Of a stretch of 64,000 nucleotides of DNA, positions 1 through 64,000 are shown one piece after another (position 1 is the first letter of the stretch; the number at the start of each line of letters is the position of its first letter). A program made the position numbers and the translations under genes. The notes under the pieces were generated by a model. The model was not told where the DNA came from. It was given only the letters and a program-made list of their open reading frames with translations, and made no database searches. Source of the stretch: Xestospongia bergquistia (taxonomy: Eukaryota; Porifera; Demospongiae; Haplosclerida; Petrosiidae); assembly GCA_963965975.1 (NCBI GenBank), contig OZ014412.1, forward strand, positions 4,590,501-4,654,500. The letters are read 5' to 3'.

Positions 1-185
1 TTTATTCTTTTTAGCCTGACCTTTACCAGACAAGAGATATCTCACGTGATGCGCAAGATGAAATATTTGCTGAGTTAAAGCAGTTCAAAGCCATTTGCAC
101 GGCTAACAGATCTAGACATACACACAGACACCCACGCACTCAGTCACCCTCGCTATGCGCCCACGCACAGCAAGGTTAAAAATCA
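1..185. repeat. Unclassified sequence interrupting the SID1 A homology
   Basis: Homology to the SID1 paralogues stops just 3' of exon 4 (near 185). To the left lies sequence not found in the other SID1 introns of this window, with a CA/CCCACGCAC-type simple stretch at about 118-170. It could be a dispersed repeat inserted into SID1 A or the truncation point of that copy. I do not recognise the family. Confidence 0.3.
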
Positions 186-192
186 TCTTTAC

Positions 193-263
193 CTGAGGTG
201 CATTTGCTGCAGTATAGAAACTCACTGGCTCATCTAACCTGTGGAGAATGGAGAACAATCATT

Positions 264-319
<56 letters not shown>

Positions 320-1226
320 CCTTACTCCAAAACAAAGTTATCAACTGGTTCTATTTCAATATCATATTCTAGTTCTTCAGAGCTACTAGTAAAGACATCA
401 ATATACATAGCAATTTCTTGTTCATTAGTATTATTATCTCTAAACACAGTACTACATATTGTACGATAGGAAGTATTGAAACTAGTAGAATATCTGAAAA
501 GAAAAAAAATGAAAGCAATGATTTTTAGTAGCTATCTGTCCATTTAACAATATATCTATAAACCATCCATCCCTTTCGATTATGATACATTAACAATATC
601 ATTACGTTTGTAATTGTAATGGTAGTTTCCAAGTTTGGACATTGGTATCATCTCTAATTACAAAAATAACTGGGTCTTTCTCAGTAGCATTACTGGAGTG
701 TGTCTTCATACGAAACACCTAAGTATTAGAATAAAAAGGTATGAGAATGAGGACTACTACAGGTATAAGAATGAGACCATTTCTACACAGAAAAATAAGC
801 TAAAAAATTGTTGAGTATGTTTTGATCTTATGTTTGAGGAAAACCTGCAAAGTAACTAGTCATGTCAAGCCAGGCCAGGAAGAATGCTACAAAGATGATA
901 GAAGAGACTATTTTAAGATGCTTGGATGAATGTGGCGCCATGTGAGGTGTTGTGTACTTCTACAAACTACTAGTACTTACTGGATCTCTGCTCCTATTGT
1001 TACTGCACTCAATGAAAGTATTATTAATAATCCAAACATTAGTGTTGAGTTTCTTTACGTTCCAGGTCTCGTTAGTACATGGACTACCAAAGAACAGTTG
1101 TATTGTAGGACTCTCGTTAGATAAGCTGTTCAATCTATTACTGCTGCATTCAAACAGTTTTGAAAAGCTCATAGCAAACAGAGAGACCAGTACCAAAATA
1201 AAAAAAGACTGAAAGTAAGATACCAT
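193..1226 (-). pseudogene. SID1-family dsRNA channel copy A, only exons 1-4 present (partial or truncated)
   Basis: Four exons match the complete paralogue at 50896-55475: exon 1 (981-1226, signal peptide starting MVSYFQSFF), exon 2 (606-718), exon 3 (326-493) and exon 4 (193-238). All have GT-AG borders and the same phases, and none contains a stop. They encode the N-terminal part of the SID1 ectodomain, including a Cys/N-glycosylation patch (GSPCTNET). Exon 1 belongs to the A/E/F subtype ([11 protein letters not shown]) rather than the B/C/D subtype. Exon 5 does not follow before the window edge and homology ends at about 185. The copy is therefore either interrupted by an insertion and continues outside the window, or is a truncated pseudogene; I cannot tell which. 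Its 5' flank also resembles that of copies E and F. Confidence 0.7.
265..316. repeat. (CT)n microsatellite in SID1 A intron 3
   Basis: About 26 CT units lie in the intron between exons 3 and 4 of SID1 A. The same position in copies B, D and E carries much shorter CT tracts, so the tract expanded in this copy. It sits in the polypyrimidine region upstream of exon 4. Confidence 0.95.
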
Positions 1227-1424
1227 CTTCTTAAATTCTGATGAAATAAGTCTCAGATGACACAATTCATGATCAGTAGACGTCAGGAATGTCTATGATG
1301 TGCTTTTCTTATGAATATAGGCCTAACTTCAACTATGTTTTAAGCATAGATGTTAGACATGCATCCCTCCTACTATCTAGGATTGGCAAAATGTCACAAT
1401 GCATAGTCTATCTCAATGTATTTA

Positions 1425-1800
1425 CAGGGCCGTAGCACCTGCTTAGGCTATGGCCTGACGACTTTCTTGCTCTTAATTAAAAAAGAATTATAATATTCAT
1501 CATTACTAACACCTAATATATACAATTAATTAATATATAACACTTAATAATTATTAATTGCATAGATTACGCGATAGTACGAGTGAGAATAGAAGTTGGA
1601 CGTAAGCCTTATCAGCCACTTGATTATCAATTTCCTAGACGTGAGTTTGGAAGTAAGAATGTTGTGAGACGTTCCTTTCAAGCAGTTTGGTTCAAAAAGT
1701 GGCCATGGCTACATTATGACCAACTCCAAGATTTGGCCTTTTGCTACACTTGTGTTCATGCTGTAAAATCTTGGTGCAATAAAGAATCTCAAGAGTAGTG
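1425..1800 (+). mobile_element. hAT-type transposon 5' remnant with TTF-type zinc-finger ORF
   Basis: The segment begins with CAGGGCCGTAGC, which looks like a hAT-superfamily terminal inverted repeat. It contains an ORF at 1583-1798 whose peptide (YQPLDYQFPRREFG, then FQAVWFKKWPWLHYD and FCYTCVHA) resembles the N-terminal TTF-type zinc finger of ZMYM1-like hAT transposases. The ORF stops after 71 residues and no hAT dimerisation or catalytic region follows, so this is a decayed fragment. Family assignment rests on recognition of these motifs, not a search. Confidence 0.65.
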
Positions 1801-2225
1801 ACTTGGCTTGCATTCGACTTAATGCTATTTCACATTCATAAAAGTAAATCAGATTTATCTTTGCCTGCGTTCTTTTGTAAATGAATTCTCCAGTGCCAAT
1901 GAACATCAACTTTCCCATATTGTAAAGTTTCATTAACTTATATTTTTTCTTTATAACCATTGTCAATCACATGTCTTTCTATTCAAATATTCATATAAAA
2001 GGCTCACCTATCATTATTAACTGTTAAATTTTGCAGCGCACTTTGTGTGCCAGATGGCGTGGATACATCTTACTATCTTACTTGCTTCCTATGACCATAA
2101 TTAATATAGACTTAATAATTATTTCCTTATATGCATGTTCAAAAGGCTCAATTATTTTCAATCACTTTCAATTTCAACTTAATTTTAATCTAATACAATA
2201 AAATAATATACATCTTATAAATACC

Positions 2226-3240
2226 TCTATCAATCCAATTTTCTGATTAAATCTTACTGTTCCTCTATCATCACTCACTTATATAGGTTGGTATAGTTAC
2301 ACAGATCACAACTATAGCCACCTATCAATAAAGCATCACTATCAATGTATTATAGTTATTTATATATAATTTATCATTAATTATTGATCAATGTTTTCAT
2401 GATAAAGTACTGAAAATGGCAGACTACACAGGTGATCAGAAACTCAATCGTTGATAGTAGTTATTAAATTTATGCTTAGATTCTTAACATGTAGTTTTAT
2501 CTGATATAATAATAGTGCCTATAAAATAGAGTATATAGTACAGTTATTAAATAGAATATTCAGTAAATAATGAGGACAGTTTTTACAATTGTTATTATCA
2601 AGAGTTTATCAGTTTAATCTTAAAGAGAAAGCTGATGTCCATTTTATGAAAGACAGCAAGATTGTTGATACATTACATCATATTGGAGAGATTGTATTCT
2701 TCTTTCCTACTGTTCTACAACAGTGTAAAGTCAAGAAAATTGATCATCACCACATCACTGTAAATAAAAAAATATTTAGTTCCAACTATCTATCCAATTT
2801 TCTGATTCCAGTCTTCTTACTGTTCCTCTATCATCACTCAGTTGTAGTGTAGTACCAGTTGGTACAACTACACCTATCACAGCTACAATCACTACCCCCA
2901 CTCATCCTGGAGTGTATACAATACATTGTAGTCCTGTAACTCAAAGTTGCCATCAAGTTAATATCCAAGTTAATAATATTCAAGTTGATAGTACATCATT
3001 AATGATCCCTTTAAATACTTATCTTGATAATATCACTTATATATATTATACCTTAACAGACCATGGGGAGTTGTTGTGACTAATGATGGACATGTTATAA
3101 TAAATGAGTGCAATAGTCACTGTGAAATCTTTTGGTCAGAATAGTGAAGGAAGTGGAAATGTCAAATTCACTTATCCTCCTCTTATCCTATTACTTCAGA
3201 CAACTTTATTTTTGTAACTGATAGTCACAAGATCAAGTAC
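2226..3240 (+). pseudogene. TRIM-NHL relic (filamin-like and first NHL regions)
   Basis: Two pieces are visible. At about 2226-2315 there is a short filamin-domain fragment. At 2600-3235 a longer stretch starts with KEKADVHFMKDSKIVDTLHH, continues through THPGVYTIHC and RPWGVVV, and ends in an NHL fragment. Frameshifts (near 2780 and 3090-3130) and lost segments break the frame repeatedly. No RING, B-box or complete coiled coil is present. The relic lies head-to-head with SID1 A, mirroring intact SID1 E and TRIM5. Confidence 0.85.
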
Positions 3241-3782
3241 CCTAAACTTTTTCTTGTGAATCTACTATTTATAGTACACACCATCAAGTCACACTTATTT
3301 TTACTATACAGACAATAAAATATTTGAATTGGAAGGTGACAGTGATTATGCAGTCTCTCTCACATGTATGGATCTTGTCCAGTTTGTTTTTAACTAGTAA
3401 GAGCAGTTCAAGACATACAATACTCCAACTCTACAAAATTACAGGAGCAATGATTGCTTTTATTAATATAATTATTTTAATTTTATGGTATATTAATTTT
3501 GTAGCATACTGAGCTATGTACTGTTTTTACATTAAATTTCTATACAATTTTTAGAATGCTTCTGTATATTGCAATGCTACACAGACTTGTCTGACTAGAT
3601 GTATTGGATATCATAAGATGATCCATATTTTTTATTTGGCTCAATAAGAACTGTACATGTAAAGATATATAAAACGTTGCATGCATGCACACAGAGTCAA
3701 AATGTAATTACATGCTACTACATATAATATGTACATTGAATGTATTGTCATGTATTATTATATATTATATAATAATCTAGTT
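3241..3782. other. Intergenic, no gene seen
   Basis: AT-rich sequence between the TRIM relic and the 3' end of SID1 B. A 62-codon ORF at 3324-3512 resembles nothing and has no splice context. The part from about 3640 resembles the 3' flank of SID1 C (near 11240-11370), so it is shared SID1 3' flanking DNA. Confidence 0.5.
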
Positions 3783-6700
3783 TTAGAAGACTTTAATGTC
3801 ATCTCTTTTCATTTCCTTTAGTCCATCATCTAGTGTCAATACAAACTAGAGAAAGAGAAAGAGAGAGAGGTTATTTGTCATTTTATTAGATCATACTATC
3901 TCACCAGAAAGGAAAAGAACAGAGCAATTGCAGAGATGAAATGCCAGATATCATGGTTGTCATAGAAATCAAAAATTCTACATTTTTTGTTATAATATTC
4001 ACGAGACTCAGCTGGTGATACCTGCATATATGGTGTTAATTTTAACTATGTAGTTCAACACTAACACAGATTTAACTCAATGCTAAAATAATGTTAATAT
4101 CATTTTAACTCAACACTACCACAGTACTAATTCAATGTTAACACATACTTACTTCCCATTGAGCAACATTGTTAAAATAAAAGTATAAGGCAGCTGCCCA
4201 ACATGGTACTAATATGATAAAAAACACAATAGGCATTGCAGTCCATGGCTCTTTGTAACAAAGCTAAAATGTAGTCAGTAAAGATTGTAGAAATAAATTA
4301 ATATAAACTATTTATAATTTATTAACATACCTTAGAAAATAGATACATTGCAATGAATAGAAGAAAGTTAGCAATGAAAAGTGACAGTATAATTGTAGCC
4401 ACACCCTTGTGTGAAAAGATCATAACAAGACCACTGGATAAAATAAATAATATTATTAATTATATGTCAATTACAGGGGCTGCCTCACATTAAAATGTTG
4501 GCAATCACTGTAATAGCCATCTTGATAAAACGGGCCTAAGTAATTTGAAATTGAATCATATTTTCATCTCCATGGTAACACACTTGCCATATGTCTGGGT
4601 ATGAGACCTTTACAATTTTCTTTGCTATTACAAGGTACACACCAACTTTTAAACCATTTCCAAATTCTCTTGTATGTGTCACATTCTAAACATTACATAC
4701 AAATACATGAGGTATATTATTAATAAGTCACACCCACCTATCAATTTCCCCATCTTCCAGTCATGATAGAAATAGAAGGCAACGCAAAATATAAAAATTG
4801 AAATGACAACAAGAACATAGAGGGTTCCTCTGGTTGGCCAATAATGTATGGAATCTTCATACTAGAGAAAAATATAATGTGTGTCATTTATTTATTATCC
4901 ATATTGTATCAGTCTACTCCTTTCTATTCACAAACCATCCATCCATCCATCCATCCATCCATCCATCCATCCATCCATTCTTACTATGCCAATTAATGTT
5001 AATAAAATGACAACAGCCAAACAGAAGAAGGCAACAAAGGCATCAGAGTGAAGATCACTGTGTCTACTTTGAAATATCTTCCCAATTAAAAGTCCACTAA
5101 TAATAAACATGAATGCTGTGTCTATATGAAATACCATATATATTAAATATATATTCCAATTATAACAATTATGATGTAATTTTAAATATATCCACATACC
5201 AAATTGAAAATTATTATTACTGGGACAAATGTGATAAAAGGAGGACATAAATCCCTCCATTATTAATGCAACACCTGGATGAGGTAGTTATTAAAATAAT
5301 TAGTTATTAATTACAGGATCTTACCCATAGCATAATAGATACCAAAAAATTGAGGGATCCCATAATTCTAAAATTAAAAATAATATTGTGGAAATTTCTA
5401 TCTTTCAAACTCACTTCATATTCTTCTGGATTACGCTTTTGTTCTATTTTTGATTTACAATGTCTAGAAAATCAACACTGTGTCAAGTATAATTACAAAC
5501 ACATATATAGTATAGTGATTATCACATCACTAGTATGTTAATATTGAGTTAACATTAACCTGATTGCAACAATCACAATAAATGTTAGTCCTAGTATTGT
5601 ATATCCAATATTGCTCCAAATACTGTTGAAAGAACTAGAGAACACTTTATGTTCAGCTGCTATATATCAATCAACTCACCTTAGTACTCCAAGAGGACGA
5701 GAACATTTGAAATTATAATAACAAGCATCTTGATTACCACTGCTATTTAATATCTAAATGGACAGATGAATTAGAAATGGATGGATAAAGAGATTGACAT
5801 ACTAGTTGTTCTGCTAGTACCAGCTGGAAGGCAGGGAGTCCATAAAAGATACCCACTGTTATAGTATTCCTAAAGAGATTGACAAATGTATGTGTGTAAG
5901 AGAACTTACCATCCATATACAGAATACTGTTTCTGTAATTCAACAACTGGTGTCTTTAATAGTTCAGGAATTCTTATAGAACTTTCAGTCTAATGAGAGA
6001 GGGAGAGAGGATAGGGAGAGAGAAGAAATAAATAGAAAGAGAGGGAGAGAAGGAGATTGATTTTAATTAATTCCTAGTTAATCATACTTGATCAAGTATT
6101 TTTTGTGCCTCACCAGTATCTATAATATAAAAAGTGAAACAGTACTTAGTTATAATGTTTAGTAACAACCATTGACATTCAATTGTTCTTCGTTGAGATG
6201 AGTGTAGTCTGGGTTGGTTTGTTTATTGATTAGTTGAGCTTCATCTAGAGAACAAGACAAATGGATTAATGGGTGAATAAAATGGATAGATGAATGAATG
6301 ATGGAATAATAATGAATGGATGAATGAATGCATAGCTAATGGACAAATGGATAATTATTATTAACCCATCTCATCCTCTTTATTATTTTTCTTTAGTGTC
6401 CATTTTATAAACAGTGTCCATTTTAGTGTACAACAACAACAAAATTTAAATGTACTAGTAAAGTAAAGAGAATATATTATTATCAACATGTCATCACTAT
6501 AGCAACTATACTAACAAATTATCTATCCATACTAACTGTTTATATAATTTAGAGTTAGATGTCCATTTTACTGCATAACAACAACATGGATATTCACATG
6601 TACTAGATTTCTGTGGTTGGAGGGGAATAACTAAAAGTACTAGTAACAGCTGTTTCCTAAACTAACCTCACTAATTATTTCTTCATCAGGTACCTCAGCT

Positions 6701-9700
6701 ATAGAAAGATAAGCAACAAATGTATGATAGTGAATGAATCAATGGATGGATGAATATGTAGTTAATGGACTAATGGATAATCATTATTAACCTGCGTCAT
6801 CCTCTTCATTTTTTTTATTACAACAAGGACATGAATATTTAATTGTACTAGTAAAATAAAGACAATATATAATATCAAAAATCATCACTCTAGTAACCAT
6901 ACTAACAAATTATTCAATCTATTGGTCTATTTTAATAACTAATTCATCACTTGTAACAAACTATTTGTCTATTATTTACCACCTTACCAATGACAGCAAG
7001 GATATATAAAGATACAACAGACAACAACTCCCAATACAAAAAAGACAATTACAGGAGCACTGATTACAAAAGGGTACTGATTTGCTATTAAGGAAATTAA
7101 TATGACACATAATATCATATATATAATACATAACAATACATAACAATAGTAATATGTATTGTACCTGGTTTCCATGGCTTCACAGTAAGTGTTACATAAT
7201 AAGTATCATACAAGTCACCAGTTAAATTAGAGGGTATTAGCTCCACCTCCTTTAATTTATGACAAAGAGAACCTTCAGCTACAATAACAATAATAAAGAA
7301 GTCATCACCTTCTATTGTTTTATGCTAAAAAGGAAAAAACAATGATAGTAAAATAACTAGACATTATTATGTGTGTACTAACAGCTGTAACAGTGAGTGA
7401 AGCATCTGTAATCATTGTTTGATAGACACCTTTAGAACGAGCATTTTGTAATAAGTCATTTACTGGACACTAGAGACACAGAGAGATAAATGGATGAATG
7501 AATACTAATATTACTTACTACAGCATTTTGTACTGATACAATAGCACAACCACTTTTATTAGAAGAATTAGCTACAACCTGAACAGTTGAATACCCTTCT
7601 GGAAACTTGAAGTAATGTATCTGAGGTGTGTATTAAAAATGTTATCATTTACACAGTAGTATTATAATAGTGAATGTATTAACAAAAATCAATTTCTGAT
7701 CTTACCTGAGGTGCATTTGCTGCAGCATAGAAACTCACTGACTCGTTTAACCTGTGGAAATGGAGAACAATCATTGGCTCTCTCTTTCTCTCTCTCTCTC
7801 ATTCCTTACTCCAAAACAAAGTTATCAACTGGATCTATTTCAATATTATATTCTAGTTCTTCAGAGCTACTAGTAAAGACATCAATATACATAGCAACTT
7901 CTTGTTCATTAGTATTATTATCTCTAAACACAGTACTACATATTGTACGATAGGAAGTATTGAAACTAGTAGAATGCCTGAAATGAAAAACAATGAAAGC
8001 AATGATTTTTAGTAGCTATCTGTCCATTTAACAATATATCTACAAACCATCCATCCATCCAATCAATAAGTGAAAGTACAAAGGTTAGTTATGATAACTA
8101 GTTAGAGTACTATTCAATACATCTGTTATTATGATACATTATCAAAATCATTACGTTTGTAATTGTAATGGTAGTTTCCATGTTTGGACATTGCTATCAT
8201 CTCTAGTTACAAAAACAATTGGGTCTTTCTCAGTAGCATTGCTGGAGTGTGTCTTTACACGAAGCACCTAAGTATGAGAATGAAAAGGTATGAGAATGAG
8301 GATAAAACTTGAAAAAATGGAATAGTTTACATGTATGCTAATTACAAAACCTAGTCTAGTTACATCCCAAAATCTTAATTTCTCAAAATGTCACTTCTCA
8401 AAATACTGACTTTTCATTTCAATACTACAATTAGCTTTTAGATAACAGCTTGGTATTTCTAGTAAATAGTAATAATAAAGATAAGATAACTCCTAAAGAT
8501 AAGATAGCTTCTATAAATTTCATTTTAGCATTATAGCATTATATGGTCTTTAAAGTTTTTGATGATATAATAAGTAATTGCAAAAATAAAATTTATCAAA
8601 TTAGGCAGTTCAGCATATAGAAGCAATAGTTTAGTAGTTTTAGCAATGTTTACTCAGTTTATGATGGAATAGAACTTTTTAATCTTCCACTATATATTGT
8701 ATGTATACATACAATAGTGGAAGATATAGATATTTGACTATTAGAAAAGGAAAGGATTGTAAAAAATTTGGATACGTTCTATGTCCAAATTCTTTAGATC
8801 TGATCAATTGTGCTCAGCTAAGACCACAATGAAGGATGACATTGTCAGAGATGTCAGAGGTCATAATCACTTTCCAAACTTTGCAAAAAAAGCAAAAAAT
8901 AGAAGCTAGGATGAAAAAAAGAACCAGAGAGAAAGTTGAAAGTGTTCCACACATTTACATGGATACACTGTAAAAATTAATATGTCATTTTAACAACTAA
9001 TTTGTAGTTTACATGGATGGATTACTATGGAATTTAGAATTCTCGAGAATTACTCACTATGTAATTTGTTGGCATGTTGTACTGGTACATAACAATAAAT
9101 TATACAATGAGTAATTCACATAAATTCTACATTCCATAGTAATCCATCCATGTAAACTACAAATTAGTTGTTAAAATGACATATTCATTTTTACAGTGTA
9201 CCCTAAAGGATATTGTATGTTGTTGGTCTCTGAATTAATATAAATACTATTGTAATGTAACAGACTACATCATTTTTAATAATATAATTGGCTTTCATGA
9301 TAGTTGATATAGTGGGAGATGGTATTTTAGGAAGTTGACATTTTGAGAGTTGGTATTTGTGGGAGTTGACATTCTGAGGTCTAACCCCTCAGCCTCCCTG
9401 ACTTACATCTTTAAAAAAAATTGAGACTAGCCACAACATGCTCAAAGTTACAAACACAACATTTAACTTACTGCATTTCTACTCCTACTATTACTGCAAT
9501 CAATGAACGTATTATTTATTATCCAAGTATTAGTGTTGAATTTATTTATGTTCTGAGTTTCATTAGTACATGGTCTAACAAATTTCTGTTTTAGTACAGG
9601 ACTCTCCTCACATAAACAATTACAGCTGGTCCCATCATTTTCATAGAGTTGTGAAGAACTCCCAGTAACCAGCACCAAGACAAGTAGACAAAGAAAAGAC

Positions 9701-9705
9701 ACCAT
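3783..9705 (-). CDS. SID1-family transmembrane dsRNA channel, copy B
   Basis: SID1/SIDT proteins are multi-pass membrane proteins tied to dsRNA uptake and, in vertebrates, lysosomal nucleic acid and lipid handling. Exon 1 (9463-9705) encodes a signal peptide starting [13 protein letters not shown] and a Cys-containing ectodomain start; the last exon encodes [20 protein letters not shown] and stops at 3783. Nearly every exon between was traced on GT-AG borders without a stop, in the same phases as the complete copy F. Family signatures: TM1 in the exon at about 6984-7090, [14 protein letters not shown] near 5700, [19 protein letters not shown] across 5090-5255, and SPAESRE then [10 protein letters not shown] near 3950. 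The putative Ser/His/Asp/His/His metal site of the CREST-type fold is kept. Exon 21 needs a GC donor at 4586-4587. Intron 1 holds a MITE, and the loop after TM1 has two alternative exon sets. Overall length should be near 800 aa. Confidence 0.88.
4935..4978. repeat. (ATCC)n microsatellite in SID1 B intron
   Basis: About ten ATCC units lie just 3' of the donor of the exon ending in LTLIGI. Copies C, D, E and F hold 2-10 units at the same place. Minus-strand translation gives a GWMD repeat that is intronic read-through, not protein. Confidence 0.95.
6088..6847 (-). other. Duplicated cytosolic-loop exons in SID1 B
   Basis: Between TM1 and the TM2 exon, SID1 B carries two sets of small exons with compatible phases. 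Set 1: 9a (6792-6847, 56 nt) and 11a (6667-6698, 32 nt, peptide [11 protein letters not shown]). Set 2: 9c (6366-6454, 89 nt, CCCC then KKNNKEDEM), 10b (6170-6244, 75 nt) and 11b (6088-6119, 32 nt, [11 protein letters not shown]). A decayed third copy of exon 9 lies at about 6553-6607. All start after TAG or AG and end at GT, none contains a stop, and 11a and 11b have the same length as exon 11 of copy F. Either set, or 9a with 10b and 11b, keeps the reading frame, so alternative loops are possible. Confidence 0.6.
8682..8726. repeat. Short near-perfect palindrome in SID1 B intron 1
   Basis: The arms read ATCTTCCACTA and TAGTGGAAGAT around GTATGTATACATAC, with a small bulge in one arm. It could form a hairpin or be a short foldback element. 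It is not seen in the intron 1 sequences of C or D. Confidence 0.6.
8964..9200. mobile_element. MITE with about 90-bp terminal inverted repeats, mariner-like
   Basis: The element starts CACTGTAAAAATTAATATG and ends with the near-exact inverse (CATATTCATTTTTACAGTG). Arms of about 90 bp differ at only a few bases and flank a roughly 50-bp core. It is bounded by TA on both sides, as expected for a Tc1/mariner-type TA target duplication. It contains no ORF. It sits in intron 1 of SID1 B and is missing from the same intron of C and D, so it inserted after those copies separated. Confidence 0.85.
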
Positions 9706-11371
9706 CTTTCAGACTGCTCCTAGCTGGAGGAATAAACACTTAATATTCATAAGGGTCTTCCATTAGTTATTATATGCATATTTAATAAATAATAAACAGA
9801 TAAAATATAATATACACATGATACTGTGGATTACTGAAAGCTGTAATGGACTCAAGTCTTCCCTGAGGATTATCAAATCTAGGAAACACTTGCTTTGCAA
9901 ATGCAACTCTTCAGACAATCCTTCATATTCCTCTCCTACAAGAATATATAAATAAACACGAAGAATGCAGTAAGAATTGTTATTGTCAATATTATAATGA
10001 TATAAATGTACTCTTAACTTCATTATGCTGTATATGCTTGATAAAAAGGTTGAAGAATCTCTGCATGCAGGAGGGAGGGTAAGGTGATACAGCCAATAGA
10101 GATCTATCTGAACAGTAATTGACAAAACTAATATGAAGCAAATTACATATTTATAGAATTCATTCCATACTGGTCTCCAGGTAATTAGAAGATCCCCATG
10201 AGTTTCTTACTCAAGTTCTTCTTCAATTGAAGAGAGATATTTATAGTCAATATTAGTGCTTTTGATATATCATAAGTGACACTTACACACAAATTAACTG
10301 AAACTACAATAACTACTACTAGTAAGAACACATAATGTACATAAAATGTATATTTAACATAATATAATTGAATATCTAAAATGTGGACTGTCCAGGTCTT
10401 CTAAAAGTAACCAATCAGATCTACAAGTAGCTATACAGGTATGACATAAACTGTACTATTAATGTGTTGATAAATACATTGCATATATCATGTAGGGAGT
10501 TAACATAAAAGATGCAATCAAGAAATCATTCCAAAAAGTGATACTACCTGAAAAAGAAGGAGCGTTATGTCCAAGGTGATTAATACATTTTCAACTAGTA
10601 CAATATAATTAGTTCCATTAACAAACAATAGATATGACAAATAAACTTGAACAGTAAAACAAGATCTGCATTCATTGTCATCAATTTTGATACTTCAATT
10701 ACAAAGATAGCAACATGTATATTGAAGCATTCCATCACACATTAAAGCAGTGGCCGAGGAACCTATGGGGCACCAGGGGCATGTGCCCCCCCCCCCCCAA
10801 ATTCAAATATGTTCTTCCACCCCTGCATTAAAGTACTTGTATATGAAAGGCAAATCAATTGATGTGATGATAAATGTGTTCATCTGCTTATGAAGATAAC
10901 CAAAAGACAAACTTCTGAAAGACTAATAATATTAGAGAAGAGGAAGACATCTTATCAAGTATGTATCATTGAGAACCAGCCAATACAAATTTGTGACAAA
11001 TATGGCAAGAAAATACTACATATGTGACCCACATTAAGTGATTTTTAATTGATCTGATTAATTAAAGCCTTCAAAATACACACATACTTTAACTATTCTA
11101 CAAGTTGTTACTAGAAAGAAATATAGTTGTAAGACAATGTCTAATGTCTAATATAAGATAAAATATTTCTATTCCAAAACTTCCAAACTACACACTTTAG
11201 TGGCCTCAGTATTTAATATTTTTTAATTGGCTTAATAGCAGCTGTAAAGTATAAAAACATTGTATGCATACACACACAAAGTCAAATCAATAATGTAATT
11301 ACATGTTACTCATATAATATGTATATAGCATGTATTGTCATGTATTATTATATATTATATAATCTCTAGTT
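9706..11371. other. Intergenic between SID1 B and C, with one exon-like ORF
   Basis: Mostly AT-rich non-coding DNA. A minus-strand ORF at 9763-10125 contains an exon-like stretch (GEEYEGLSEELHLQSKCF and on) bounded by a possible acceptor near 9939, but I do not recognise it and found no partner exons. The 3' part, from about 11200, is the shared SID1 3' flank. Confidence 0.4.
10748..10800. mobile_element. Solo hAT-like terminal end with C-tract
   Basis: CAGTGGCCGAGGAACC resembles a hAT terminal inverted repeat (CAGTGGCGGAGG-like) and is followed by a run of 13 C (10786-10798). No transposase ORF or second end was found nearby, so this is at most a remnant. Confidence 0.4.
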
Positions 11372-14300
11372 TTAGAATACTTTAATGGCATCTCTTCTAA
11401 TTTCCTTTAGTCCATCATCTAGTGTTAATACAAACTAGAGAGAGAGAGAGAGAGAGAGAGAGAGGTTACTTTTCATTCTTCACATCATACTATCTCACCA
11501 GAAAGGAAAAGAACAGAGCAATTGCAGAGAAGAAATGCCAGATATCATGGTTGTCATAGAAATCAAGCATTCTACATTCTTTGTTGTATTCACGTGACTC
11601 AGCTGGTGTTGCCTATGTAGATAGTGTTCATGCTGACTATGTAGCTCAACACTAACATAGTTTTTAACTCAATGCTAACATAACATTAATACCATTTTAA
11701 CTCAAACCTAACACAGTATTAATACTATTTTAATTCAAACCTAACACAGTATTAATTCAATGTTAACACATACTTACTTCCCATTGAGCAACATTGTTAA
11801 AATAAAAGTAAAAGGCAGCTGCCCAACATGCTCCTAATATGACCAAAAACACAATAGGCATTGCAGTCCATGGTTCTCTATAATAAAACTAAATGTTGTA
11901 AGTAAAAACAAGTTAATATTATTTTTAACATACCTTAGACAAAAGATACATTGAAGTGAATAAAAGAAAGTTAGCGATGAAAAGTGACAGTATAATTGTA
12001 GCCACGCCCTTGTGTGAAATGATCATAACAATACCACTAGAAAAGATAAATAATGTCATTAATTATATGTCAATTACAGGGGCTGCCTCACATTAAAATG
12101 TTGCCAATCAGTGTAATAGTCATCTTGATAAAACGGGCCTAAGTAATTTGAAATTAAATTATATTTCATCTCCATGGTAATATGCCTACCTTATGTCTGG
12201 GTATGAAACTTTTACAATTTTCTTTGCTATTACAAGGTACACACCAACTTTTAAACCACTCCCAAATTCTCTTGTATGTGTCCCATTCTAAAAATTACAT
12301 ACAAGTACATGAGGTTATTATAAGCCACACCCACTTATCCAGTGCTCCATTCTCCAGTCATGATAAAAATAGAAGGAAAGACAAAATATAAAAATTGAAA
12401 TGACAACAAGAACACAGAGAGTTGCTCTAGTTGGCCAATATGCTATGGAATCTTCATGCTAGAGAAAAATATAATGTGTGTCATTTATTTATTATCCATC
12501 TTGTATCAGTCCACTCCTTTCTATTTACAAACCATCCATCCATTCTTACTATGCCAATTAATGTAAAGAAAATGACAACAGCAAAGCAGAAGAAAGCAAC
12601 AAAGGCATTAGAGTGAACATCACTGTGTCTACTTTGAAATATCTTAACAATTAGTAGTCCACCAATAATAAACATGAATGCTGTGTCTATATGAAATACC
12701 ATATATATTAAATATATATTCCAATTATAAGAATTATGATGTAATTTTGAATATATCCACATACCGAATTGAAAATTATTATTACTGGGACAAATGTGAT
12801 AAGAGGCGGACATAAATCCCTCCATTATTAATGCAACACCTGGATGAGGTAGTTATTAAAATAATTAGTTATTAATTACAGGATCTTACCCATAGCATAA
12901 TAGATACCAAAAAATTGAGGGATGCCATAATTCTAAAATTAAAAATAATATTGTGGAAATTTCTATTTTTCAAACTCACTTTAAATCCTTCTGGATTGCA
13001 CACTTGTTCTTTTCTAGATTTAATATGTCTACAGAATCAACACTATGTCAAGTATAATCACAAACACATATATAGTATAGTGATTATCACATCACTGGTG
13101 TGTTAATATTGAGTTAACATTAACCTGATTGCAACAATCACAATAAATGTCACTCCTAGTATTGTATATCCAATATTGCTCCAAATACTGTTGAAAGAAC
13201 TAGAGAACACTTTATGTTCAGCTGTTATATATCAATCAACTCACCTTAGTACTCCAAGAGGATGAGAACATTTGAAATTGTAATAACAAGCATCTTGATT
13301 ACCACTGCTATTTAATATCTAAATGGACAGATGAATTAGTAATGAATGGATAAAGAGATTGACATACCAGTTGTTCTGCTAGTACCAGCTGGAAGACAGG
13401 AAGTCCATAAAAGATACCCACTGTTATAGTATTCCTAGAGAGATTGACAAATGAATCTGTGTAAGAGAACTTACCATCCATATACAGAATACTGTTTCTG
13501 TAATTCAACAACTGGTGTCTTTAATAGTTCAGGAATTCTTATAGAACTTTCAGTCTAATGAGAGAGGGAGAGAAGAATAGAAAGAGAGGGAGTGAAGGAG
13601 ATTAATTAATTCCTAGTTAATCATACCTGATCAAGTAGTTTTCGTACCTTACCACTGGACTCAATAACTATATTATAAAAAATTGAAAACAATTTGTGGT
13701 AATAATTATCTGTTGCTATAGTAACAACCTCTGACATTCAGTTCATCATCAAGATTACTGTAGTCATCTCTGGAATGAATATTAATTGGTTGAGTGATAT
13801 CTGGAGAACAAGACAAATTGACTAATAAGTGAATGAATGAATGGATGTGTAACTAATGGACAAAAGATCATTATTATTAACCCTTATCATCCTCTTCATT
13901 ATTTTTCTTTAGTGTCCATTTTACTGTACAACAGTCACGTGTATATCTAAATGTACTAATAAAATAAAGAGAATATGTAATTATCATCAGCCATCACTAT
14001 AGCAACTACTGTAGATTGGAAAACATTCTCTTTACAAAAGTTTTATGAAAACATGAACACTTTGAGAAAATTTTGAACACGAGGTGTGTACAAAAATTTA
14101 TTAAGCAATTACCTGTTGCTATATACTAACTGTTGATGTATGGGAGATGATAGAGAACCTTTTGGATCAGGCAGTCCATCTGTAGGTTTCAGATATCTCA
14201 TCTCAGTTGTATCAACACTATATACACTTTCAACACTTCCAACACCACGATATAATACATGCATTACATAATACAAATATTTCAATTTAAATAATGTTAG

Positions 14301-16112
14301 TGTATTTGTGTACATAGTCCAGTGTTCAAAATTTTTTTGCAAAAAACCTTTCCCAATCTATGATATACTAACAAATCATCCAACTTATTGGTTCATTTTA
14401 ACAACTAATTCATCATTTCTAACAACTTAATCCATTTCTTACCAATGACAACAAGGATATTTAAAGATAACACAGACAACAACTCCCAATACAAAGAACA
14501 AAATTACAGGAGCAATGATTGCTCCAGGATACCGACTTGCTATTAAAGAAATTAATATGACACATAATATCATATATATAATACATAACAATACATAACA
14601 ATAGTAATATGTATTGTACCTGGTTTCCATGGCTTCACAGTAAGTGTTACATAATAAGGATGATATAAATCACCAGATGGATTTGGAAGGGTAATGTCTG
14701 CTTGTGTTAGTTTATGACAGAGAGAACCCTCAGCTACAATAACAATAATAAAGAAGTCATCACCTTCTATTGTTTCATGCTAAAAAAGGAAAAAAAACAA
14801 TGATAGTAAAATAACTAGACATTATTGTGTGTGTACTAACAGCTGTAACAGTGAGTGAAGCATCTGTAATCATTGTTTGATAGACACCTTTAGAACGAGC
14901 ATTTTGTAATAGATCATTTACTGGACACTAGAGACACAGACAGATAAATGGATGAATGAATACTAATATTACTTACTGTAGCATTTTGTACTGATACAAT
15001 AGCACAACCACTTTTATTAGGAGAAGTAGCTACAACCTGAACAGTTGAAGACTCTTCTGGAAACTTGAAGTAATACATCTAAGTGAGTGCGTTAAGATAA
15101 TTCAAATTATGATCATTTATACAATACTATTATATCAGAGAATTTGTTAACATATATCAAATAGTGATCTTTACCTGAGGTGCATTTGCTGCAGCATAGA
15201 AATGTACTGTTCCATTAACTGTCTCATTATGTAATCTATATAAAATGTAATCTTTCTCTCTATCTTTTTATCTCATTCCTTACTTCAAAACAAAGTTATC
15301 AACTGGTTTTATTTCAATATTATATTCTAGTTCTTCAGAGCTACTAGTAAAGACATCAATATACATAGCAACTTCTTGTTCATTAGTATTATTATCTCTA
15401 AACACAGTACTACATATTGTACGATAGGAAGTATTGAAACTAGTAGAATACCTGAAATGAAAAACAATGAAAGCAATGATTTTTAGTAGCTATCTGTCCA
15501 TTTAACAAAACGTCTATTAATTTAGTTTATATTGAGTGAAAGTCCAAAGGTTATTTATGATAACTAGTTTAGAGTGTTATTATGATAGAGCTGTTATTAT
15601 GATATATTAACAATGTCATTACGTTTGTAATTGTAATGGTAGTTTCCAACTTTGAACATTGCTATCATCTCTAGTTACAAAAACAACTGGGTTACTCTTA
15701 GTAGCATTACTGGAGTGTGTCTTCATACGAAACACCTAAGTATGAGAATGAGGATAAAACATGAGAGAATGGAATTAATCTACATGTGGGTTAGTTACAG
15801 CCTCTCTAGACCCAATCTTAAAAAGAATTGAGACTAGCCACAACATGTTCCTTGCTATGAACACAACATTTAACTTACTGCATTTCTGTCCCTACTATTA
15901 CTGCAATCAATGAACGTATTATCAATAATCAAAACATCAGTGTTTAGTTTCTTTACGTTCCGAGTCTTATTAGTACATGGTCTAACACATATCTTTTTTA
16001 ACACAGGACCCTCCTCAGATAAACAATTATGGCTGGCTCCATCGTCTTCATACAGTTGTGAAAAGCTCACAGTAACCAGCACCAAGACAAGGAGGAAACG
16101 AAAAGATATCAT
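11372..16112 (-). CDS. SID1-family transmembrane dsRNA channel, copy C
   Basis: Same architecture as copies B and D. Exon 1 (15870-16112) encodes a signal peptide starting [13 protein letters not shown] and then the Cys-bearing ectodomain start. The last exon ends [11 protein letters not shown] with its stop at 11372. Exons checked and found open: 8 (TM1, 14439-14545 region), 9, 11, 12, 18 ([18 protein letters not shown]), 20, 21, 22, 25 ([12 protein letters not shown] then [10 protein letters not shown]) and 26. Exon 21 has a normal donor (CATAAG then GTAGGC), unlike copy B. The intron between exons 8 and 9 carries about 345 bp of extra DNA (14015-14360). The putative metal-site Ser, His, Asp and two His are present. 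Introns 10-25 are very close in sequence to those of B and D, which points to recent tandem duplication or conversion. Confidence 0.86.
14015..14360 (-). other. Inserted exon-like segment in a SID1 C intron
   Basis: About 345 bp between SID1 C exons 8 and 9 has no counterpart in B, D, E or F. On the minus strand it carries an ORF (14109-14342) whose last part ([13 protein letters not shown] to [10 protein letters not shown]) runs into a good donor (CAACAG then GTAATT). The composition looks coding, but I recognise no family. It may be a captured exon or part of a transposon. The same unit should be sought elsewhere in the genome. Confidence 0.45.
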
Positions 16113-16439
16113 CTCTCTAGATCACACCTGCTAAGTAGCCACTCCTCCTAGTGACGCTTTCTTGAAAACATCACCCAGACGGCCTTCCAGTTCACCTTAG
16201 GATGAGCCATTTGTTCTATATCTTTATTTACCATTTCACTCTATCTTCTTAAATCAAGCCAATATTTTATCCTGATTCAGATGTTCTATTTTCATGCTGT
16301 TTAAAACACTCACTGAATCTTTCAATTTATAAAAATTCAGAATCATATACTTGTATTAAACAATGTTTTAAATACTTACTGTTGATTCGTTTAAGTAGTC
16401 AAGTCTGATTCATCTCTGATAGGGAAACTAACAAACTAT

Positions 16440-17110
16440 GGATCTTTGTATACTTGGTTGTGTATTGGTCCATTTTAACAACTAATTCATCATTTCTTAG
16501 AACTTATTTGTCCATTCTTTACCAACAGCAGCAAGGACATATAAGGATAGTACAGACAACAAATCTCCTGGTCTCTGGTAGTTTGTTAATTATGATGCCC
16601 ATATACGCTTGAATGACCTGAAATCATTTTCTTCAGACTGACCATATAGTATACACATACTATTCACTTCATCTGATAGGTAGTCCATTGTAGTGAGATA
16701 TATAACAGATGACATAGACAGTGGTTGTTTCTATTGCTGCACTTTAAATTTTCTTTATGAAAAGTGCATGTACATTTGTACCTTCATCTGACTGATAGAA
16801 AAGCATGAATGGATCTTGTTGAATGATTTTGCTGTATTGACAGGAGTAACCTATGTTACTGGTGATTAATTGTACTGCTAAGTACTTGGTTTACAAAAAA
16901 AATTAAACACAATTCATTATTACAAAAAGTATCTTCATGTGATTGTATCAAAAAAACTCTGATTTTTTTTGATATTTCTACCTTAAGACAATTCAAATTA
17001 TGATCATTATACATAACTATTACATCAGAGAATGTGTTAACAGATATCAAATAGTGATCATCTGCAACATAGAAAATCACTGCTCCATCAACTTTCTCAT
17101 TTATTTATAC
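16440..17110 (-). pseudogene. SID1 relics between copies C and D
   Basis: Two decayed patches match SID1 internal sequence. About 16440-16560 resembles the TM1 exon and its 3' intron (CAGCAGCAAGGACATATAAGG). About 16980-17110 resembles intron 4 with part of exon 4. No open reading frame of the family survives. They look like the leftovers of a lost paralogue or of unequal exchange. Confidence 0.65.
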
Positions 17111-17312
17111 AATACTATTATACTAGAAAATGCAAATAAGAGGATGTTATTACAACTTTAGGGTCAAAGGTCATGTTTAAATTATACTTTCATTTTATTA
17201 CAAAATTATATTAGTTTTGTAGTATGAAAGTGGAAATAGTAAATATTACTGCATGTACTATATAAATAGATACATGACATGTATTGTCATGTATTATTAT
17301 ATGCTACTATTT

Positions 17313-20300
17313 TTAGAAGACTTTAATGGCATCTCTTCTAATTTCCTTAAGTCCATCATCTAGTGTCAATACAAACTAGAGAGTGGAGAGGTTATTTGTC
17401 ATTCTATTAGATCATGTTATCTCACCAGAAAGGAAAAGAACAGAGCAACTGCAGAGAAGAAATGCCAGATATCATGGTCATCATAGAAATCAAGTACTAT
17501 ACATTCTTTGTTGAGTTCACGAGACTCAGCTGGTGATGCCTGCATAGACAGTGATAACTATGTAACTCAATGCAAACACAGTTTTTAATTCAACTCTAAT
17601 GCAATATTGATACCATTTTAACTCAAAACTACCACAATATTAATTCAATGTTAACATATACTTACTTTCCGTTGAGCAACTTTGTTTAAAAAAAAGTAAA
17701 AGGCAGCTGCCCAACATGCTCCTAATATGACCAAAAACACAATAGGCATCGCAGTCCATGGTTCTCTATAATAAAACTAAATGTTGTAAGTAAAAACAAG
17801 TTAATATTATTTTTAACATACCTTAGACAAAAGATACATTGAAGTGAATACAAGAAAGCTAGCAATGAAAAGTGACAGTATAATTGTACCAATGTCCTTT
17901 TTTGAAAAGATCATAACAAGACTACTGGATAAGGTAAACGATATTATTAATTATGTGTCAATTACAGGGGCTGCCTCACATTAAAATGTTGGCAATTAGT
18001 GTAATAGTCATCTTGATAAAACGGGCCTAAATAAATTAAAATTGAATAAAATTTACATCTCCATAGTAACATGCTTACCCTATGTCTGGGTATGAAACTT
18101 TTACAATTTTCTTTGCTATTACAAGGTACACACCAACTTTTAAACCACTCCCAAATTCTCTTGTATGTGTCCCATTCTAAACATTACATACAATTACATG
18201 AGGTATATTATTAATAAGCCACACCCACTTATCCAGTGCTCCATCCTCCAATCATGATAAAAATAGAAGGAGATACAAAATATAAAAATTGAAATGACAA
18301 CAACAACATAGAGGGTTGCTCTAGTTGGCCAGTATGCTATGGAGCCTTCATACTAGAGAAAAATATAATATGTTTCATTAATTTACCATACATCTTGTAT
18401 CTGTCCATTACCTTTCTATTTGCAAACCATCCGTCCATCTATCCATCCATCCATCCATCCATCCATCCATCCATCCATTCTTACTATGCCAATTAATGTT
18501 AATAAAATGACAACAGCAAAGCAGAAGAAAGCAACAAAGGCATTAGAGTGAACATCACTGTGTCTACTTTGAAATATCTTAACAATTAGTAGTCCACCAA
18601 TAATAAACATGAATGCTGTGTCTATATGAGATACCATATATATTAAATATATACTCTATTAATAAGAATTATGATGTAATTTTGAATAAATCCACATACC
18701 AAATTGAAAACTATTAATGCTTGGACAAATGTGAAAAAAGGAGGACATAAATCCCTCCATTATTAATGCAACACCTGGATGAAGAGGTTATTAAAATAAT
18801 TAGTTATTAATTACAGGATCTTACCCATAGCATAATAGATACCAAAAAATTGAGGGATGCCATAATTCTAAACTAGAAAAATAAAATTCTGAAATTTCCA
18901 TCTTTCAAACTCACTTTAAATCTGTCTGGATTGCACTCTTGTTCTTTTCTAGATTTAATATGTCTACAGAATCAACACTATGTCAAGTATAATCACAAAC
19001 ACATATATAGTATAGTGATTATGACATCACTGGTGTGTTAATATTGAGTTAACATTAACCTGATTGCAACAATCACAATAAATGTCACTCCTAGTATAGT
19101 ATATCCAATATTGCTCCAAATACTGTTGAAAGAACTAGAGAACACTTTATGTTCAGCTGCTATATATCAATCAACTCACCTTAGTACTGCAAGAGGACGA
19201 GAACATTTGAAATTATAATAACAAGCGTCTTGATTACCACTGCTATTTAATATCTAAATGGACAGATGAATTAGAAATGGATGGATAAAGAGATTGACAT
19301 ACTAGTTGTTCTGCTAGTACCAGCTGGAAGACAGGAAGTCCATAAAAGATACCCACTGTTATAGTATTCCTAGAGAGATTGACAAATGAATCTGTGTAAG
19401 AGAACTTACCATCCATATACAGAATACTGTTTCTGTAATTCAACAACTGGTGTCTTTAATAGTTCAGGAATTCTTATAGAACTTTCAGTCTAATAGTGAG
19501 GGAGAGAAGACAGAGAGAGAGAAGAGACGAATAAAAAGTGAATGAGAGAAGGAGATTGATTTTTATTAATTCCTAGTTAATCATACTTGATCAAGTAGTT
19601 TTCGTGCCTTACCACTGGACTCAATAACTATATTATAAAAAAAGTGAAAACAACTTGTGATTATAATCTAAACTAACAACCTTTGACCTTTGGTTGTTCA
19701 TCATTACTGTAGCTACCACTATTATTTATGGAGTAAATATTAATAGGTTGAGTGTCATCTGGAGAACAAAAAATGGGTAAATGAATGGAAATATGAATAG
19801 ATTCTGTTGCTATAGTAACAACCTTTGACATTCAGTTCTTCATCAAGATTACTGTAGTCATCTCTGTGATGAATATTAATTGGTTGAGTGATATCTGGAG
19901 AACAAGACAAATGGACTAATAAGTGAATGAATGAATGGATGGTAACTAATGGACAAATATTATTAACCTATATCATTATCTTCATTATTTATCTTTTGTG
20001 TCCATTTTATTGTACAACAATGACGTGAACATATAAATGGTCTAAATGTACTAGTAAAATAGAGAGAATATATAATTATTAATAGTCATTACTATAGCAA
20101 CTATAATAACAAATTATAATAATAAAAATTGGTTCATTTTAACAACTAATTCATCATTACTAACAAATTATTAATCCACTTCTTACCAATAACAACAAGG
20201 ACATATAAAGATACCACAGACAACAACTCCCAATACAATATAAAAAATTACAGGAGCAATGATTGCTTTAGGATACTGACTAGCTATAAAGGAAATTAAT

Positions 20301-21894
20301 ATGACACATAATATCATATATATAATACATAACAATACATAACAATAGTAAAATGTATTGTACCTGGTTTCCATGGCTTCACAGTAAGTGTTACATAATG
20401 AGGATCATACAAGTCACCAGATGGATTAGAGGGAATTAGCTCCACCTCCTTTAATTTATGACAGAGAGAACCCTCAGCTACAATAACAATAATAAAGAAG
20501 TCATCATCTTCTATTGTTTCATGCTAAAAAAGGAAAAAAACAATAATAATAAAATAGCTGGATATTATTATGTGTGTACTAACAGCTGTAACAGTGAGTG
20601 AAGCATCTGTAATCATTGTTTGATAGACACCTTTAGAACGAGCATTTTGTAATAAGTCATTTACTGGACACTAGAGACACAGACAGATAAATAGATGAAT
20701 GAATACTAATATTACTTACTGTAGCATTTTGTACTGATACAATAGCACAACCACTTTTATTAGAAGAAGTAGCTACAACCTGAACAGTTGAATACCCTTC
20801 TGGAAACTTGAAGTAATGTATCTGAGGTATATATTAACATAAAATGTTATCATTTACACAGTAATATTATAATAGTGAATGCAACAATAACAAAAATCAA
20901 TTTCTGATCTTTACCTGAGGTGCATTTGCTGCAGCATAGAAACTCATTGGCTCATCTAACCTGTGGAAAATGGAGAACAATCATTAGCGCTCTCTCTCTC
21001 TCATTCCTTACTTCAAAACAAAGTTATCAACTGGTTCTATTTCAATATTATATTCTAGTTCTTCAGAGCTACTAGTAAAGACATCAATATACATAGCAAC
21101 TTCTTGTTCATTAGTATTATTATCTCTAAACACAGTACTACATATTGTACGATAGGAAGTATTGAAACTAGTAGAATATCTGAAATGAAAAATAATGAAA
21201 GTAATGATTTTTAGTAGCTATCTGTCCATTTAACAATATATCTACAAACCATCCATCCATCCAATCAATAAGTGAAAGTACAAAGGTTATTTATGATAAC
21301 TAGTTTAGAGTGTTATTAGGATAGAACTGTTATTATGATACATTAACAATATCATTACGTTTGTAATTGTAGTGGTAGTTTCCAACTTTGAACATTGCTA
21401 TCATCTCTAGTTACAAAAACAACTGGATTACTCTTAGTAGCATTACTGGAGTGTGTCTTCATACGAAACACCTAAGTATGAGAATAAAAAGGTATGAGAA
21501 TGAGGATAAAACATGAGAGAATGGAATTAATCTACATGTGGGTTAATTATACAACCTAGTCTCATGACCAGCCTCCTTAGACCACATATCATAAAAAGAA
21601 TTGAGACTAGCCACAACATGTTCCTTGCTATGAACTGAATGAACACAACATTTAACTTACTGCATTTCTGTCCCTACTATTACTGCAATCAATGAACGTA
21701 TTATTTATTATCCAAGTATTAGTTTTAAGTTTCTTTACATTCCGAGTTTCATTAGTACATGGTCTACTAAATATCTGTTTTAGTACAGGACTCTCCTCAG
21801 ATAAACAATCACAGCTAGTCCCATCGTCTTCATAGAGTTGTGAAGAGCTCGTAGTAACCAGTACCAAGACAAGGAAGACTGGAAAAGACACCAT
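17313..21894 (-). CDS. SID1-family transmembrane dsRNA channel, copy D
   Basis: Exon 1 (21652-21894) encodes a signal peptide starting [13 protein letters not shown]. The final exon stops at 17313. TM1 lies in the exon at about 20183-20290 ([19 protein letters not shown]). The core motif reads [18 protein letters not shown] (about 18700-18770), with Phe in place of the Tyr seen in the other copies next to the metal-site His. The C-terminal HDIWHF motif is kept near 17470. Exons sampled through the gene are open and in the same phases as copy F. Exon 10 in the cytosolic loop is duplicated in tandem (19681-19758 and 19823-19894). Exon 1 belongs to the B/C/D subtype. Confidence 0.86.
18434..18478. 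repeat. (ATCC)n microsatellite in SID1 D intron
   Basis: About ten ATCC units at the same intronic position as the repeat at 4935-4978 in copy B. Confidence 0.95.
19681..19894 (-). other. Tandemly duplicated exon 10 in SID1 D
   Basis: Two related exons lie in a row. 19823-19894 (72 nt) encodes [22 protein letters not shown], and 19681-19758 (78 nt) encodes [21 protein letters not shown]. Both follow the same acceptor (GTTCTCCAG), end at AAAG then GTTGTT, and are phase 1 at both ends, so zero, one or both can be included without a frameshift. Copy C has a single version near 13725-13800. The encoded segment is an acidic, Asn-rich part of the loop after TM1. Confidence 0.7.
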
Positions 21895-22092
21895 TTTCTT
21901 TGAGATCTCGCCTACTACGCTCCTACTACGCTTGTAAAGTAGCCACTCCTCCTAGTGATGTTATCCTTGCAAATATGGAGTCAAAGAAGCAAGTCCTTCT
22001 CACGTGTGTCCTTTCCCATTGCTTTCCTCATTTATAGCACCAGCTGGCTTCTATAACCTCCATCACTAACTGTTCTGTTAAACTTGTCTCAT

Positions 22093-23138
22093 ATGCTAAG
22101 TTCAGGCTATAAGCTAATCCAGCTATTGTATTTATGTCCAGTGTTTATACTGAAAGTCTATTTGCTTGTCTTTCATTTGCTGGTATGCTTGCAGCCAAAC
22201 GTACCCAACTCTTTATAGCAACTGTTCTATTTAGTCTTGCTAGTGCTACATGATCTAATGGTATTGTATTAAGTGGATTTATAATCTATTATCATTTAAT
22301 ATATTTATATCAGCTGCCACAAAGAACCTGTGTTAAAGTTTTCTTACAAACTATTAAGATGTCACTACAAGTATTAATTGTCTGGCTACTGTTTATTGGG
22401 TTCCAAATGTATAGTTACTATCAGTTTTGCATCCATTGCAATGTCTATTCATCAGTATATTATTGGGTCATTCCTGTACCTTATTCCTACCTCCAGCAAA
22501 CATATTGGAAGTAGTAAGAATGAATTCTTATGAATGGAACCAAAGACATAATGTTATCTTGGCATCACCAATGACAGCTCTCTCTCTTACTTGTATATGG
22601 ATGTACTATATACAAGTGGAAGAGCTAAAGTGATTATCAAGTGGGTGGTAAATAAACTGACCTTATACAGAGACAAGACGGTAAGTCAAATAGTATATCA
22701 GATAATTACATCATTACTGACATAATTATAGGAGGGTTGATGACTGGTTACCCTACATAGTCCAGTTGATGTTCTTAATATTCTTTGGTACTACTTCTAT
22801 GCATGTTCCAGTAAGTATTGCTAGGAACCCTATTACTAATATTAACTTAATGGGTCTTATCAATGTAGGTCATTACTCGATTTATCTGTTCCTCTTCACC
22901 AGTTATTTATTGGTTCTCTGCTGAGGCTCTTTATCAATACATTCATTGTGTAAACAAATCATCATTAGTATTGAATAATACCAAAGATATAATATATTTA
23001 TTGAAACAGCTGGTAGGTATTCCCTCTCATTTGTATGATGTCATAATGCGTCATCATTCTCAATGGATTGGTCATTATTTTATATCATATATATTAATTG
23101 GTTTTATAATGCATTGTAATTTTCTACCATGGACTTAA
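22093..23138 (+). pseudogene. PIG-V (GPI mannosyltransferase 2) pseudogene, copy 1
   Basis: The first codons of exon 1 (MLSSGYK) are joined directly to the middle of exon 2 (NPAIVFMSSVYTESLFACLS). That removes the rest of exon 1, intron 1 and the N-terminal half of exon 2, including the catalytic loop. A CGA-to-TGA change at the conserved SATRSNG motif (near 22250) gives a stop, and more damage follows near 22500. Exon 3 and exon 4 remnants are recognisable, ending at the same FLPWT stop as copy 3. The 5' flank matches copy 2, while the 3' flank matches copy 3 for about 250 bp. Confidence 0.9.
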
Positions 23139-23495
23139 TGTACTTTCATATATTACTGGTTCATTAATATCATATCATCTATCTATTGTAAGTTCAACAT
23201 ATTATTACATGATAACAAGATTATGTTGATTAAACTCTTGCTAAGATCAGTCTGTGTTGTATTATAGAGGATTGGAAAGTCTTCAGATGATAATGTTTAA
23301 CTTGAAACTGACCAATCAGATTGTTTTATTTAAGTTATATATACCTTAGAGTACATAAAACACTAGATATTTATCAGTCACACCATAAAAAGCAAGACCT
23401 TCTCACGTGTGTCCTTTCCCATTGCTTTCCTCATTTATAGCACCAGCTGGCTTCTATAACCTCCTTCACTAACTGTTCTGTTCAACTTGTCTCAT

Positions 23496-25264
23496 ATGCT
23501 AAGTTCAGGCTACAAACTCTTGTTAAAATGGACACTACTAACCAGAGTAGTTCTCTATGTTCTACAGGTACAACCATTTTAAATTATCTCAGTAATGCAA
23601 AATTTTTAGCAGTTAAAAAAGTTAGAGTTTTTCTAACCACTATTACTACACCCACTAGGTTCTAGTCTCCATTTTACCAGACCAGCAACATTTATCATTG
23701 TACATCTTTATGCCCTATAAAAGACATCCACGTCTCATTGAAGTCCTCTTTGGAGGTTTTGATAATTGGGACTCACAGTATTATTTATATATTGCAGAAC
23801 GTGGATACAAGTATGAACTATTATATCATCACCAGTACGAACAACGCTATGCCTTCTTTCCACTCTACCCTCTATTAATAAGATCTGTTGGTTCAGTATT
23901 GTTTCTAACTCCTTTGGGATCACTTGTACCATATTGGAGTATCCTTGTAATTAGTGGTGTAATAGTTAGTAATACTGTCTTTGTGCTTTCAGCTGGTTTA
24001 TTATATCAGTTAACTTTAGAAATGTCCTCTACTAATGGTCCAATATCACAGCCAATGTCCTCTACCAAAGCACAAATGTCCCAATCACCATCTTCTACCA
24101 ATGGTCCAATATCACAACCACCTTCCTCTACCAAAGTACCAATATCCCAATCAGTGTCCTCTACTAATGATCTAATCTCCCGATCCATTGCTACACTAAC
24201 TGTAATATTCTATACATTAAATCCAGCTAGTGTATTCATGTCCAGTGTTTATACTGAAAGTCTATTTGCTTGTCTATCATTTGCTGGTATGCTTGCAGTC
24301 AAACGTACCCAACTCTTTATAGCAGCTTTTCTATTTAGTCTTGCTAGTGCTACACGATCTAATGGTATTGTATTAAGTGGATTTATATTCTATTATCATT
24401 TAATATATTTATATCAGCTGCCAAAAAGAACCTTTATTAAAGTTGTCTTACAAACTATTAAGATGTTACTACAAGTATTGATTGTCTGGTTACCATTTAT
24501 TGGGTTCCAAATGTACAGTTACTATCAATTTTGTGTCCATCACAACATCTATTTGAAAAAGCCATCTGTATGTCGTTGGGTCATCCCTGTACCTTATTCC
24601 TACCTCCAGGAAACATATTGGAATGTAGGGTTTTTAAGAATGGGTTCTTATGAATGGAACCAAAGACATAATTTTATCTTGGCATCACCAATAACAGTTC
24701 TCTCTCTTACTTGTATATGGATGTACTTTATTACAAGTGGAAGAACTAATGTGATTATCAAGTGGGCGGTAAACAAATTAACCTCATACAGAAACAAGAC
24801 AAAACTGTAAGTCAAATAGTATTTCAGATAATTACATCATTACTGACATAATTATAGGAGGGTTGATGACTGGTTACCCTACATAGTCCATCTGTTGTTC
24901 CTGACATTCTTTGGTATTACTTCCATGCATGTTCAGGTGAGTATTTCCATGAACCCTATTACCAATATTAACTTAATGGGTCTTATCAATGTAGGTCATT
25001 ACTCGATTTATCTGTTCCTCTTCACCAGTTATTTATTGGTTCTCTGCTGAGGCTCTTTATCAATACATTCATCGTGTAAACAAATCATCATTAGTATTGA
25101 ATAATATCAAAGATATAATATATTTTTTGAAACAGCTGTTGGGTATTCCCTCTCATTTGTATGATGTCATAATATGTCATCCTTCTCAATGGATTGGTCG
25201 TTATTTTATATCATATTTAATAATAGGCTTTAAAATGCATTGTAATTTTGAAGACTGGACATAA
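23496..25264 (+). CDS. PIGV: GPI mannosyltransferase 2 (PIG-V), copy 2
   Basis: PIG-V adds the second mannose to GPI precursors in the ER lumen, using dolichol-phosphate mannose. Four exons were traced with phases that close exactly: 23496-23567, 23659-24806, 24858-24936 and 24995-25264, giving 522 aa, close to the roughly 493-aa human protein. ATG at 23496 is chosen because an in-frame stop lies just upstream (23457) and the same start is used in copy 3. Family signatures: GGFDNWDSQYYLYIAERGY with the conserved WD, FFPLYPLLIR, NPASVFMSSVYTESLFA, LASATRSNG, and the C-terminal TRFICSSSPVIYWFSAE. Hydrophobic segments occur throughout. A loop after the second hydrophobic segment contains five 11-residue repeats. 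The C-terminus is FEDWT, unlike copies 1 and 3 (FLPWT). Confidence 0.93.
24023..24187 (+). repeat. 33-bp coding minisatellite in PIG-V exon 2
   Basis: Five in-frame units encode SSTNGPISQPM, SSTKAQMSQSP, SSTNGPISQPP, SSTKVPISQSV and SSTNDLISRSI. The intact paralogue at 26034-27694 has four units at about 26492-26623. NG- and K-type units alternate, which suggests duplication of a 66-bp pair. The loop is Ser/Thr-rich and hydrophilic. Confidence 0.95.
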
Positions 25265-26033
25265 CATATTATCTATAATTATTATATATTAATAATTTAT
25301 ACGGGTGATCATATCCATTTGTCCATTACCACATCAAAAGATGAATTCTTTACAATTGATAAAGATTCTAAATAAAAAAATTCACTTACATAACCATCTG
25401 CCATTGCTCCGTTTAATATTAATAACTAGTTAATAACTAGTTAGAAGTTCCAATGAAATTACTTGTACTTTATAGGTTATTAGGTTATCTACATAATCTA
25501 GTCTTGTAACTAATCTATTTCCTCACTCAAAAGATCAAACTAGTCTGGCTAACCAGAAACTCCTTGCTACAAATACACCATTTAACTTGCTGCACTACAA
25601 TTACTAGTAGTACATTAACTCAGTGAACATTTCATTGCAGATCCAAATATTAGTATTGGGTCTTTTATTCAGTATTACATAGCATATTAAAGAATATATA
25701 ATGCTTAACAGTTGATATTGATGAGAAATGACTAACTGATATAGATCTAACTGATGCTAAAAAAAGTCATGACTAAGAGAACAGGAACTATTTGGACATA
25801 GGAAGAGATATGTGTATGGATTAAAATAATCTATGTATAGGGTTCTCACTAGATCAATAATACAGCTGGTCCTGTCGTCTTAATAAAGTTGTGAATACTA
25901 ACAGTAACCACTACCCAAGGAAAGCACAACTAATTACAGCCACGTGGGTAGCCATACCTCTTGACAAGCTTTCCTTATCACTTTCGCGTCTTCATAACAT
26001 CCATCGCTAACTGTTCTGTTCAACTTGTCTCAT
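25265..26033 (-). pseudogene. SID1 exon 1 relic between the PIG-V copies
   Basis: About 25555-25930 matches the SID1 exon 1 donor region and ectodomain start of the B/C/D type on the minus strand (ACAAATACACCATTTAACTT, then CAGCTGGTCCTGTCGTC). It is decayed and split by unrelated sequence at about 25680-25850. No open frame survives. The rest of the gap is AT-rich with nothing recognised, apart from the PIG-V copy 3 5' flank after about 25975. Confidence 0.7.
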
Positions 26034-27694
26034 ATGCTAAGTTCAGGCTATAAGCTTCTGTTGAAATGGACTCTACTAACCAGAGTTGTTCTCTATGCTC
26101 TACAGGTACAATTATATTATTTAGACTTGATTTAACCACACCCACTAGGTTCTAGTCTCCATTTTACCAGACTTGCAACAATCTCCACAAGATGTTTTCA
26201 TGTCAAATGAAAGGCACCCACTTCTCATTGATGTCCTCTTTGGAGGTTTTGACAATTGGGACTCCCAGTATTATTTATATATTGCAAAGTATGGTTACAA
26301 TTACCAACGATGCCATGCCTTCTTTCCACTCTACCCTCTATTAATAAGATCTGTTGGTTCAGTGTTATTTTTAACTCCTTTGGGATCACTTGTACCATAT
26401 TGGAGTATCCTTGTAATTAGTGGTGTAATAATTAGTAATGCTACCTTTGTATTGTCAGCTGGTTTATTATATCAGTTAACATTAGAAATATCCTCTACTA
26501 ATGGTCCAATATTACAGCCAATATCCTCTACCAAAGCACCAATGTCCCAACCACCTTCCTCTACCAAAGTACCAATATCCCAATCAGTGTCCTCTACTAA
26601 TGATCTAATCTCCCAATCCATTGCTGCACTGACTGTAATATTCTATACATTAAATCCAGCTAGTGTATTCATGTCCAGTGTTTATACTGAAAGTCTATTT
26701 GCTTGTCTATCATTTGCTGGTATGCTTGCAGTCAAACGTACCCAACTCTTTATAGCAGCTTTTCTATTTAGTCTTGCTAGTGCTACACGATCTAATGGTA
26801 TTGTATTAAGTGGATTTATATTCTATTATCATTTAATATATTTATATCAGCTGCCAAAAAGAACCTTTATTCAAGTTGTCTTACAAACTATAAAGATGTT
26901 ACTACAAGTATTAATTGTCTGGCTGCCATTTATTGGGTTCCAAATGTATAGTTATTATCAATTTTGTAAACCTGTTGGCATCACATATTTTTTACCACCA
27001 TCTGTTTGTCGTTGGGTCATTCCTATACCATATTCATACCTCCAGGAAACATACTGGGGTGTTGGGTTTCTAAGATATTATGAATGGAAGCAAGTACCTA
27101 ACTGTGTCTTGGCATTACCAATGACAGTTCTCTCTCTTACTTGTATATGGATATACTTTATTACAAGTGGAAGAACTAAAATGATTATCAAGTGGGTGGT
27201 AAATAATCTGACCTCATACAGAAACAAGACAAAACTGTAAGTCAAATAGTATTTCAGATAATTACATCATTACTGACATAATTATAGGAGGGTTGATGAC
27301 TGGTTACCCTACATAGTCCAGTTGATGTTCCTAACATTCTTTGGTACTACTTCTATGCATGTTCCAGTAAGTATTGATAGGAACCCTATTACTAATATTA
27401 ACTTAATGGGTCTTATCAATGTAGGTCATTACTCGATTTATCTGTTCCTCTTCACCAGTTATTTATTGGTTCTCTGCTGAGGCTCTTTATCAATACATTC
27501 ATCGTGTAAACAAATCATCATTAATATTGAATAATATCAAAGATATAATATATTTATTGAAACAGCTGGTAGGTATTCCCTCTCATTTGTATGATGTCAT
27601 AATGTGTCATCCTTCTCAATGGATTAGTCGTTATTTTATATCATATATATTAATTGGTTTTATAATGCATTGTAATTTTCTACCATGGACTTAA
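26034..27694 (+). CDS. PIGV: GPI mannosyltransferase 2 (PIG-V), copy 3
   Basis: Four exons: 26034-26105, 26149-27236, 27288-27366 and 27425-27694, closing in frame to 502 aa. The conserved motifs match copy 2: GGFDNWDSQYYLYIAKYGY, FFPLYPLLIR, NPASVFMSSVYTESLFA, LASATRSNG and the C-terminal TRFICSSSPVIYWFSAE. Exon 3 ends ATGCATGTTCCA before GTAAGT, whereas copy 2 ends GTTCAG before GTGAGT. The splice junction therefore differs by one codon choice while the phase is kept. The loop repeat has four 11-residue units rather than five, which accounts for part of the length difference. Exons 2-4 are nearly identical to copy 2, while the mid-protein loop around 26960-27080 (FCKPVGITYFLPP) is more divergent. 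A tandem duplicate, probably functional. Confidence 0.93.
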
Positions 27695-28429
27695 TGTACT
27701 TTTATATATTACTGGTTCATTAATATCATATCATCTATCTATTGTAAGTTCAACGTATTATTACATGATAACAAGATTATGTTGATTAAACTCTTGCTAA
27801 GATCAGTCTGTGTTGTGTTACAGAGGAGTGGAAAGTCTTCAGATGATAATGTTTAACTTGAAACTGACCAATCAGATTACTTCATTTAAGTTATGTATAC
27901 CCTAGAGTACATATAACACTAGATATTTATCAGTCACACCATAACGATACTACAGGTGCAGTAAGTAGATAAAAGTTGTGTCTTCAGTGCTTATGTTGAT
28001 AATTCAGTATTGACCTTTTTCTCAGTTTACATAGAATTATGCACTCACATTGTCTGTAACGTTACTATAGTCTCTTCACCTTCGCTACAGTCCCATTATA
28101 GCAAAGAGTTAAACAATACAAATGCTCTCACAAATGTAGATAACAAATCTTTACTTATTACAGACTGACATAACACACACATCTAGTGTATATGATTTTA
28201 CTACAACTTTCATTATGCACTTATTACAATTGCTATCACTACATGTGCACTTTAGACTCATATGATCTGTAATACAATATTGAATAATTGCTCTATATTT
28301 TACATAATGCTCTACATAAAACATGTCAAAACCATTTGTCATGACTGTACTATACATGTTCGTAAAGACCCAATTACCACCTAGACTCTGACTACTATCC
28401 CAAAAAATGCGGGAAGAAGGCTTAAGCCA
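27695..28429. other. PIG-V 3' flank, then intergenic
   Basis: 27695-27950 repeats the 3' flank of PIG-V copy 1 (23139-23390), showing that the duplication unit extends past the gene. Beyond that I see no gene. A minus-strand 68-codon ORF at 28151-28357 has no recognisable features. Confidence 0.6.
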
Positions 28430-28606
28430 GTTAACGATAAAGTCAGTGCTGTTACTGCTGCCCTAATTACTCTCACACACAGAAAAAATGAGATCAGAGA
28501 GCAAAAAGAAGTTGTCAAAGAGGAGATACATGTCATGGTGGAAGAAATGATTGATGTTCTTCGTCAATCTGAGAGACAGCTGACTAGAGAAGTGGACACG
28601 GTCACA
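28430..28606 (+). pseudogene. TRIM coiled-coil relic
   Basis: A 177-bp fragment matches the TRIM-NHL coiled coil (KEEIHVMVEEMIDVLRQSER, then QLTREVDTVT). It is closest to the TRIM5/TRIM6 type (ENEIREQ). Unrelated sequence on both sides and no other domains mark it as a relic. Confidence 0.9.
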
Positions 28607-30852
28607 TCCACTACTCTATACTATTACGTTCCATTATGACTTAGCATTCTGTGTTAAATCAAGTATAGTCACACTTTTCTTCCTATAATGATGCACTAGT
28701 ACTACTGTTAATATTATATATGTTTCTATAATATAATATAATGTAAGTTTCTGGGTACAAAAGAAAGCAATGTGACTAACCTAGCATTTTCTGTGGTATA
28801 TACTTCTTATAATATGCATATAGTCAAAGATATATACTGAAAGGCTATAAAGTCAACTCGTTGAAGCACATAATTTGTCATAACAACAACTGTTTATAAT
28901 TATCATCAAGTTAATTTAAATGTCATGTTTTTAAGGTCATCTCATTTTATTATATTATTAACCAACTCTACTATATTGTTATATACTAGGTCATCAAATT
29001 ATATTATGTTATTTGTATTCCCTAAAAACTAATAAATAATATAATAAATACAATTATTCTTGCATCTGTATGTCTGTATGTATTGTACGGATTTTTGAAG
29101 TATACTTCTAGTCTAGAGTTAGGACCAGGCATCATTAATTTCACATTCAAATATAGTGTTCCTACCTATTTTATTACATTTAATATGTGTTATGTTGGCC
29201 TTATGATCCTACTGACTCAATAGCAGGCCCACCTACTTAGTATCCATGATTTCCTGCTAGCTAGAACTGCCATTAGGCGTGATAAGTCTTGTTTGAAGGG
29301 GAGTTAATCCTAGCTTGACCATTACCCCTCACTTCAAACCAGCTGTACTGGGTATGGAGATAATTGAAGTCATTGTCAGTAGAACCGATACTGCAAGCAC
29401 ACCAGCTTCCATTGTATTTTTAATATCGTGTCTTAATTTCTTCAATATCAGATTGACCAGTTTTACTGACAATCTTTCCCAGTCATTTAAGATTTATAAA
29501 ATTAAAACAAGATTAAAAAACCCTTGTTTGTTGCCCAAACAATCTTTCCCGACTCAACCATGTGGGCCTCCGACTTAATACCCTGCTATTGCTAGCTAGG
29601 ACAATCACTGTGGTTTGGTAACCCTTGTCCGAAGACATTTAATTACATCAAAACAACTTATAGATGTACCTTCATTGGATTTGTCTCTTTGTGCATTAAT
29701 TTTTGTATAGACAGAGTCAGTAATGACTAAATATCATCAATCCATTCATCAATTCTATATATCTCTAACTATTCATTTATTTATGTCCATGCAACCATAC
29801 TTGTGTTAGAGTATATGCTTGTGTCAAACATTCCAACCTGATTGTCTCCTTGAGTGTCTCTCATTGTTTCTAATTTATCAAATTAGCCCAATAACTAATA
29901 GGTATTAACAGGATTGTCATTATCCCGAGTCTTGCCAATCCTCTTGGATTAATGAAGGAGACCTATTTATACTCTTTTATACATTAGACAAAGGTATAAA
30001 CACAAAGTTAAGATTGTACATATTAATATGATAAATTTGTTAAAATAACTTAAGCATATGTACTACAGCTTATTCCATGGAGCATCAAAATAAAGAACAA
30101 AAGCAAGAGACACTTGAATGGAGTCAATTGAAGTTTATAAAGAGAATAGTATGTATTATTGCTGATGTATAAAGAGTAACATGCATATGTCCCTAAAATT
30201 ACTATCATCATCAGACAATCAACCCCTTAAGACAGATAGTACTCATGCTCAGTGACAGTCTTAAGAGTGCCATTCAAAGGTGACTGCCATTTCACAAGAA
30301 ATCTTCAAGGACAAATGATAGTTTAAGTAATGGCATCAAATGACCTATGCTGACCAAGGTACTATTATAATTAATTAAACTTCATAATTAGCATTACTCT
30401 GTACAACATTCATACCTTCATAAAAAAACAAAGTGGCTTTCACTACGTACAGCAACTATGTCAAAACCAACTCAATTGCAAATCAATATAGCTAAGAAAA
30501 CACTTGCAAAAATACAAAAACTTTTGGAGACTGTTTTAAAGATGATTATGATAGTTCTGAAACTGTTGAATGGATACTGCATAATTTCTGTTTATTATGG
30601 ATGTACCTTACATGTACTATTCTAAAACTAAATGCAATACTTGACAACCAATTCTGTAATAATGAGTGTGACACTAAATAGTATAGTTGTCTGCTTGTGT
30701 CTAAGGCAATCAATTCACAACGTGCAACTTCTACTCACGTGAGAATGAAGGAGTTAAAAGTTTGGATAACTTTCTCCGGCTAATGGCCGAATTGGGATGT
30801 TTTTATCAAAAATTCATGAAGATAGGCGTGGTACCTAGTACCACTCAAGAAC
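28607..30852. other. Intergenic, no gene recognised
   Basis: About 2.2 kb of AT-rich DNA. A plus-strand 87-codon ORF at 29315-29578 has no family resemblance. Near 30806-30850 the sequence GTACCTAGTACC matches the N-terminal coding stretch of the other TRIM copies but is out of frame, so the ancestral TRIM1 start has been lost there. Confidence 0.5.
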
Positions 30853-33051
30853 ATGGAGGGACAGCTCACCTGTGCTATATGTCTTGACATCTATACCAAC
30901 CCTAAAACCTTACCATGTCTCCATTCTTTCTGTCAACAATGTCTGGAGGGTCTACCATTGGATCCTCAAGGAGATAACTACTTCATCTCTTGTCCTATTT
31001 GCTGTCATCATACCCAGTTACCACAACCAGCAGGAGTAGATGGCTTTCTCAAGGCTTTCCAAATAAACAACCTCAAGGAGGTCTACAATCTAATGACAAA
31101 AGTATCAGGACATCAACAGGTAACCTGTAATAACTGTACTACAACTAATGCCACAGGTTACTACTGTCAGGAATGTGATAAGTTTCTTTGTCAAAAATGT
31201 ATTGATGTTCACAAGAATTGGGCTGCCCATACTGATCATAAGATAGTGAGTCTTGATGAGGTATCAATTTCTACCTCTCAATTGCTTCCCGAGAAGCAGG
31301 AGATAAAATGTTCTAATCATAATAAACACTCAAAGATCTTTTGTAGAACATGTGAAGAGCTCATATGTCGTGACTGTATTGTACGTATTCATAGAGATCA
31401 TGATTACAATGTGGTTTCTGATTGCTATTCCCAACATCGTCATAATTTGGAAACAAGTGTGGAATCAGTTCGTGACAATATATCTATTCTTCGTGCTATT
31501 TTAACTGCTCTACCAGCCAAAGAGAATGAAATCAAAGAGCAAGGAGAAGTTATCAAAGAGGAGATACATGTCATGGTGGAAGAGATGATTGATGTCCTTC
31601 GTCAATCTGAGAGACAGCTGACTAGAGAGGTGGATATAGTCACTGGTCATAAACTGCAGGTGTTATCAGAGGATAAGAAGAAAAGTGAAAAAAGATTGAG
31701 TGAATTGAAGGATTGCCAGGCATTTGTGGAACAAAGTCTTAAGATATGTAGTCAACAAGAAGTGGTTATCTCTACAAAACAAATGATGAAGCGTATGAAT
31801 CAAGTGAATCATAACATTGAAGAGCTTAATACTAAAGAGAAAGCTGATGTCCATTTTATCAAAGACAGAAAGATTGTTGATACACTACATCATATTGGAG
31901 ATCTTGTGTTTTTCTCGCCTAATGTTCTACAACAGTGTAAAGTCAAGAAGATTGATTTTCAGGACATCACTATAAATAAAGAAACAGTTTTGTTCCCTCT
32001 ATCTATCCAATTTTGTGATTCCAGTCTTCTTACTATTCCACTATTATCACTCAATTGTAGTGTAGTACCAGTTGGTACAGCTACACCCATCACAGCTACA
32101 GTCACTACCACCACCCATCCTGGAGTATATACAATAAATTGTGCTCCCATAACTAGCAGTTGCCATCAAGTTAATGTTCGAGTTCATGATGTCCAAGTTG
32201 ATAATACCTCACTAACAATCCCTTTTAATCCCTATCATGATAATATTACTCTAGTAAATACTATACATGAACTTAACAGACCATGGGGAGTTGCTGTGAC
32301 TGATGATGGACATATTATAGTAAGTGAGCGTAGTAGTCACCGGGTCACAGTACTTGATAGAGATCGTAAAAAGGTGAAATCTTTTGGTGAGAATACAGGA
32401 GGAATTGGAAATGTCAAGTTCAACTATCCTCGTGGTGTAGCTACTACTCCAGACAACTTCATTCTTGTTGCTGATAGTCACAAGATCCAGAAGATATCTA
32501 TGGATGGGGAGTGTATTAAATCAGTTGGTAAACAAGGTAGTGGACCAATGGAATTTGATAGCCCATGTGGTATCATCATTTCTCCTATAACTGGACATAT
32601 TTATATTGCAGATTATAATAACCATCGTATACAAGTCTTAAATCCTGATCTAACTTTCTCTCACACATTTGGTACTTATGGATCTACCAAAGGAAAGTTT
32701 AATAATCCACGAGATGTTGCTGTTGATAGACAAGGGTTAGTATATGTAGCTGATACTGGTAATTGTCGTATCCAGATGTTCACTCCTGATGGTCAGTACT
32801 TGTTTCAGTTTAGTACCAAAGGACCTGGTTTTGGAATTACAATAGATGATAACAATCTAGTCTATGTTACAGAACAATATTATCATGATTTCTTACTAAG
32901 TTATTCCTATTATGTTTATATCTATACTACTAAAGGTGTGGGTGTATGCTATTTTGGCAGTCTTTATTGTGGTCGTGGAATAACATTTGACAGAGAGGGA
33001 TGCTTTTTGTATGTTTGTGACCACAGCCATAATAGACTAGTAGTGTATTGA
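30853..33051 (+). CDS. TRIM-NHL protein 1 (RING, two B-boxes, coiled coil, filamin-like, NHL)
   Basis: Single-exon gene for 732 aa. RING at residues 7-50 with all C3HC4 ligands (CAIC, CLHSFCQQC, CPIC), so an active E3 is plausible. B-box 1 follows at about 91-140 (CNNCTTTNATGYYCQEC), B-box 2 at about 150-190 (CSNHNKHSKIFCRTCEELIC), coiled coil at about 190-325, a filamin/Ig-like domain at about 345-455 (THPGVYTINC), and NHL repeats from about 465 to the end (RPWGVAVTDDGHIIVSE and so on). The start is at MEGQLTC because the upstream N-terminus (IVPSTSSAL in the sister genes) is frame-disrupted, making this protein about 15 residues shorter. The last two NHL blades lack the usual GQF-x-x-P linker. 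TRIM-NHL proteins are E3 ligases and RNA or RNP regulators; the target is unknown. Confidence 0.92.
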   Translation: MEGQLTCAICLDIYTNPKTLPCLHSFCQQCLEGLPLDPQGDNYFISCPICCHHTQLPQPAGVDGFLKAFQINNLKEVYNLMTKVSGHQQVTCNNCTTTNATGYYCQECDKFLCQKCIDVHKNWAAHTDHKIVSLDEVSISTSQLLPEKQEIKCSNHNKHSKIFCRTCEELICRDCIVRIHRDHDYNVVSDCYSQHRHNLETSVESVRDNISILRAILTALPAKENEIKEQGEVIKEEIHVMVEEMIDVLRQSERQLTREVDIVTGHKLQVLSEDKKKSEKRLSELKDCQAFVEQSLKICSQQEVVISTKQMMKRMNQVNHNIEELNTKEKADVHFIKDRKIVDTLHHIGDLVFFSPNVLQQCKVKKIDFQDITINKETVLFPLSIQFCDSSLLTIPLLSLNCSVVPVGTATPITATVTTTTHPGVYTINCAPITSSCHQVNVRVHDVQVDNTSLTIPFNPYHDNITLVNTIHELNRPWGVAVTDDGHIIVSERSSHRVTVLDRDRKKVKSFGENTGGIGNVKFNYPRGVATTPDNFILVADSHKIQKISMDGECIKSVGKQGSGPMEFDSPCGIIISPITGHIYIADYNNHRIQVLNPDLTFSHTFGTYGSTKGKFNNPRDVAVDRQGLVYVADTGNCRIQMFTPDGQYLFQFSTKGPGFGITIDDNNLVYVTEQYYHDFLLSYSYYVYIYTTKGVGVCYFGSLYCGRGITFDREGCFLYVCDHSHNRLVVY

Positions 33052-33932
33052 TATAGGACACTTTATGAATATATCTATAATTTCATACATAATGTGTGTT
33101 TGTGGTCTTTTATGAACTTTCATACATCTTTTTATTGGTTTTAATTTATTTAAAAACATTTACATGAGAATTTGATGTCATAAAATAATATTAAACATAA
33201 TAATTATCCAATAGAAGTGCTATGTCTAAGACTATATAATGTATTAAGGATTTGTACATTTACTTCATTGTTTTTTAATCCTTCTAAAGAATAAACCTTA
33301 ATAACCATATATGGACTTCTCCTGGGGGTTAATATACACTTTGTTATAATTTTCTACTATGGTATAAAACATCTAGCTCTATCTATCACCATTAAACTAC
33401 AAATACTATGAACAAAGTAAGATTGGAAACTATCATAGTCTCTATGGTTTGATGATGAGTCACCTGTGGAGTCTGATCTGTTATACAATACAATAGGGAA
33501 GTTGATTATGTTATTCAAAAACGTAGGTATAACACCCATTCTCTATGATCCATCATACATTGTAGATGTTGTAAGTACATGATAGAATTATACACTTTGT
33601 TAAAAATTTACCTACTGGTTTATCAAACATGCAGTCTTGTTCCTTGAACTGCTTTACTATAGTAGGTCTAGGAAATAGACTAATTACTAGTATAACTAGT
33701 GGATTACAGTCTGGATTGCTGAATTTACTTAATAACGTCCCAAAATTATGAATAATATTTGAGTTAATTGAGTTAAAAATTACTCTTCCAGTGTCTACAT
33801 GTACTGATTCAGTGGGCTTTCCCTGTCTGAACAATAATTTATTTAAAGATTATTACTCTTTATGTGTGTATATGTACTGATTCAGTGGACATTCCCTTGG
33901 GAACTACAGGCCCAACTTAAAGTAATATTAAG
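33052..33932 (-). repeat. TRIM spacer repeat with two antisense ORFs (copy 1)
   Basis: The spacer after TRIM1 is repeated after TRIM2 (36174-37060) with few differences and in decayed form after TRIM3. On the minus strand it carries ORFs of 93 codons (33553-33834, MFRQGKPTESVHVDTGRV) and 60 codons (33357-33539), with possible donor and acceptor signals between them. Both stay open in the second copy. I recognise no family; they may be exons of an embedded gene or chance. Just before the next TRIM start the motif TGTACTGATTCAGTGG occurs twice, about 90 bp apart. Confidence 0.5.
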
Positions 33933-36173
33933 ATGGCAGAGAAAATAGTACCTAGTACCTCCTCAGCCCTCAAGACACTAGAGGAACAACTCACTTGTGC
34001 TATATGTCTTGACATCTATACCAACCCTAAGACCTTACCATGTCTTCATTCTTTTTGTCAACAATGTCTGAAGGATTTACCACTAGATCCTCAAGGAGAT
34101 AACTACTTCATGTCTTGTCCCATTTGCTGTCATCATACCCAGTTACCTCAACCAGCAGGAGTAGATGGCTTTCTCAAGGCTTTCCAAATTAACAACCTTA
34201 AGGAGGTCTACAATCTAATGACAAAAGTATCAGGACATCAACAGGTAACCTGTGATAACTGTACTACAACTAATGCCACAGGTTACTGTAAAGAATGTGA
34301 TAAGTTTCTTTGTCAAAAATGTATTGATGTTCACAAGAATTGGGCTGCCCATACTAATCATAAGATAGTGAGTCTTGATGAGTTAGATATTTCTATCTCT
34401 CAATTGCTTCCTGAGAAGCAGGAGATAAAATGTTCCAATCATAATAAACATTCAAAGATCTTTTGTAGAACATGTGAAGAGCTCATATGTCGTGACTGTA
34501 TTGTACGTATTCATAGAGATCATGATTACAATGTGGTTTCTGATTGCTATTCCCAACATCGTCATAATTTGGAAACAAGTGTGGAATCAGTTCGTGACAA
34601 TATATCTATTCTTCGTGCTATTTTAACTGCTCTACCAGCCAAAGAGAATGAAATCAAAGAGCAAGGAGAAGTTATCAAAGAGGAGATACATGTCATGGTG
34701 GAAGAAATGATTGATGTCCTTCTTCAATCTGAGAGACAGCTGACTAGAGAGGTGGATATAGTAACTGGTCATAAACTGCAGGTGTTATCAGAGGATATGA
34801 AGAAAAGTGAAAAAAGATTGAATGAATTGAAGGATTGCCAGGCATTTGTGGAACAGAATCTTAAGATATGTAGTCAACAAGAAGTGGTTGTCTCTACAAA
34901 ACAAATGATGAAGCGTATGAATCAAGTGAATCATAACATTGAAGAGTTTAATCCTAAAGAGAAAGCTGATATCCATTTTATCAATAACAGCAAGATTGTT
35001 GATACACTACATCATATTGGAGATATTGTGTTTTTCTCACCTACTGTTCTACAACAGTGTAAAGTGAAGAAGATTGATCGTCAGCATATCACTGTAAATG
35101 AAGAAACAGTTTTGTTCCCACTATCTATCCAGTTTTCTGATTCCAGTCTTCTTACTGTTCCTCTATCATCACTCAGTTGTAGTGTAGTACTAGTTGGTAT
35201 AGGCACACCCACCACAGCTATAGTCACTACCACCACCCATCCTGGAGTGTATACAATACATTGTAGTCCTGTAACTTCTGGTCGCTATCAAGTTAATGTT
35301 CAAGTTAATGGTGTCCAAGTTGATAGTACCTCACTAACAATCTCTTTCAGTCCCTATTTTGATAACATCTTTCCAGTACGTACTATAACTGAAGTTGACA
35401 GACCCTATGGAGTTGCTGTGACTGATGATGGACATATTGTAGTAAGTGAAGGAAACAGTAACTGTATCACAGTACTTGATAAAGATGGCAAAAAAGTAAA
35501 ATCTTTTGGTCAGAATATGGAAGGAAGTAGAAATGTCAAATTCACTTATCCTCGTGGTGTAGCTATTACTCCAGACAATTTTATTCTTGTTGCTGATAGT
35601 CACAAGATCCAGAAGATATCAATGGATGGGGAGTGTATTACATCAGTTGGTAAACAAGGTAGTGGACCAATGGAATTTAATTACCCTCATGGCATCACCA
35701 TTTCTCCTATAACTGGACATATTTATATTGCAGATTATGGTAACCATCGTATACAAGTCTTAAATCCTGATCTAACTTTCTCTCACACATTTGGTACTTA
35801 TGGATCTACCAAAGGAAAGTTTAATAATCCACGAGATGTTGCTGTTGATAGACAAGGGTTAGTATATGTAGCTGATACTGGTAATCGTCGTATCCAGATG
35901 TTCACTCCTCATGGTCAGTATTTGTTCCAGTTTGGTACTGAAGGACCTTGTTATGGAATTACAATAGATGATAACAATTTAGTATATGTTACAGAACAAT
36001 ATATTAACTATTTCTTACTAAGTCATGCTTACAATGTTTGTATCTATACTACTAAAGGTGAATACATACACTATTTTGGCAGTCTTTATTGTGGTCGTGG
36101 ATTAACATTTGATAGAGAGGTATGCTTTTTGTATGTTTGTGACCACAGCAATAATAAACTAGTAGTGTATTGA
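33933..36173 (+). CDS. TRIM-NHL protein 2
   Basis: Single exon, 746 aa, starting MAEKIVPSTSSALKTLEEQL. RING ligands C22, C25, C37, H39, C42, C45, C62 and C65 are all present. B-box 1 (CDNCTTTNATGYCKEC) and B-box 2 (CSNHNKHSKIFCRTC) are intact, followed by a coiled coil (about 205-340), a filamin-like domain with THPGVYTIHC, and NHL repeats from about residue 480. It is nearly identical to TRIM1 through the RING, B-boxes and coiled coil. It differs in the first NHL blade (RPYGVAV, NMEGSRNVKF) and in the fifth (YINYFLLSHAYNVCIYTTKG), which define the TRIM2/TRIM4 subtype. The start codon is the first ATG after a stop and is shared with TRIM3 and TRIM4. Confidence 0.93.
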   Translation: MAEKIVPSTSSALKTLEEQLTCAICLDIYTNPKTLPCLHSFCQQCLKDLPLDPQGDNYFMSCPICCHHTQLPQPAGVDGFLKAFQINNLKEVYNLMTKVSGHQQVTCDNCTTTNATGYCKECDKFLCQKCIDVHKNWAAHTNHKIVSLDELDISISQLLPEKQEIKCSNHNKHSKIFCRTCEELICRDCIVRIHRDHDYNVVSDCYSQHRHNLETSVESVRDNISILRAILTALPAKENEIKEQGEVIKEEIHVMVEEMIDVLLQSERQLTREVDIVTGHKLQVLSEDMKKSEKRLNELKDCQAFVEQNLKICSQQEVVVSTKQMMKRMNQVNHNIEEFNPKEKADIHFINNSKIVDTLHHIGDIVFFSPTVLQQCKVKKIDRQHITVNEETVLFPLSIQFSDSSLLTVPLSSLSCSVVLVGIGTPTTAIVTTTTHPGVYTIHCSPVTSGRYQVNVQVNGVQVDSTSLTISFSPYFDNIFPVRTITEVDRPYGVAVTDDGHIVVSEGNSNCITVLDKDGKKVKSFGQNMEGSRNVKFTYPRGVAITPDNFILVADSHKIQKISMDGECITSVGKQGSGPMEFNYPHGITISPITGHIYIADYGNHRIQVLNPDLTFSHTFGTYGSTKGKFNNPRDVAVDRQGLVYVADTGNRRIQMFTPHGQYLFQFGTEGPCYGITIDDNNLVYVTEQYINYFLLSHAYNVCIYTTKGEYIHYFGSLYCGRGLTFDREVCFLYVCDHSNNKLVVY

Positions 36174-37060
36174 TATAGTGCACTTTATGAATATATATAT
36201 GATTTCATACATAGTGTGTGTGTGTGTGTGGTCTTTTATGAACTTTCATACATCTTTATATTGGTTTTAATTTATTTAAAAACATTTACATGAGAATTTG
36301 ATGTCGTAAAATAATATTAAACATAATAACTATCCAATAGAAGTGCTATGTCTAAGACTATATAATGTATTAAGGATTTTTACATTTACTTCATTGTTTT
36401 TTAATCCTTCTAAAGAATAAACCTTAATAACCATATATGGACTTCTGCTGGGGGTTAATATACACTTTGTTATAATTTTCTACTATGGTATAAAACATCT
36501 AGTTCTATCTATCACCATTAAACTACAAATACTATGAACAAAGTAAGATTGGAAACTATCATAGTATCTATGGTTTGATGGTGAGTCACCTGTGGAGTCT
36601 GATCTGTTATACAATACAATAGGGAAGTTGATTATGATATTCAAAAACGTAGGTATAACACCCATTCTCTATGATCCATCATACATTGTAGATGTTGTAA
36701 GTACATGAATAGAATTATACACTTTGTTAAAAAAATTACCTATTGGTTTATCAAACATGCAGTCTTGTTCCTTGACCTGCTTTACTATAGTAGGTCTAGG
36801 AAATAGACTAATTACTAGTATAACTAGTGGATTACAGCCTGGATTGCTGAATTTACTTAATAACGTCCCAAAATTATGAATAATATTTGAGTTAATTGAG
36901 TTAAAAATTACTCTTCCAGTGTCTACATGTACTGATTCAGTGGGCTTTCCCTGTCTGAACAATAATTTATTTAAAGATTATTACTCTTTATGTGTGTACA
37001 TGTACTGATTCAGTGGACATTCCCTGGGGAACTACAGGCCCAACTTAAAGTAATATTAAG
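36174..37060 (-). repeat. TRIM spacer repeat with two antisense ORFs (copy 2)
   Basis: Near-identical to 33052-33932. The antisense ORFs are at 36669-36962 (97 codons) and 36483-36665 (60 codons). The first changes its C-terminus through small indels. The spacer and TRIM together form a tandem unit of about 3.13 kb. Confidence 0.6.
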
Positions 37061-39213
37061 ATGGCAGAGAAAATAGTACCTAGTACCTCCTCAGCCCTCA
37101 AGACACTAGAGGAACAACTCACTTGTGCTATATGTCTTGACATCTATACCAACCCTAAGACCTTACCATGTCTTCATTCTTTTTGTCAACAATGTCTGAA
37201 GGATTTACCACTAGATCCTCAAGGAGATAACTACTTCATGTCTTGTCCCATTTGCTGTCATCATACCCAGTTACCTCAACCAGCAGGAGTAGATGGCTTT
37301 CTCATAGCTTTCCAAATTAACAACCTCAAGGGGGTCTACAATGTGATAAGTTTCTTTGTCAAAAATGTATTGATGTTCACAAGAATTGGGCTGCCCATAC
37401 TGATCATAAAATAGCAAGTCTTGATGAGGTGTCAATTTCTCAAATGGTTCCTGAGAAGCAGGAGATAAAATGTTCCAATCATAATAAACATTCAAAGATC
37501 TTTTGTAGAACATGTGAAGAGCTCATATGTCGTGACTGTATTGTACGTATTCATAGAGATCATGATTACAATGTGGTTTCTGATTGCTATTCCCAACATC
37601 GTCATAATTTGGAAACAAATCTGCAGTCAGTTCGTGACAACATCTCTGTTGTTTCTGCCATTTTAACTGCTCTACCAGTCAAAGAAAATGAAATCAAAGA
37701 GCAAGGAGAAGTCATCAAAGAGGAGATACATGTCATGGTGGAAGAAATGATTGATGTCCTTCGTCAATCTGAGAGACAGCTGACTAGTGATGTGGACACA
37801 GTCACTGGTCATAAACTGCAGGTGTTATCAGAGGATAAGAAGAAATGCGAAATAAGATTGAATGAATTGAAGGATTGCCAGACATTTGTGGAACAAAGTC
37901 TTAAGATATGTAGTCAACAAGAAGTGGTTATCTCTACAAAACAAATGATGAAGCGTATGAATCAAGTGAATCATAACATTGAAGAGTTTAATCCTAAAGA
38001 GAAAGCTGATGTCCATTTTATCAAAGACAGCAAGATTGTTGATACACTACATCATATTGGAGATATTGTGTTTTTCTCAACTACTGTTCTACAACAGTGT
38101 AAAGTCAAGAAGATTGATTGTCAGCACATCACTGTAAATAAAAAAACAGTATCATTTCCATTATCTATCCAATTTTCTGATTCCAGTCTTCTTACTGTTC
38201 CTCTATCATCACTCAGTTGTAGTTTAGTACCAGTTGGTGTAATTTCACCCATCACAGCTATAGTCACTACCACCACCCATCCTGGAGTGTATACAATCCA
38301 TTGTGATCCCATAACTAGCCGTTGTTATGAAGTTAATGTTCGAGTTAATGGTGTCCAAGTTGATTGCACCTCACTAGCAATCCCTTTTAATCCCTACAAT
38401 GATAAAATCACTCCAGTATATATTATACCAGAACTTAACAGGCCGTGGGGAGTTGTTGTAACTGATGATGGACATATTATAGTAAGTGAGAATAATAGCA
38501 ACTGTGTTACAGTACTTAATATAGACGGTAAAAAGGTGAAATGTTTTGGTAAGAATAGTGGAGGAATTGGAAATGTCAAATTCACACATCCTCGTGGTGT
38601 AGCTATTACTCCAGATAACTTCATTCTTGTTGCTGATAGTCACAAGATCCAGAAGATATCTATGAATGGGGAGTGTATTGCATCAGTTGGTAAACAAGGT
38701 AGTGGACCAATGGAATTTAATAGCCCTTGTAGTATGACCATTTCTCCTATAACTGGACATATTTATGTTGCAGATTATAATAACCATCGTATACAAGTCT
38801 TAAATCCTGATCTAACTTTCTCTCACACATTTGGTACTTATGGATCTACCAAAGGAAAGTTTAATAATCCAAGAGATGTTGCTGTTGATAGACAAGGGTT
38901 AGTGTATGTAGCTGATACTGGTAATCGTCGTATCCAGATGTTCACTCCTGATGGTCAGTACTTGTTCCAGTTTGGTACTGAAGGACCTGGTTTTGGAATT
39001 ACAATAGATGATAACAATCTAGTCTATGTTACAGAACAATATTATCATGATTTCTTACTAAGTTATTCCTACAATGTTTATATCTATACTACTAAAGGTG
39101 TTTATGTATGCTATTTCGGCAATCTTTATTGTGGTCGTGGAATAACATTTGACAGAGAGGGATGCTTTTTGTATGTTTGTGACCACGGTAATAATAGACT
39201 AGTAGTGTATTGA
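37061..39213 (+). pseudogene. TRIM-NHL copy 3, broken by an 82-bp deletion in B-box 1
   Basis: The RING region reads open from 37061 to 37414 (117 codons, all eight ligands present). Compared with TRIM2, 82 bp are missing at about 37343, from CTAATGACAAAAG to the Cys-Lys-Glu of B-box 1, with AAT shared at both breakpoints. This shifts the frame and removes most of B-box 1. A second long frame resumes (37429-39213, 594 codons) with B-box 2, coiled coil, filamin-like domain and full NHL region and no further stops. A 6-bp in-frame loss is also present near 37435. It is probably a recent pseudogene. Two separate products, RING-only and B-box2-to-NHL, remain formally possible. Confidence 0.85.
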
Positions 39214-40192
39214 TATAGGACACTTTATGAATACATTGTGTGTGTGGATTTTTGTGAATTTTCATGCATCATTTTATTGATGCAAATTTGTTTAAAATGT
39301 TTACATGAGAATTTCATGTCATAGATGATATTTTATATGATAAATACGTATTTATCTAAGACTGTATAGTGTATTAAGGATTGTACATTACTTCATTGTT
39401 TTTAAATTCTTCTAAAGAATAAACCTTAACAACCGTATATGGACTTCTGCTGCGGGTTAATATACACTTTGTTGGTTTTAATTTCTACTATGGTGTAGTT
39501 CTATATATATATATCATCAAAATACAAATACTATAAACAAAATATGATTGAAAACTATCGTAGTATCTATGGTTTGATGGTGAGTCACCTTGATTATGAT
39601 ATTCAAAAAAATAAAGCCAATTGCCCATCATACATTGTAGATATTGTAAGTACATGATAGAATTATACACTGTGTTAAAGATTTGGTTTATCAAACATAC
39701 AGTCTCACTCATAGATCTACTGTCTAGAAATAAGACTAATTGCGAGTATAACCAGCGGATTACAACCTGAATTACTGAATTTACTGAATAATGTCCCTAA
39801 ATTATGAATAATATATTAGTTAAGTAGGTTAAAATCATTATTCTTTATGTGTGTACATATATTGATTCAGTGGACATTCCCTTGGGAACTATAGGCCCAA
39901 CTTAAAGTAATATTAAGATGGCAGAGAAAATAGTACCTAGTACCTCCTCAGCCCTCAAGACACTAGAGGAACAACTCACTTGTGCTACTTAATAACGTCC
40001 CAAAATTATGAATAATATTTGAGTTAATTGAGTTAAAAATTACTCTTCCAGTGTCTACATGTACTGATTCAGTGGGCTTTCCCTGTCTGAACAATAATTT
40101 ATTTAAAGATTATTATTCTTTATGTGTGTACATGTACTGATTCAGTGGACATTCCCTGGGGAACTACAGGCCCAACTTAAAGTAATATTAAG
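39214..40192. repeat. TRIM spacer, decayed, with a duplicated TRIM 5' end
   Basis: The spacer is diverged and has lost the antisense ORFs. At 39918-39988 a TRIM start (ATGGCAGAGAAAATAGTACC up to TGTGCTA) is fused to a second copy of the upstream spacer (from CTTAATAACGTCCC). The real TRIM4 start then follows at 40193. This is a footprint of unequal exchange. Confidence 0.85.
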
Positions 40193-42002
40193 ATGGCAGA
40201 GAAAATAGTACCTAGTACCTCCTCAGCCCTCAAGACACTAGAGGAACAACTCACTTGTGCTATATGTCTTGACATCTATATCAACCCTAAGACCTTAACA
40301 TGTCTCCATTCTTTCTGTCAACAATGTCTGAAGGATTTACCACTAGATCCTCAAGGACATAACTACTTCATCTCTTGTCCCATTTGCTGTCATCATACCC
40401 AGTTACCTCAACCAGCAGGAGTAGATGGCTTTCTCAAGGCTTTCCAAATAAACAACCTTAAGGAGGTCTACAATCTAATGAGAAAAGTATCAGGACATCA
40501 ACAGGTAACCTGTAATAACTGTACTACAACTAATGCCACAATGTATTGATGTTCACAAGAACTGGGCTGCCCATACTGATCATAAGATAGCAAGTCTTGA
40601 TGAGGTATCAATTTCTACCTCTCAATTGCTTCCTGAAAGCAGGAGATAAAATGTTCCATTCATAATAAACATTCAAAGATCTTTTGTAGAACATTTGAAG
40701 AGCTCATATGTCGTGACTGTATTGTACGTATTCATAGAGATCATGATTACAATGTGGTCTCTGATTGCTATTCCCAACATCGTCATAATTTGGAAACAAG
40801 TCTGGAATCAGTTTGTGACAATATCTCTGTTGTTACTGCCATTTTAACTGCTGTACCAGCCAAAGAGAATGAGATCAAAGAGCAAGGAGAAGTTGTCAAA
40901 GAGGAGATACATGTCATGGTGGAAAAAATGATTGATATCCTTCGGCAATCCGAGAAACAGCTGACTAGTGAGGTGGACACAGTTATTGGTCATAAACTAC
41001 ATATGTTATTAGAGGATAAGAAGAAAAGTGAAATAAGATTACTTCTTACTGTTCCTCTATCATCACTCAGTTGTAGTGTGTACCAGCTGGTACAGCTACA
41101 CCCACGACAGCTATAGTCACTACCACCACCCATTTTGGAGTATATACAATACATTGTAGTCCTGTAACTTCTGGTCACTATCAAGTTAATGTTCAAGTTT
41201 TTAATTATGTCCAAGTTGATAGCACCTCATTAGTGATCCCTTTTAGTTTACAGTACGCACTGTAACTGAACTGAACAGACTTTATGGAGTTGCTGTGACT
41301 GATGATGGACATATTAGGAAAAAAGTGAAATCTTTTGGTCAGAATATTGAAGGAAGTGGAAATGTCAAATTCACTTATCCTCGTGGTGTAGCTATTACTC
41401 CAGACAATTTTATTCTTGTTGCTGATAGTCACAAGATCCAGAAGATATCTAATGATGGGGAGTGTATTGCATCAGTTGGTAAACAAGGTAGTGGACCACT
41501 GGAATTTAATTACCCTCATGGCATCACCATTTCTCCTATAACTGGACATATTTACATTGCAGATTATAATAACCATCGTATACAAGTCTTAAATCCTGAT
41601 CTAACTTTCTCTCACACATTTGGTACTTATGGATCTACCAAAGGAAAGTTTAATAATCCACGTGATGTTGCTGTTGATAGACAAGGGTTAGTATATGTAG
41701 CTGATACTGGTAATAGTCGTATCCAGATGTTCACTCCTCATGGTCAGTATTTGTTCCAGTTTGGTACTGAAGGACCTGGTTTTGGAATTGCGATAGATGA
41801 TAACAATTTAGTTTACGTTACAGAAGAATATATTAACTATTTCTTACTAAGTCATGCTTACAATGTTTGTATCTATACCACTAAAGGTGAATACATACAC
41901 TATTTTGGTAGTCTTTATTGTGGTCGTGGAATAACATTTGACAGAGAGGGATGCTTTTTGTATGTTTGTGACCATGGCAATAATAGACTAGTAGTGTATT
42001 GA
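40193..42002 (+). pseudogene. TRIM-NHL copy 4, multiply deleted pseudogene
   Basis: An intact RING and part of B-box 1 (to 40549) are followed by a deletion and frameshift inside B-box 1, then a one-base indel near 40634. A large deletion near 41040 joins the coiled coil to the filamin-like domain (LLTVPLSSLSC). Another loss removes the first NHL blade (near 41320). The last 235 codons (41295-42002) are open and almost identical to TRIM2, including the YINYFLLSHAYNVCIYTTKG blade. The gene cannot make a full TRIM-NHL protein. Confidence 0.92.
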
Positions 42003-42828
42003 TATAGTGCACTTTATGAATATATCATTTCATATATAGTGTGTGTGTGGACTTTTATGAACTTTCATAAATCATTTTATTGTTGCTAATTTGTTTAAAA
42101 ATATTTACATGAGAATTTGATGTCATAGAATAATATTATACATAATAACTAGCCAGTAGAAGTGTTATGTCTAAGACTATATTGTGTATTTAGCATTTAT
42201 AATACATTGAAATTGACTTTCAGTCTGATTGGAGCTTGTATATTTAATATACTTCTTTGATAATATGCATCCTCTAAAGACTAAACATTGACAACAGTTC
42301 ACGAACTTAGTGCTAGGGGGCTAATTTACACCTGGTTGTAATTTCTACTATATACAGTTCTGAGACTATCTATCACGACCATATTACAAATACAGACAAA
42401 ATAAGACAACAAATAGTATATATGGTTTGATGGTGAGCCACCTGCATGTGTGGGGGTCTACATTTAGTAGACATGATTCTCCGCTATGTCCAATAGGAAT
42501 AAAATAATTTGTATAGCTAATGGTAGAATTGTACCTTGCCAAACCTGTTTGAAACTTGTTTTAATCATACTATGTGTTTTTTTGATAAAAAAAAAGACAC
42601 AGACAAAAAGAAAATATACTGATTGTTTCATTTAAAACAAGGTTAATAATACAATGTTAAGTCAACATTAACACAGCAATAATACAATGTTAAGTCAACA
42701 TTAACACAGCAATAATACAATGTTAAGTCAACATTAACACAGCAATAATACAATGTTAAGTCAACATTAACACAGCAATAATACAATATGCAATATCTGC
42801 ACGTCAAATCATATTTTGAGAAATTTTT
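42003..42828. other. Intergenic between TRIM4 and SID1 E
   Basis: Diverged TRIM spacer to about 42330, then AT-rich DNA with no gene, then the 33-bp minisatellite (42645-42786) next to the SID1 E stop codon. Confidence 0.5.
42645..42786. repeat. 33-bp minisatellite at the SID1 E 3' end
   Basis: About four near-identical units (ATACAATGTTAAGTCAACAT, then TAACACAGCAATA). The inverse-complement version is found 3' of SID1 F (55515-55645), so the array predates or accompanied the E/F inversion. Confidence 0.95.
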
Positions 42829-45800
42829 TCATTCTACATCTTTTAATCCATCATCCAATGTCAACATAAACTAGAGACAGAGAGAAAAAGAGAGATGAGT
42901 ACAGTGCAAATCATAGTGACACATGAGAATATTAATAGTAATTGTGACTTCAATTGATGTTTCTTTACAACAATGAAATGAGATAGTCACTATCTTACCA
43001 AAAATGAAAAGAACAGAGCAAGTGCAGATACAAAATGCCAGATATCATGGTTGTCATAGAAATCAAATAATATACAATCTTTGTTATATTGTCGTGATTC
43101 AGCTGGTGATGCCTAAATTGATAATTAGAACTTAATACACTATTAACATCATCACATGTTATATCAACATTAATACAATATTAACACAATGTTATATCAA
43201 CATTAATAAACTATTAACTCAATACTAACATCCTTTTAACTCAAGATTAACACAACTTAAACTCAATACTACTATAATAAAAAATGCAAACTTACTTTCC
43301 ATTGAGCAACATTATTAGAATAGAAATAAAAAGCAGCTGGCCAACACACTCCCATTATGACGAGAAACACAAAAGGCAATACTGTCCATTGCTCTTTAAA
43401 ATAGAACTAAAAATATGTCATGAATAAAATAAAAATAATTGTCTACATACTTTAGATAAGACATGCTTTATAGTGATTAAGAGCAAGTTGGCAACAAAAA
43501 GATATAGTACTATTGATGGTACATCTTTCCTTAAAAATACCAAACAGAAAGAGCTAAAAGAAGTAAATATCATTAGTAATTAATGTCAATTAAAGGGTTT
43601 AACTCACACTGCAATGTTAACCATCAGCATGATTATCATTCCGAAAAGTCTACACTAAATAAATAGAAATTGAGTCATTGTTTGATCTCCATGGTAACAT
43701 ATGACTTCACCTACTTTACGTTTGGGTTGAAGTTCTCTACAATTCTCCCAGCTATTACAAGGTACACACCAGGTTTTGAGCCAATTATAAATTCTCTTGC
43801 AAATATCACACTCTAACAATTATAAATATGCACATTAATATTATTAAGCCACACCCACCTATCCATTGGTCTATCTTCCAATCATGATCAAAATAGAAGG
43901 AGACACAAAATATGAAAATCAAAATGACAACAAGGGCTAAGAGTGTTGCTCTGGTTGGCCAATATGCCTTTGAATCTTCATACTAGAAAAAACATACATA
44001 ATTAAATCAATCAATTAATTAATTACTCCATTGCATTTATTAATCGGTCTGTTTAATTCGATCTGTCCATCTATCTATCCATCCATTCTTACTATGCCAA
44101 TTAAAGTTAGAAAAATGACAACGCCAAAGCAGAAGAAAGCAATAAAGGCATTAGAGTGAATATCAATGCGTCTCCTTTGAAGTAGCTTAACAATTAGTAG
44201 TCCACTAATGATAAACATGAATGCTGTATCTATATGAGATACCATATATATTAAATATATAATATATTCCAATTATAAGAATCATGGCATAATTTTGAAC
44301 TTACCAAATTGAAAATTATTATTACTGGGACAAATGTGATAAAAGGCAGACATAAATCCCTCCATTACTGAGGCAAAACCTAGATAAGGTAGTTATTACA
44401 TAATTAACTGTTAACTACAGGGTCTTACCCATAGCATAATAGATGCCAAAAGATTGAGAAATATCATAATTCTAAATTATAAACAAAGAATAAACTTTGA
44501 AGAAAACTTAAATTTTTTCAAACCTTTTTTTCTTTTCTAGATTTATAATGTCTATAGAATTAACAATGCATTAAGTATGATCACAAATACATATATGATA
44601 CAGTAATATTAATATCACTATTGTGTTAGTATTACATTAACACTAACCTAATTCCAACAATTACAATAAAAGTTAATCCCAGTATCACAAAACCAATATT
44701 ACTCCAAGTACTGTTAAAAGAACTATACAAAATAATATTAAAATCACATCACATTCTATAGCTGTCATTGACTCACCTTAGTGCTCCAAGAGGGTGGGAA
44801 CATTTGAAATTATAATAACAAGCATCTTGATCACCACTGCTATTTAATATCTAAATGGACAGATGAATTAGAAATGGATGGATAAAGAGATTGACATACT
44901 AGTTGTTCTGCTAGTACCAGCTGGAACGCAGGGAGTCCATAAAAGATACCCACTGTTATAGTATTCCTAAAGAGATTGACAAATGAATGTGTGTGTGTGT
45001 GTGCAAATAAGGGGACTCACCATCCATACACAGAGTGCTTTTTATGTAATTCAGAAATAGGTATCTGTAGTTGGTTAGGATTCCGCATTTCATTCTGATG
45101 AAGGTGGGAGGAGAATAACTAAAAGTGTTGTTTCATAAACTAACCTGGATTGTCCCTTTATTGGTCACCTTAGCTATAGAGAGATAAACAACAAATACAC
45201 GATCATTATACAACTGTTGCTATAGTAACAACCCTCACTCTCTGATTCTTTATCAGCAGCATCATAACTGTTATCGGAAGTATTATAAAGTAACCTAGCA
45301 TAGTCTGGAGAGATAGTTGGATGAATGAATGGATGGATAGAAAGTTAAATAAATGGATGAATGTGTAGGCAATGGACAAATGGATAACTATATTTTTAAA
45401 ATATGTCTTTCTCTTCACCTTTTTTCTTACAACAGTAACATGGACATACAAATGCACTAGTAAAATAGAGAGAATATATAATTATTAATAGTCATTACTA
45501 TAGCAACTATAATAACAAATTATCCAACTATTGGTTCATTTTAACAACTAATTCATCATTACTAACAAATTATTAATCCATTCCTTACTAATGACAACAA
45601 GGACATATAAAGATAACACAGACAACAACTCCCAATACAAAGAACAAAATTACAGGAGCAATGATTGCTACAGGATACTGACTAGCTATAAAGGAAATTA
45701 ATATGACACATAATATCATATATATTATACATAACAATACATAACAATAGTAATATGTATTGTACCTGGTTTCCATGGCTTCACAGTAAGTGTTACATAA

Positions 45801-47451
45801 TAAGGATCATATAAATCACCAGATGGATTTGGGAGAGTAATGTTTGCTTGTGTTAGTTTATGACAGAGAGAACCCTCAGCTACAATAACAATAATAAAGA
45901 AGTCATCACTTTCTATTGTTTCATGCTTAAAAAGGAAAAAAAACCAATAATAATAAAATAACTAGACATTATTATGTGTGTACTAACAGCTGTAACAGTA
46001 AGTGAAGCATCTGTAATCATTGTTTGATAGACACCTTTAGAACGAGCATTTTGTAATAAGTCATTTACTGGACACTAGAGACACAGACAGATAAATGGAT
46101 GGATGAATACTAATATTACTTACTGTAGCATTTTGTACTGATACAATAGCACAACCACTTTTATTAGAAGAATTAGCTACAACATGAACAGTTGAATGTC
46201 CTTCTGGAAACTTGAAGTAATATATCTGAGGTGTGTATTAACAAAAAATGTTATCATTTACACAGTAATATTATAATAGTGAATGCAACAATAACAAAAA
46301 TCAATTTCTGATCTTTACCTGAGGTGCATTTGCTGCAGCATAGAAACTCATTGACTCATCTAACCTGTGGAAAATGGAGAATAATCATTATCTCTCTCTC
46401 TCATTCCTTACGTTAAATTAAAGTTATCAACTGGTTCTATTTCAATATTATATTCTAGTTCTTCAGAGCTACTAGTAAAGACATCAATATACATAGCAAC
46501 TTCTTGTTCATTAGTATTATTATCTCTGAACACAGTACTACATATTGTACGATAGGAAGTATCAAAACTAGTAGAATACCTGAAATAAAAAACAATGAAA
46601 AATGACTAATGACTTTTAGTAGCTATCTGTCCATTTAACAATCTATCTACAAACCACCCATCCATTCAACTCAGATTGAGTGAAAGTACAAAGGTTATGA
46701 TAACTGGTTAGAGTACTATAAAGATACATCTGTTGTTATGATAATTAAGATCATTACGTTTGTAATTGTAGTGGTAGTTTCCATGTTTGGACATTGCTAT
46801 TATCTCTAGTTACAAAAACAACTGGGTCTCTCTCAGTAGCATTAACGGATTTAGTCTTCATACGAAACACCTAAGTATGAGAATGGAAAAGTATGAGAAT
46901 GAGGACAACTACAGGTATAAGAATGAGACTAATATGAAACATATAAACTATATTAAGAATGAACAGTATCAAGAATAACAAAATTTGTAGAAGGAAAAAA
47001 TATTTCTGTGTAGAAAAATAGCTATAAAAGTTGTTCAGTATATTATGTATGAGGAAAACCTCCATAGTAACTGTAATAGTCACGCTATAAAGAATTCTAC
47101 AAAGATGATAGAAGAGACTATTTCAAGATGCTTGGATGAATGCGGCGCCATGTGAGGTGTTGTGTACTTCTACAAACTACTTACTGCATTTCTGTACTTA
47201 GTACTTACTGCATTTCTGCTACTCTTGTCGCTGCACTCAATGAACGTATTATTAATAATCCAAACGTTCGTGTTGAGGTTCTTTACGTTCCTAGTCTCGT
47301 TAGTACATGGACTACCAAAGAACAGTTGTATTGTAGGACTCTCGTTAGATAAACTGCTGTCAATGTATTCATATTCGAACAGTTTTGAAAAGCTCACAGC
47401 AAACAGAGAGATCAGTACCAAAATAAAAAAAGACTGAAAGTAAGATGCCAT
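42829..47451 (-). CDS. SID1-family transmembrane dsRNA channel, copy E
   Basis: Exon 1 (to 47451) starts [22 protein letters not shown] (signal peptide) and carries the A/E/F-type [10 protein letters not shown] patch. Its 5' splice site is tandemly duplicated: exon 1 may end at 47209 or 47185, a 24-nt in-frame difference. TM1 is in the exon at about 45590-45690, the [18 protein letters not shown] motif near 44310-44385, and [12 protein letters not shown] then [10 protein letters not shown] near 43020-43110. Exon 9 uses an early donor (AAAAAAG then GTGAAG) that keeps phase. The C-terminus ends LKDVE, 10 residues shorter than copy F, with the stop at 42829. Exons checked are open. It is the closest paralogue of F and lies head-to-head with it, TRIM5 between. 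Confidence 0.86.
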
Positions 47452-47878
47452 CTATTCAGATTCTGATGAAGTTAGCCTCACATGACCCAATTGATTATGA
47501 GTAGGAGTTAGGAATATCTATGATGTGGTTTTGTTAGGGAATGCAAGGATAACTTAGATTTTTCTCAGAATATACTTGTTTGATGTCAACTTCAAAGTCA
47601 ACAACCACAGTGTCAGGTTCATATTGTAGTTATGGATTTTCAGCTTTCTCTTGAATGATATGAAAGTCTATCATAAATAGCTCTACATTTATTTATTAAT
47701 TTTTTTCAAATTTTTGAATAATAATTATCAATGAAAATTTCAAAAAATTCTATTAATTAGAAATAGGCAAACCCGTATTATTATTGTATTAAAATTTAAG
47801 CAGGCGATCCCGGACGAACCCCCTTGGATCAATCTTTTCTCCAACTATTTACATATTATTGATCATATCCAGTTTGTT
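47452..47878. promoter_or_regulatory. Divergent intergenic region between SID1 E and TRIM5
   Basis: 427 bp separate the start codons of SID1 E (-) and TRIM5 (+). Any shared or bidirectional promoter must lie here, although I see no defined element. The stretch next to TRIM5 (TCTTTTCTCCAACTATT, then GATCATAT) is also found upstream of TRIM6, so it may be TRIM5/6 5' UTR or promoter. The stretch next to SID1 E (GCCTCACATGACCCAATTGA) recurs upstream of SID1 F. Confidence 0.4.
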
Positions 47879-50137
47879 ATGGTAGAGAAAGCAGTACCAA
47901 GTACCTCCTCAGCTCTTGAGAAACTAAAGGAACAGCTCACCTGTGCTATATGTCTTGACATCTATACTACCCCCAAGATATTATCATGTTTCCATTCTTT
48001 CTGTCAACAATGTCTGGAGAGTCTACCACAGGATACTCAAGGAGATAACTACATCATCTCTTGCCCTATTTGTCGTCATCATACCCAGTTACCTCATCCA
48101 ACAGGAGTAGATGGCTTTCCTGTAGCATTCCAGATTAACAACCTCAAGGAAGTCTATAATCTAATGAAAAAAATATCAGGACATCAACAGGTAAATTGTG
48201 ATAACTGTACTACAACTAATGCCACAGGTTACTGTAAAGAATGTACCAAGTTTCTCTGTCAAGAATGTATTGATGTTCACAAAAAATTTGCTGCCATTGC
48301 TGATCATATGATAACAAATCTTGATAATTTGGTAACCTCTGCCTCTCAGTTACTCCCAGCGAAGCAGGAAATAAAATGTTCTGAACATAACAAGCCTTTA
48401 GAGATCTTTTGTGAAACATGTCAAGAGGTCATCTGTCAGTATTGTACATTACGTGTTCATAAACATCATGATTATGACTTAGTAAATGCATACTATCCGA
48501 AGCAACACAAAAAATTGGAAACAAGTCTGAAGACAGTTAGTGATAACATTATTGCTGTTACTGATGTCCTAACAGCTCTTACAGATAGAGAAAATGAGAT
48601 CAGAGAGCAAGGAGAAGTCGTCAAAGAGGAGATACATGTCATGGTGAAAGAAATGATTGATGCCCTTCGTCAATCTGAGAGACAGCTGACTAGAGAGGTA
48701 GACACAGTCACTGGTAGTAAACTACAGGTGTTATCAGATCAGAAGAAATCAGCTAAAACAAGATTGATTCAACTGAAAGATTGCCAGGAATTTGTGCAAA
48801 AAAGTCTTGAGATAGGCAGTCCTCAAGAAGTGGTGACATCTACAAAACAAATGATAGAGCATATGAGTCATGTGGTTCAACAAGTTAACATTGAGGACCT
48901 TAATCCTAGAGAACAGACTGATGTCCGCTTTGAGAAAAACAGCAACTTTGTTGATACATTATGTAATATTGGAGATATTGTGTTCTCCTCGCCTATTGCT
49001 CTTCAGCAATGTAAAGTCAAGGTCAATCTTCGTTGTATCAGTATGAATGATAAAATGGTTTCATTTCCATTTTCTATCCAATTTTCTGATTCCAGTCTTC
49101 TTACTGTTCCTTTATCATCACTCAGTTGTAGTGTAGTACCAGTTGATACAACTACACCCATCACAGCTACAGTCACTACCACCACCCATCCTGGAGTTTA
49201 TACAATACATTGTAGTCCTGTAACTCGTGGTCATCATCAAGTTAATGTCCAAGCTAATGATGTCCAAGTTGATAGTACCTCATTAAGGATCCCTTTTAAT
49301 CCCTACCTTAATAACATCACTCCAGTACGTACTATACCTGAACTAAATGGACCATGGGGAGTTACTATGACTGATGATAAACATATTATAGTAAGTGAAG
49401 GAAACAGTAATTGTATCACAGTACTTGATAAAGATGGAAATAAAGTGAACTCTTTTGGTCATATGAATGGAAGAATTGGAAATGCTGAATTCTCTCATCC
49501 TCATGGTGTAGCCATTACTGCAGACAACTTCATTCTTGTTTCTGATAACCACAAGATCCAGAAGATATCTATGGATGGGAATTGTATTACATCAGTTGGT
49601 AAACAAGGTAGTGGACCATTGGAATTTGATGTTCCTTGTGGTATCACCATTTCTCCAACAACTGGACTTATTTACATTGCTGATCGTCTTAACCATCGTG
49701 TACAAGTCTTAAATCCTGATCTAACTTTCTCTCACACATTTGGTTCCAAAGGAACAGCTGAGGGACAATTTGATACACCAAGAAATGTTGCTATTGACAG
49801 ACAAGGGATAGTGTATGTGACTGATACTTTTAATCATCGTATCCAGATATTCACTCCTGATGGACAGTTTCTGTCTCAGTTTGGTACCAAAGGATCAAGT
49901 CCAGGTGGATATGGACGTCCATATGGGATTGCGATAGATGATAACAATCTAGTGTATGTTACAGAAGAATCAAGTCGGTTTTTACCTGGTTATAACTATG
50001 TCGTATGCATCTATGCCACTAATGGTGTGTTTATACGTTATTATGGCAGTCTGAGCATTGGTTGTGGATTAACATTTGACAAAGAAGGATATTTGTATGT
50101 TTGTGATTTTTGTAATAATAGAATAGTTGTGTATTAA
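47879..50137 (+). CDS. TRIM-NHL protein 5
   Basis: Single exon, 752 aa, starting MVEKAVPSTSSALEKLKEQL. RING is complete at residues 22-65 (CAIC, CFHSFCQQC, CPICRHH). B-box 1 (CDNCTTTNATGYCKEC) and B-box 2 (CSEHNKPLEIFCETCQEVIC) follow, then a coiled coil (about 210-345), a filamin-like domain (THPGVYTIHC) and NHL repeats from about 480 (GPWGVTMTDDKHIIVSE). The fourth blade has a normal linker (SSPGGYGRPYGIAIDDNN), but the last lacks it (YYGSLSIGCGLTFDKE). TRIM5 and TRIM6 form a subgroup distinct from the 30-42 kb array. It lies between the inverted SID1 E and F genes. Confidence 0.94.
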   Translation: MVEKAVPSTSSALEKLKEQLTCAICLDIYTTPKILSCFHSFCQQCLESLPQDTQGDNYIISCPICRHHTQLPHPTGVDGFPVAFQINNLKEVYNLMKKISGHQQVNCDNCTTTNATGYCKECTKFLCQECIDVHKKFAAIADHMITNLDNLVTSASQLLPAKQEIKCSEHNKPLEIFCETCQEVICQYCTLRVHKHHDYDLVNAYYPKQHKKLETSLKTVSDNIIAVTDVLTALTDRENEIREQGEVVKEEIHVMVKEMIDALRQSERQLTREVDTVTGSKLQVLSDQKKSAKTRLIQLKDCQEFVQKSLEIGSPQEVVTSTKQMIEHMSHVVQQVNIEDLNPREQTDVRFEKNSNFVDTLCNIGDIVFSSPIALQQCKVKVNLRCISMNDKMVSFPFSIQFSDSSLLTVPLSSLSCSVVPVDTTTPITATVTTTTHPGVYTIHCSPVTRGHHQVNVQANDVQVDSTSLRIPFNPYLNNITPVRTIPELNGPWGVTMTDDKHIIVSEGNSNCITVLDKDGNKVNSFGHMNGRIGNAEFSHPHGVAITADNFILVSDNHKIQKISMDGNCITSVGKQGSGPLEFDVPCGITISPTTGLIYIADRLNHRVQVLNPDLTFSHTFGSKGTAEGQFDTPRNVAIDRQGIVYVTDTFNHRIQIFTPDGQFLSQFGTKGSSPGGYGRPYGIAIDDNNLVYVTEESSRFLPGYNYVVCIYATNGVFIRYYGSLSIGCGLTFDKEGYLYVCDFCNNRIVVY

Positions 50138-50895
50138 TATAATGTTAATAATACAGTCCAATAATTTGAATATAATTTTAATGTTAGTTTATAGACAACA
50201 ATTGACTCTACACACTGTGGCTATTTGCTGTAGTATGCAGGCAATTACTTCATAACAACTACAAGGTTTAGAAGATGTCTGCAGATAGAAATGTATCAGT
50301 AACCAAACCAGTAAACAACTGTATCATCACTATTAGTTATAATATTAATGATAATTAAAATAAATAAAATCTCAAAATCCTCATCTAATTTTTTTCTTTC
50401 ACATTTGGTACTAAAGGATCTGTCAAGGGACAGTTGCATGGGAGATTGATTTATAAGGCTTGTGTATGTGACCATGTGTTTTTTTAGAGGACACACTATA
50501 GCATGCAGCAAAGAGAATACCACTTCAAGAGTAATTGTTTGTAATACTAAGCTAGTAGTGGTGTAATAGCTTGTGTGTCATTTATAAAATGAAAATTAAT
50601 ACGTCAATAAATAATTTAAGACATATGTTACTTTATTGTATTAGATTAAAATTAAGTTGAAATTGAAAGTGATTGATTAAAAGAATTCAGCTTTTGACCA
50701 TATAAGGAAAATAAATTAAGTCTAGTTATAATAACTAGATTAAGATAGATGATGCATTATGACATTTTGCAAATTTTATATATTAGGAGGAGCTGCATGT
50801 ATAATATCTATACTGAGAAAAAAAACTGCATCATAAGCATTCCTGATGTCTACTCAGTTGGGTCATGTGAGGCTAACTCAGCAGAATCTGAGAAG
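50138..50895. other. TRIM5-SID1 F spacer with NHL relic and shared SID1 5' flank
   Basis: About 50384-50490 holds an NHL relic (CACATTTGGTACTAAAGGAT). About 50630-50720 is the inverse of 2100-2210 near SID1 A, so it is 5' flanking DNA shared by the A/E/F SID1 subgroup. 50830-50895 resembles the SID1 E 5' flank. No independent gene is seen. Confidence 0.6.
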
Positions 50896-53800
50896 ATGGT
50901 ATCTTGCTTTCAGTCTTTCTTTATTTTGGTGTTTGTCTCTCTGTTTGCTGTGAGCTTTTCAAAACTGTTCGAATATGAATACATTGACAGCAGTTTATCT
51001 AACGAGAGTCCTACAATACAACTGTTCTTTGGTAGTCCATGTACTAACGAGACTAGGAACATTAAGAAATTCAATACTGATGTTTGGAGAATTAATAATA
51101 CGTTCATTGAGTGCAGTAACAATAGGAGCAGAAATGCAGTAAGTTAATAGTTTGTAGAAGTACACAACACCTCACATGGCGCCATATTCTCTTAAACCAG
51201 TCTCTCCTATCATCTTTATAGAATTCTTCTTGACGTAACTTTACATGACCAGTTACTTTGCAGATTTTTTTCGTACATAATATACTGAACAACTTTTATA
51301 GCTATTTTTCTCCACAGAAATATTTTTTCCTTCTACAGATGTTGTTATTCTTGATACTGTTCATTCTTAATATAGTTTATATGTTTTATATTAGTCTCAT
51401 TCTTATACCTGTAGTTGTCCTCATTCTCATACTTTTCCATTCTCATACTTAGGTGTTTCGTATGAAGACAAAATCTGTTAATGCTACTGAGAGAGACCCA
51501 GTTGTTTTTGTAACTAGAGATGATAGCAATGTCCAAACATGGAAACTACCACTACAATTACAAACGTAATGATATTGTTAATGTATCAAATCTTATCATA
51601 ACTAACCTTTGTACTTTCACTTATTGACTGGATGGATGGATGGCTTGTAGATAGATTGTTAAATGGACAGATGGTTGCTAAAAATCATTGCTTTCATTGT
51701 TTTTCATTTCAGATATTCTACTAGTTTCAATACTTCCTATCGTACAATATGTAGTACTGTGTTTAGAGATAATAATACAAATGAACAAGAAGTTGTTATG
51801 TATATTGATGTCTTTACTAGTAGCTCTGAAGAACTAGAATATGATATTGAAATAGAACCAGTTGATAACTTTGTGTTGAAGTAAGGAATGAGATAAAAAG
51901 ATAGAGAGAAAGATTACATTTTATATAGATTACATAATGAGACAGTTAATGGAACAGTAAGTTTCTATGCTGCAGCAAATGCACCTCAGGTAAAGATCAC
52001 TATTTGATATATGTTAACACATTCTCTGATATAATAGTATTGTATAAATGATCATAATTTGAATTATCTTAACACACTCACTTAGATACATTACTTCAAG
52101 TTTCCAGAAGGATATTCAACTGTTCAGGTTGTAGCTACTTCTCCTAATAAAAGTGGTTGTGCTATTGTATCAGTACAAAATGCTACAGTAAGTAATATTA
52201 GTATTCATTCATCTATTTATCTGTCTGTGTCTCTAGTGTCCAGTAAATGACTTATTACAAAATGCTCGTTCTAAAGGTATCTATCAAACAATGATTACAG
52301 ATGCTTCACTCACTGTTACAGCTGTTAGTACACACATAATAATGTCCAGTTATTTTACTATCATTGTTTTTTCCTTTTTAGCATAAAACAATAGAAGGTG
52401 ATGACTTTTTTATTATTGTTATTGTAGCTGAGGGTTCTCTCTGTCATAAACTAACACAAGCAGACATTACCCTTCCAAATCCATCTGGTGATTTATATCA
52501 TCCTTATTATGTAACACTTACTGTGAAGCCATGGAAACCAGGTACAATACATATTACTATTGTTATGTATTGTTATGTATTATATATATGATATTATGTG
52601 TCATATTAATTTCCTTTATAGCTAGTCAGTATCTTGCACAAATCATTGTTCCTGTAATTTTGTTTAGTTTACTGGGAATTGTTGCTGTCTTTGTATTGTC
52701 TTGCTGTCATTAGTAAGGAATGGATAATAATTTGTTAGTAATGATGAATTAGTTGTTATAGTAATGAATGTTGATAATAATGAATTCTCTTTATTTATTA
52801 GTGGATTTAGACCATTTGTATGTTGTTGTTGTAAGAAAAACAATGAAGAGGATGGTATGGGTTAATAATAATTATCCGCTTGTCCATTAGCTACACATCC
52901 ATCCATTCATCTAACCATCCATCCATCCATTTATCTATCCATTCATCCATCTATCTCTCAAGATTTGACTCAATTAATTGGTGCCGAGCCCAGAGATATT
53001 AGTTACAATACTTTCAATAGAGAAATGGAAGAATCAGAGACTAGAGGTTTTTACTTTAGCAAAAGTTGTGTTATGATCATGCATTTATTTATCTTTCTAT
53101 AGCTGAGGCACCCAGTGAAGGGCCAATCAATGAGGTTAGTTTAAGAAACAGCTGTTACTTTTAATTATTCTCCTCCCACCTTCATCAGAATGAAGGCACA
53201 ATGAAGATCACTAACCAACTACAGACACCTATTTCTGAATTACATAAACGGTACTCTGTGTATGGATGGTGAGTTCCCTTACTCGGACACAAACCATGCA
53301 CACATTCATTTGTCAATCTCTCTAGGAATGCTATAACAGTGGGTATCTTTTATGGACTTCCTGCATTCCAGCTGGTACTAGCAGAACAACTAGTATGTCA
53401 ACCTCTTTATCCATTCATTTCTAATTCATCTGTCCATTTAGATATTAAATAGCAGTGGTGATCAAGATGCTTGTTATTACAATTTCAAATGTTCCCACCC
53501 TCTTGGAGTACTAAGGTTGAGTCAATGACAGCTGTAGATTGTAATGTGATTTTAATATTATTTCGTATAGTTCTTTTAACAGTATTTGGAGTAATATTGG
53601 TTTCGTAATACTGGGATTGACATTTATTGTAATTGTTGGAATTAGGTTAGTGCTAATGTAATGTCAACACACTAGTGATATGAATATTACTATACTATAT
53701 TTGTATTTGTGATCATACTTAATGCATTGTTGATTCTATAGACATTATAAATCTATAGAAGAAAAAAAGAACAATCCTGGAAGATACAACGTAGGCTTAA

Positions 53801-55475
53801 AAATATAAGTTTTCTGTAAAATTTTATTTTTATTTTTAATTTTAGGATTATGGTATTCCTCAATTTTTTGGTATCTATTATGCTATGGGTGAGATCATGT
53901 AATTAATAACTACTTATTTTAATAACTACCTCATCCAGGTGTTGGTTCAATAATTGAGGGATTTATGTCTTCCTTTTATCACATTTGTCCAAGCAGTGAT
54001 AATTTTCAATTTGGTACATGAATATAATCAAAATTATGTCATGATTCTTATTAATAGAGTATATGTTTAATATATATGGTATCTCATATAGACACAGCAT
54101 TCATGTTTATTATTGGTGGACTACTAATTGTTAAGATATTTCAAAGCAGACACTGTGATATTCACTCTGATGCCTTTATTGCCTTCTTCTGTTTTGCCGT
54201 TGTCATTCTTCTAACTTTAATAGGCATAGTAAGAATGAATGGATAGATGGATGGATGGATGGACAAAGGGAATTAATTAAGGATAGATAATGAAATACTT
54301 GGATAAGTTGGATAACAAGCATACAGATTGATATGATAATAGTGATTACAGATATTATTTCTCTAGTATGAAGATTCAAAGGCATACTGGGCAATAAGAG
54401 CAACACTCTTAGTTCTTGTTGTCGTTTCAATTTTAATATTTTGTGTCTCCTTCTATTTTTATCATGATTGGAGAACGGGGCAATGGATAGGTGGGTGTGG
54501 CTTAATAATATTAATGTACATATTTATAATTGTTAGAGTGTGATATGTGCAAGAGAATTTATGAGTGGCTCAAAACTTGCAGAGAACTTAAACTCAGACA
54601 TAAAGTAGGCGGAGTCATATGTTACCATGGAAATCAAAAAACGACTCAACTTCTATTTATTTAGGCAAGATTTGTCAAGATGATAATTACACTGGTAGTT
54701 AACATTGCAGTGTGAGTTAAACTCTTTAATTGACACATAATTACTAAAGATATAAATTGCTACTTTTAGCTCTTTCTGTATGGTATTTTTAAAGAATGAT
54801 GTACCATCAATAGTACTATCACTTTTCATCACCAATTTGCTCTTAATCATTATAATGTATATTATATCTAAAGTATGTAGAAAATATTATTTTTTATTTT
54901 ATTCATGACATATTTTTAGTTCTATTTCAAAGAGCCATGGACAGTATTGCCTTTTGTGTTTCTTGTTATAATGGGACTGTGTTGGCCAGCTGCTTTTTAT
55001 TTCTATTTTAATAATGTTGCTCAATGGAGTGTAAGTTTATATTTATAATTATACTAGTATTGAGTTCAAGTTGTGTTAATCTTGAGTTAAAAGGGTGTTA
55101 GCATTGATAGTCTATTAATGTTGATATAACATGATATTAATAGTGTATTAAGTTCTAATAATCAATTTAGGCATCACCAGCTGAATCACGACAATACAAC
55201 AAAGAGTGTCTATTATTTGATTTCTATGACAACCATGATATCTGGCATTTTATATCTGCACTTGGTCTGTTCTTTTCATTTTTGGTAAGATAGTGACTAC
55301 CTCATTTCATTGTCGTAAAGAAACAATGATTCCAGTTGTGATTAATGTTAATATTCTCATGTACCATTATCATTCACGCTGTACTCATCTCTCTCTCTCT
55401 CTCTCTCTCTAGTTTGTATTAACATTAGATGATGGATTAAAAGATGTAAAAAGAAATAAAATTAATGTCTTTTAA
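50896..55475 (+). CDS. SID1-family transmembrane dsRNA channel, copy F (complete model)
   Basis: Twenty-six GT-AG exons were traced and close exactly to 807 aa (human SIDT1 is about 827). Exons: 50896-51138, 51453-51565, 51713-51880, 51929-51989, 52086-52187, 52237-52323, 52382-52541, 52622-52712, 52802-52854, 52963-53046, 53103-53134, 53189-53268, 53326-53392, 53442-53515, 53571-53645, 53742-53790, 53846-53888, 53939-54013, 54092-54228, 54367-54490, 54537-54604, 54665-54711, 54770-54872, 54920-55030, 55171-55284, 55413-55475. Signal peptide at 1-23, ectodomain to about 311, TM1 at about 318-342, cytosolic loop to about 430, then a multi-pass core. Signatures: [63 protein letters not shown] and FVLTLDDGL. 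Candidate metal-site residues are S538, H542, D553, H771 and H775. Channel or transport function is known for the family; specificity here is unknown. Confidence 0.95.
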
Positions 55476-55514
55476 ATATGATTTGACATGCAGATATTGC
55501 ATATTGTATTAATG

Positions 55515-55645
55515 GTGTGTTAATATTGACTTAACATTATGTTAATAGTGTGTTAATGTTGACTTAAGATTGTGTTAATAGTGTGTTAATGTTGACTTAA
55601 GATTGTGTTAATAGTGTGTTAATGTTGACTTAAGATTGTGTTAAA
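55515..55645. repeat. 33-bp minisatellite 3' of SID1 F
   Basis: Three to four units of GTGTTAATGTTGACTTAAGA plus TTGTGTTAATAGT, the inverse complement of the array beside SID1 E. It starts about 40 bp after the SID1 F stop codon. Confidence 0.95.
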
Positions 55646-55758
55646 TGAAACAATCAGTATATTTTTTGTCTGTGTTCTTTATCTTTTTTTATCAATAAAA
55701 TACAAAATGTGATCAAAACAATCTTTTGTAGTGAAGGTACAAAAGTTGCCACATTATT

Positions 55759-58020
55759 TCAATACACTACTAATTTCTTATTCAAAAAATCACAAACATA
55801 CAAATATCCCTCTCTGTCAAATGTAATTCCATATGGACTATTAAACTGACCCACACTGCTACCATATCCTCCAAAAGATTGTACAAACTGACCATCAGTA
55901 GTGAAGATAGAGATACGATGATTATCCCACTCAGTAATATAAACTAAATTGTTATCATCTATTGTAATTCCTAATGGGTGACCAAGTTGTCCAGCACTAT
56001 ATCCTTTGGTACCAAAACAATACAAAAACTGTCCCTCAGGAGAGAAAGTCTGGATACGATGATTATAAGTATCAGTAACATATACTAATCCTTGTCTGTC
56101 GATAGCAACATCAAATGGATTATTTAATTGTCCCTCAGCTGATCCACGGGTACCAAATTCATGGGAGAAAGATAAATCAGGATTTAAAACTTTTACACGA
56201 TGGTTACAATGGTCTACCATAAAAATATGGCCAGTTTTAGGAGAAACAGTAATACCACGAGGGATATTAAATTCCATTGGTCCACTACCTTGTTTACCAA
56301 CTGATTTAATACACTCCCCATCCATGGATAGCTTCTGGATCTTGTGAAAGTCGTTAGCAACAAGAATTAAGTTGTCTGGAGTAATAACCACACCACGAGG
56401 ATTCAATAACTCAACACTGCCTCTTTCTCCACCTAAAGGACCTAAAGACTTCACTTTGTTTCCATCTCTATCAAGTACTGTGATACAGTTACCCTCCCAC
56501 TCACTTACTATAATATGTCCATCATCAGTTGCAGCAACTCCATAGGGTTTGTTAAGTTCAGTTATAGCACGTATTGGAGTGATATTATCAAGGTAAGGAT
56601 TAAAGGGAATCACTAGTGAGGTGCCATTAAGTTGGACATCATTAACTTGGACATTAATTTGATGATGACCACGAATTACAGGACTACAATGTACTGTATA
56701 CTCTGCAGGATGGGTGGTGGTAGTGACTGTAGCTGTGATGGGTGTAGTTGTATCAGCTACTACACTACAACTGAGTGATGATAGAGGAACAGCAAGAAGA
56801 CTGGAATCAGAAAATTGGATAGATAATGGAAACGATACTGTTTTGCTATTTGTAGTAACGCAATGTTGGCTAATCTCTTTCACTTTGCACTGTTGTGAAA
56901 TATTAGGTGAAAAGAATATAATGTCTCCTAGATGATGCAGAGTATCAACAATCTTGCTGTCTTTCATAAAGTGTACATCAGCTTTCTCTCTAGGATTAAT
57001 CTCTTCAATGTTAACCTGTTGAGTCACATGATTCATACGCTCCATCATTTGTTTTGTAGATGTCACCACTTCTTGAGGACTGCCTATCTCAAGACTTTTT
57101 TGCACAAATTCCTGGCAATCTTTCAGTTGAATCAATCTTGTTTTAGCTGATTTCTTCTGATCTGATAACACCTGTAGTTTACTACCAGTGACTGTGTCCA
57201 CCTCTCTAGTCAGCTGTCTCTCAGATTGATGAAGGACATCAATCATTTCTTCTACCATGATATGTATCTCCTCTTTGACAACTTCTCCTTGTTCTCTGAT
57301 CTCATTTTCTCTATCTGTAAGAGCTGTTAGGACATCAATAACAGCAATGATGTTATCACCAACTGTCTTCAGACTTGTTTCCAATTTTTTGTGTTGTTTC
57401 GGATAGTGTGCATTTACTAAGTCATAATCATGATGTTTATGAACACGTAATGTACAATACTGACAGATAACCTCTTGACATGTTTCACAAAAGATCTCTA
57501 AAGGCTTATTATGTTCAGAACATTTTATTTCCTGCTTCGCTGGGAGCAATTGAGAGGCAGAGGTTACTAAATTATCAAGATTTGTTATCATATGATCAGC
57601 AATGGCAGCAAATTTTTTGTGAACATCGATACATTTTTGACAGAGAAACTTGGCACATTCTTTACAGTAACCTGTGGCATTAGTTGTAGTACAGTTATCA
57701 CAGGTTACCTGTTGATGTCCTGACACTTTTGTCATCAGATTGTAGACCTCCTTGAGGTTGTTAATCTGGAAGGCTACAGGAAAGTCAGCTACTCCTGTTG
57801 GATGAGGTAACTGGGTATGATGACGACAAGTGGGACAAGAGATGGTGTAGTTATTTTCTTGAGTATCCTGTGGTAGACTCTCCAGGCATTGTTGACAGAA
57901 AGAATGAAAACATGATAATATCTTGGGGGAGGTATAGAGGTCAAGACAGATAGCACAAGTGAGCTGTTCCTTTAGTTTCTCAAGAGCTGAGGAGGTACTT
58001 GGTACTGCTTTCTCTACCAT
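55759..58020 (-). CDS. TRIM-NHL protein 6
   Basis: Single exon, 753 aa, starting MVEKAVPSTSSALEKLKEQL. RING complete (CAIC, CFHSFCQQC, CPTCRHH), B-box 1 (CDNCTTTNATGYCKEC), B-box 2 (CSEHNKPLEIFCETC), coiled coil, filamin-like domain (THPAEYTVHC) and six regular NHL blades. Each blade has a GQ(L/F)-x-x-P linker (SAEGQLNNPFDVAID, SAGQLGHPLGITID, SSVGQFNSPYGITFD). It therefore looks like the least altered propeller of the family here, a useful reference for the remodelled C-termini of TRIM1-TRIM5. It lies tail-to-tail with SID1 F (283 bp between stops) and its 5' flank resembles TRIM5's. Confidence 0.95.
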   Translation of the reverse strand: MVEKAVPSTSSALEKLKEQLTCAICLDLYTSPKILSCFHSFCQQCLESLPQDTQENNYTISCPTCRHHTQLPHPTGVADFPVAFQINNLKEVYNLMTKVSGHQQVTCDNCTTTNATGYCKECAKFLCQKCIDVHKKFAAIADHMITNLDNLVTSASQLLPAKQEIKCSEHNKPLEIFCETCQEVICQYCTLRVHKHHDYDLVNAHYPKQHKKLETSLKTVGDNIIAVIDVLTALTDRENEIREQGEVVKEEIHIMVEEMIDVLHQSERQLTREVDTVTGSKLQVLSDQKKSAKTRLIQLKDCQEFVQKSLEIGSPQEVVTSTKQMMERMNHVTQQVNIEEINPREKADVHFMKDSKIVDTLHHLGDIIFFSPNISQQCKVKEISQHCVTTNSKTVSFPLSIQFSDSSLLAVPLSSLSCSVVADTTTPITATVTTTTHPAEYTVHCSPVIRGHHQINVQVNDVQLNGTSLVIPFNPYLDNITPIRAITELNKPYGVAATDDGHIIVSEWEGNCITVLDRDGNKVKSLGPLGGERGSVELLNPRGVVITPDNLILVANDFHKIQKLSMDGECIKSVGKQGSGPMEFNIPRGITVSPKTGHIFMVDHCNHRVKVLNPDLSFSHEFGTRGSAEGQLNNPFDVAIDRQGLVYVTDTYNHRIQTFSPEGQFLYCFGTKGYSAGQLGHPLGITIDDNNLVYITEWDNHRISIFTTDGQFVQSFGGYGSSVGQFNSPYGITFDREGYLYVCDFLNKKLVVY

Positions 58021-58344
58021 AATAAACTGTATATGATCACTAGAGATCTCAATTACAATAAAATAGTTGGAGAAAATGATTGATACAAAGAGAGAGAGAT
58101 CAATATTTTTTGCTCCCTTTTGTGACCATACAAGGAAATAAAAATTTTACCATTGAATACAGATCAGATAACCTCTTGATAATGGTAATAAGAATTGTAA
58201 AAACTGTCTATTGAAAGATTGAACAATGTAGTGAATGGACTGGTCTGTAGTAATTATATACTATATACTATATTTTAAGTACTATTAATACCAACTACTA
58301 AGGGTTTCTTAATTTTATGTACAGTATGTACTGATGTGTGTTAT

Positions 58345-58531
58345 CAGGGAATCATTAATGAGGTACTATCAAACTGAACATCATTAACTTGGACTAAATG
58401 TATTGTATACACTCCAGGATGTGTGGTGGTAGTGACTTTAGCTGTGATGGGTGTAGTTGTACCAACTGGTACTACACTACAACTGAGTGATGATAGAGGA
58501 ACAGTAAGAAGACTGGAATTAAAAAATGCCA
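58345..58531 (-). pseudogene. TRIM filamin-domain relic
   Basis: A 187-bp minus-strand fragment encodes SSLLTVPLSSLSCSVVPVG up to THPGVYTIH, then VNDVQFDSTSL. It has a small internal deletion before VQVND and nothing on either side. It lies between the TRIM6 start and the MMAA stop. Confidence 0.9.
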
Positions 58532-58573
58532 AATTGGGAATGTGAACATATTAAAAATATTCATTCAAACTAT

Positions 58574-60762
58574 TCAAGTATTGATAATGGTGGTTTTCAT
58601 AAATTGTTCTATTAGATGGTCAGCAGCTGTCCCTGGTGTCATGTGTCCGCCCATAACTCTTTCCTCATACCTTGTTAATTGACGAGAAACTTCAGGATGA
58701 TGACGAAATCTAATCACATAAGAACATGTGATAACTGGAATATAAAACAGGACTGACTTGTTTAGGAGTTGCCATTGTATGTGGTGCCATAGCCACGCCT
58801 TTTGCTGTTCTTGTCTTTGCTGATAAAAGTATCCACCTTCCTATATCATCAGGTAATATAACATGTGTATATTATATTGTAGTCATATTATATTATATTG
58901 TAGTCATTTTATATTATATTGTAGTCATATTATATTATATTGTAGTCATATTATATTATATTGTAGTCATTTTATATTATATTGTAGTCATATTATATTA
59001 TATTCTAGTCATGTGAATGGAAGGTTATGTATCAATATAATGCATTTCTAAAAATGGAGTTAGTTGTAATTATGCAATTGACCTTCACAGAGTTCTCAAA
59101 ATCAAATGAGTGAATGAGGAAAATTATGGCATTCTAGCACATTAATGGCCCATAAGCATATCTCCTATAATCATGTGCTTATAATCCATTAAAAGTAATC
59201 CCTGTGTTTACAATCCAATAAAAGCACCCTCTTATAAGACTAACTTTTAAAGTATCCATATATTCTTCTATTGTACTCCACATTTCATCTATACCTTCAT
59301 TATGTAATGCTGACACTCTCATGACCTACAACAACAAAAAATGCATCTATTGATAATCACCATGGTTACAATGTACTTACTCTTGGTTTCCAAGGATTAT
59401 TTAATCCTCTACGTATCAATCTCAAAGCACTGAGGTATTCTGTTTGAATTCTTCTAGCAGCTGGTAATAGATCACCATCAGCTTTAGTTATCACAACTAA
59501 ATCAGCTAACTCTACTATTCCTTTCTTCATTCCCTGTTATTACAATAAAATATTATCCTGACTCCATTATGATCATGTACGCTATCTATCTATCCATCCA
59601 TCCATCCATTTCACTGTCATTTGTTTATTTTTTGTATGTTTCTACATATCTATTCATATACTACCTGAAGTTCATCACCAGCAGCTGGAGGTACTAACAG
59701 TACAAACATGTCTACCATATCAACTACAGCTGTTTCTGACTGGCCCACGCCCATTGTCTCAACCATAATGATATCATAGCCAGCTCCTTTATGAAGAGTA
59801 ATAATTATCATGTCAGAAAGAAGAGGAGGTACCTTCACATAAGAGTATTGCTTCTTGAGTATTTCGAGTGACTCCACCTACCAACATTATTAATAATGTA
59901 GTTTTATTCACTTGTATCCATCTATCCATTCATCCCTCTATGTGTCCATTCATTCCTCTCCACATTCATTTCTCCATTCTTCCATCTATCTGTCTATCCA
60001 TCTATCTAACCTAAAGCTCCTCCAGATGGAGAAGGTCTGATAAAAGCACTAGGATCAGATGCTAGCTTGGGCATACGAGTTTTATCTCCCAAAATAGATC
60101 CTCCTGTTTGAGAAGATGTCGGATCTACTGCCTCAAAAACATGACACAAAATAAAAGTCTAATATGAGAGAGATAACTTACCAGTACAGCCACTTTGTGT
60201 TCTAGGGCAGTCAATGATTTTCCTAATGTTTCTATTATTGTAGATTTACCAGCTCCAGGTGAACCTGATAATCCTATTCTAATAATAGATACTATAAAAG
60301 TCTCAATCCCATGTTAAGTGGTATGAGAATGAGACTATAATTGTGTATATAATATATACCTGAATGAGTCTTTTATTTTGCCTAGTTGTGTTAGTCTATT
60401 ACGATGAGCTAATAATGATGTCATCAACCATTGGGCTTGTTTGTGCTTGCCCGGATGCTTGGATTCAACTGTTGTAAAATTAATTAATAGGGTGTGGTCA
60501 AAAGCTTTGTGACTTTACCCAATGTAATAGCTTTAGCAAGTGGTGCTCGATTACCTGCCAAAACTCCTGCTAATAATTCTTTGGTGTCTTTCTTGACAAT
60601 GACATCATCAATTTGAGAGATATAATTTTGACTCAACAATCTACTACTGCCAGAACACTAAGAGGTAACTATAATAAGTTATATTATATAACTAATACAT
60701 ACTTTATTTATATGCTGTAAGAGAACACTGGACACCACTAGTCTGCAGTGATATCTCATCAT
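58574..60762 (-). CDS. MMAA: Methylmalonic aciduria type A protein (MMAA, MeaB/ArgK-family GTPase)
   Basis: MMAA is a mitochondrial G3E-type GTPase that gates cobalamin loading and protects methylmalonyl-CoA mutase. Ten exons close in frame to 397 aa (human 418): 60703-60762, 60519-60657, 60360-60468, 60182-60278, 60011-60131, 59833-59877, 59665-59786, 59381-59533, 59245-59325 and 58574-58840. The first 20 residues ([16 protein letters not shown]) are basic and hydrophobic, fitting a mitochondrial presequence. Motifs: Walker [10 protein letters not shown] (108-116), [19 protein letters not shown] (137-155), [10 protein letters not shown] (199-208) and the G4 motif TKAD (247-250) before GDLLPAARR. 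The C-terminal dimerisation helices follow in exon 10. Two adjacent ATGs are in frame; the first is used here. Intron 9 holds a 24-bp minisatellite. Single copy in this window, unlike its neighbours. Confidence 0.95.
58868..59010. repeat. 24-bp minisatellite in MMAA intron 9
   Basis: Six units of the type TATATTATATTGTAGTCAT plus ATTAT, alternating CATAT and CATTT. The plus-strand reading gives an ILYCSH octapeptide repeat, which is not a protein. There are no spacers, so it is not CRISPR-like. Confidence 0.95.
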
Positions 60763-61165
60763 TGTTAAATATTACTTTGAATTAAAGATTCCTATAATTA
60801 GAACTAATATAAAATTTATGGTATTATTGCCTATGTAACCATAGATATTAGAATATAAATATAAAAATGTATTAATCCTCACTCTAGTATTCATGTTTTG
60901 ATACCTTGAAATACTTAGAAGGCAACATTCCACTTCTGGGCCTGACTATACAAAATAATACATACAACAGATCTATAATACAATAGGTTGTGATGGAATA
61001 GTATAGATTTATGCTGTATAACAACAGTACATTTATACTGTATCTCAGTAGCTCATTATAGTTAGTTCTCAGAAAATGGCAATGTATATAATATATTATT
61101 AATGTTAACTAACTGCTCTGATATCACAAGATACAATATTCATTGCTGATTAGAATTTCTGCTTT
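60763..61165. other. MMAA 5' flank, no gene seen
   Basis: About 400 bp of AT-rich DNA between the MMAA start and the TRIM relic. It must hold the MMAA promoter, but I recognise no element. Confidence 0.4.
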
Positions 61166-61690
61166 ATGACACAGGTTACTGTAAAGAATGTGCTAAGTTT
61201 TCAGCCAAGAGTGTGTTAATATTCTCCTACAACTACACATATTTATATTGCCAATAGTAATAATCATCTTATACAAGTCTTAAATCCTGATCTAACTTTC
61301 TCTCACATATTTAGTGCCAAAGAATCAGCTAAGAAACAGTTTCAAGAAACTGGAGATCATGTTGATATTGATAGACAAGAGCTAGTACATGTGACTGATA
61401 GTCATAATCATCATGTCCAGGTGTTTACTTTGAAGAGACAGTTTTTGGCACAATTTGGTACCAAAGGATCTGGCTCTGGAAAATTTAGTTACCCATTAGG
61501 GATTGTAATAGATGACAAAGATCTAATGACATTACAGAGCAAGACAACAATCAAAATATCTCTGTCTTTACCATTAATTGGTCAGTTTGTATGTTCTCTT
61601 GGAGGATGTGTTAGCAATGAAGGTCAGTTTAATTGCTGAGGATATTTCCATGTGTGTGATATTCTTAACAATAGACTAGTAGTGTATTGA
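61166..61690 (+). pseudogene. TRIM-NHL relic (B-box 1 fragment joined to NHL blades)
   Basis: A 45-bp B-box 1 piece (ACAGGTTACTGTAAAGAATG) is joined directly to degenerate NHL blades (HIYIANSNNHLIQVLNPDLT, then VTDSHNHHVQVF). A stop occurs within the last blade (61637), although NNRLVVY is still readable at the end. The domains between are missing. A deletion-bearing relic of the TRIM5/6 type. Confidence 0.93.
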
Positions 61691-63113
61691 GAAAATAATA
61701 CATTATGATTACATGTGTTTTGTACTTTTGTGTTTTGATGTCCTTAGTAAATTATAAATTTAATTGTAATTATAGGATGGAGCTTTTAATGTATATCTCT
61801 CTATAGTTCATTTTGATCTTGGATTCTCTATTTGATCCAGCTGTTTGGTTAATTAATTGTCTTTGATTTTTTTGATATTGACTACAATAGCAATAGTCTC
61901 AAGGATGCTGCATGTAAATATTATGTTGCAATATAACATCAAGTAGCAATATACAGCATAATAGAAAAGAGGTCCAACATTTCACTAATTTTCTGTAGGT
62001 GGGTGGTAATTAAAACAATATCAGCCAAACTCCTCCCCCAGTAAATAAAGGGATGCCTCATGATAGTAGTACCCAGGTCCACAAATAATTAATATAATAT
62101 TAAAACCAAATCCTATATCATCAACATCAGTTGTTTCCATGGGGACAGGAAAATAGTTAGCTCCATCAATACTGATCACAGTAGTATCCCAATATAGGTA
62201 CAACCTATCATATTTAACCCCTAATATATTACATAGTATAGTGCATGAATCGTATCATTGTTCAAGGTCTTATCAATCTTACATATCAAAATTTTATTAT
62301 ATTAATTGATATATGTCTCCATTATTGTAGCCTGCATAACTTACTGTTGTACATTAGAAAAATTATGGTAATAGCAACTACCACCTCAATTAAGATAATG
62401 ACACTCCCTCATTAATATTGGTATATATATGATGTATAATATACATGTAAAATTATTCAAAAAATTCTGAAACCATTTCTAAGTAAAGTTGATTTAATTA
62501 AATCAGCAAATGCACCTCTGTCATAACTGAAGATATAGGCTTGCTGTATACCGGTTTATTTGTAAGGCATGGAATGTACCACATAAAACAGCAGCAGGTT
62601 TCTTTTCATGTCAGTCCTAATAGTTATTGCTATACAAAACATTCTTGTCACATCTTTGTAATGCAAGAGCATACTCACATTAGACTCTTTCTCTTCAGTT
62701 ATATAATTAATGTTATCTTTTTAAGTAATATCTTTCTGCTACAATCTATGACATAATTACCTCTAATATGTGCTACTGCATTTTTAATAACTAATTATAA
62801 AGACCGTGGCAAACAAACTAATAGTAATATAACTATAAATTACCTATATATTTAAGGTATCTCTGCTTATAATTGAACATTGTAGTTGAAGATTACAGTT
62901 CTTCACACAAAACTGAATAATTAAAATTTATAGGAAAAATGTCAAAAATTATTTTAAAAATAACTATATTTTGCTCACACAAAGCTATAACCATATTTTA
63001 ATAAACAATTAAAGTAATAATTATGTTGCCAATATTGCAAAAAATATATCAATTGAAAACAGTAGTAGTCCCTTCTTCATGTACGGTAAAATTTGTCACT
63101 CGACTTATATCTA
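61691..63113. other. Intergenic, no gene recognised
   Basis: 1.4 kb of AT-rich DNA. A minus-strand ORF at 62021-62203 (60 codons) and a plus-strand ORF at 62541-62756 show no domain or splice pattern I can support. Confidence 0.5.
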
Positions 63114-64000
63114 TTATATCAAGCAACAACAGTAACGCAAATAAAAGAACATTATGATCATAAAAATAATGAAAATTACTAAAAAACCACCAAATGATAA
63201 TCCTAAAGCAAGTGCAAGACCTGGATCACCTGTAAACAAATTATATTTTGATAGCCTGTGTTATAATTCTAGATGTAATTTGCACAATTACCTGATGAGT
63301 CATCAGTATTTTGACAAGTGTCAAGTGTAGCATATGGTCCACTGGAACGAGGTAGAGAGAACTCTACAAATAAAAAGGAATGTATGCATTCTTCAGTATT
63401 GTTTAGCTACTTACCACACTCCAGAGAGACATCTTCACTATGATCACAGCTGTAATACTGAGATGATGGACACTTCTCACAATAAGTAAGACATTTAGTA
63501 TACGAACTGGTGCATTGCAAATTGTTGAACCAAATTGGTTGAGAGCTGGAGCCAGCACTAAAATACATGAGTATACTAATATTTGAATTGTGGAATATAT
63601 ATATTTATATATAATATGTACATGTGAATATATGTAATGACACTATATAGACAATTCCAGACTAAGGTATTTTATTTGTTTCTTAACATTGAAAAGGCAA
63701 TGATAAAATACATCTTACTAAATTGAAGTATATTCATAACGAGAGTAATCTGAATAACCCAGCTGTCGACATGCAACATTAGCATCAGTTGCTCCAAAAC
63801 TATCATCACACACTGTTCCCCACTGTCCATTACAGTAGACTTCAAGACGACCTTGGTTGGAATAGGTTCCATTAACAATACGAATTTGTCCTGAATAGGG
63901 ATTGCTATTCCAGATCTTAGTAGTATCTAATGAGACATGAGTTATTGTACAGTATTTGATAATAGATCATTATACTTACAACAAACAACAAAAGCATCAA
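63114..64000 (-). CDS. SRCR-domain transmembrane receptor, 3' part (incomplete)
   Basis: Five exons plus a partial one read on the minus strand: 63977-64000 (partial), 63719-63926, 63415-63557, 63292-63363 and 63114-63229. The 63719-63926 and 63415-63557 exons together encode one SRCR domain: [43 protein letters not shown], then PIWFNNLQC and the following cysteines. A short juxtamembrane exon follows, and the last exon has a single hydrophobic segment ([20 protein letters not shown]) with a very short Cys-rich tail (YLRYCCCLI). The product is a type I membrane protein with at least one SRCR domain. More domains may lie beyond the window. SRCR receptors are greatly expanded in sponges and are linked to recognition and immunity; a ligand cannot be inferred. 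Confidence 0.9.

Follow-up and report, generated by a model that had tools for sequence, protein, structure and literature searches.

Results

A cluster of SID1-family genes

The 64-kb stretch of DNA analysed here (the window) raises the question of why so many genes of the SID1 family stand side by side, and whether their number reflects selection on the uptake of dsRNA or lipid, as a first-pass annotation had suggested, or the place in which they lie. Gene models were obtained from a motif scan, reading the exons of one copy (B) by hand and building the other copies by spliced alignment and curation. The window holds five complete genes (B–F; 26–29 exons, 788–877 aa) and exons 1–4 of a sixth, copy A (193..1226, minus strand, read from 1226 to 193), whose whole gene comprises 26 exons and 818 aa and ends at C2:4,586,422, about 4.1 kb to the left of the window on the same contig. 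The minus strand also carries copy B (3783..9705; 29 exons, 877 aa), copy C (11372..16112; 26 exons, 822 aa), copy D (17313..21894; 27 exons, 846 aa), which has an additional loop exon (19681-19758) similar to the adjacent exon (19823-19894), and copy E (42829..47451; 26 exons and, provided that splicing uses two unusual donors, 788 aa). Copy F (50896..55475; 26 exons, 809 aa) lies on the plus strand, in the orientation opposite to A–E. The six copies that the first-pass annotation had placed between 193 and 55475 were recovered with exact end points, and a seventh array copy, X, was found just outside, from C2:4,579,044 to about 4,583,787, roughly 6.7–11.5 kb to the left of the window.

In the final SID1 models, both in the window and in the part outside it, all introns are GT-AG and there are no internal stops. 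The frame of E is open only with the donors gtgaag (after exon 9) and gtttga (after exon 16), and its C-terminus is truncated; on account of these two features, E may be decaying. The exon end phases, previously described as the same throughout, are indeed the same in all copies except for the exons between TM1 and TM2, a region in which the comparison indicates that exons were gained or lost among copies.

The copies are related to SIDT1 and SIDT2

Copy B matched the Pfam profile PF13965 with 486.5 bits (E=1.6e-145; profile positions 3-594 of 594) and copy E with 456.4 bits (E=2e-136), scores that rule out a chance match. Exons of C, D and F were matched in a genome-wide search with the same profile. 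The window part of A alone gave no Pfam match at E≤0.01, because the profile begins near residue 186, and it matched the SIDT2 extracellular domain (E=4e-8). The solved chains nearest to B were SIDT1 (3.9e-121) and SIDT2 (6.3e-118), with the membrane-part match to C. elegans SID-1 far behind (1.9e-32); the nearest relatives among solved chains are therefore SIDT1/SIDT2 and not C. elegans SID-1. The profile and solved-structure searches ruled out both another multi-pass family and chance motif matches, and the family membership proposed before these searches were run is borne out.

The zinc-site residues (three His, Asp and Ser, as named in passages of PMC10272179) are identical in all five complete window copies (S, H, D, H, H in B–F), as is the position equivalent to SIDT1 E555, and visual inspection of the translated sequences of A, X and the two further genes, P1 and P2, described below, also showed the zinc-site residues. 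Residues 77-328 of B align to SIDT1 75-325, the extracellular part, as a sequence match only, and the TM helices, eleven in the family with a cytosolic loop following the first, were placed from alignment and hydrophobic stretches alone. Taken together, these comparisons indicate that the copies are true relatives of the SID1/SIDT membrane proteins, a family connected with the uptake of RNA and lipid, and are SIDT-like in type. The term "dsRNA channel" used in the first-pass annotation is the name of the Pfam family; as a property of these SIDT-like copies it is putative.

A lineage-specific array

Nine SID1-family genes were found in the 146 Mb assembly, namely the seven of the array and an older divergent pair (P1, P2) located 2 Mb from it on the same contig. 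Identity in the membrane domain was 61–90% within X and A–F, compared to 38–43% between the array and human SIDT1 and 33–37% between the array and the second pair. The difference between the identity within the array and that to human SIDT1 rules out ancient orthologues and agrees with the earlier view of a local, lineage-specific expansion, pointing to growth of the array by local duplication. In the protein tree, human SIDT1 and the second pair branched next to C/D, a weakly supported placement (57, 85), and not next to X. The number of copies also exceeds, as first proposed, that of the other animals compared here: the parts of PMC2395250 on family size give three each for C. elegans, Tribolium and Bombyx and none for Drosophila, and human has SIDT1 and SIDT2 according to a passage of PMC11208740.

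A pattern search returned 55 matches on other genome contigs and 21 on viral contigs, none of which was confirmed as a relative. No sponge SID1 expansion was reported among the literature titles and abstract openings listed, which is weak evidence of absence.

Mosaic genes and probable gene conversion

The division into A/E/F and B/C/D holds for exon 1 and 700 bp upstream of it and breaks down in the rest of the gene; as the genes are mosaics, the description of the expansion as "subtype-structured" is only partly right. Copy A groups with E/F in exon 1 (support 99) but, over its final seven exons, with B (96), and its membrane domain is B-like. The segment trees conflict, each with high support: B, C and D fell together in exon 1, C with F in exons 4–6, C, E and F from exon 5 to intron 7, and E with F in the membrane exons (support 100 in each case).

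In the six pairs of B, C or D with E or F, dS was 0.51–0.70 in exon 1, 0.07–0.19 in exons 2–7 and 0.49–0.58 in the membrane exons. Across subfamilies, introns 5, 6 and 7 were identical at 382/392, 442/471 and 620/640 bases, and introns m12, m7, m2 and m1 at 192/332, 568/854, 650/1031 and 296/440 bases, respectively. Sites that split the copies two against three united E+F in 217 cases vs. 5 for C+F in the membrane part, and C+F in 33 cases vs. 8 for E+F in exons 2–8. The longest conversion-like tract between C and F (14580..15480 in C, minus strand; 51684-52581 in F) runs from exon 3 to intron 7 with 99 of its 123 variable sites matching, and it overlaps an inverted repeat (14792-15508 / 51656-52372) that is 97% identical. 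The tracts between B and F and between D and F were weak: the first scored 20.0 (shuffle maximum 16.1) and the second 22.0 (shuffle maximum 20.0).

The branch of X measured 0.53–0.73 in exons 2–7 vs. 0.39–0.73 in the membrane part, and since X is equally distant in both, exons 2–7 are not merely ultra-conserved. Constraint is an unlikely cause of their likeness, given that the introns are equally similar and copy X is not similar. Unequal crossing-over is likewise unlikely as the sole source of the mosaics, because F has tracts in common with C despite lying on the other strand. The pattern points instead to gene conversion, which would have homogenised exons 2–7 (the extracellular domain) across subfamilies, F included. 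The subfamilies differ in exon 1, in the cytosolic loop from TM1 to TM2 and in TM8-TM9, and exons 4 and 7 each occur in two forms that cut across the subfamilies in the alignment and trees. That the A/E/F vs. B/C/D split is not gene-wide, and that conversion appears to have crossed it, is new here.

The array lies among TRIM-NHL genes

Between A and B lies a TRIM-NHL remnant (2604..3237, plus strand) that spans roughly residues 336-564 of an intact copy and has several frame breaks. At the head of D, a PIG-V mannosyltransferase copy without its 5′ part (22116..23135) is accompanied by two further PIG-V copies with large exon frames, one at 23659..24810 (E=4.4e-48; another 3′ exon near 24995-25264) and one at 26149..27240 (E=6.1e-52; another 3′ exon near 27425-27694), all on the plus strand. 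The same strand carries a TRIM-NHL remnant consisting of the coiled-coil part only (28334..28618), gene T1 (30826..33051; a 741-aa open frame with RING, B-boxes and NHL), gene T2 (33933..36173; open frame), copy T3 (37061..39213), whose frame is broken once, before the B-box, copy T4 (40193..42002), with a deletion and several breaks, and gene T5 (47879..50137; open frame), which stands head to head with E, the start codons being 427 bp apart. Gene T6 (55759..58020; open frame) is on the minus strand, tail to tail with F. T1, T2, T5 and T6 each combine RING, B-box and NHL repeats in one protein, T3 and T4 being broken. The best solved matches of these neighbouring genes were Thin (1.6e-64) and TRIM71 (2.9e-64), and their NHL domains are nearest to TRIM71/Thin/TRIM2/TRIM3.

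With 150 of 898 candidates scored, which makes the counts lower bounds, there are at least 30 NHL places around the SID1 array (C2:4.435-4.718 Mb) and at least 117 genome-wide. One of the two SID1 places is inside an NHL array and the other is 61 kb from one; sequence no more than 65 kb from a scored NHL place makes up at least 3.2% of the genome. PIG-V was found in the genome only in this interval, in three copies. The TRIM-NHL region also contains MeaB (MMAA-like) in a single copy, so not everything in this region duplicates. The location of the SID1 array, inside an NHL-repeat (TRIM-NHL) array and beside a multiplied PIG-V, is likewise new here. GC content is 32%, the CpG observed/expected ratio 0.21 and the median intron 60 bases (129 introns), and a scavenger-receptor exon is present; with the 146 Mb of the assembly, these features tentatively suggest a demosponge, Amphimedon having a genome of this kind. 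No tRNA was found by ARAGORN in the bacterial setting.

Selection on the copies

Between subfamilies, dN/dS in the membrane exons was 0.28–0.32, indicating purifying selection on them. Values reached 0.62–1.93 in the loop and 0.77–1.10, on few changes, in exons 2–4 of A compared with B, C and D; being near or above 1, they leave room for diversification of some parts.

Discussion

Family, zinc-site residues, gene structures, mosaicism and position of the copies are observations. The reading that we consider probable is that seven SIDT/ChUP-type genes (A–F and X) arose by local duplication within a duplication-prone TRIM-NHL array and later underwent gene conversion. Conversion between copies would keep exons 2–7 alike across A–F, and also some stretches of the membrane core, namely exons and introns near TM2-3 and TM4-5; the subfamilies would stay different in exon 1, in TM8-TM9 and in the cytosolic loop between TM1 and TM2. 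Each protein is predicted to form dimers in the membrane, with an outer domain of double-jelly-roll fold that can bind to nucleic acid by contact and, within the membrane, a zinc-site core like that of the CREST lipid hydrolases. Hydrolase activity is reported for SIDT2 in the corresponding passages of PMC10272179; the residues are conserved here and the activity of the copies is predicted. The part facing the ligand would be common to all copies, and differences between them would concern trafficking or regulation (exon 1 and the loop) as well as a flexible lipid-binding module; the activity, dimerisation and division of labour are those most likely by analogy with SIDT1/SIDT2.

That the expansion suggests selection, as first proposed, does not follow, because the region is prone to duplication, PIG-V is also present in three copies and the extracellular domain has for the most part been homogenised rather than diversified. 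An array expanded adaptively for dsRNA (or lipid) uptake in a filter feeder that gains from environmental or viral RNA, through dosage or specialisation, would fit the nine genes found here against at most three in the animals counted in parts of PMC2395250, the purifying selection on the copies, and the response of sponges to soaked and ingested dsRNA described in passages of PMC3146823. We nevertheless regard it as unlikely: PIG-V in the same interval is likewise multiplied, the array sits within a TRIM-NHL array and the outer domain is homogenised rather than diversified, the sponge RNAi passages of PMC3146823 do not mention SID-1, and the relevant parts of PMC2395250 describe no systemic-RNAi phenotype for C. 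elegans tag-130 or the Tribolium sil genes. From the genomic context, local duplicability would account for the number of copies no less well than selection for dsRNA uptake would, and we infer that the rate of duplication, not selection, set it.

An immune-like engine of diversity, in which the SID1 genes and their TRIM-NHL neighbours would belong to a single RNA-related complex and conversion would shuffle exon variants into varied receptors, appears improbable. In its favour, exon-4 and exon-7 variants cut across subfamilies, the NHL domains are nearest to TRIM71/Thin/TRIM2/TRIM3, and one SID1 place is inside an NHL array and the other 61 kb from one, at least 3.2% of the genome being within 65 kb of scored NHL places. 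However, exons 2–7 are mostly near-uniform, with few variants segregating between copies; given the size and wide spread of the NHL family, the adjacency may be due to chance; and the two SID1 places, being on one contig, may not be independent. If the whole region served a sponge-like animal in defence as one RNA-related complex, which we think very improbable, SIDT-type proteins with a common, conversion-maintained RNA-contacting outer domain and differing lipid-handling cores would import environmental or viral RNA, the adjoining TRIM-NHL ligases would act on it, and conversion would renew the repertoire by reshuffling a small set of exon variants. It is also very doubtful that the majority of the copies have lost their function and persist as relics of an unstable region: the unusual donors and short C-terminus of E and the broken state of several TRIM-NHL copies and one PIG-V copy would suit decay, but the frames of A, B, C, D, F and X are open over 26–29 exons with GT-AG introns, and dN/dS in the membrane exons is below 1. 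Misassembly or uncollapsed haplotypes, which the high identity of some segments might suggest, are scarcely credible for copies that lie on a single contig, differ in orientation and neighbours, and show silent divergence of 0.09–0.58 in the membrane exons.

Compared with known systems, the array copies resemble human SIDT1/SIDT2 (ChUP family) over their whole length, including the extracellular domain and the zinc-site residues. They differ in forming a seven-gene array with mosaic exons and a highly variable TM1-TM2 loop, and in being only 12–15% identical to SIDT1 in TM7-TM8 and the 7-8 loop. With C. elegans SID-1, the dsRNA transporter of systemic RNAi, whose dsRNA-contact residues are described in parts of PMC11194109, they have in common the Pfam family, whereas their match to it is far weaker than to SIDT1/2; dsRNA transport by the copies is putative. 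The insect sil genes and C. elegans tag-130/chup-1 are likewise multi-copy and SIDT-like, with extracellular motifs that PMC2395250, in the parts concerned, describes as those of vertebrate proteins; they number three, against seven plus two here. The same parts of that paper report that systemic RNAi does not require tag-130, whose N-terminal motifs are as in vertebrate and insect proteins, and that knocking down the three Tribolium sil genes by RNAi was without effect, a test about which its authors urge caution. The genes neighbouring the array have the RING, B-box and NHL repeats of the TRIM-NHL E3 ligases (TRIM71/LIN-41, TRIM2/TRIM3, Thin, Brat) and differ in their large tandem arrays, with at least 117 NHL places genome-wide.

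The locus is a case of gene-family evolution and not a new kind of system. SID1-family proteins have been studied in few copies, and a seven-gene array with a common outer domain and differing lipid-binding modules offers a natural experiment on which of their parts are obliged to stay fixed and which are free to vary. Since the location of the genes and gene conversion can explain why an RNAi-linked gene rose in copy number, counts by themselves should not be taken as a sign of selection for dsRNA uptake.

Gene models and family identity

A motif scan of the window confirmed the SID1 motif positions given in the first-pass annotation. The 29 exons of copy B (open frame of 877 codons) were read by eye and then checked; the other copies were modelled by aligning the B protein through splice sites, and the variable exons of the cytosolic loop between transmembrane helices (TM) 1 and 2 were curated from the DNA. 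Open frames of 822 codons in 26 exons, 846 codons in 27 exons and 809 codons in 26 exons were obtained for C, D and F, respectively, and copy E comprises 788 codons in 26 exons, conditional on the use of two unusual donors, and ends about eight residues early. Exons 1-4 of copy A lie in the window (1226..193) and its other 22 exons outside, with a full open frame of 818 codons; copy X, left of the window, has an open frame of 825 aa. Every intron of all seven models is GT-AG, and exon end phases are the same among copies except in the loop exons. The long intron 1 of B contains a palindromic insert (window 8980-9230), perhaps a small mobile element. Tandem repeats of 33 bases, of the TTAATGTTGACTTAAG-like type, lie directly 3′ of copies E (42645-42787) and F (55503-55644), with degenerate relatives in the intron preceding the exon that starts (A/V)(S/T)PAESR.

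In a Pfam profile search, copies B and E matched PF13965 with 486.5 bits (E=1.6e-145) and 456.4 bits, respectively. The best solved-chain matches of copy B were SIDT1 (3.9e-121) and SIDT2 (6.3e-118), followed by C. elegans SID-1 (1.9e-32); its extracellular part also matched SIDT1, and the window fragment of copy A matched the SIDT2 outer domain (4e-8). The serine, three histidines and aspartate described as the SIDT2 zinc site (PMC10272179) are kept in the alignment of all five complete window copies, in which the SIDT1 E555 position is present as well. On account of the profile score, the SIDT1/SIDT2 matches and the zinc residues, the array genes are, as judged from sequence, SIDT-like members of the SID1 family. 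The original designation as dsRNA channels is thus upheld for the family, but not for the activity: "dsRNA-gated channel" is a Pfam label for a putative function, and the SIDT2 study, in the passages cited, disputes a channel role and favours lipid hydrolysis (PMC10272179).

Genomic position and origin of the array

All 36 candidates of a SID1 profile search of the assembly (146.46 Mb, 21 contigs) were scored, yielding 30 exon matches that all fall at two loci on contig OZ014412.1, of which the window covers positions 4,590,501-4,654,500. The first locus is the array of X, A, B, C, D, E and F (4,579,044 to 4,645,975); the six copies initially counted are all real, but the number was conservative, as X makes seven. 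The other is the tandem pair P1 (2,508,272-2,518,204) and P2 (2,518,584-2,524,402), the first exons of which are uncertain. Membrane-domain identity is 61-90% among X and A-F, compared with 38-43% when they are set against human SIDT1 and 33-37% against P1/P2, so that the array grew within the host lineage, in agreement with the proposed local expansion rather than ancient orthologues. In the protein tree the root of the array is weakly placed, human SIDT1 and P1/P2 falling beside C/D (support 57 and 85) and not beside X. P1 and P2, whose membrane domains are 86% identical, represent another SIDT lineage of old origin; the two tandem genes differ in their loops but hardly in their outer domains.

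Mosaic structure of the copies

When B, C and D are each paired with E and F (six pairs), exons 2-7 show a dS of 0.07-0.19, against 0.51-0.70 for exon 1 and 0.49-0.58 for the fifteen final exons. The introns, compared between A, B, C, D and E, F, tell the same story: agreement was 1003/1157, 311/379 and 576/698 bases in introns 2, 3 and 4, 382/392, 442/471 and 620/640 in introns 5, 6 and 7, and 192/332, 568/854, 650/1031 and 296/440 in the introns designated m12, m7, m2 and m1. A second well-matched block lies around TM2-TM3 (m14, 289/320; m13, 380/392) and a weaker one at m9 (344/396) and m8 (501/592).

Single-segment trees contradict each other at high support, demonstrating the mosaicism: B, C and D group together in exon 1, C with F in exons 4-6, C, F and E from exon 5 to intron 7, and E with F in the membrane exons (support 100 in each case). 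When X serves as outgroup, the partners of copy A change along the gene: they are E and F for exon 1 (99) and B for the last seven exons (96). The division into A/E/F and B/C/D types therefore describes exon 1 and not the whole gene. A shuffle test was applied to the 931 variable columns of B-F: each of the six between-group pairs had its best shared tract inside exons 2-8, scoring above every one of 2000 shuffles (p=0.0005, the minimum attainable), with a narrow margin for B-F and D-F; since shuffling treats sites as exchangeable, we place more weight on the introns and tree conflicts. Constraint alone is insufficient to account for the likeness of exons 2-7, because X is as divergent there as elsewhere. 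P1/P2 display a milder form of the pattern, agreeing at 743/774 bases over exons 3-7 and their introns, and at 686/891 from TM8 to the end. The conversion pattern of the array is unexpected, its components being all known.

Divergent regions and selection pressure

When B, C and D are compared with E and F, identity is lowest in TM8 (39%), the 7-8 loop (50%) and TM9 (53%), and reaches 79-95% over TM2-TM7. In the passages cited, TM5-TM9 of SIDT1 are described as a flexible lipid-binding module and its TM1-TM2 loop is credited with RNA binding (PMC11208740). The most divergent helices may simply be fast-evolving, as they are also those least like human SIDT1. Loop exons were gained in B and D, and loop dN/dS between copies is 0.62-1.93; the values are 0.28-0.32 between groups and 0.46-0.61 within groups for the membrane exons, 0.34-0.63 for exons 2-7 of B-F pairs, and 0.47-1.10, from few changes, for exons 2-4 of copy A. 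Purifying selection acts on most of the coding sequence, and diversification of the loop or of copy A is conceivable.

Neighbouring genes and copy number

Interspersed with the SID1 genes and flanking them are six complete or nearly complete TRIM-NHL copies (T1-T6, of which T3 and T4 are broken) and three remnants. Among solved proteins they are closest to Thin and TRIM71, and more such stretches are found left of X. T5 and E stand head to head, and the 427 bp that separate their start codons (window 47452-47878) are a possible shared promoter; a TRIM-NHL remnant upstream of A is oriented likewise. NHL-repeat genes, mostly TRIM-NHL-like, are very numerous, with arrays on contigs C2 (OZ014412.1), C7 and C11. 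Scoring 150 of 898 genome-wide candidates gave at least 117 NHL places, some of which may belong to other proteins, with at least 30 around the SID1 array (C2:4,435,020-4,717,829) and at least 19 at C2:2,585,507-2,719,552, which lies 61 kb to the right of P1/P2. Sequence no farther than 65 kb from a scored place makes up about 3.2% of the assembly, as a lower bound. Three copies of PIG-V, the GPI-anchor mannosyltransferase, occupy window 22116-27694, one without its 5′ part, and none was found in the assembly outside the array region (four of four candidates scored). A 33-base coding repeat of differing length occurs in two of them (24021-24176, 26487-26597). At the right end of the window, a minus-strand scavenger-receptor cysteine-rich exon was detected (63718-63963; PF00530, E=5.2e-15); an expansion of this family in a sponge has been reported, in the passages cited (PMC10855680).

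Selection, suggested by the first-pass annotation, remains one of two explanations for the SID1 copy number. The TRIM-NHL array and the PIG-V copies found only there are evidence for the other, a readily duplicating region with which SID1 multiplied; against this, the neighbouring MeaB (MMAA-like) GTPase, whose exons adjoin T6 (window 59372-60280, minus strand), is single-copy in the assembly.

Predicted function

According to the passages cited, dsRNA bound by C. elegans SID-1 sits between the two outer domains of the protein (PMC11194109), and both soaking and feeding lead to dsRNA uptake in sponges (PMC3146823), SID-1 being unmentioned in the latter passages. Each array copy would be a SIDT-like dimer, in which a nucleic-acid-contacting outer domain is joined to a zinc-dependent lipid-hydrolase core; the copies would have the outer part in common and may differ in sorting, loop regulation and the lipid module.
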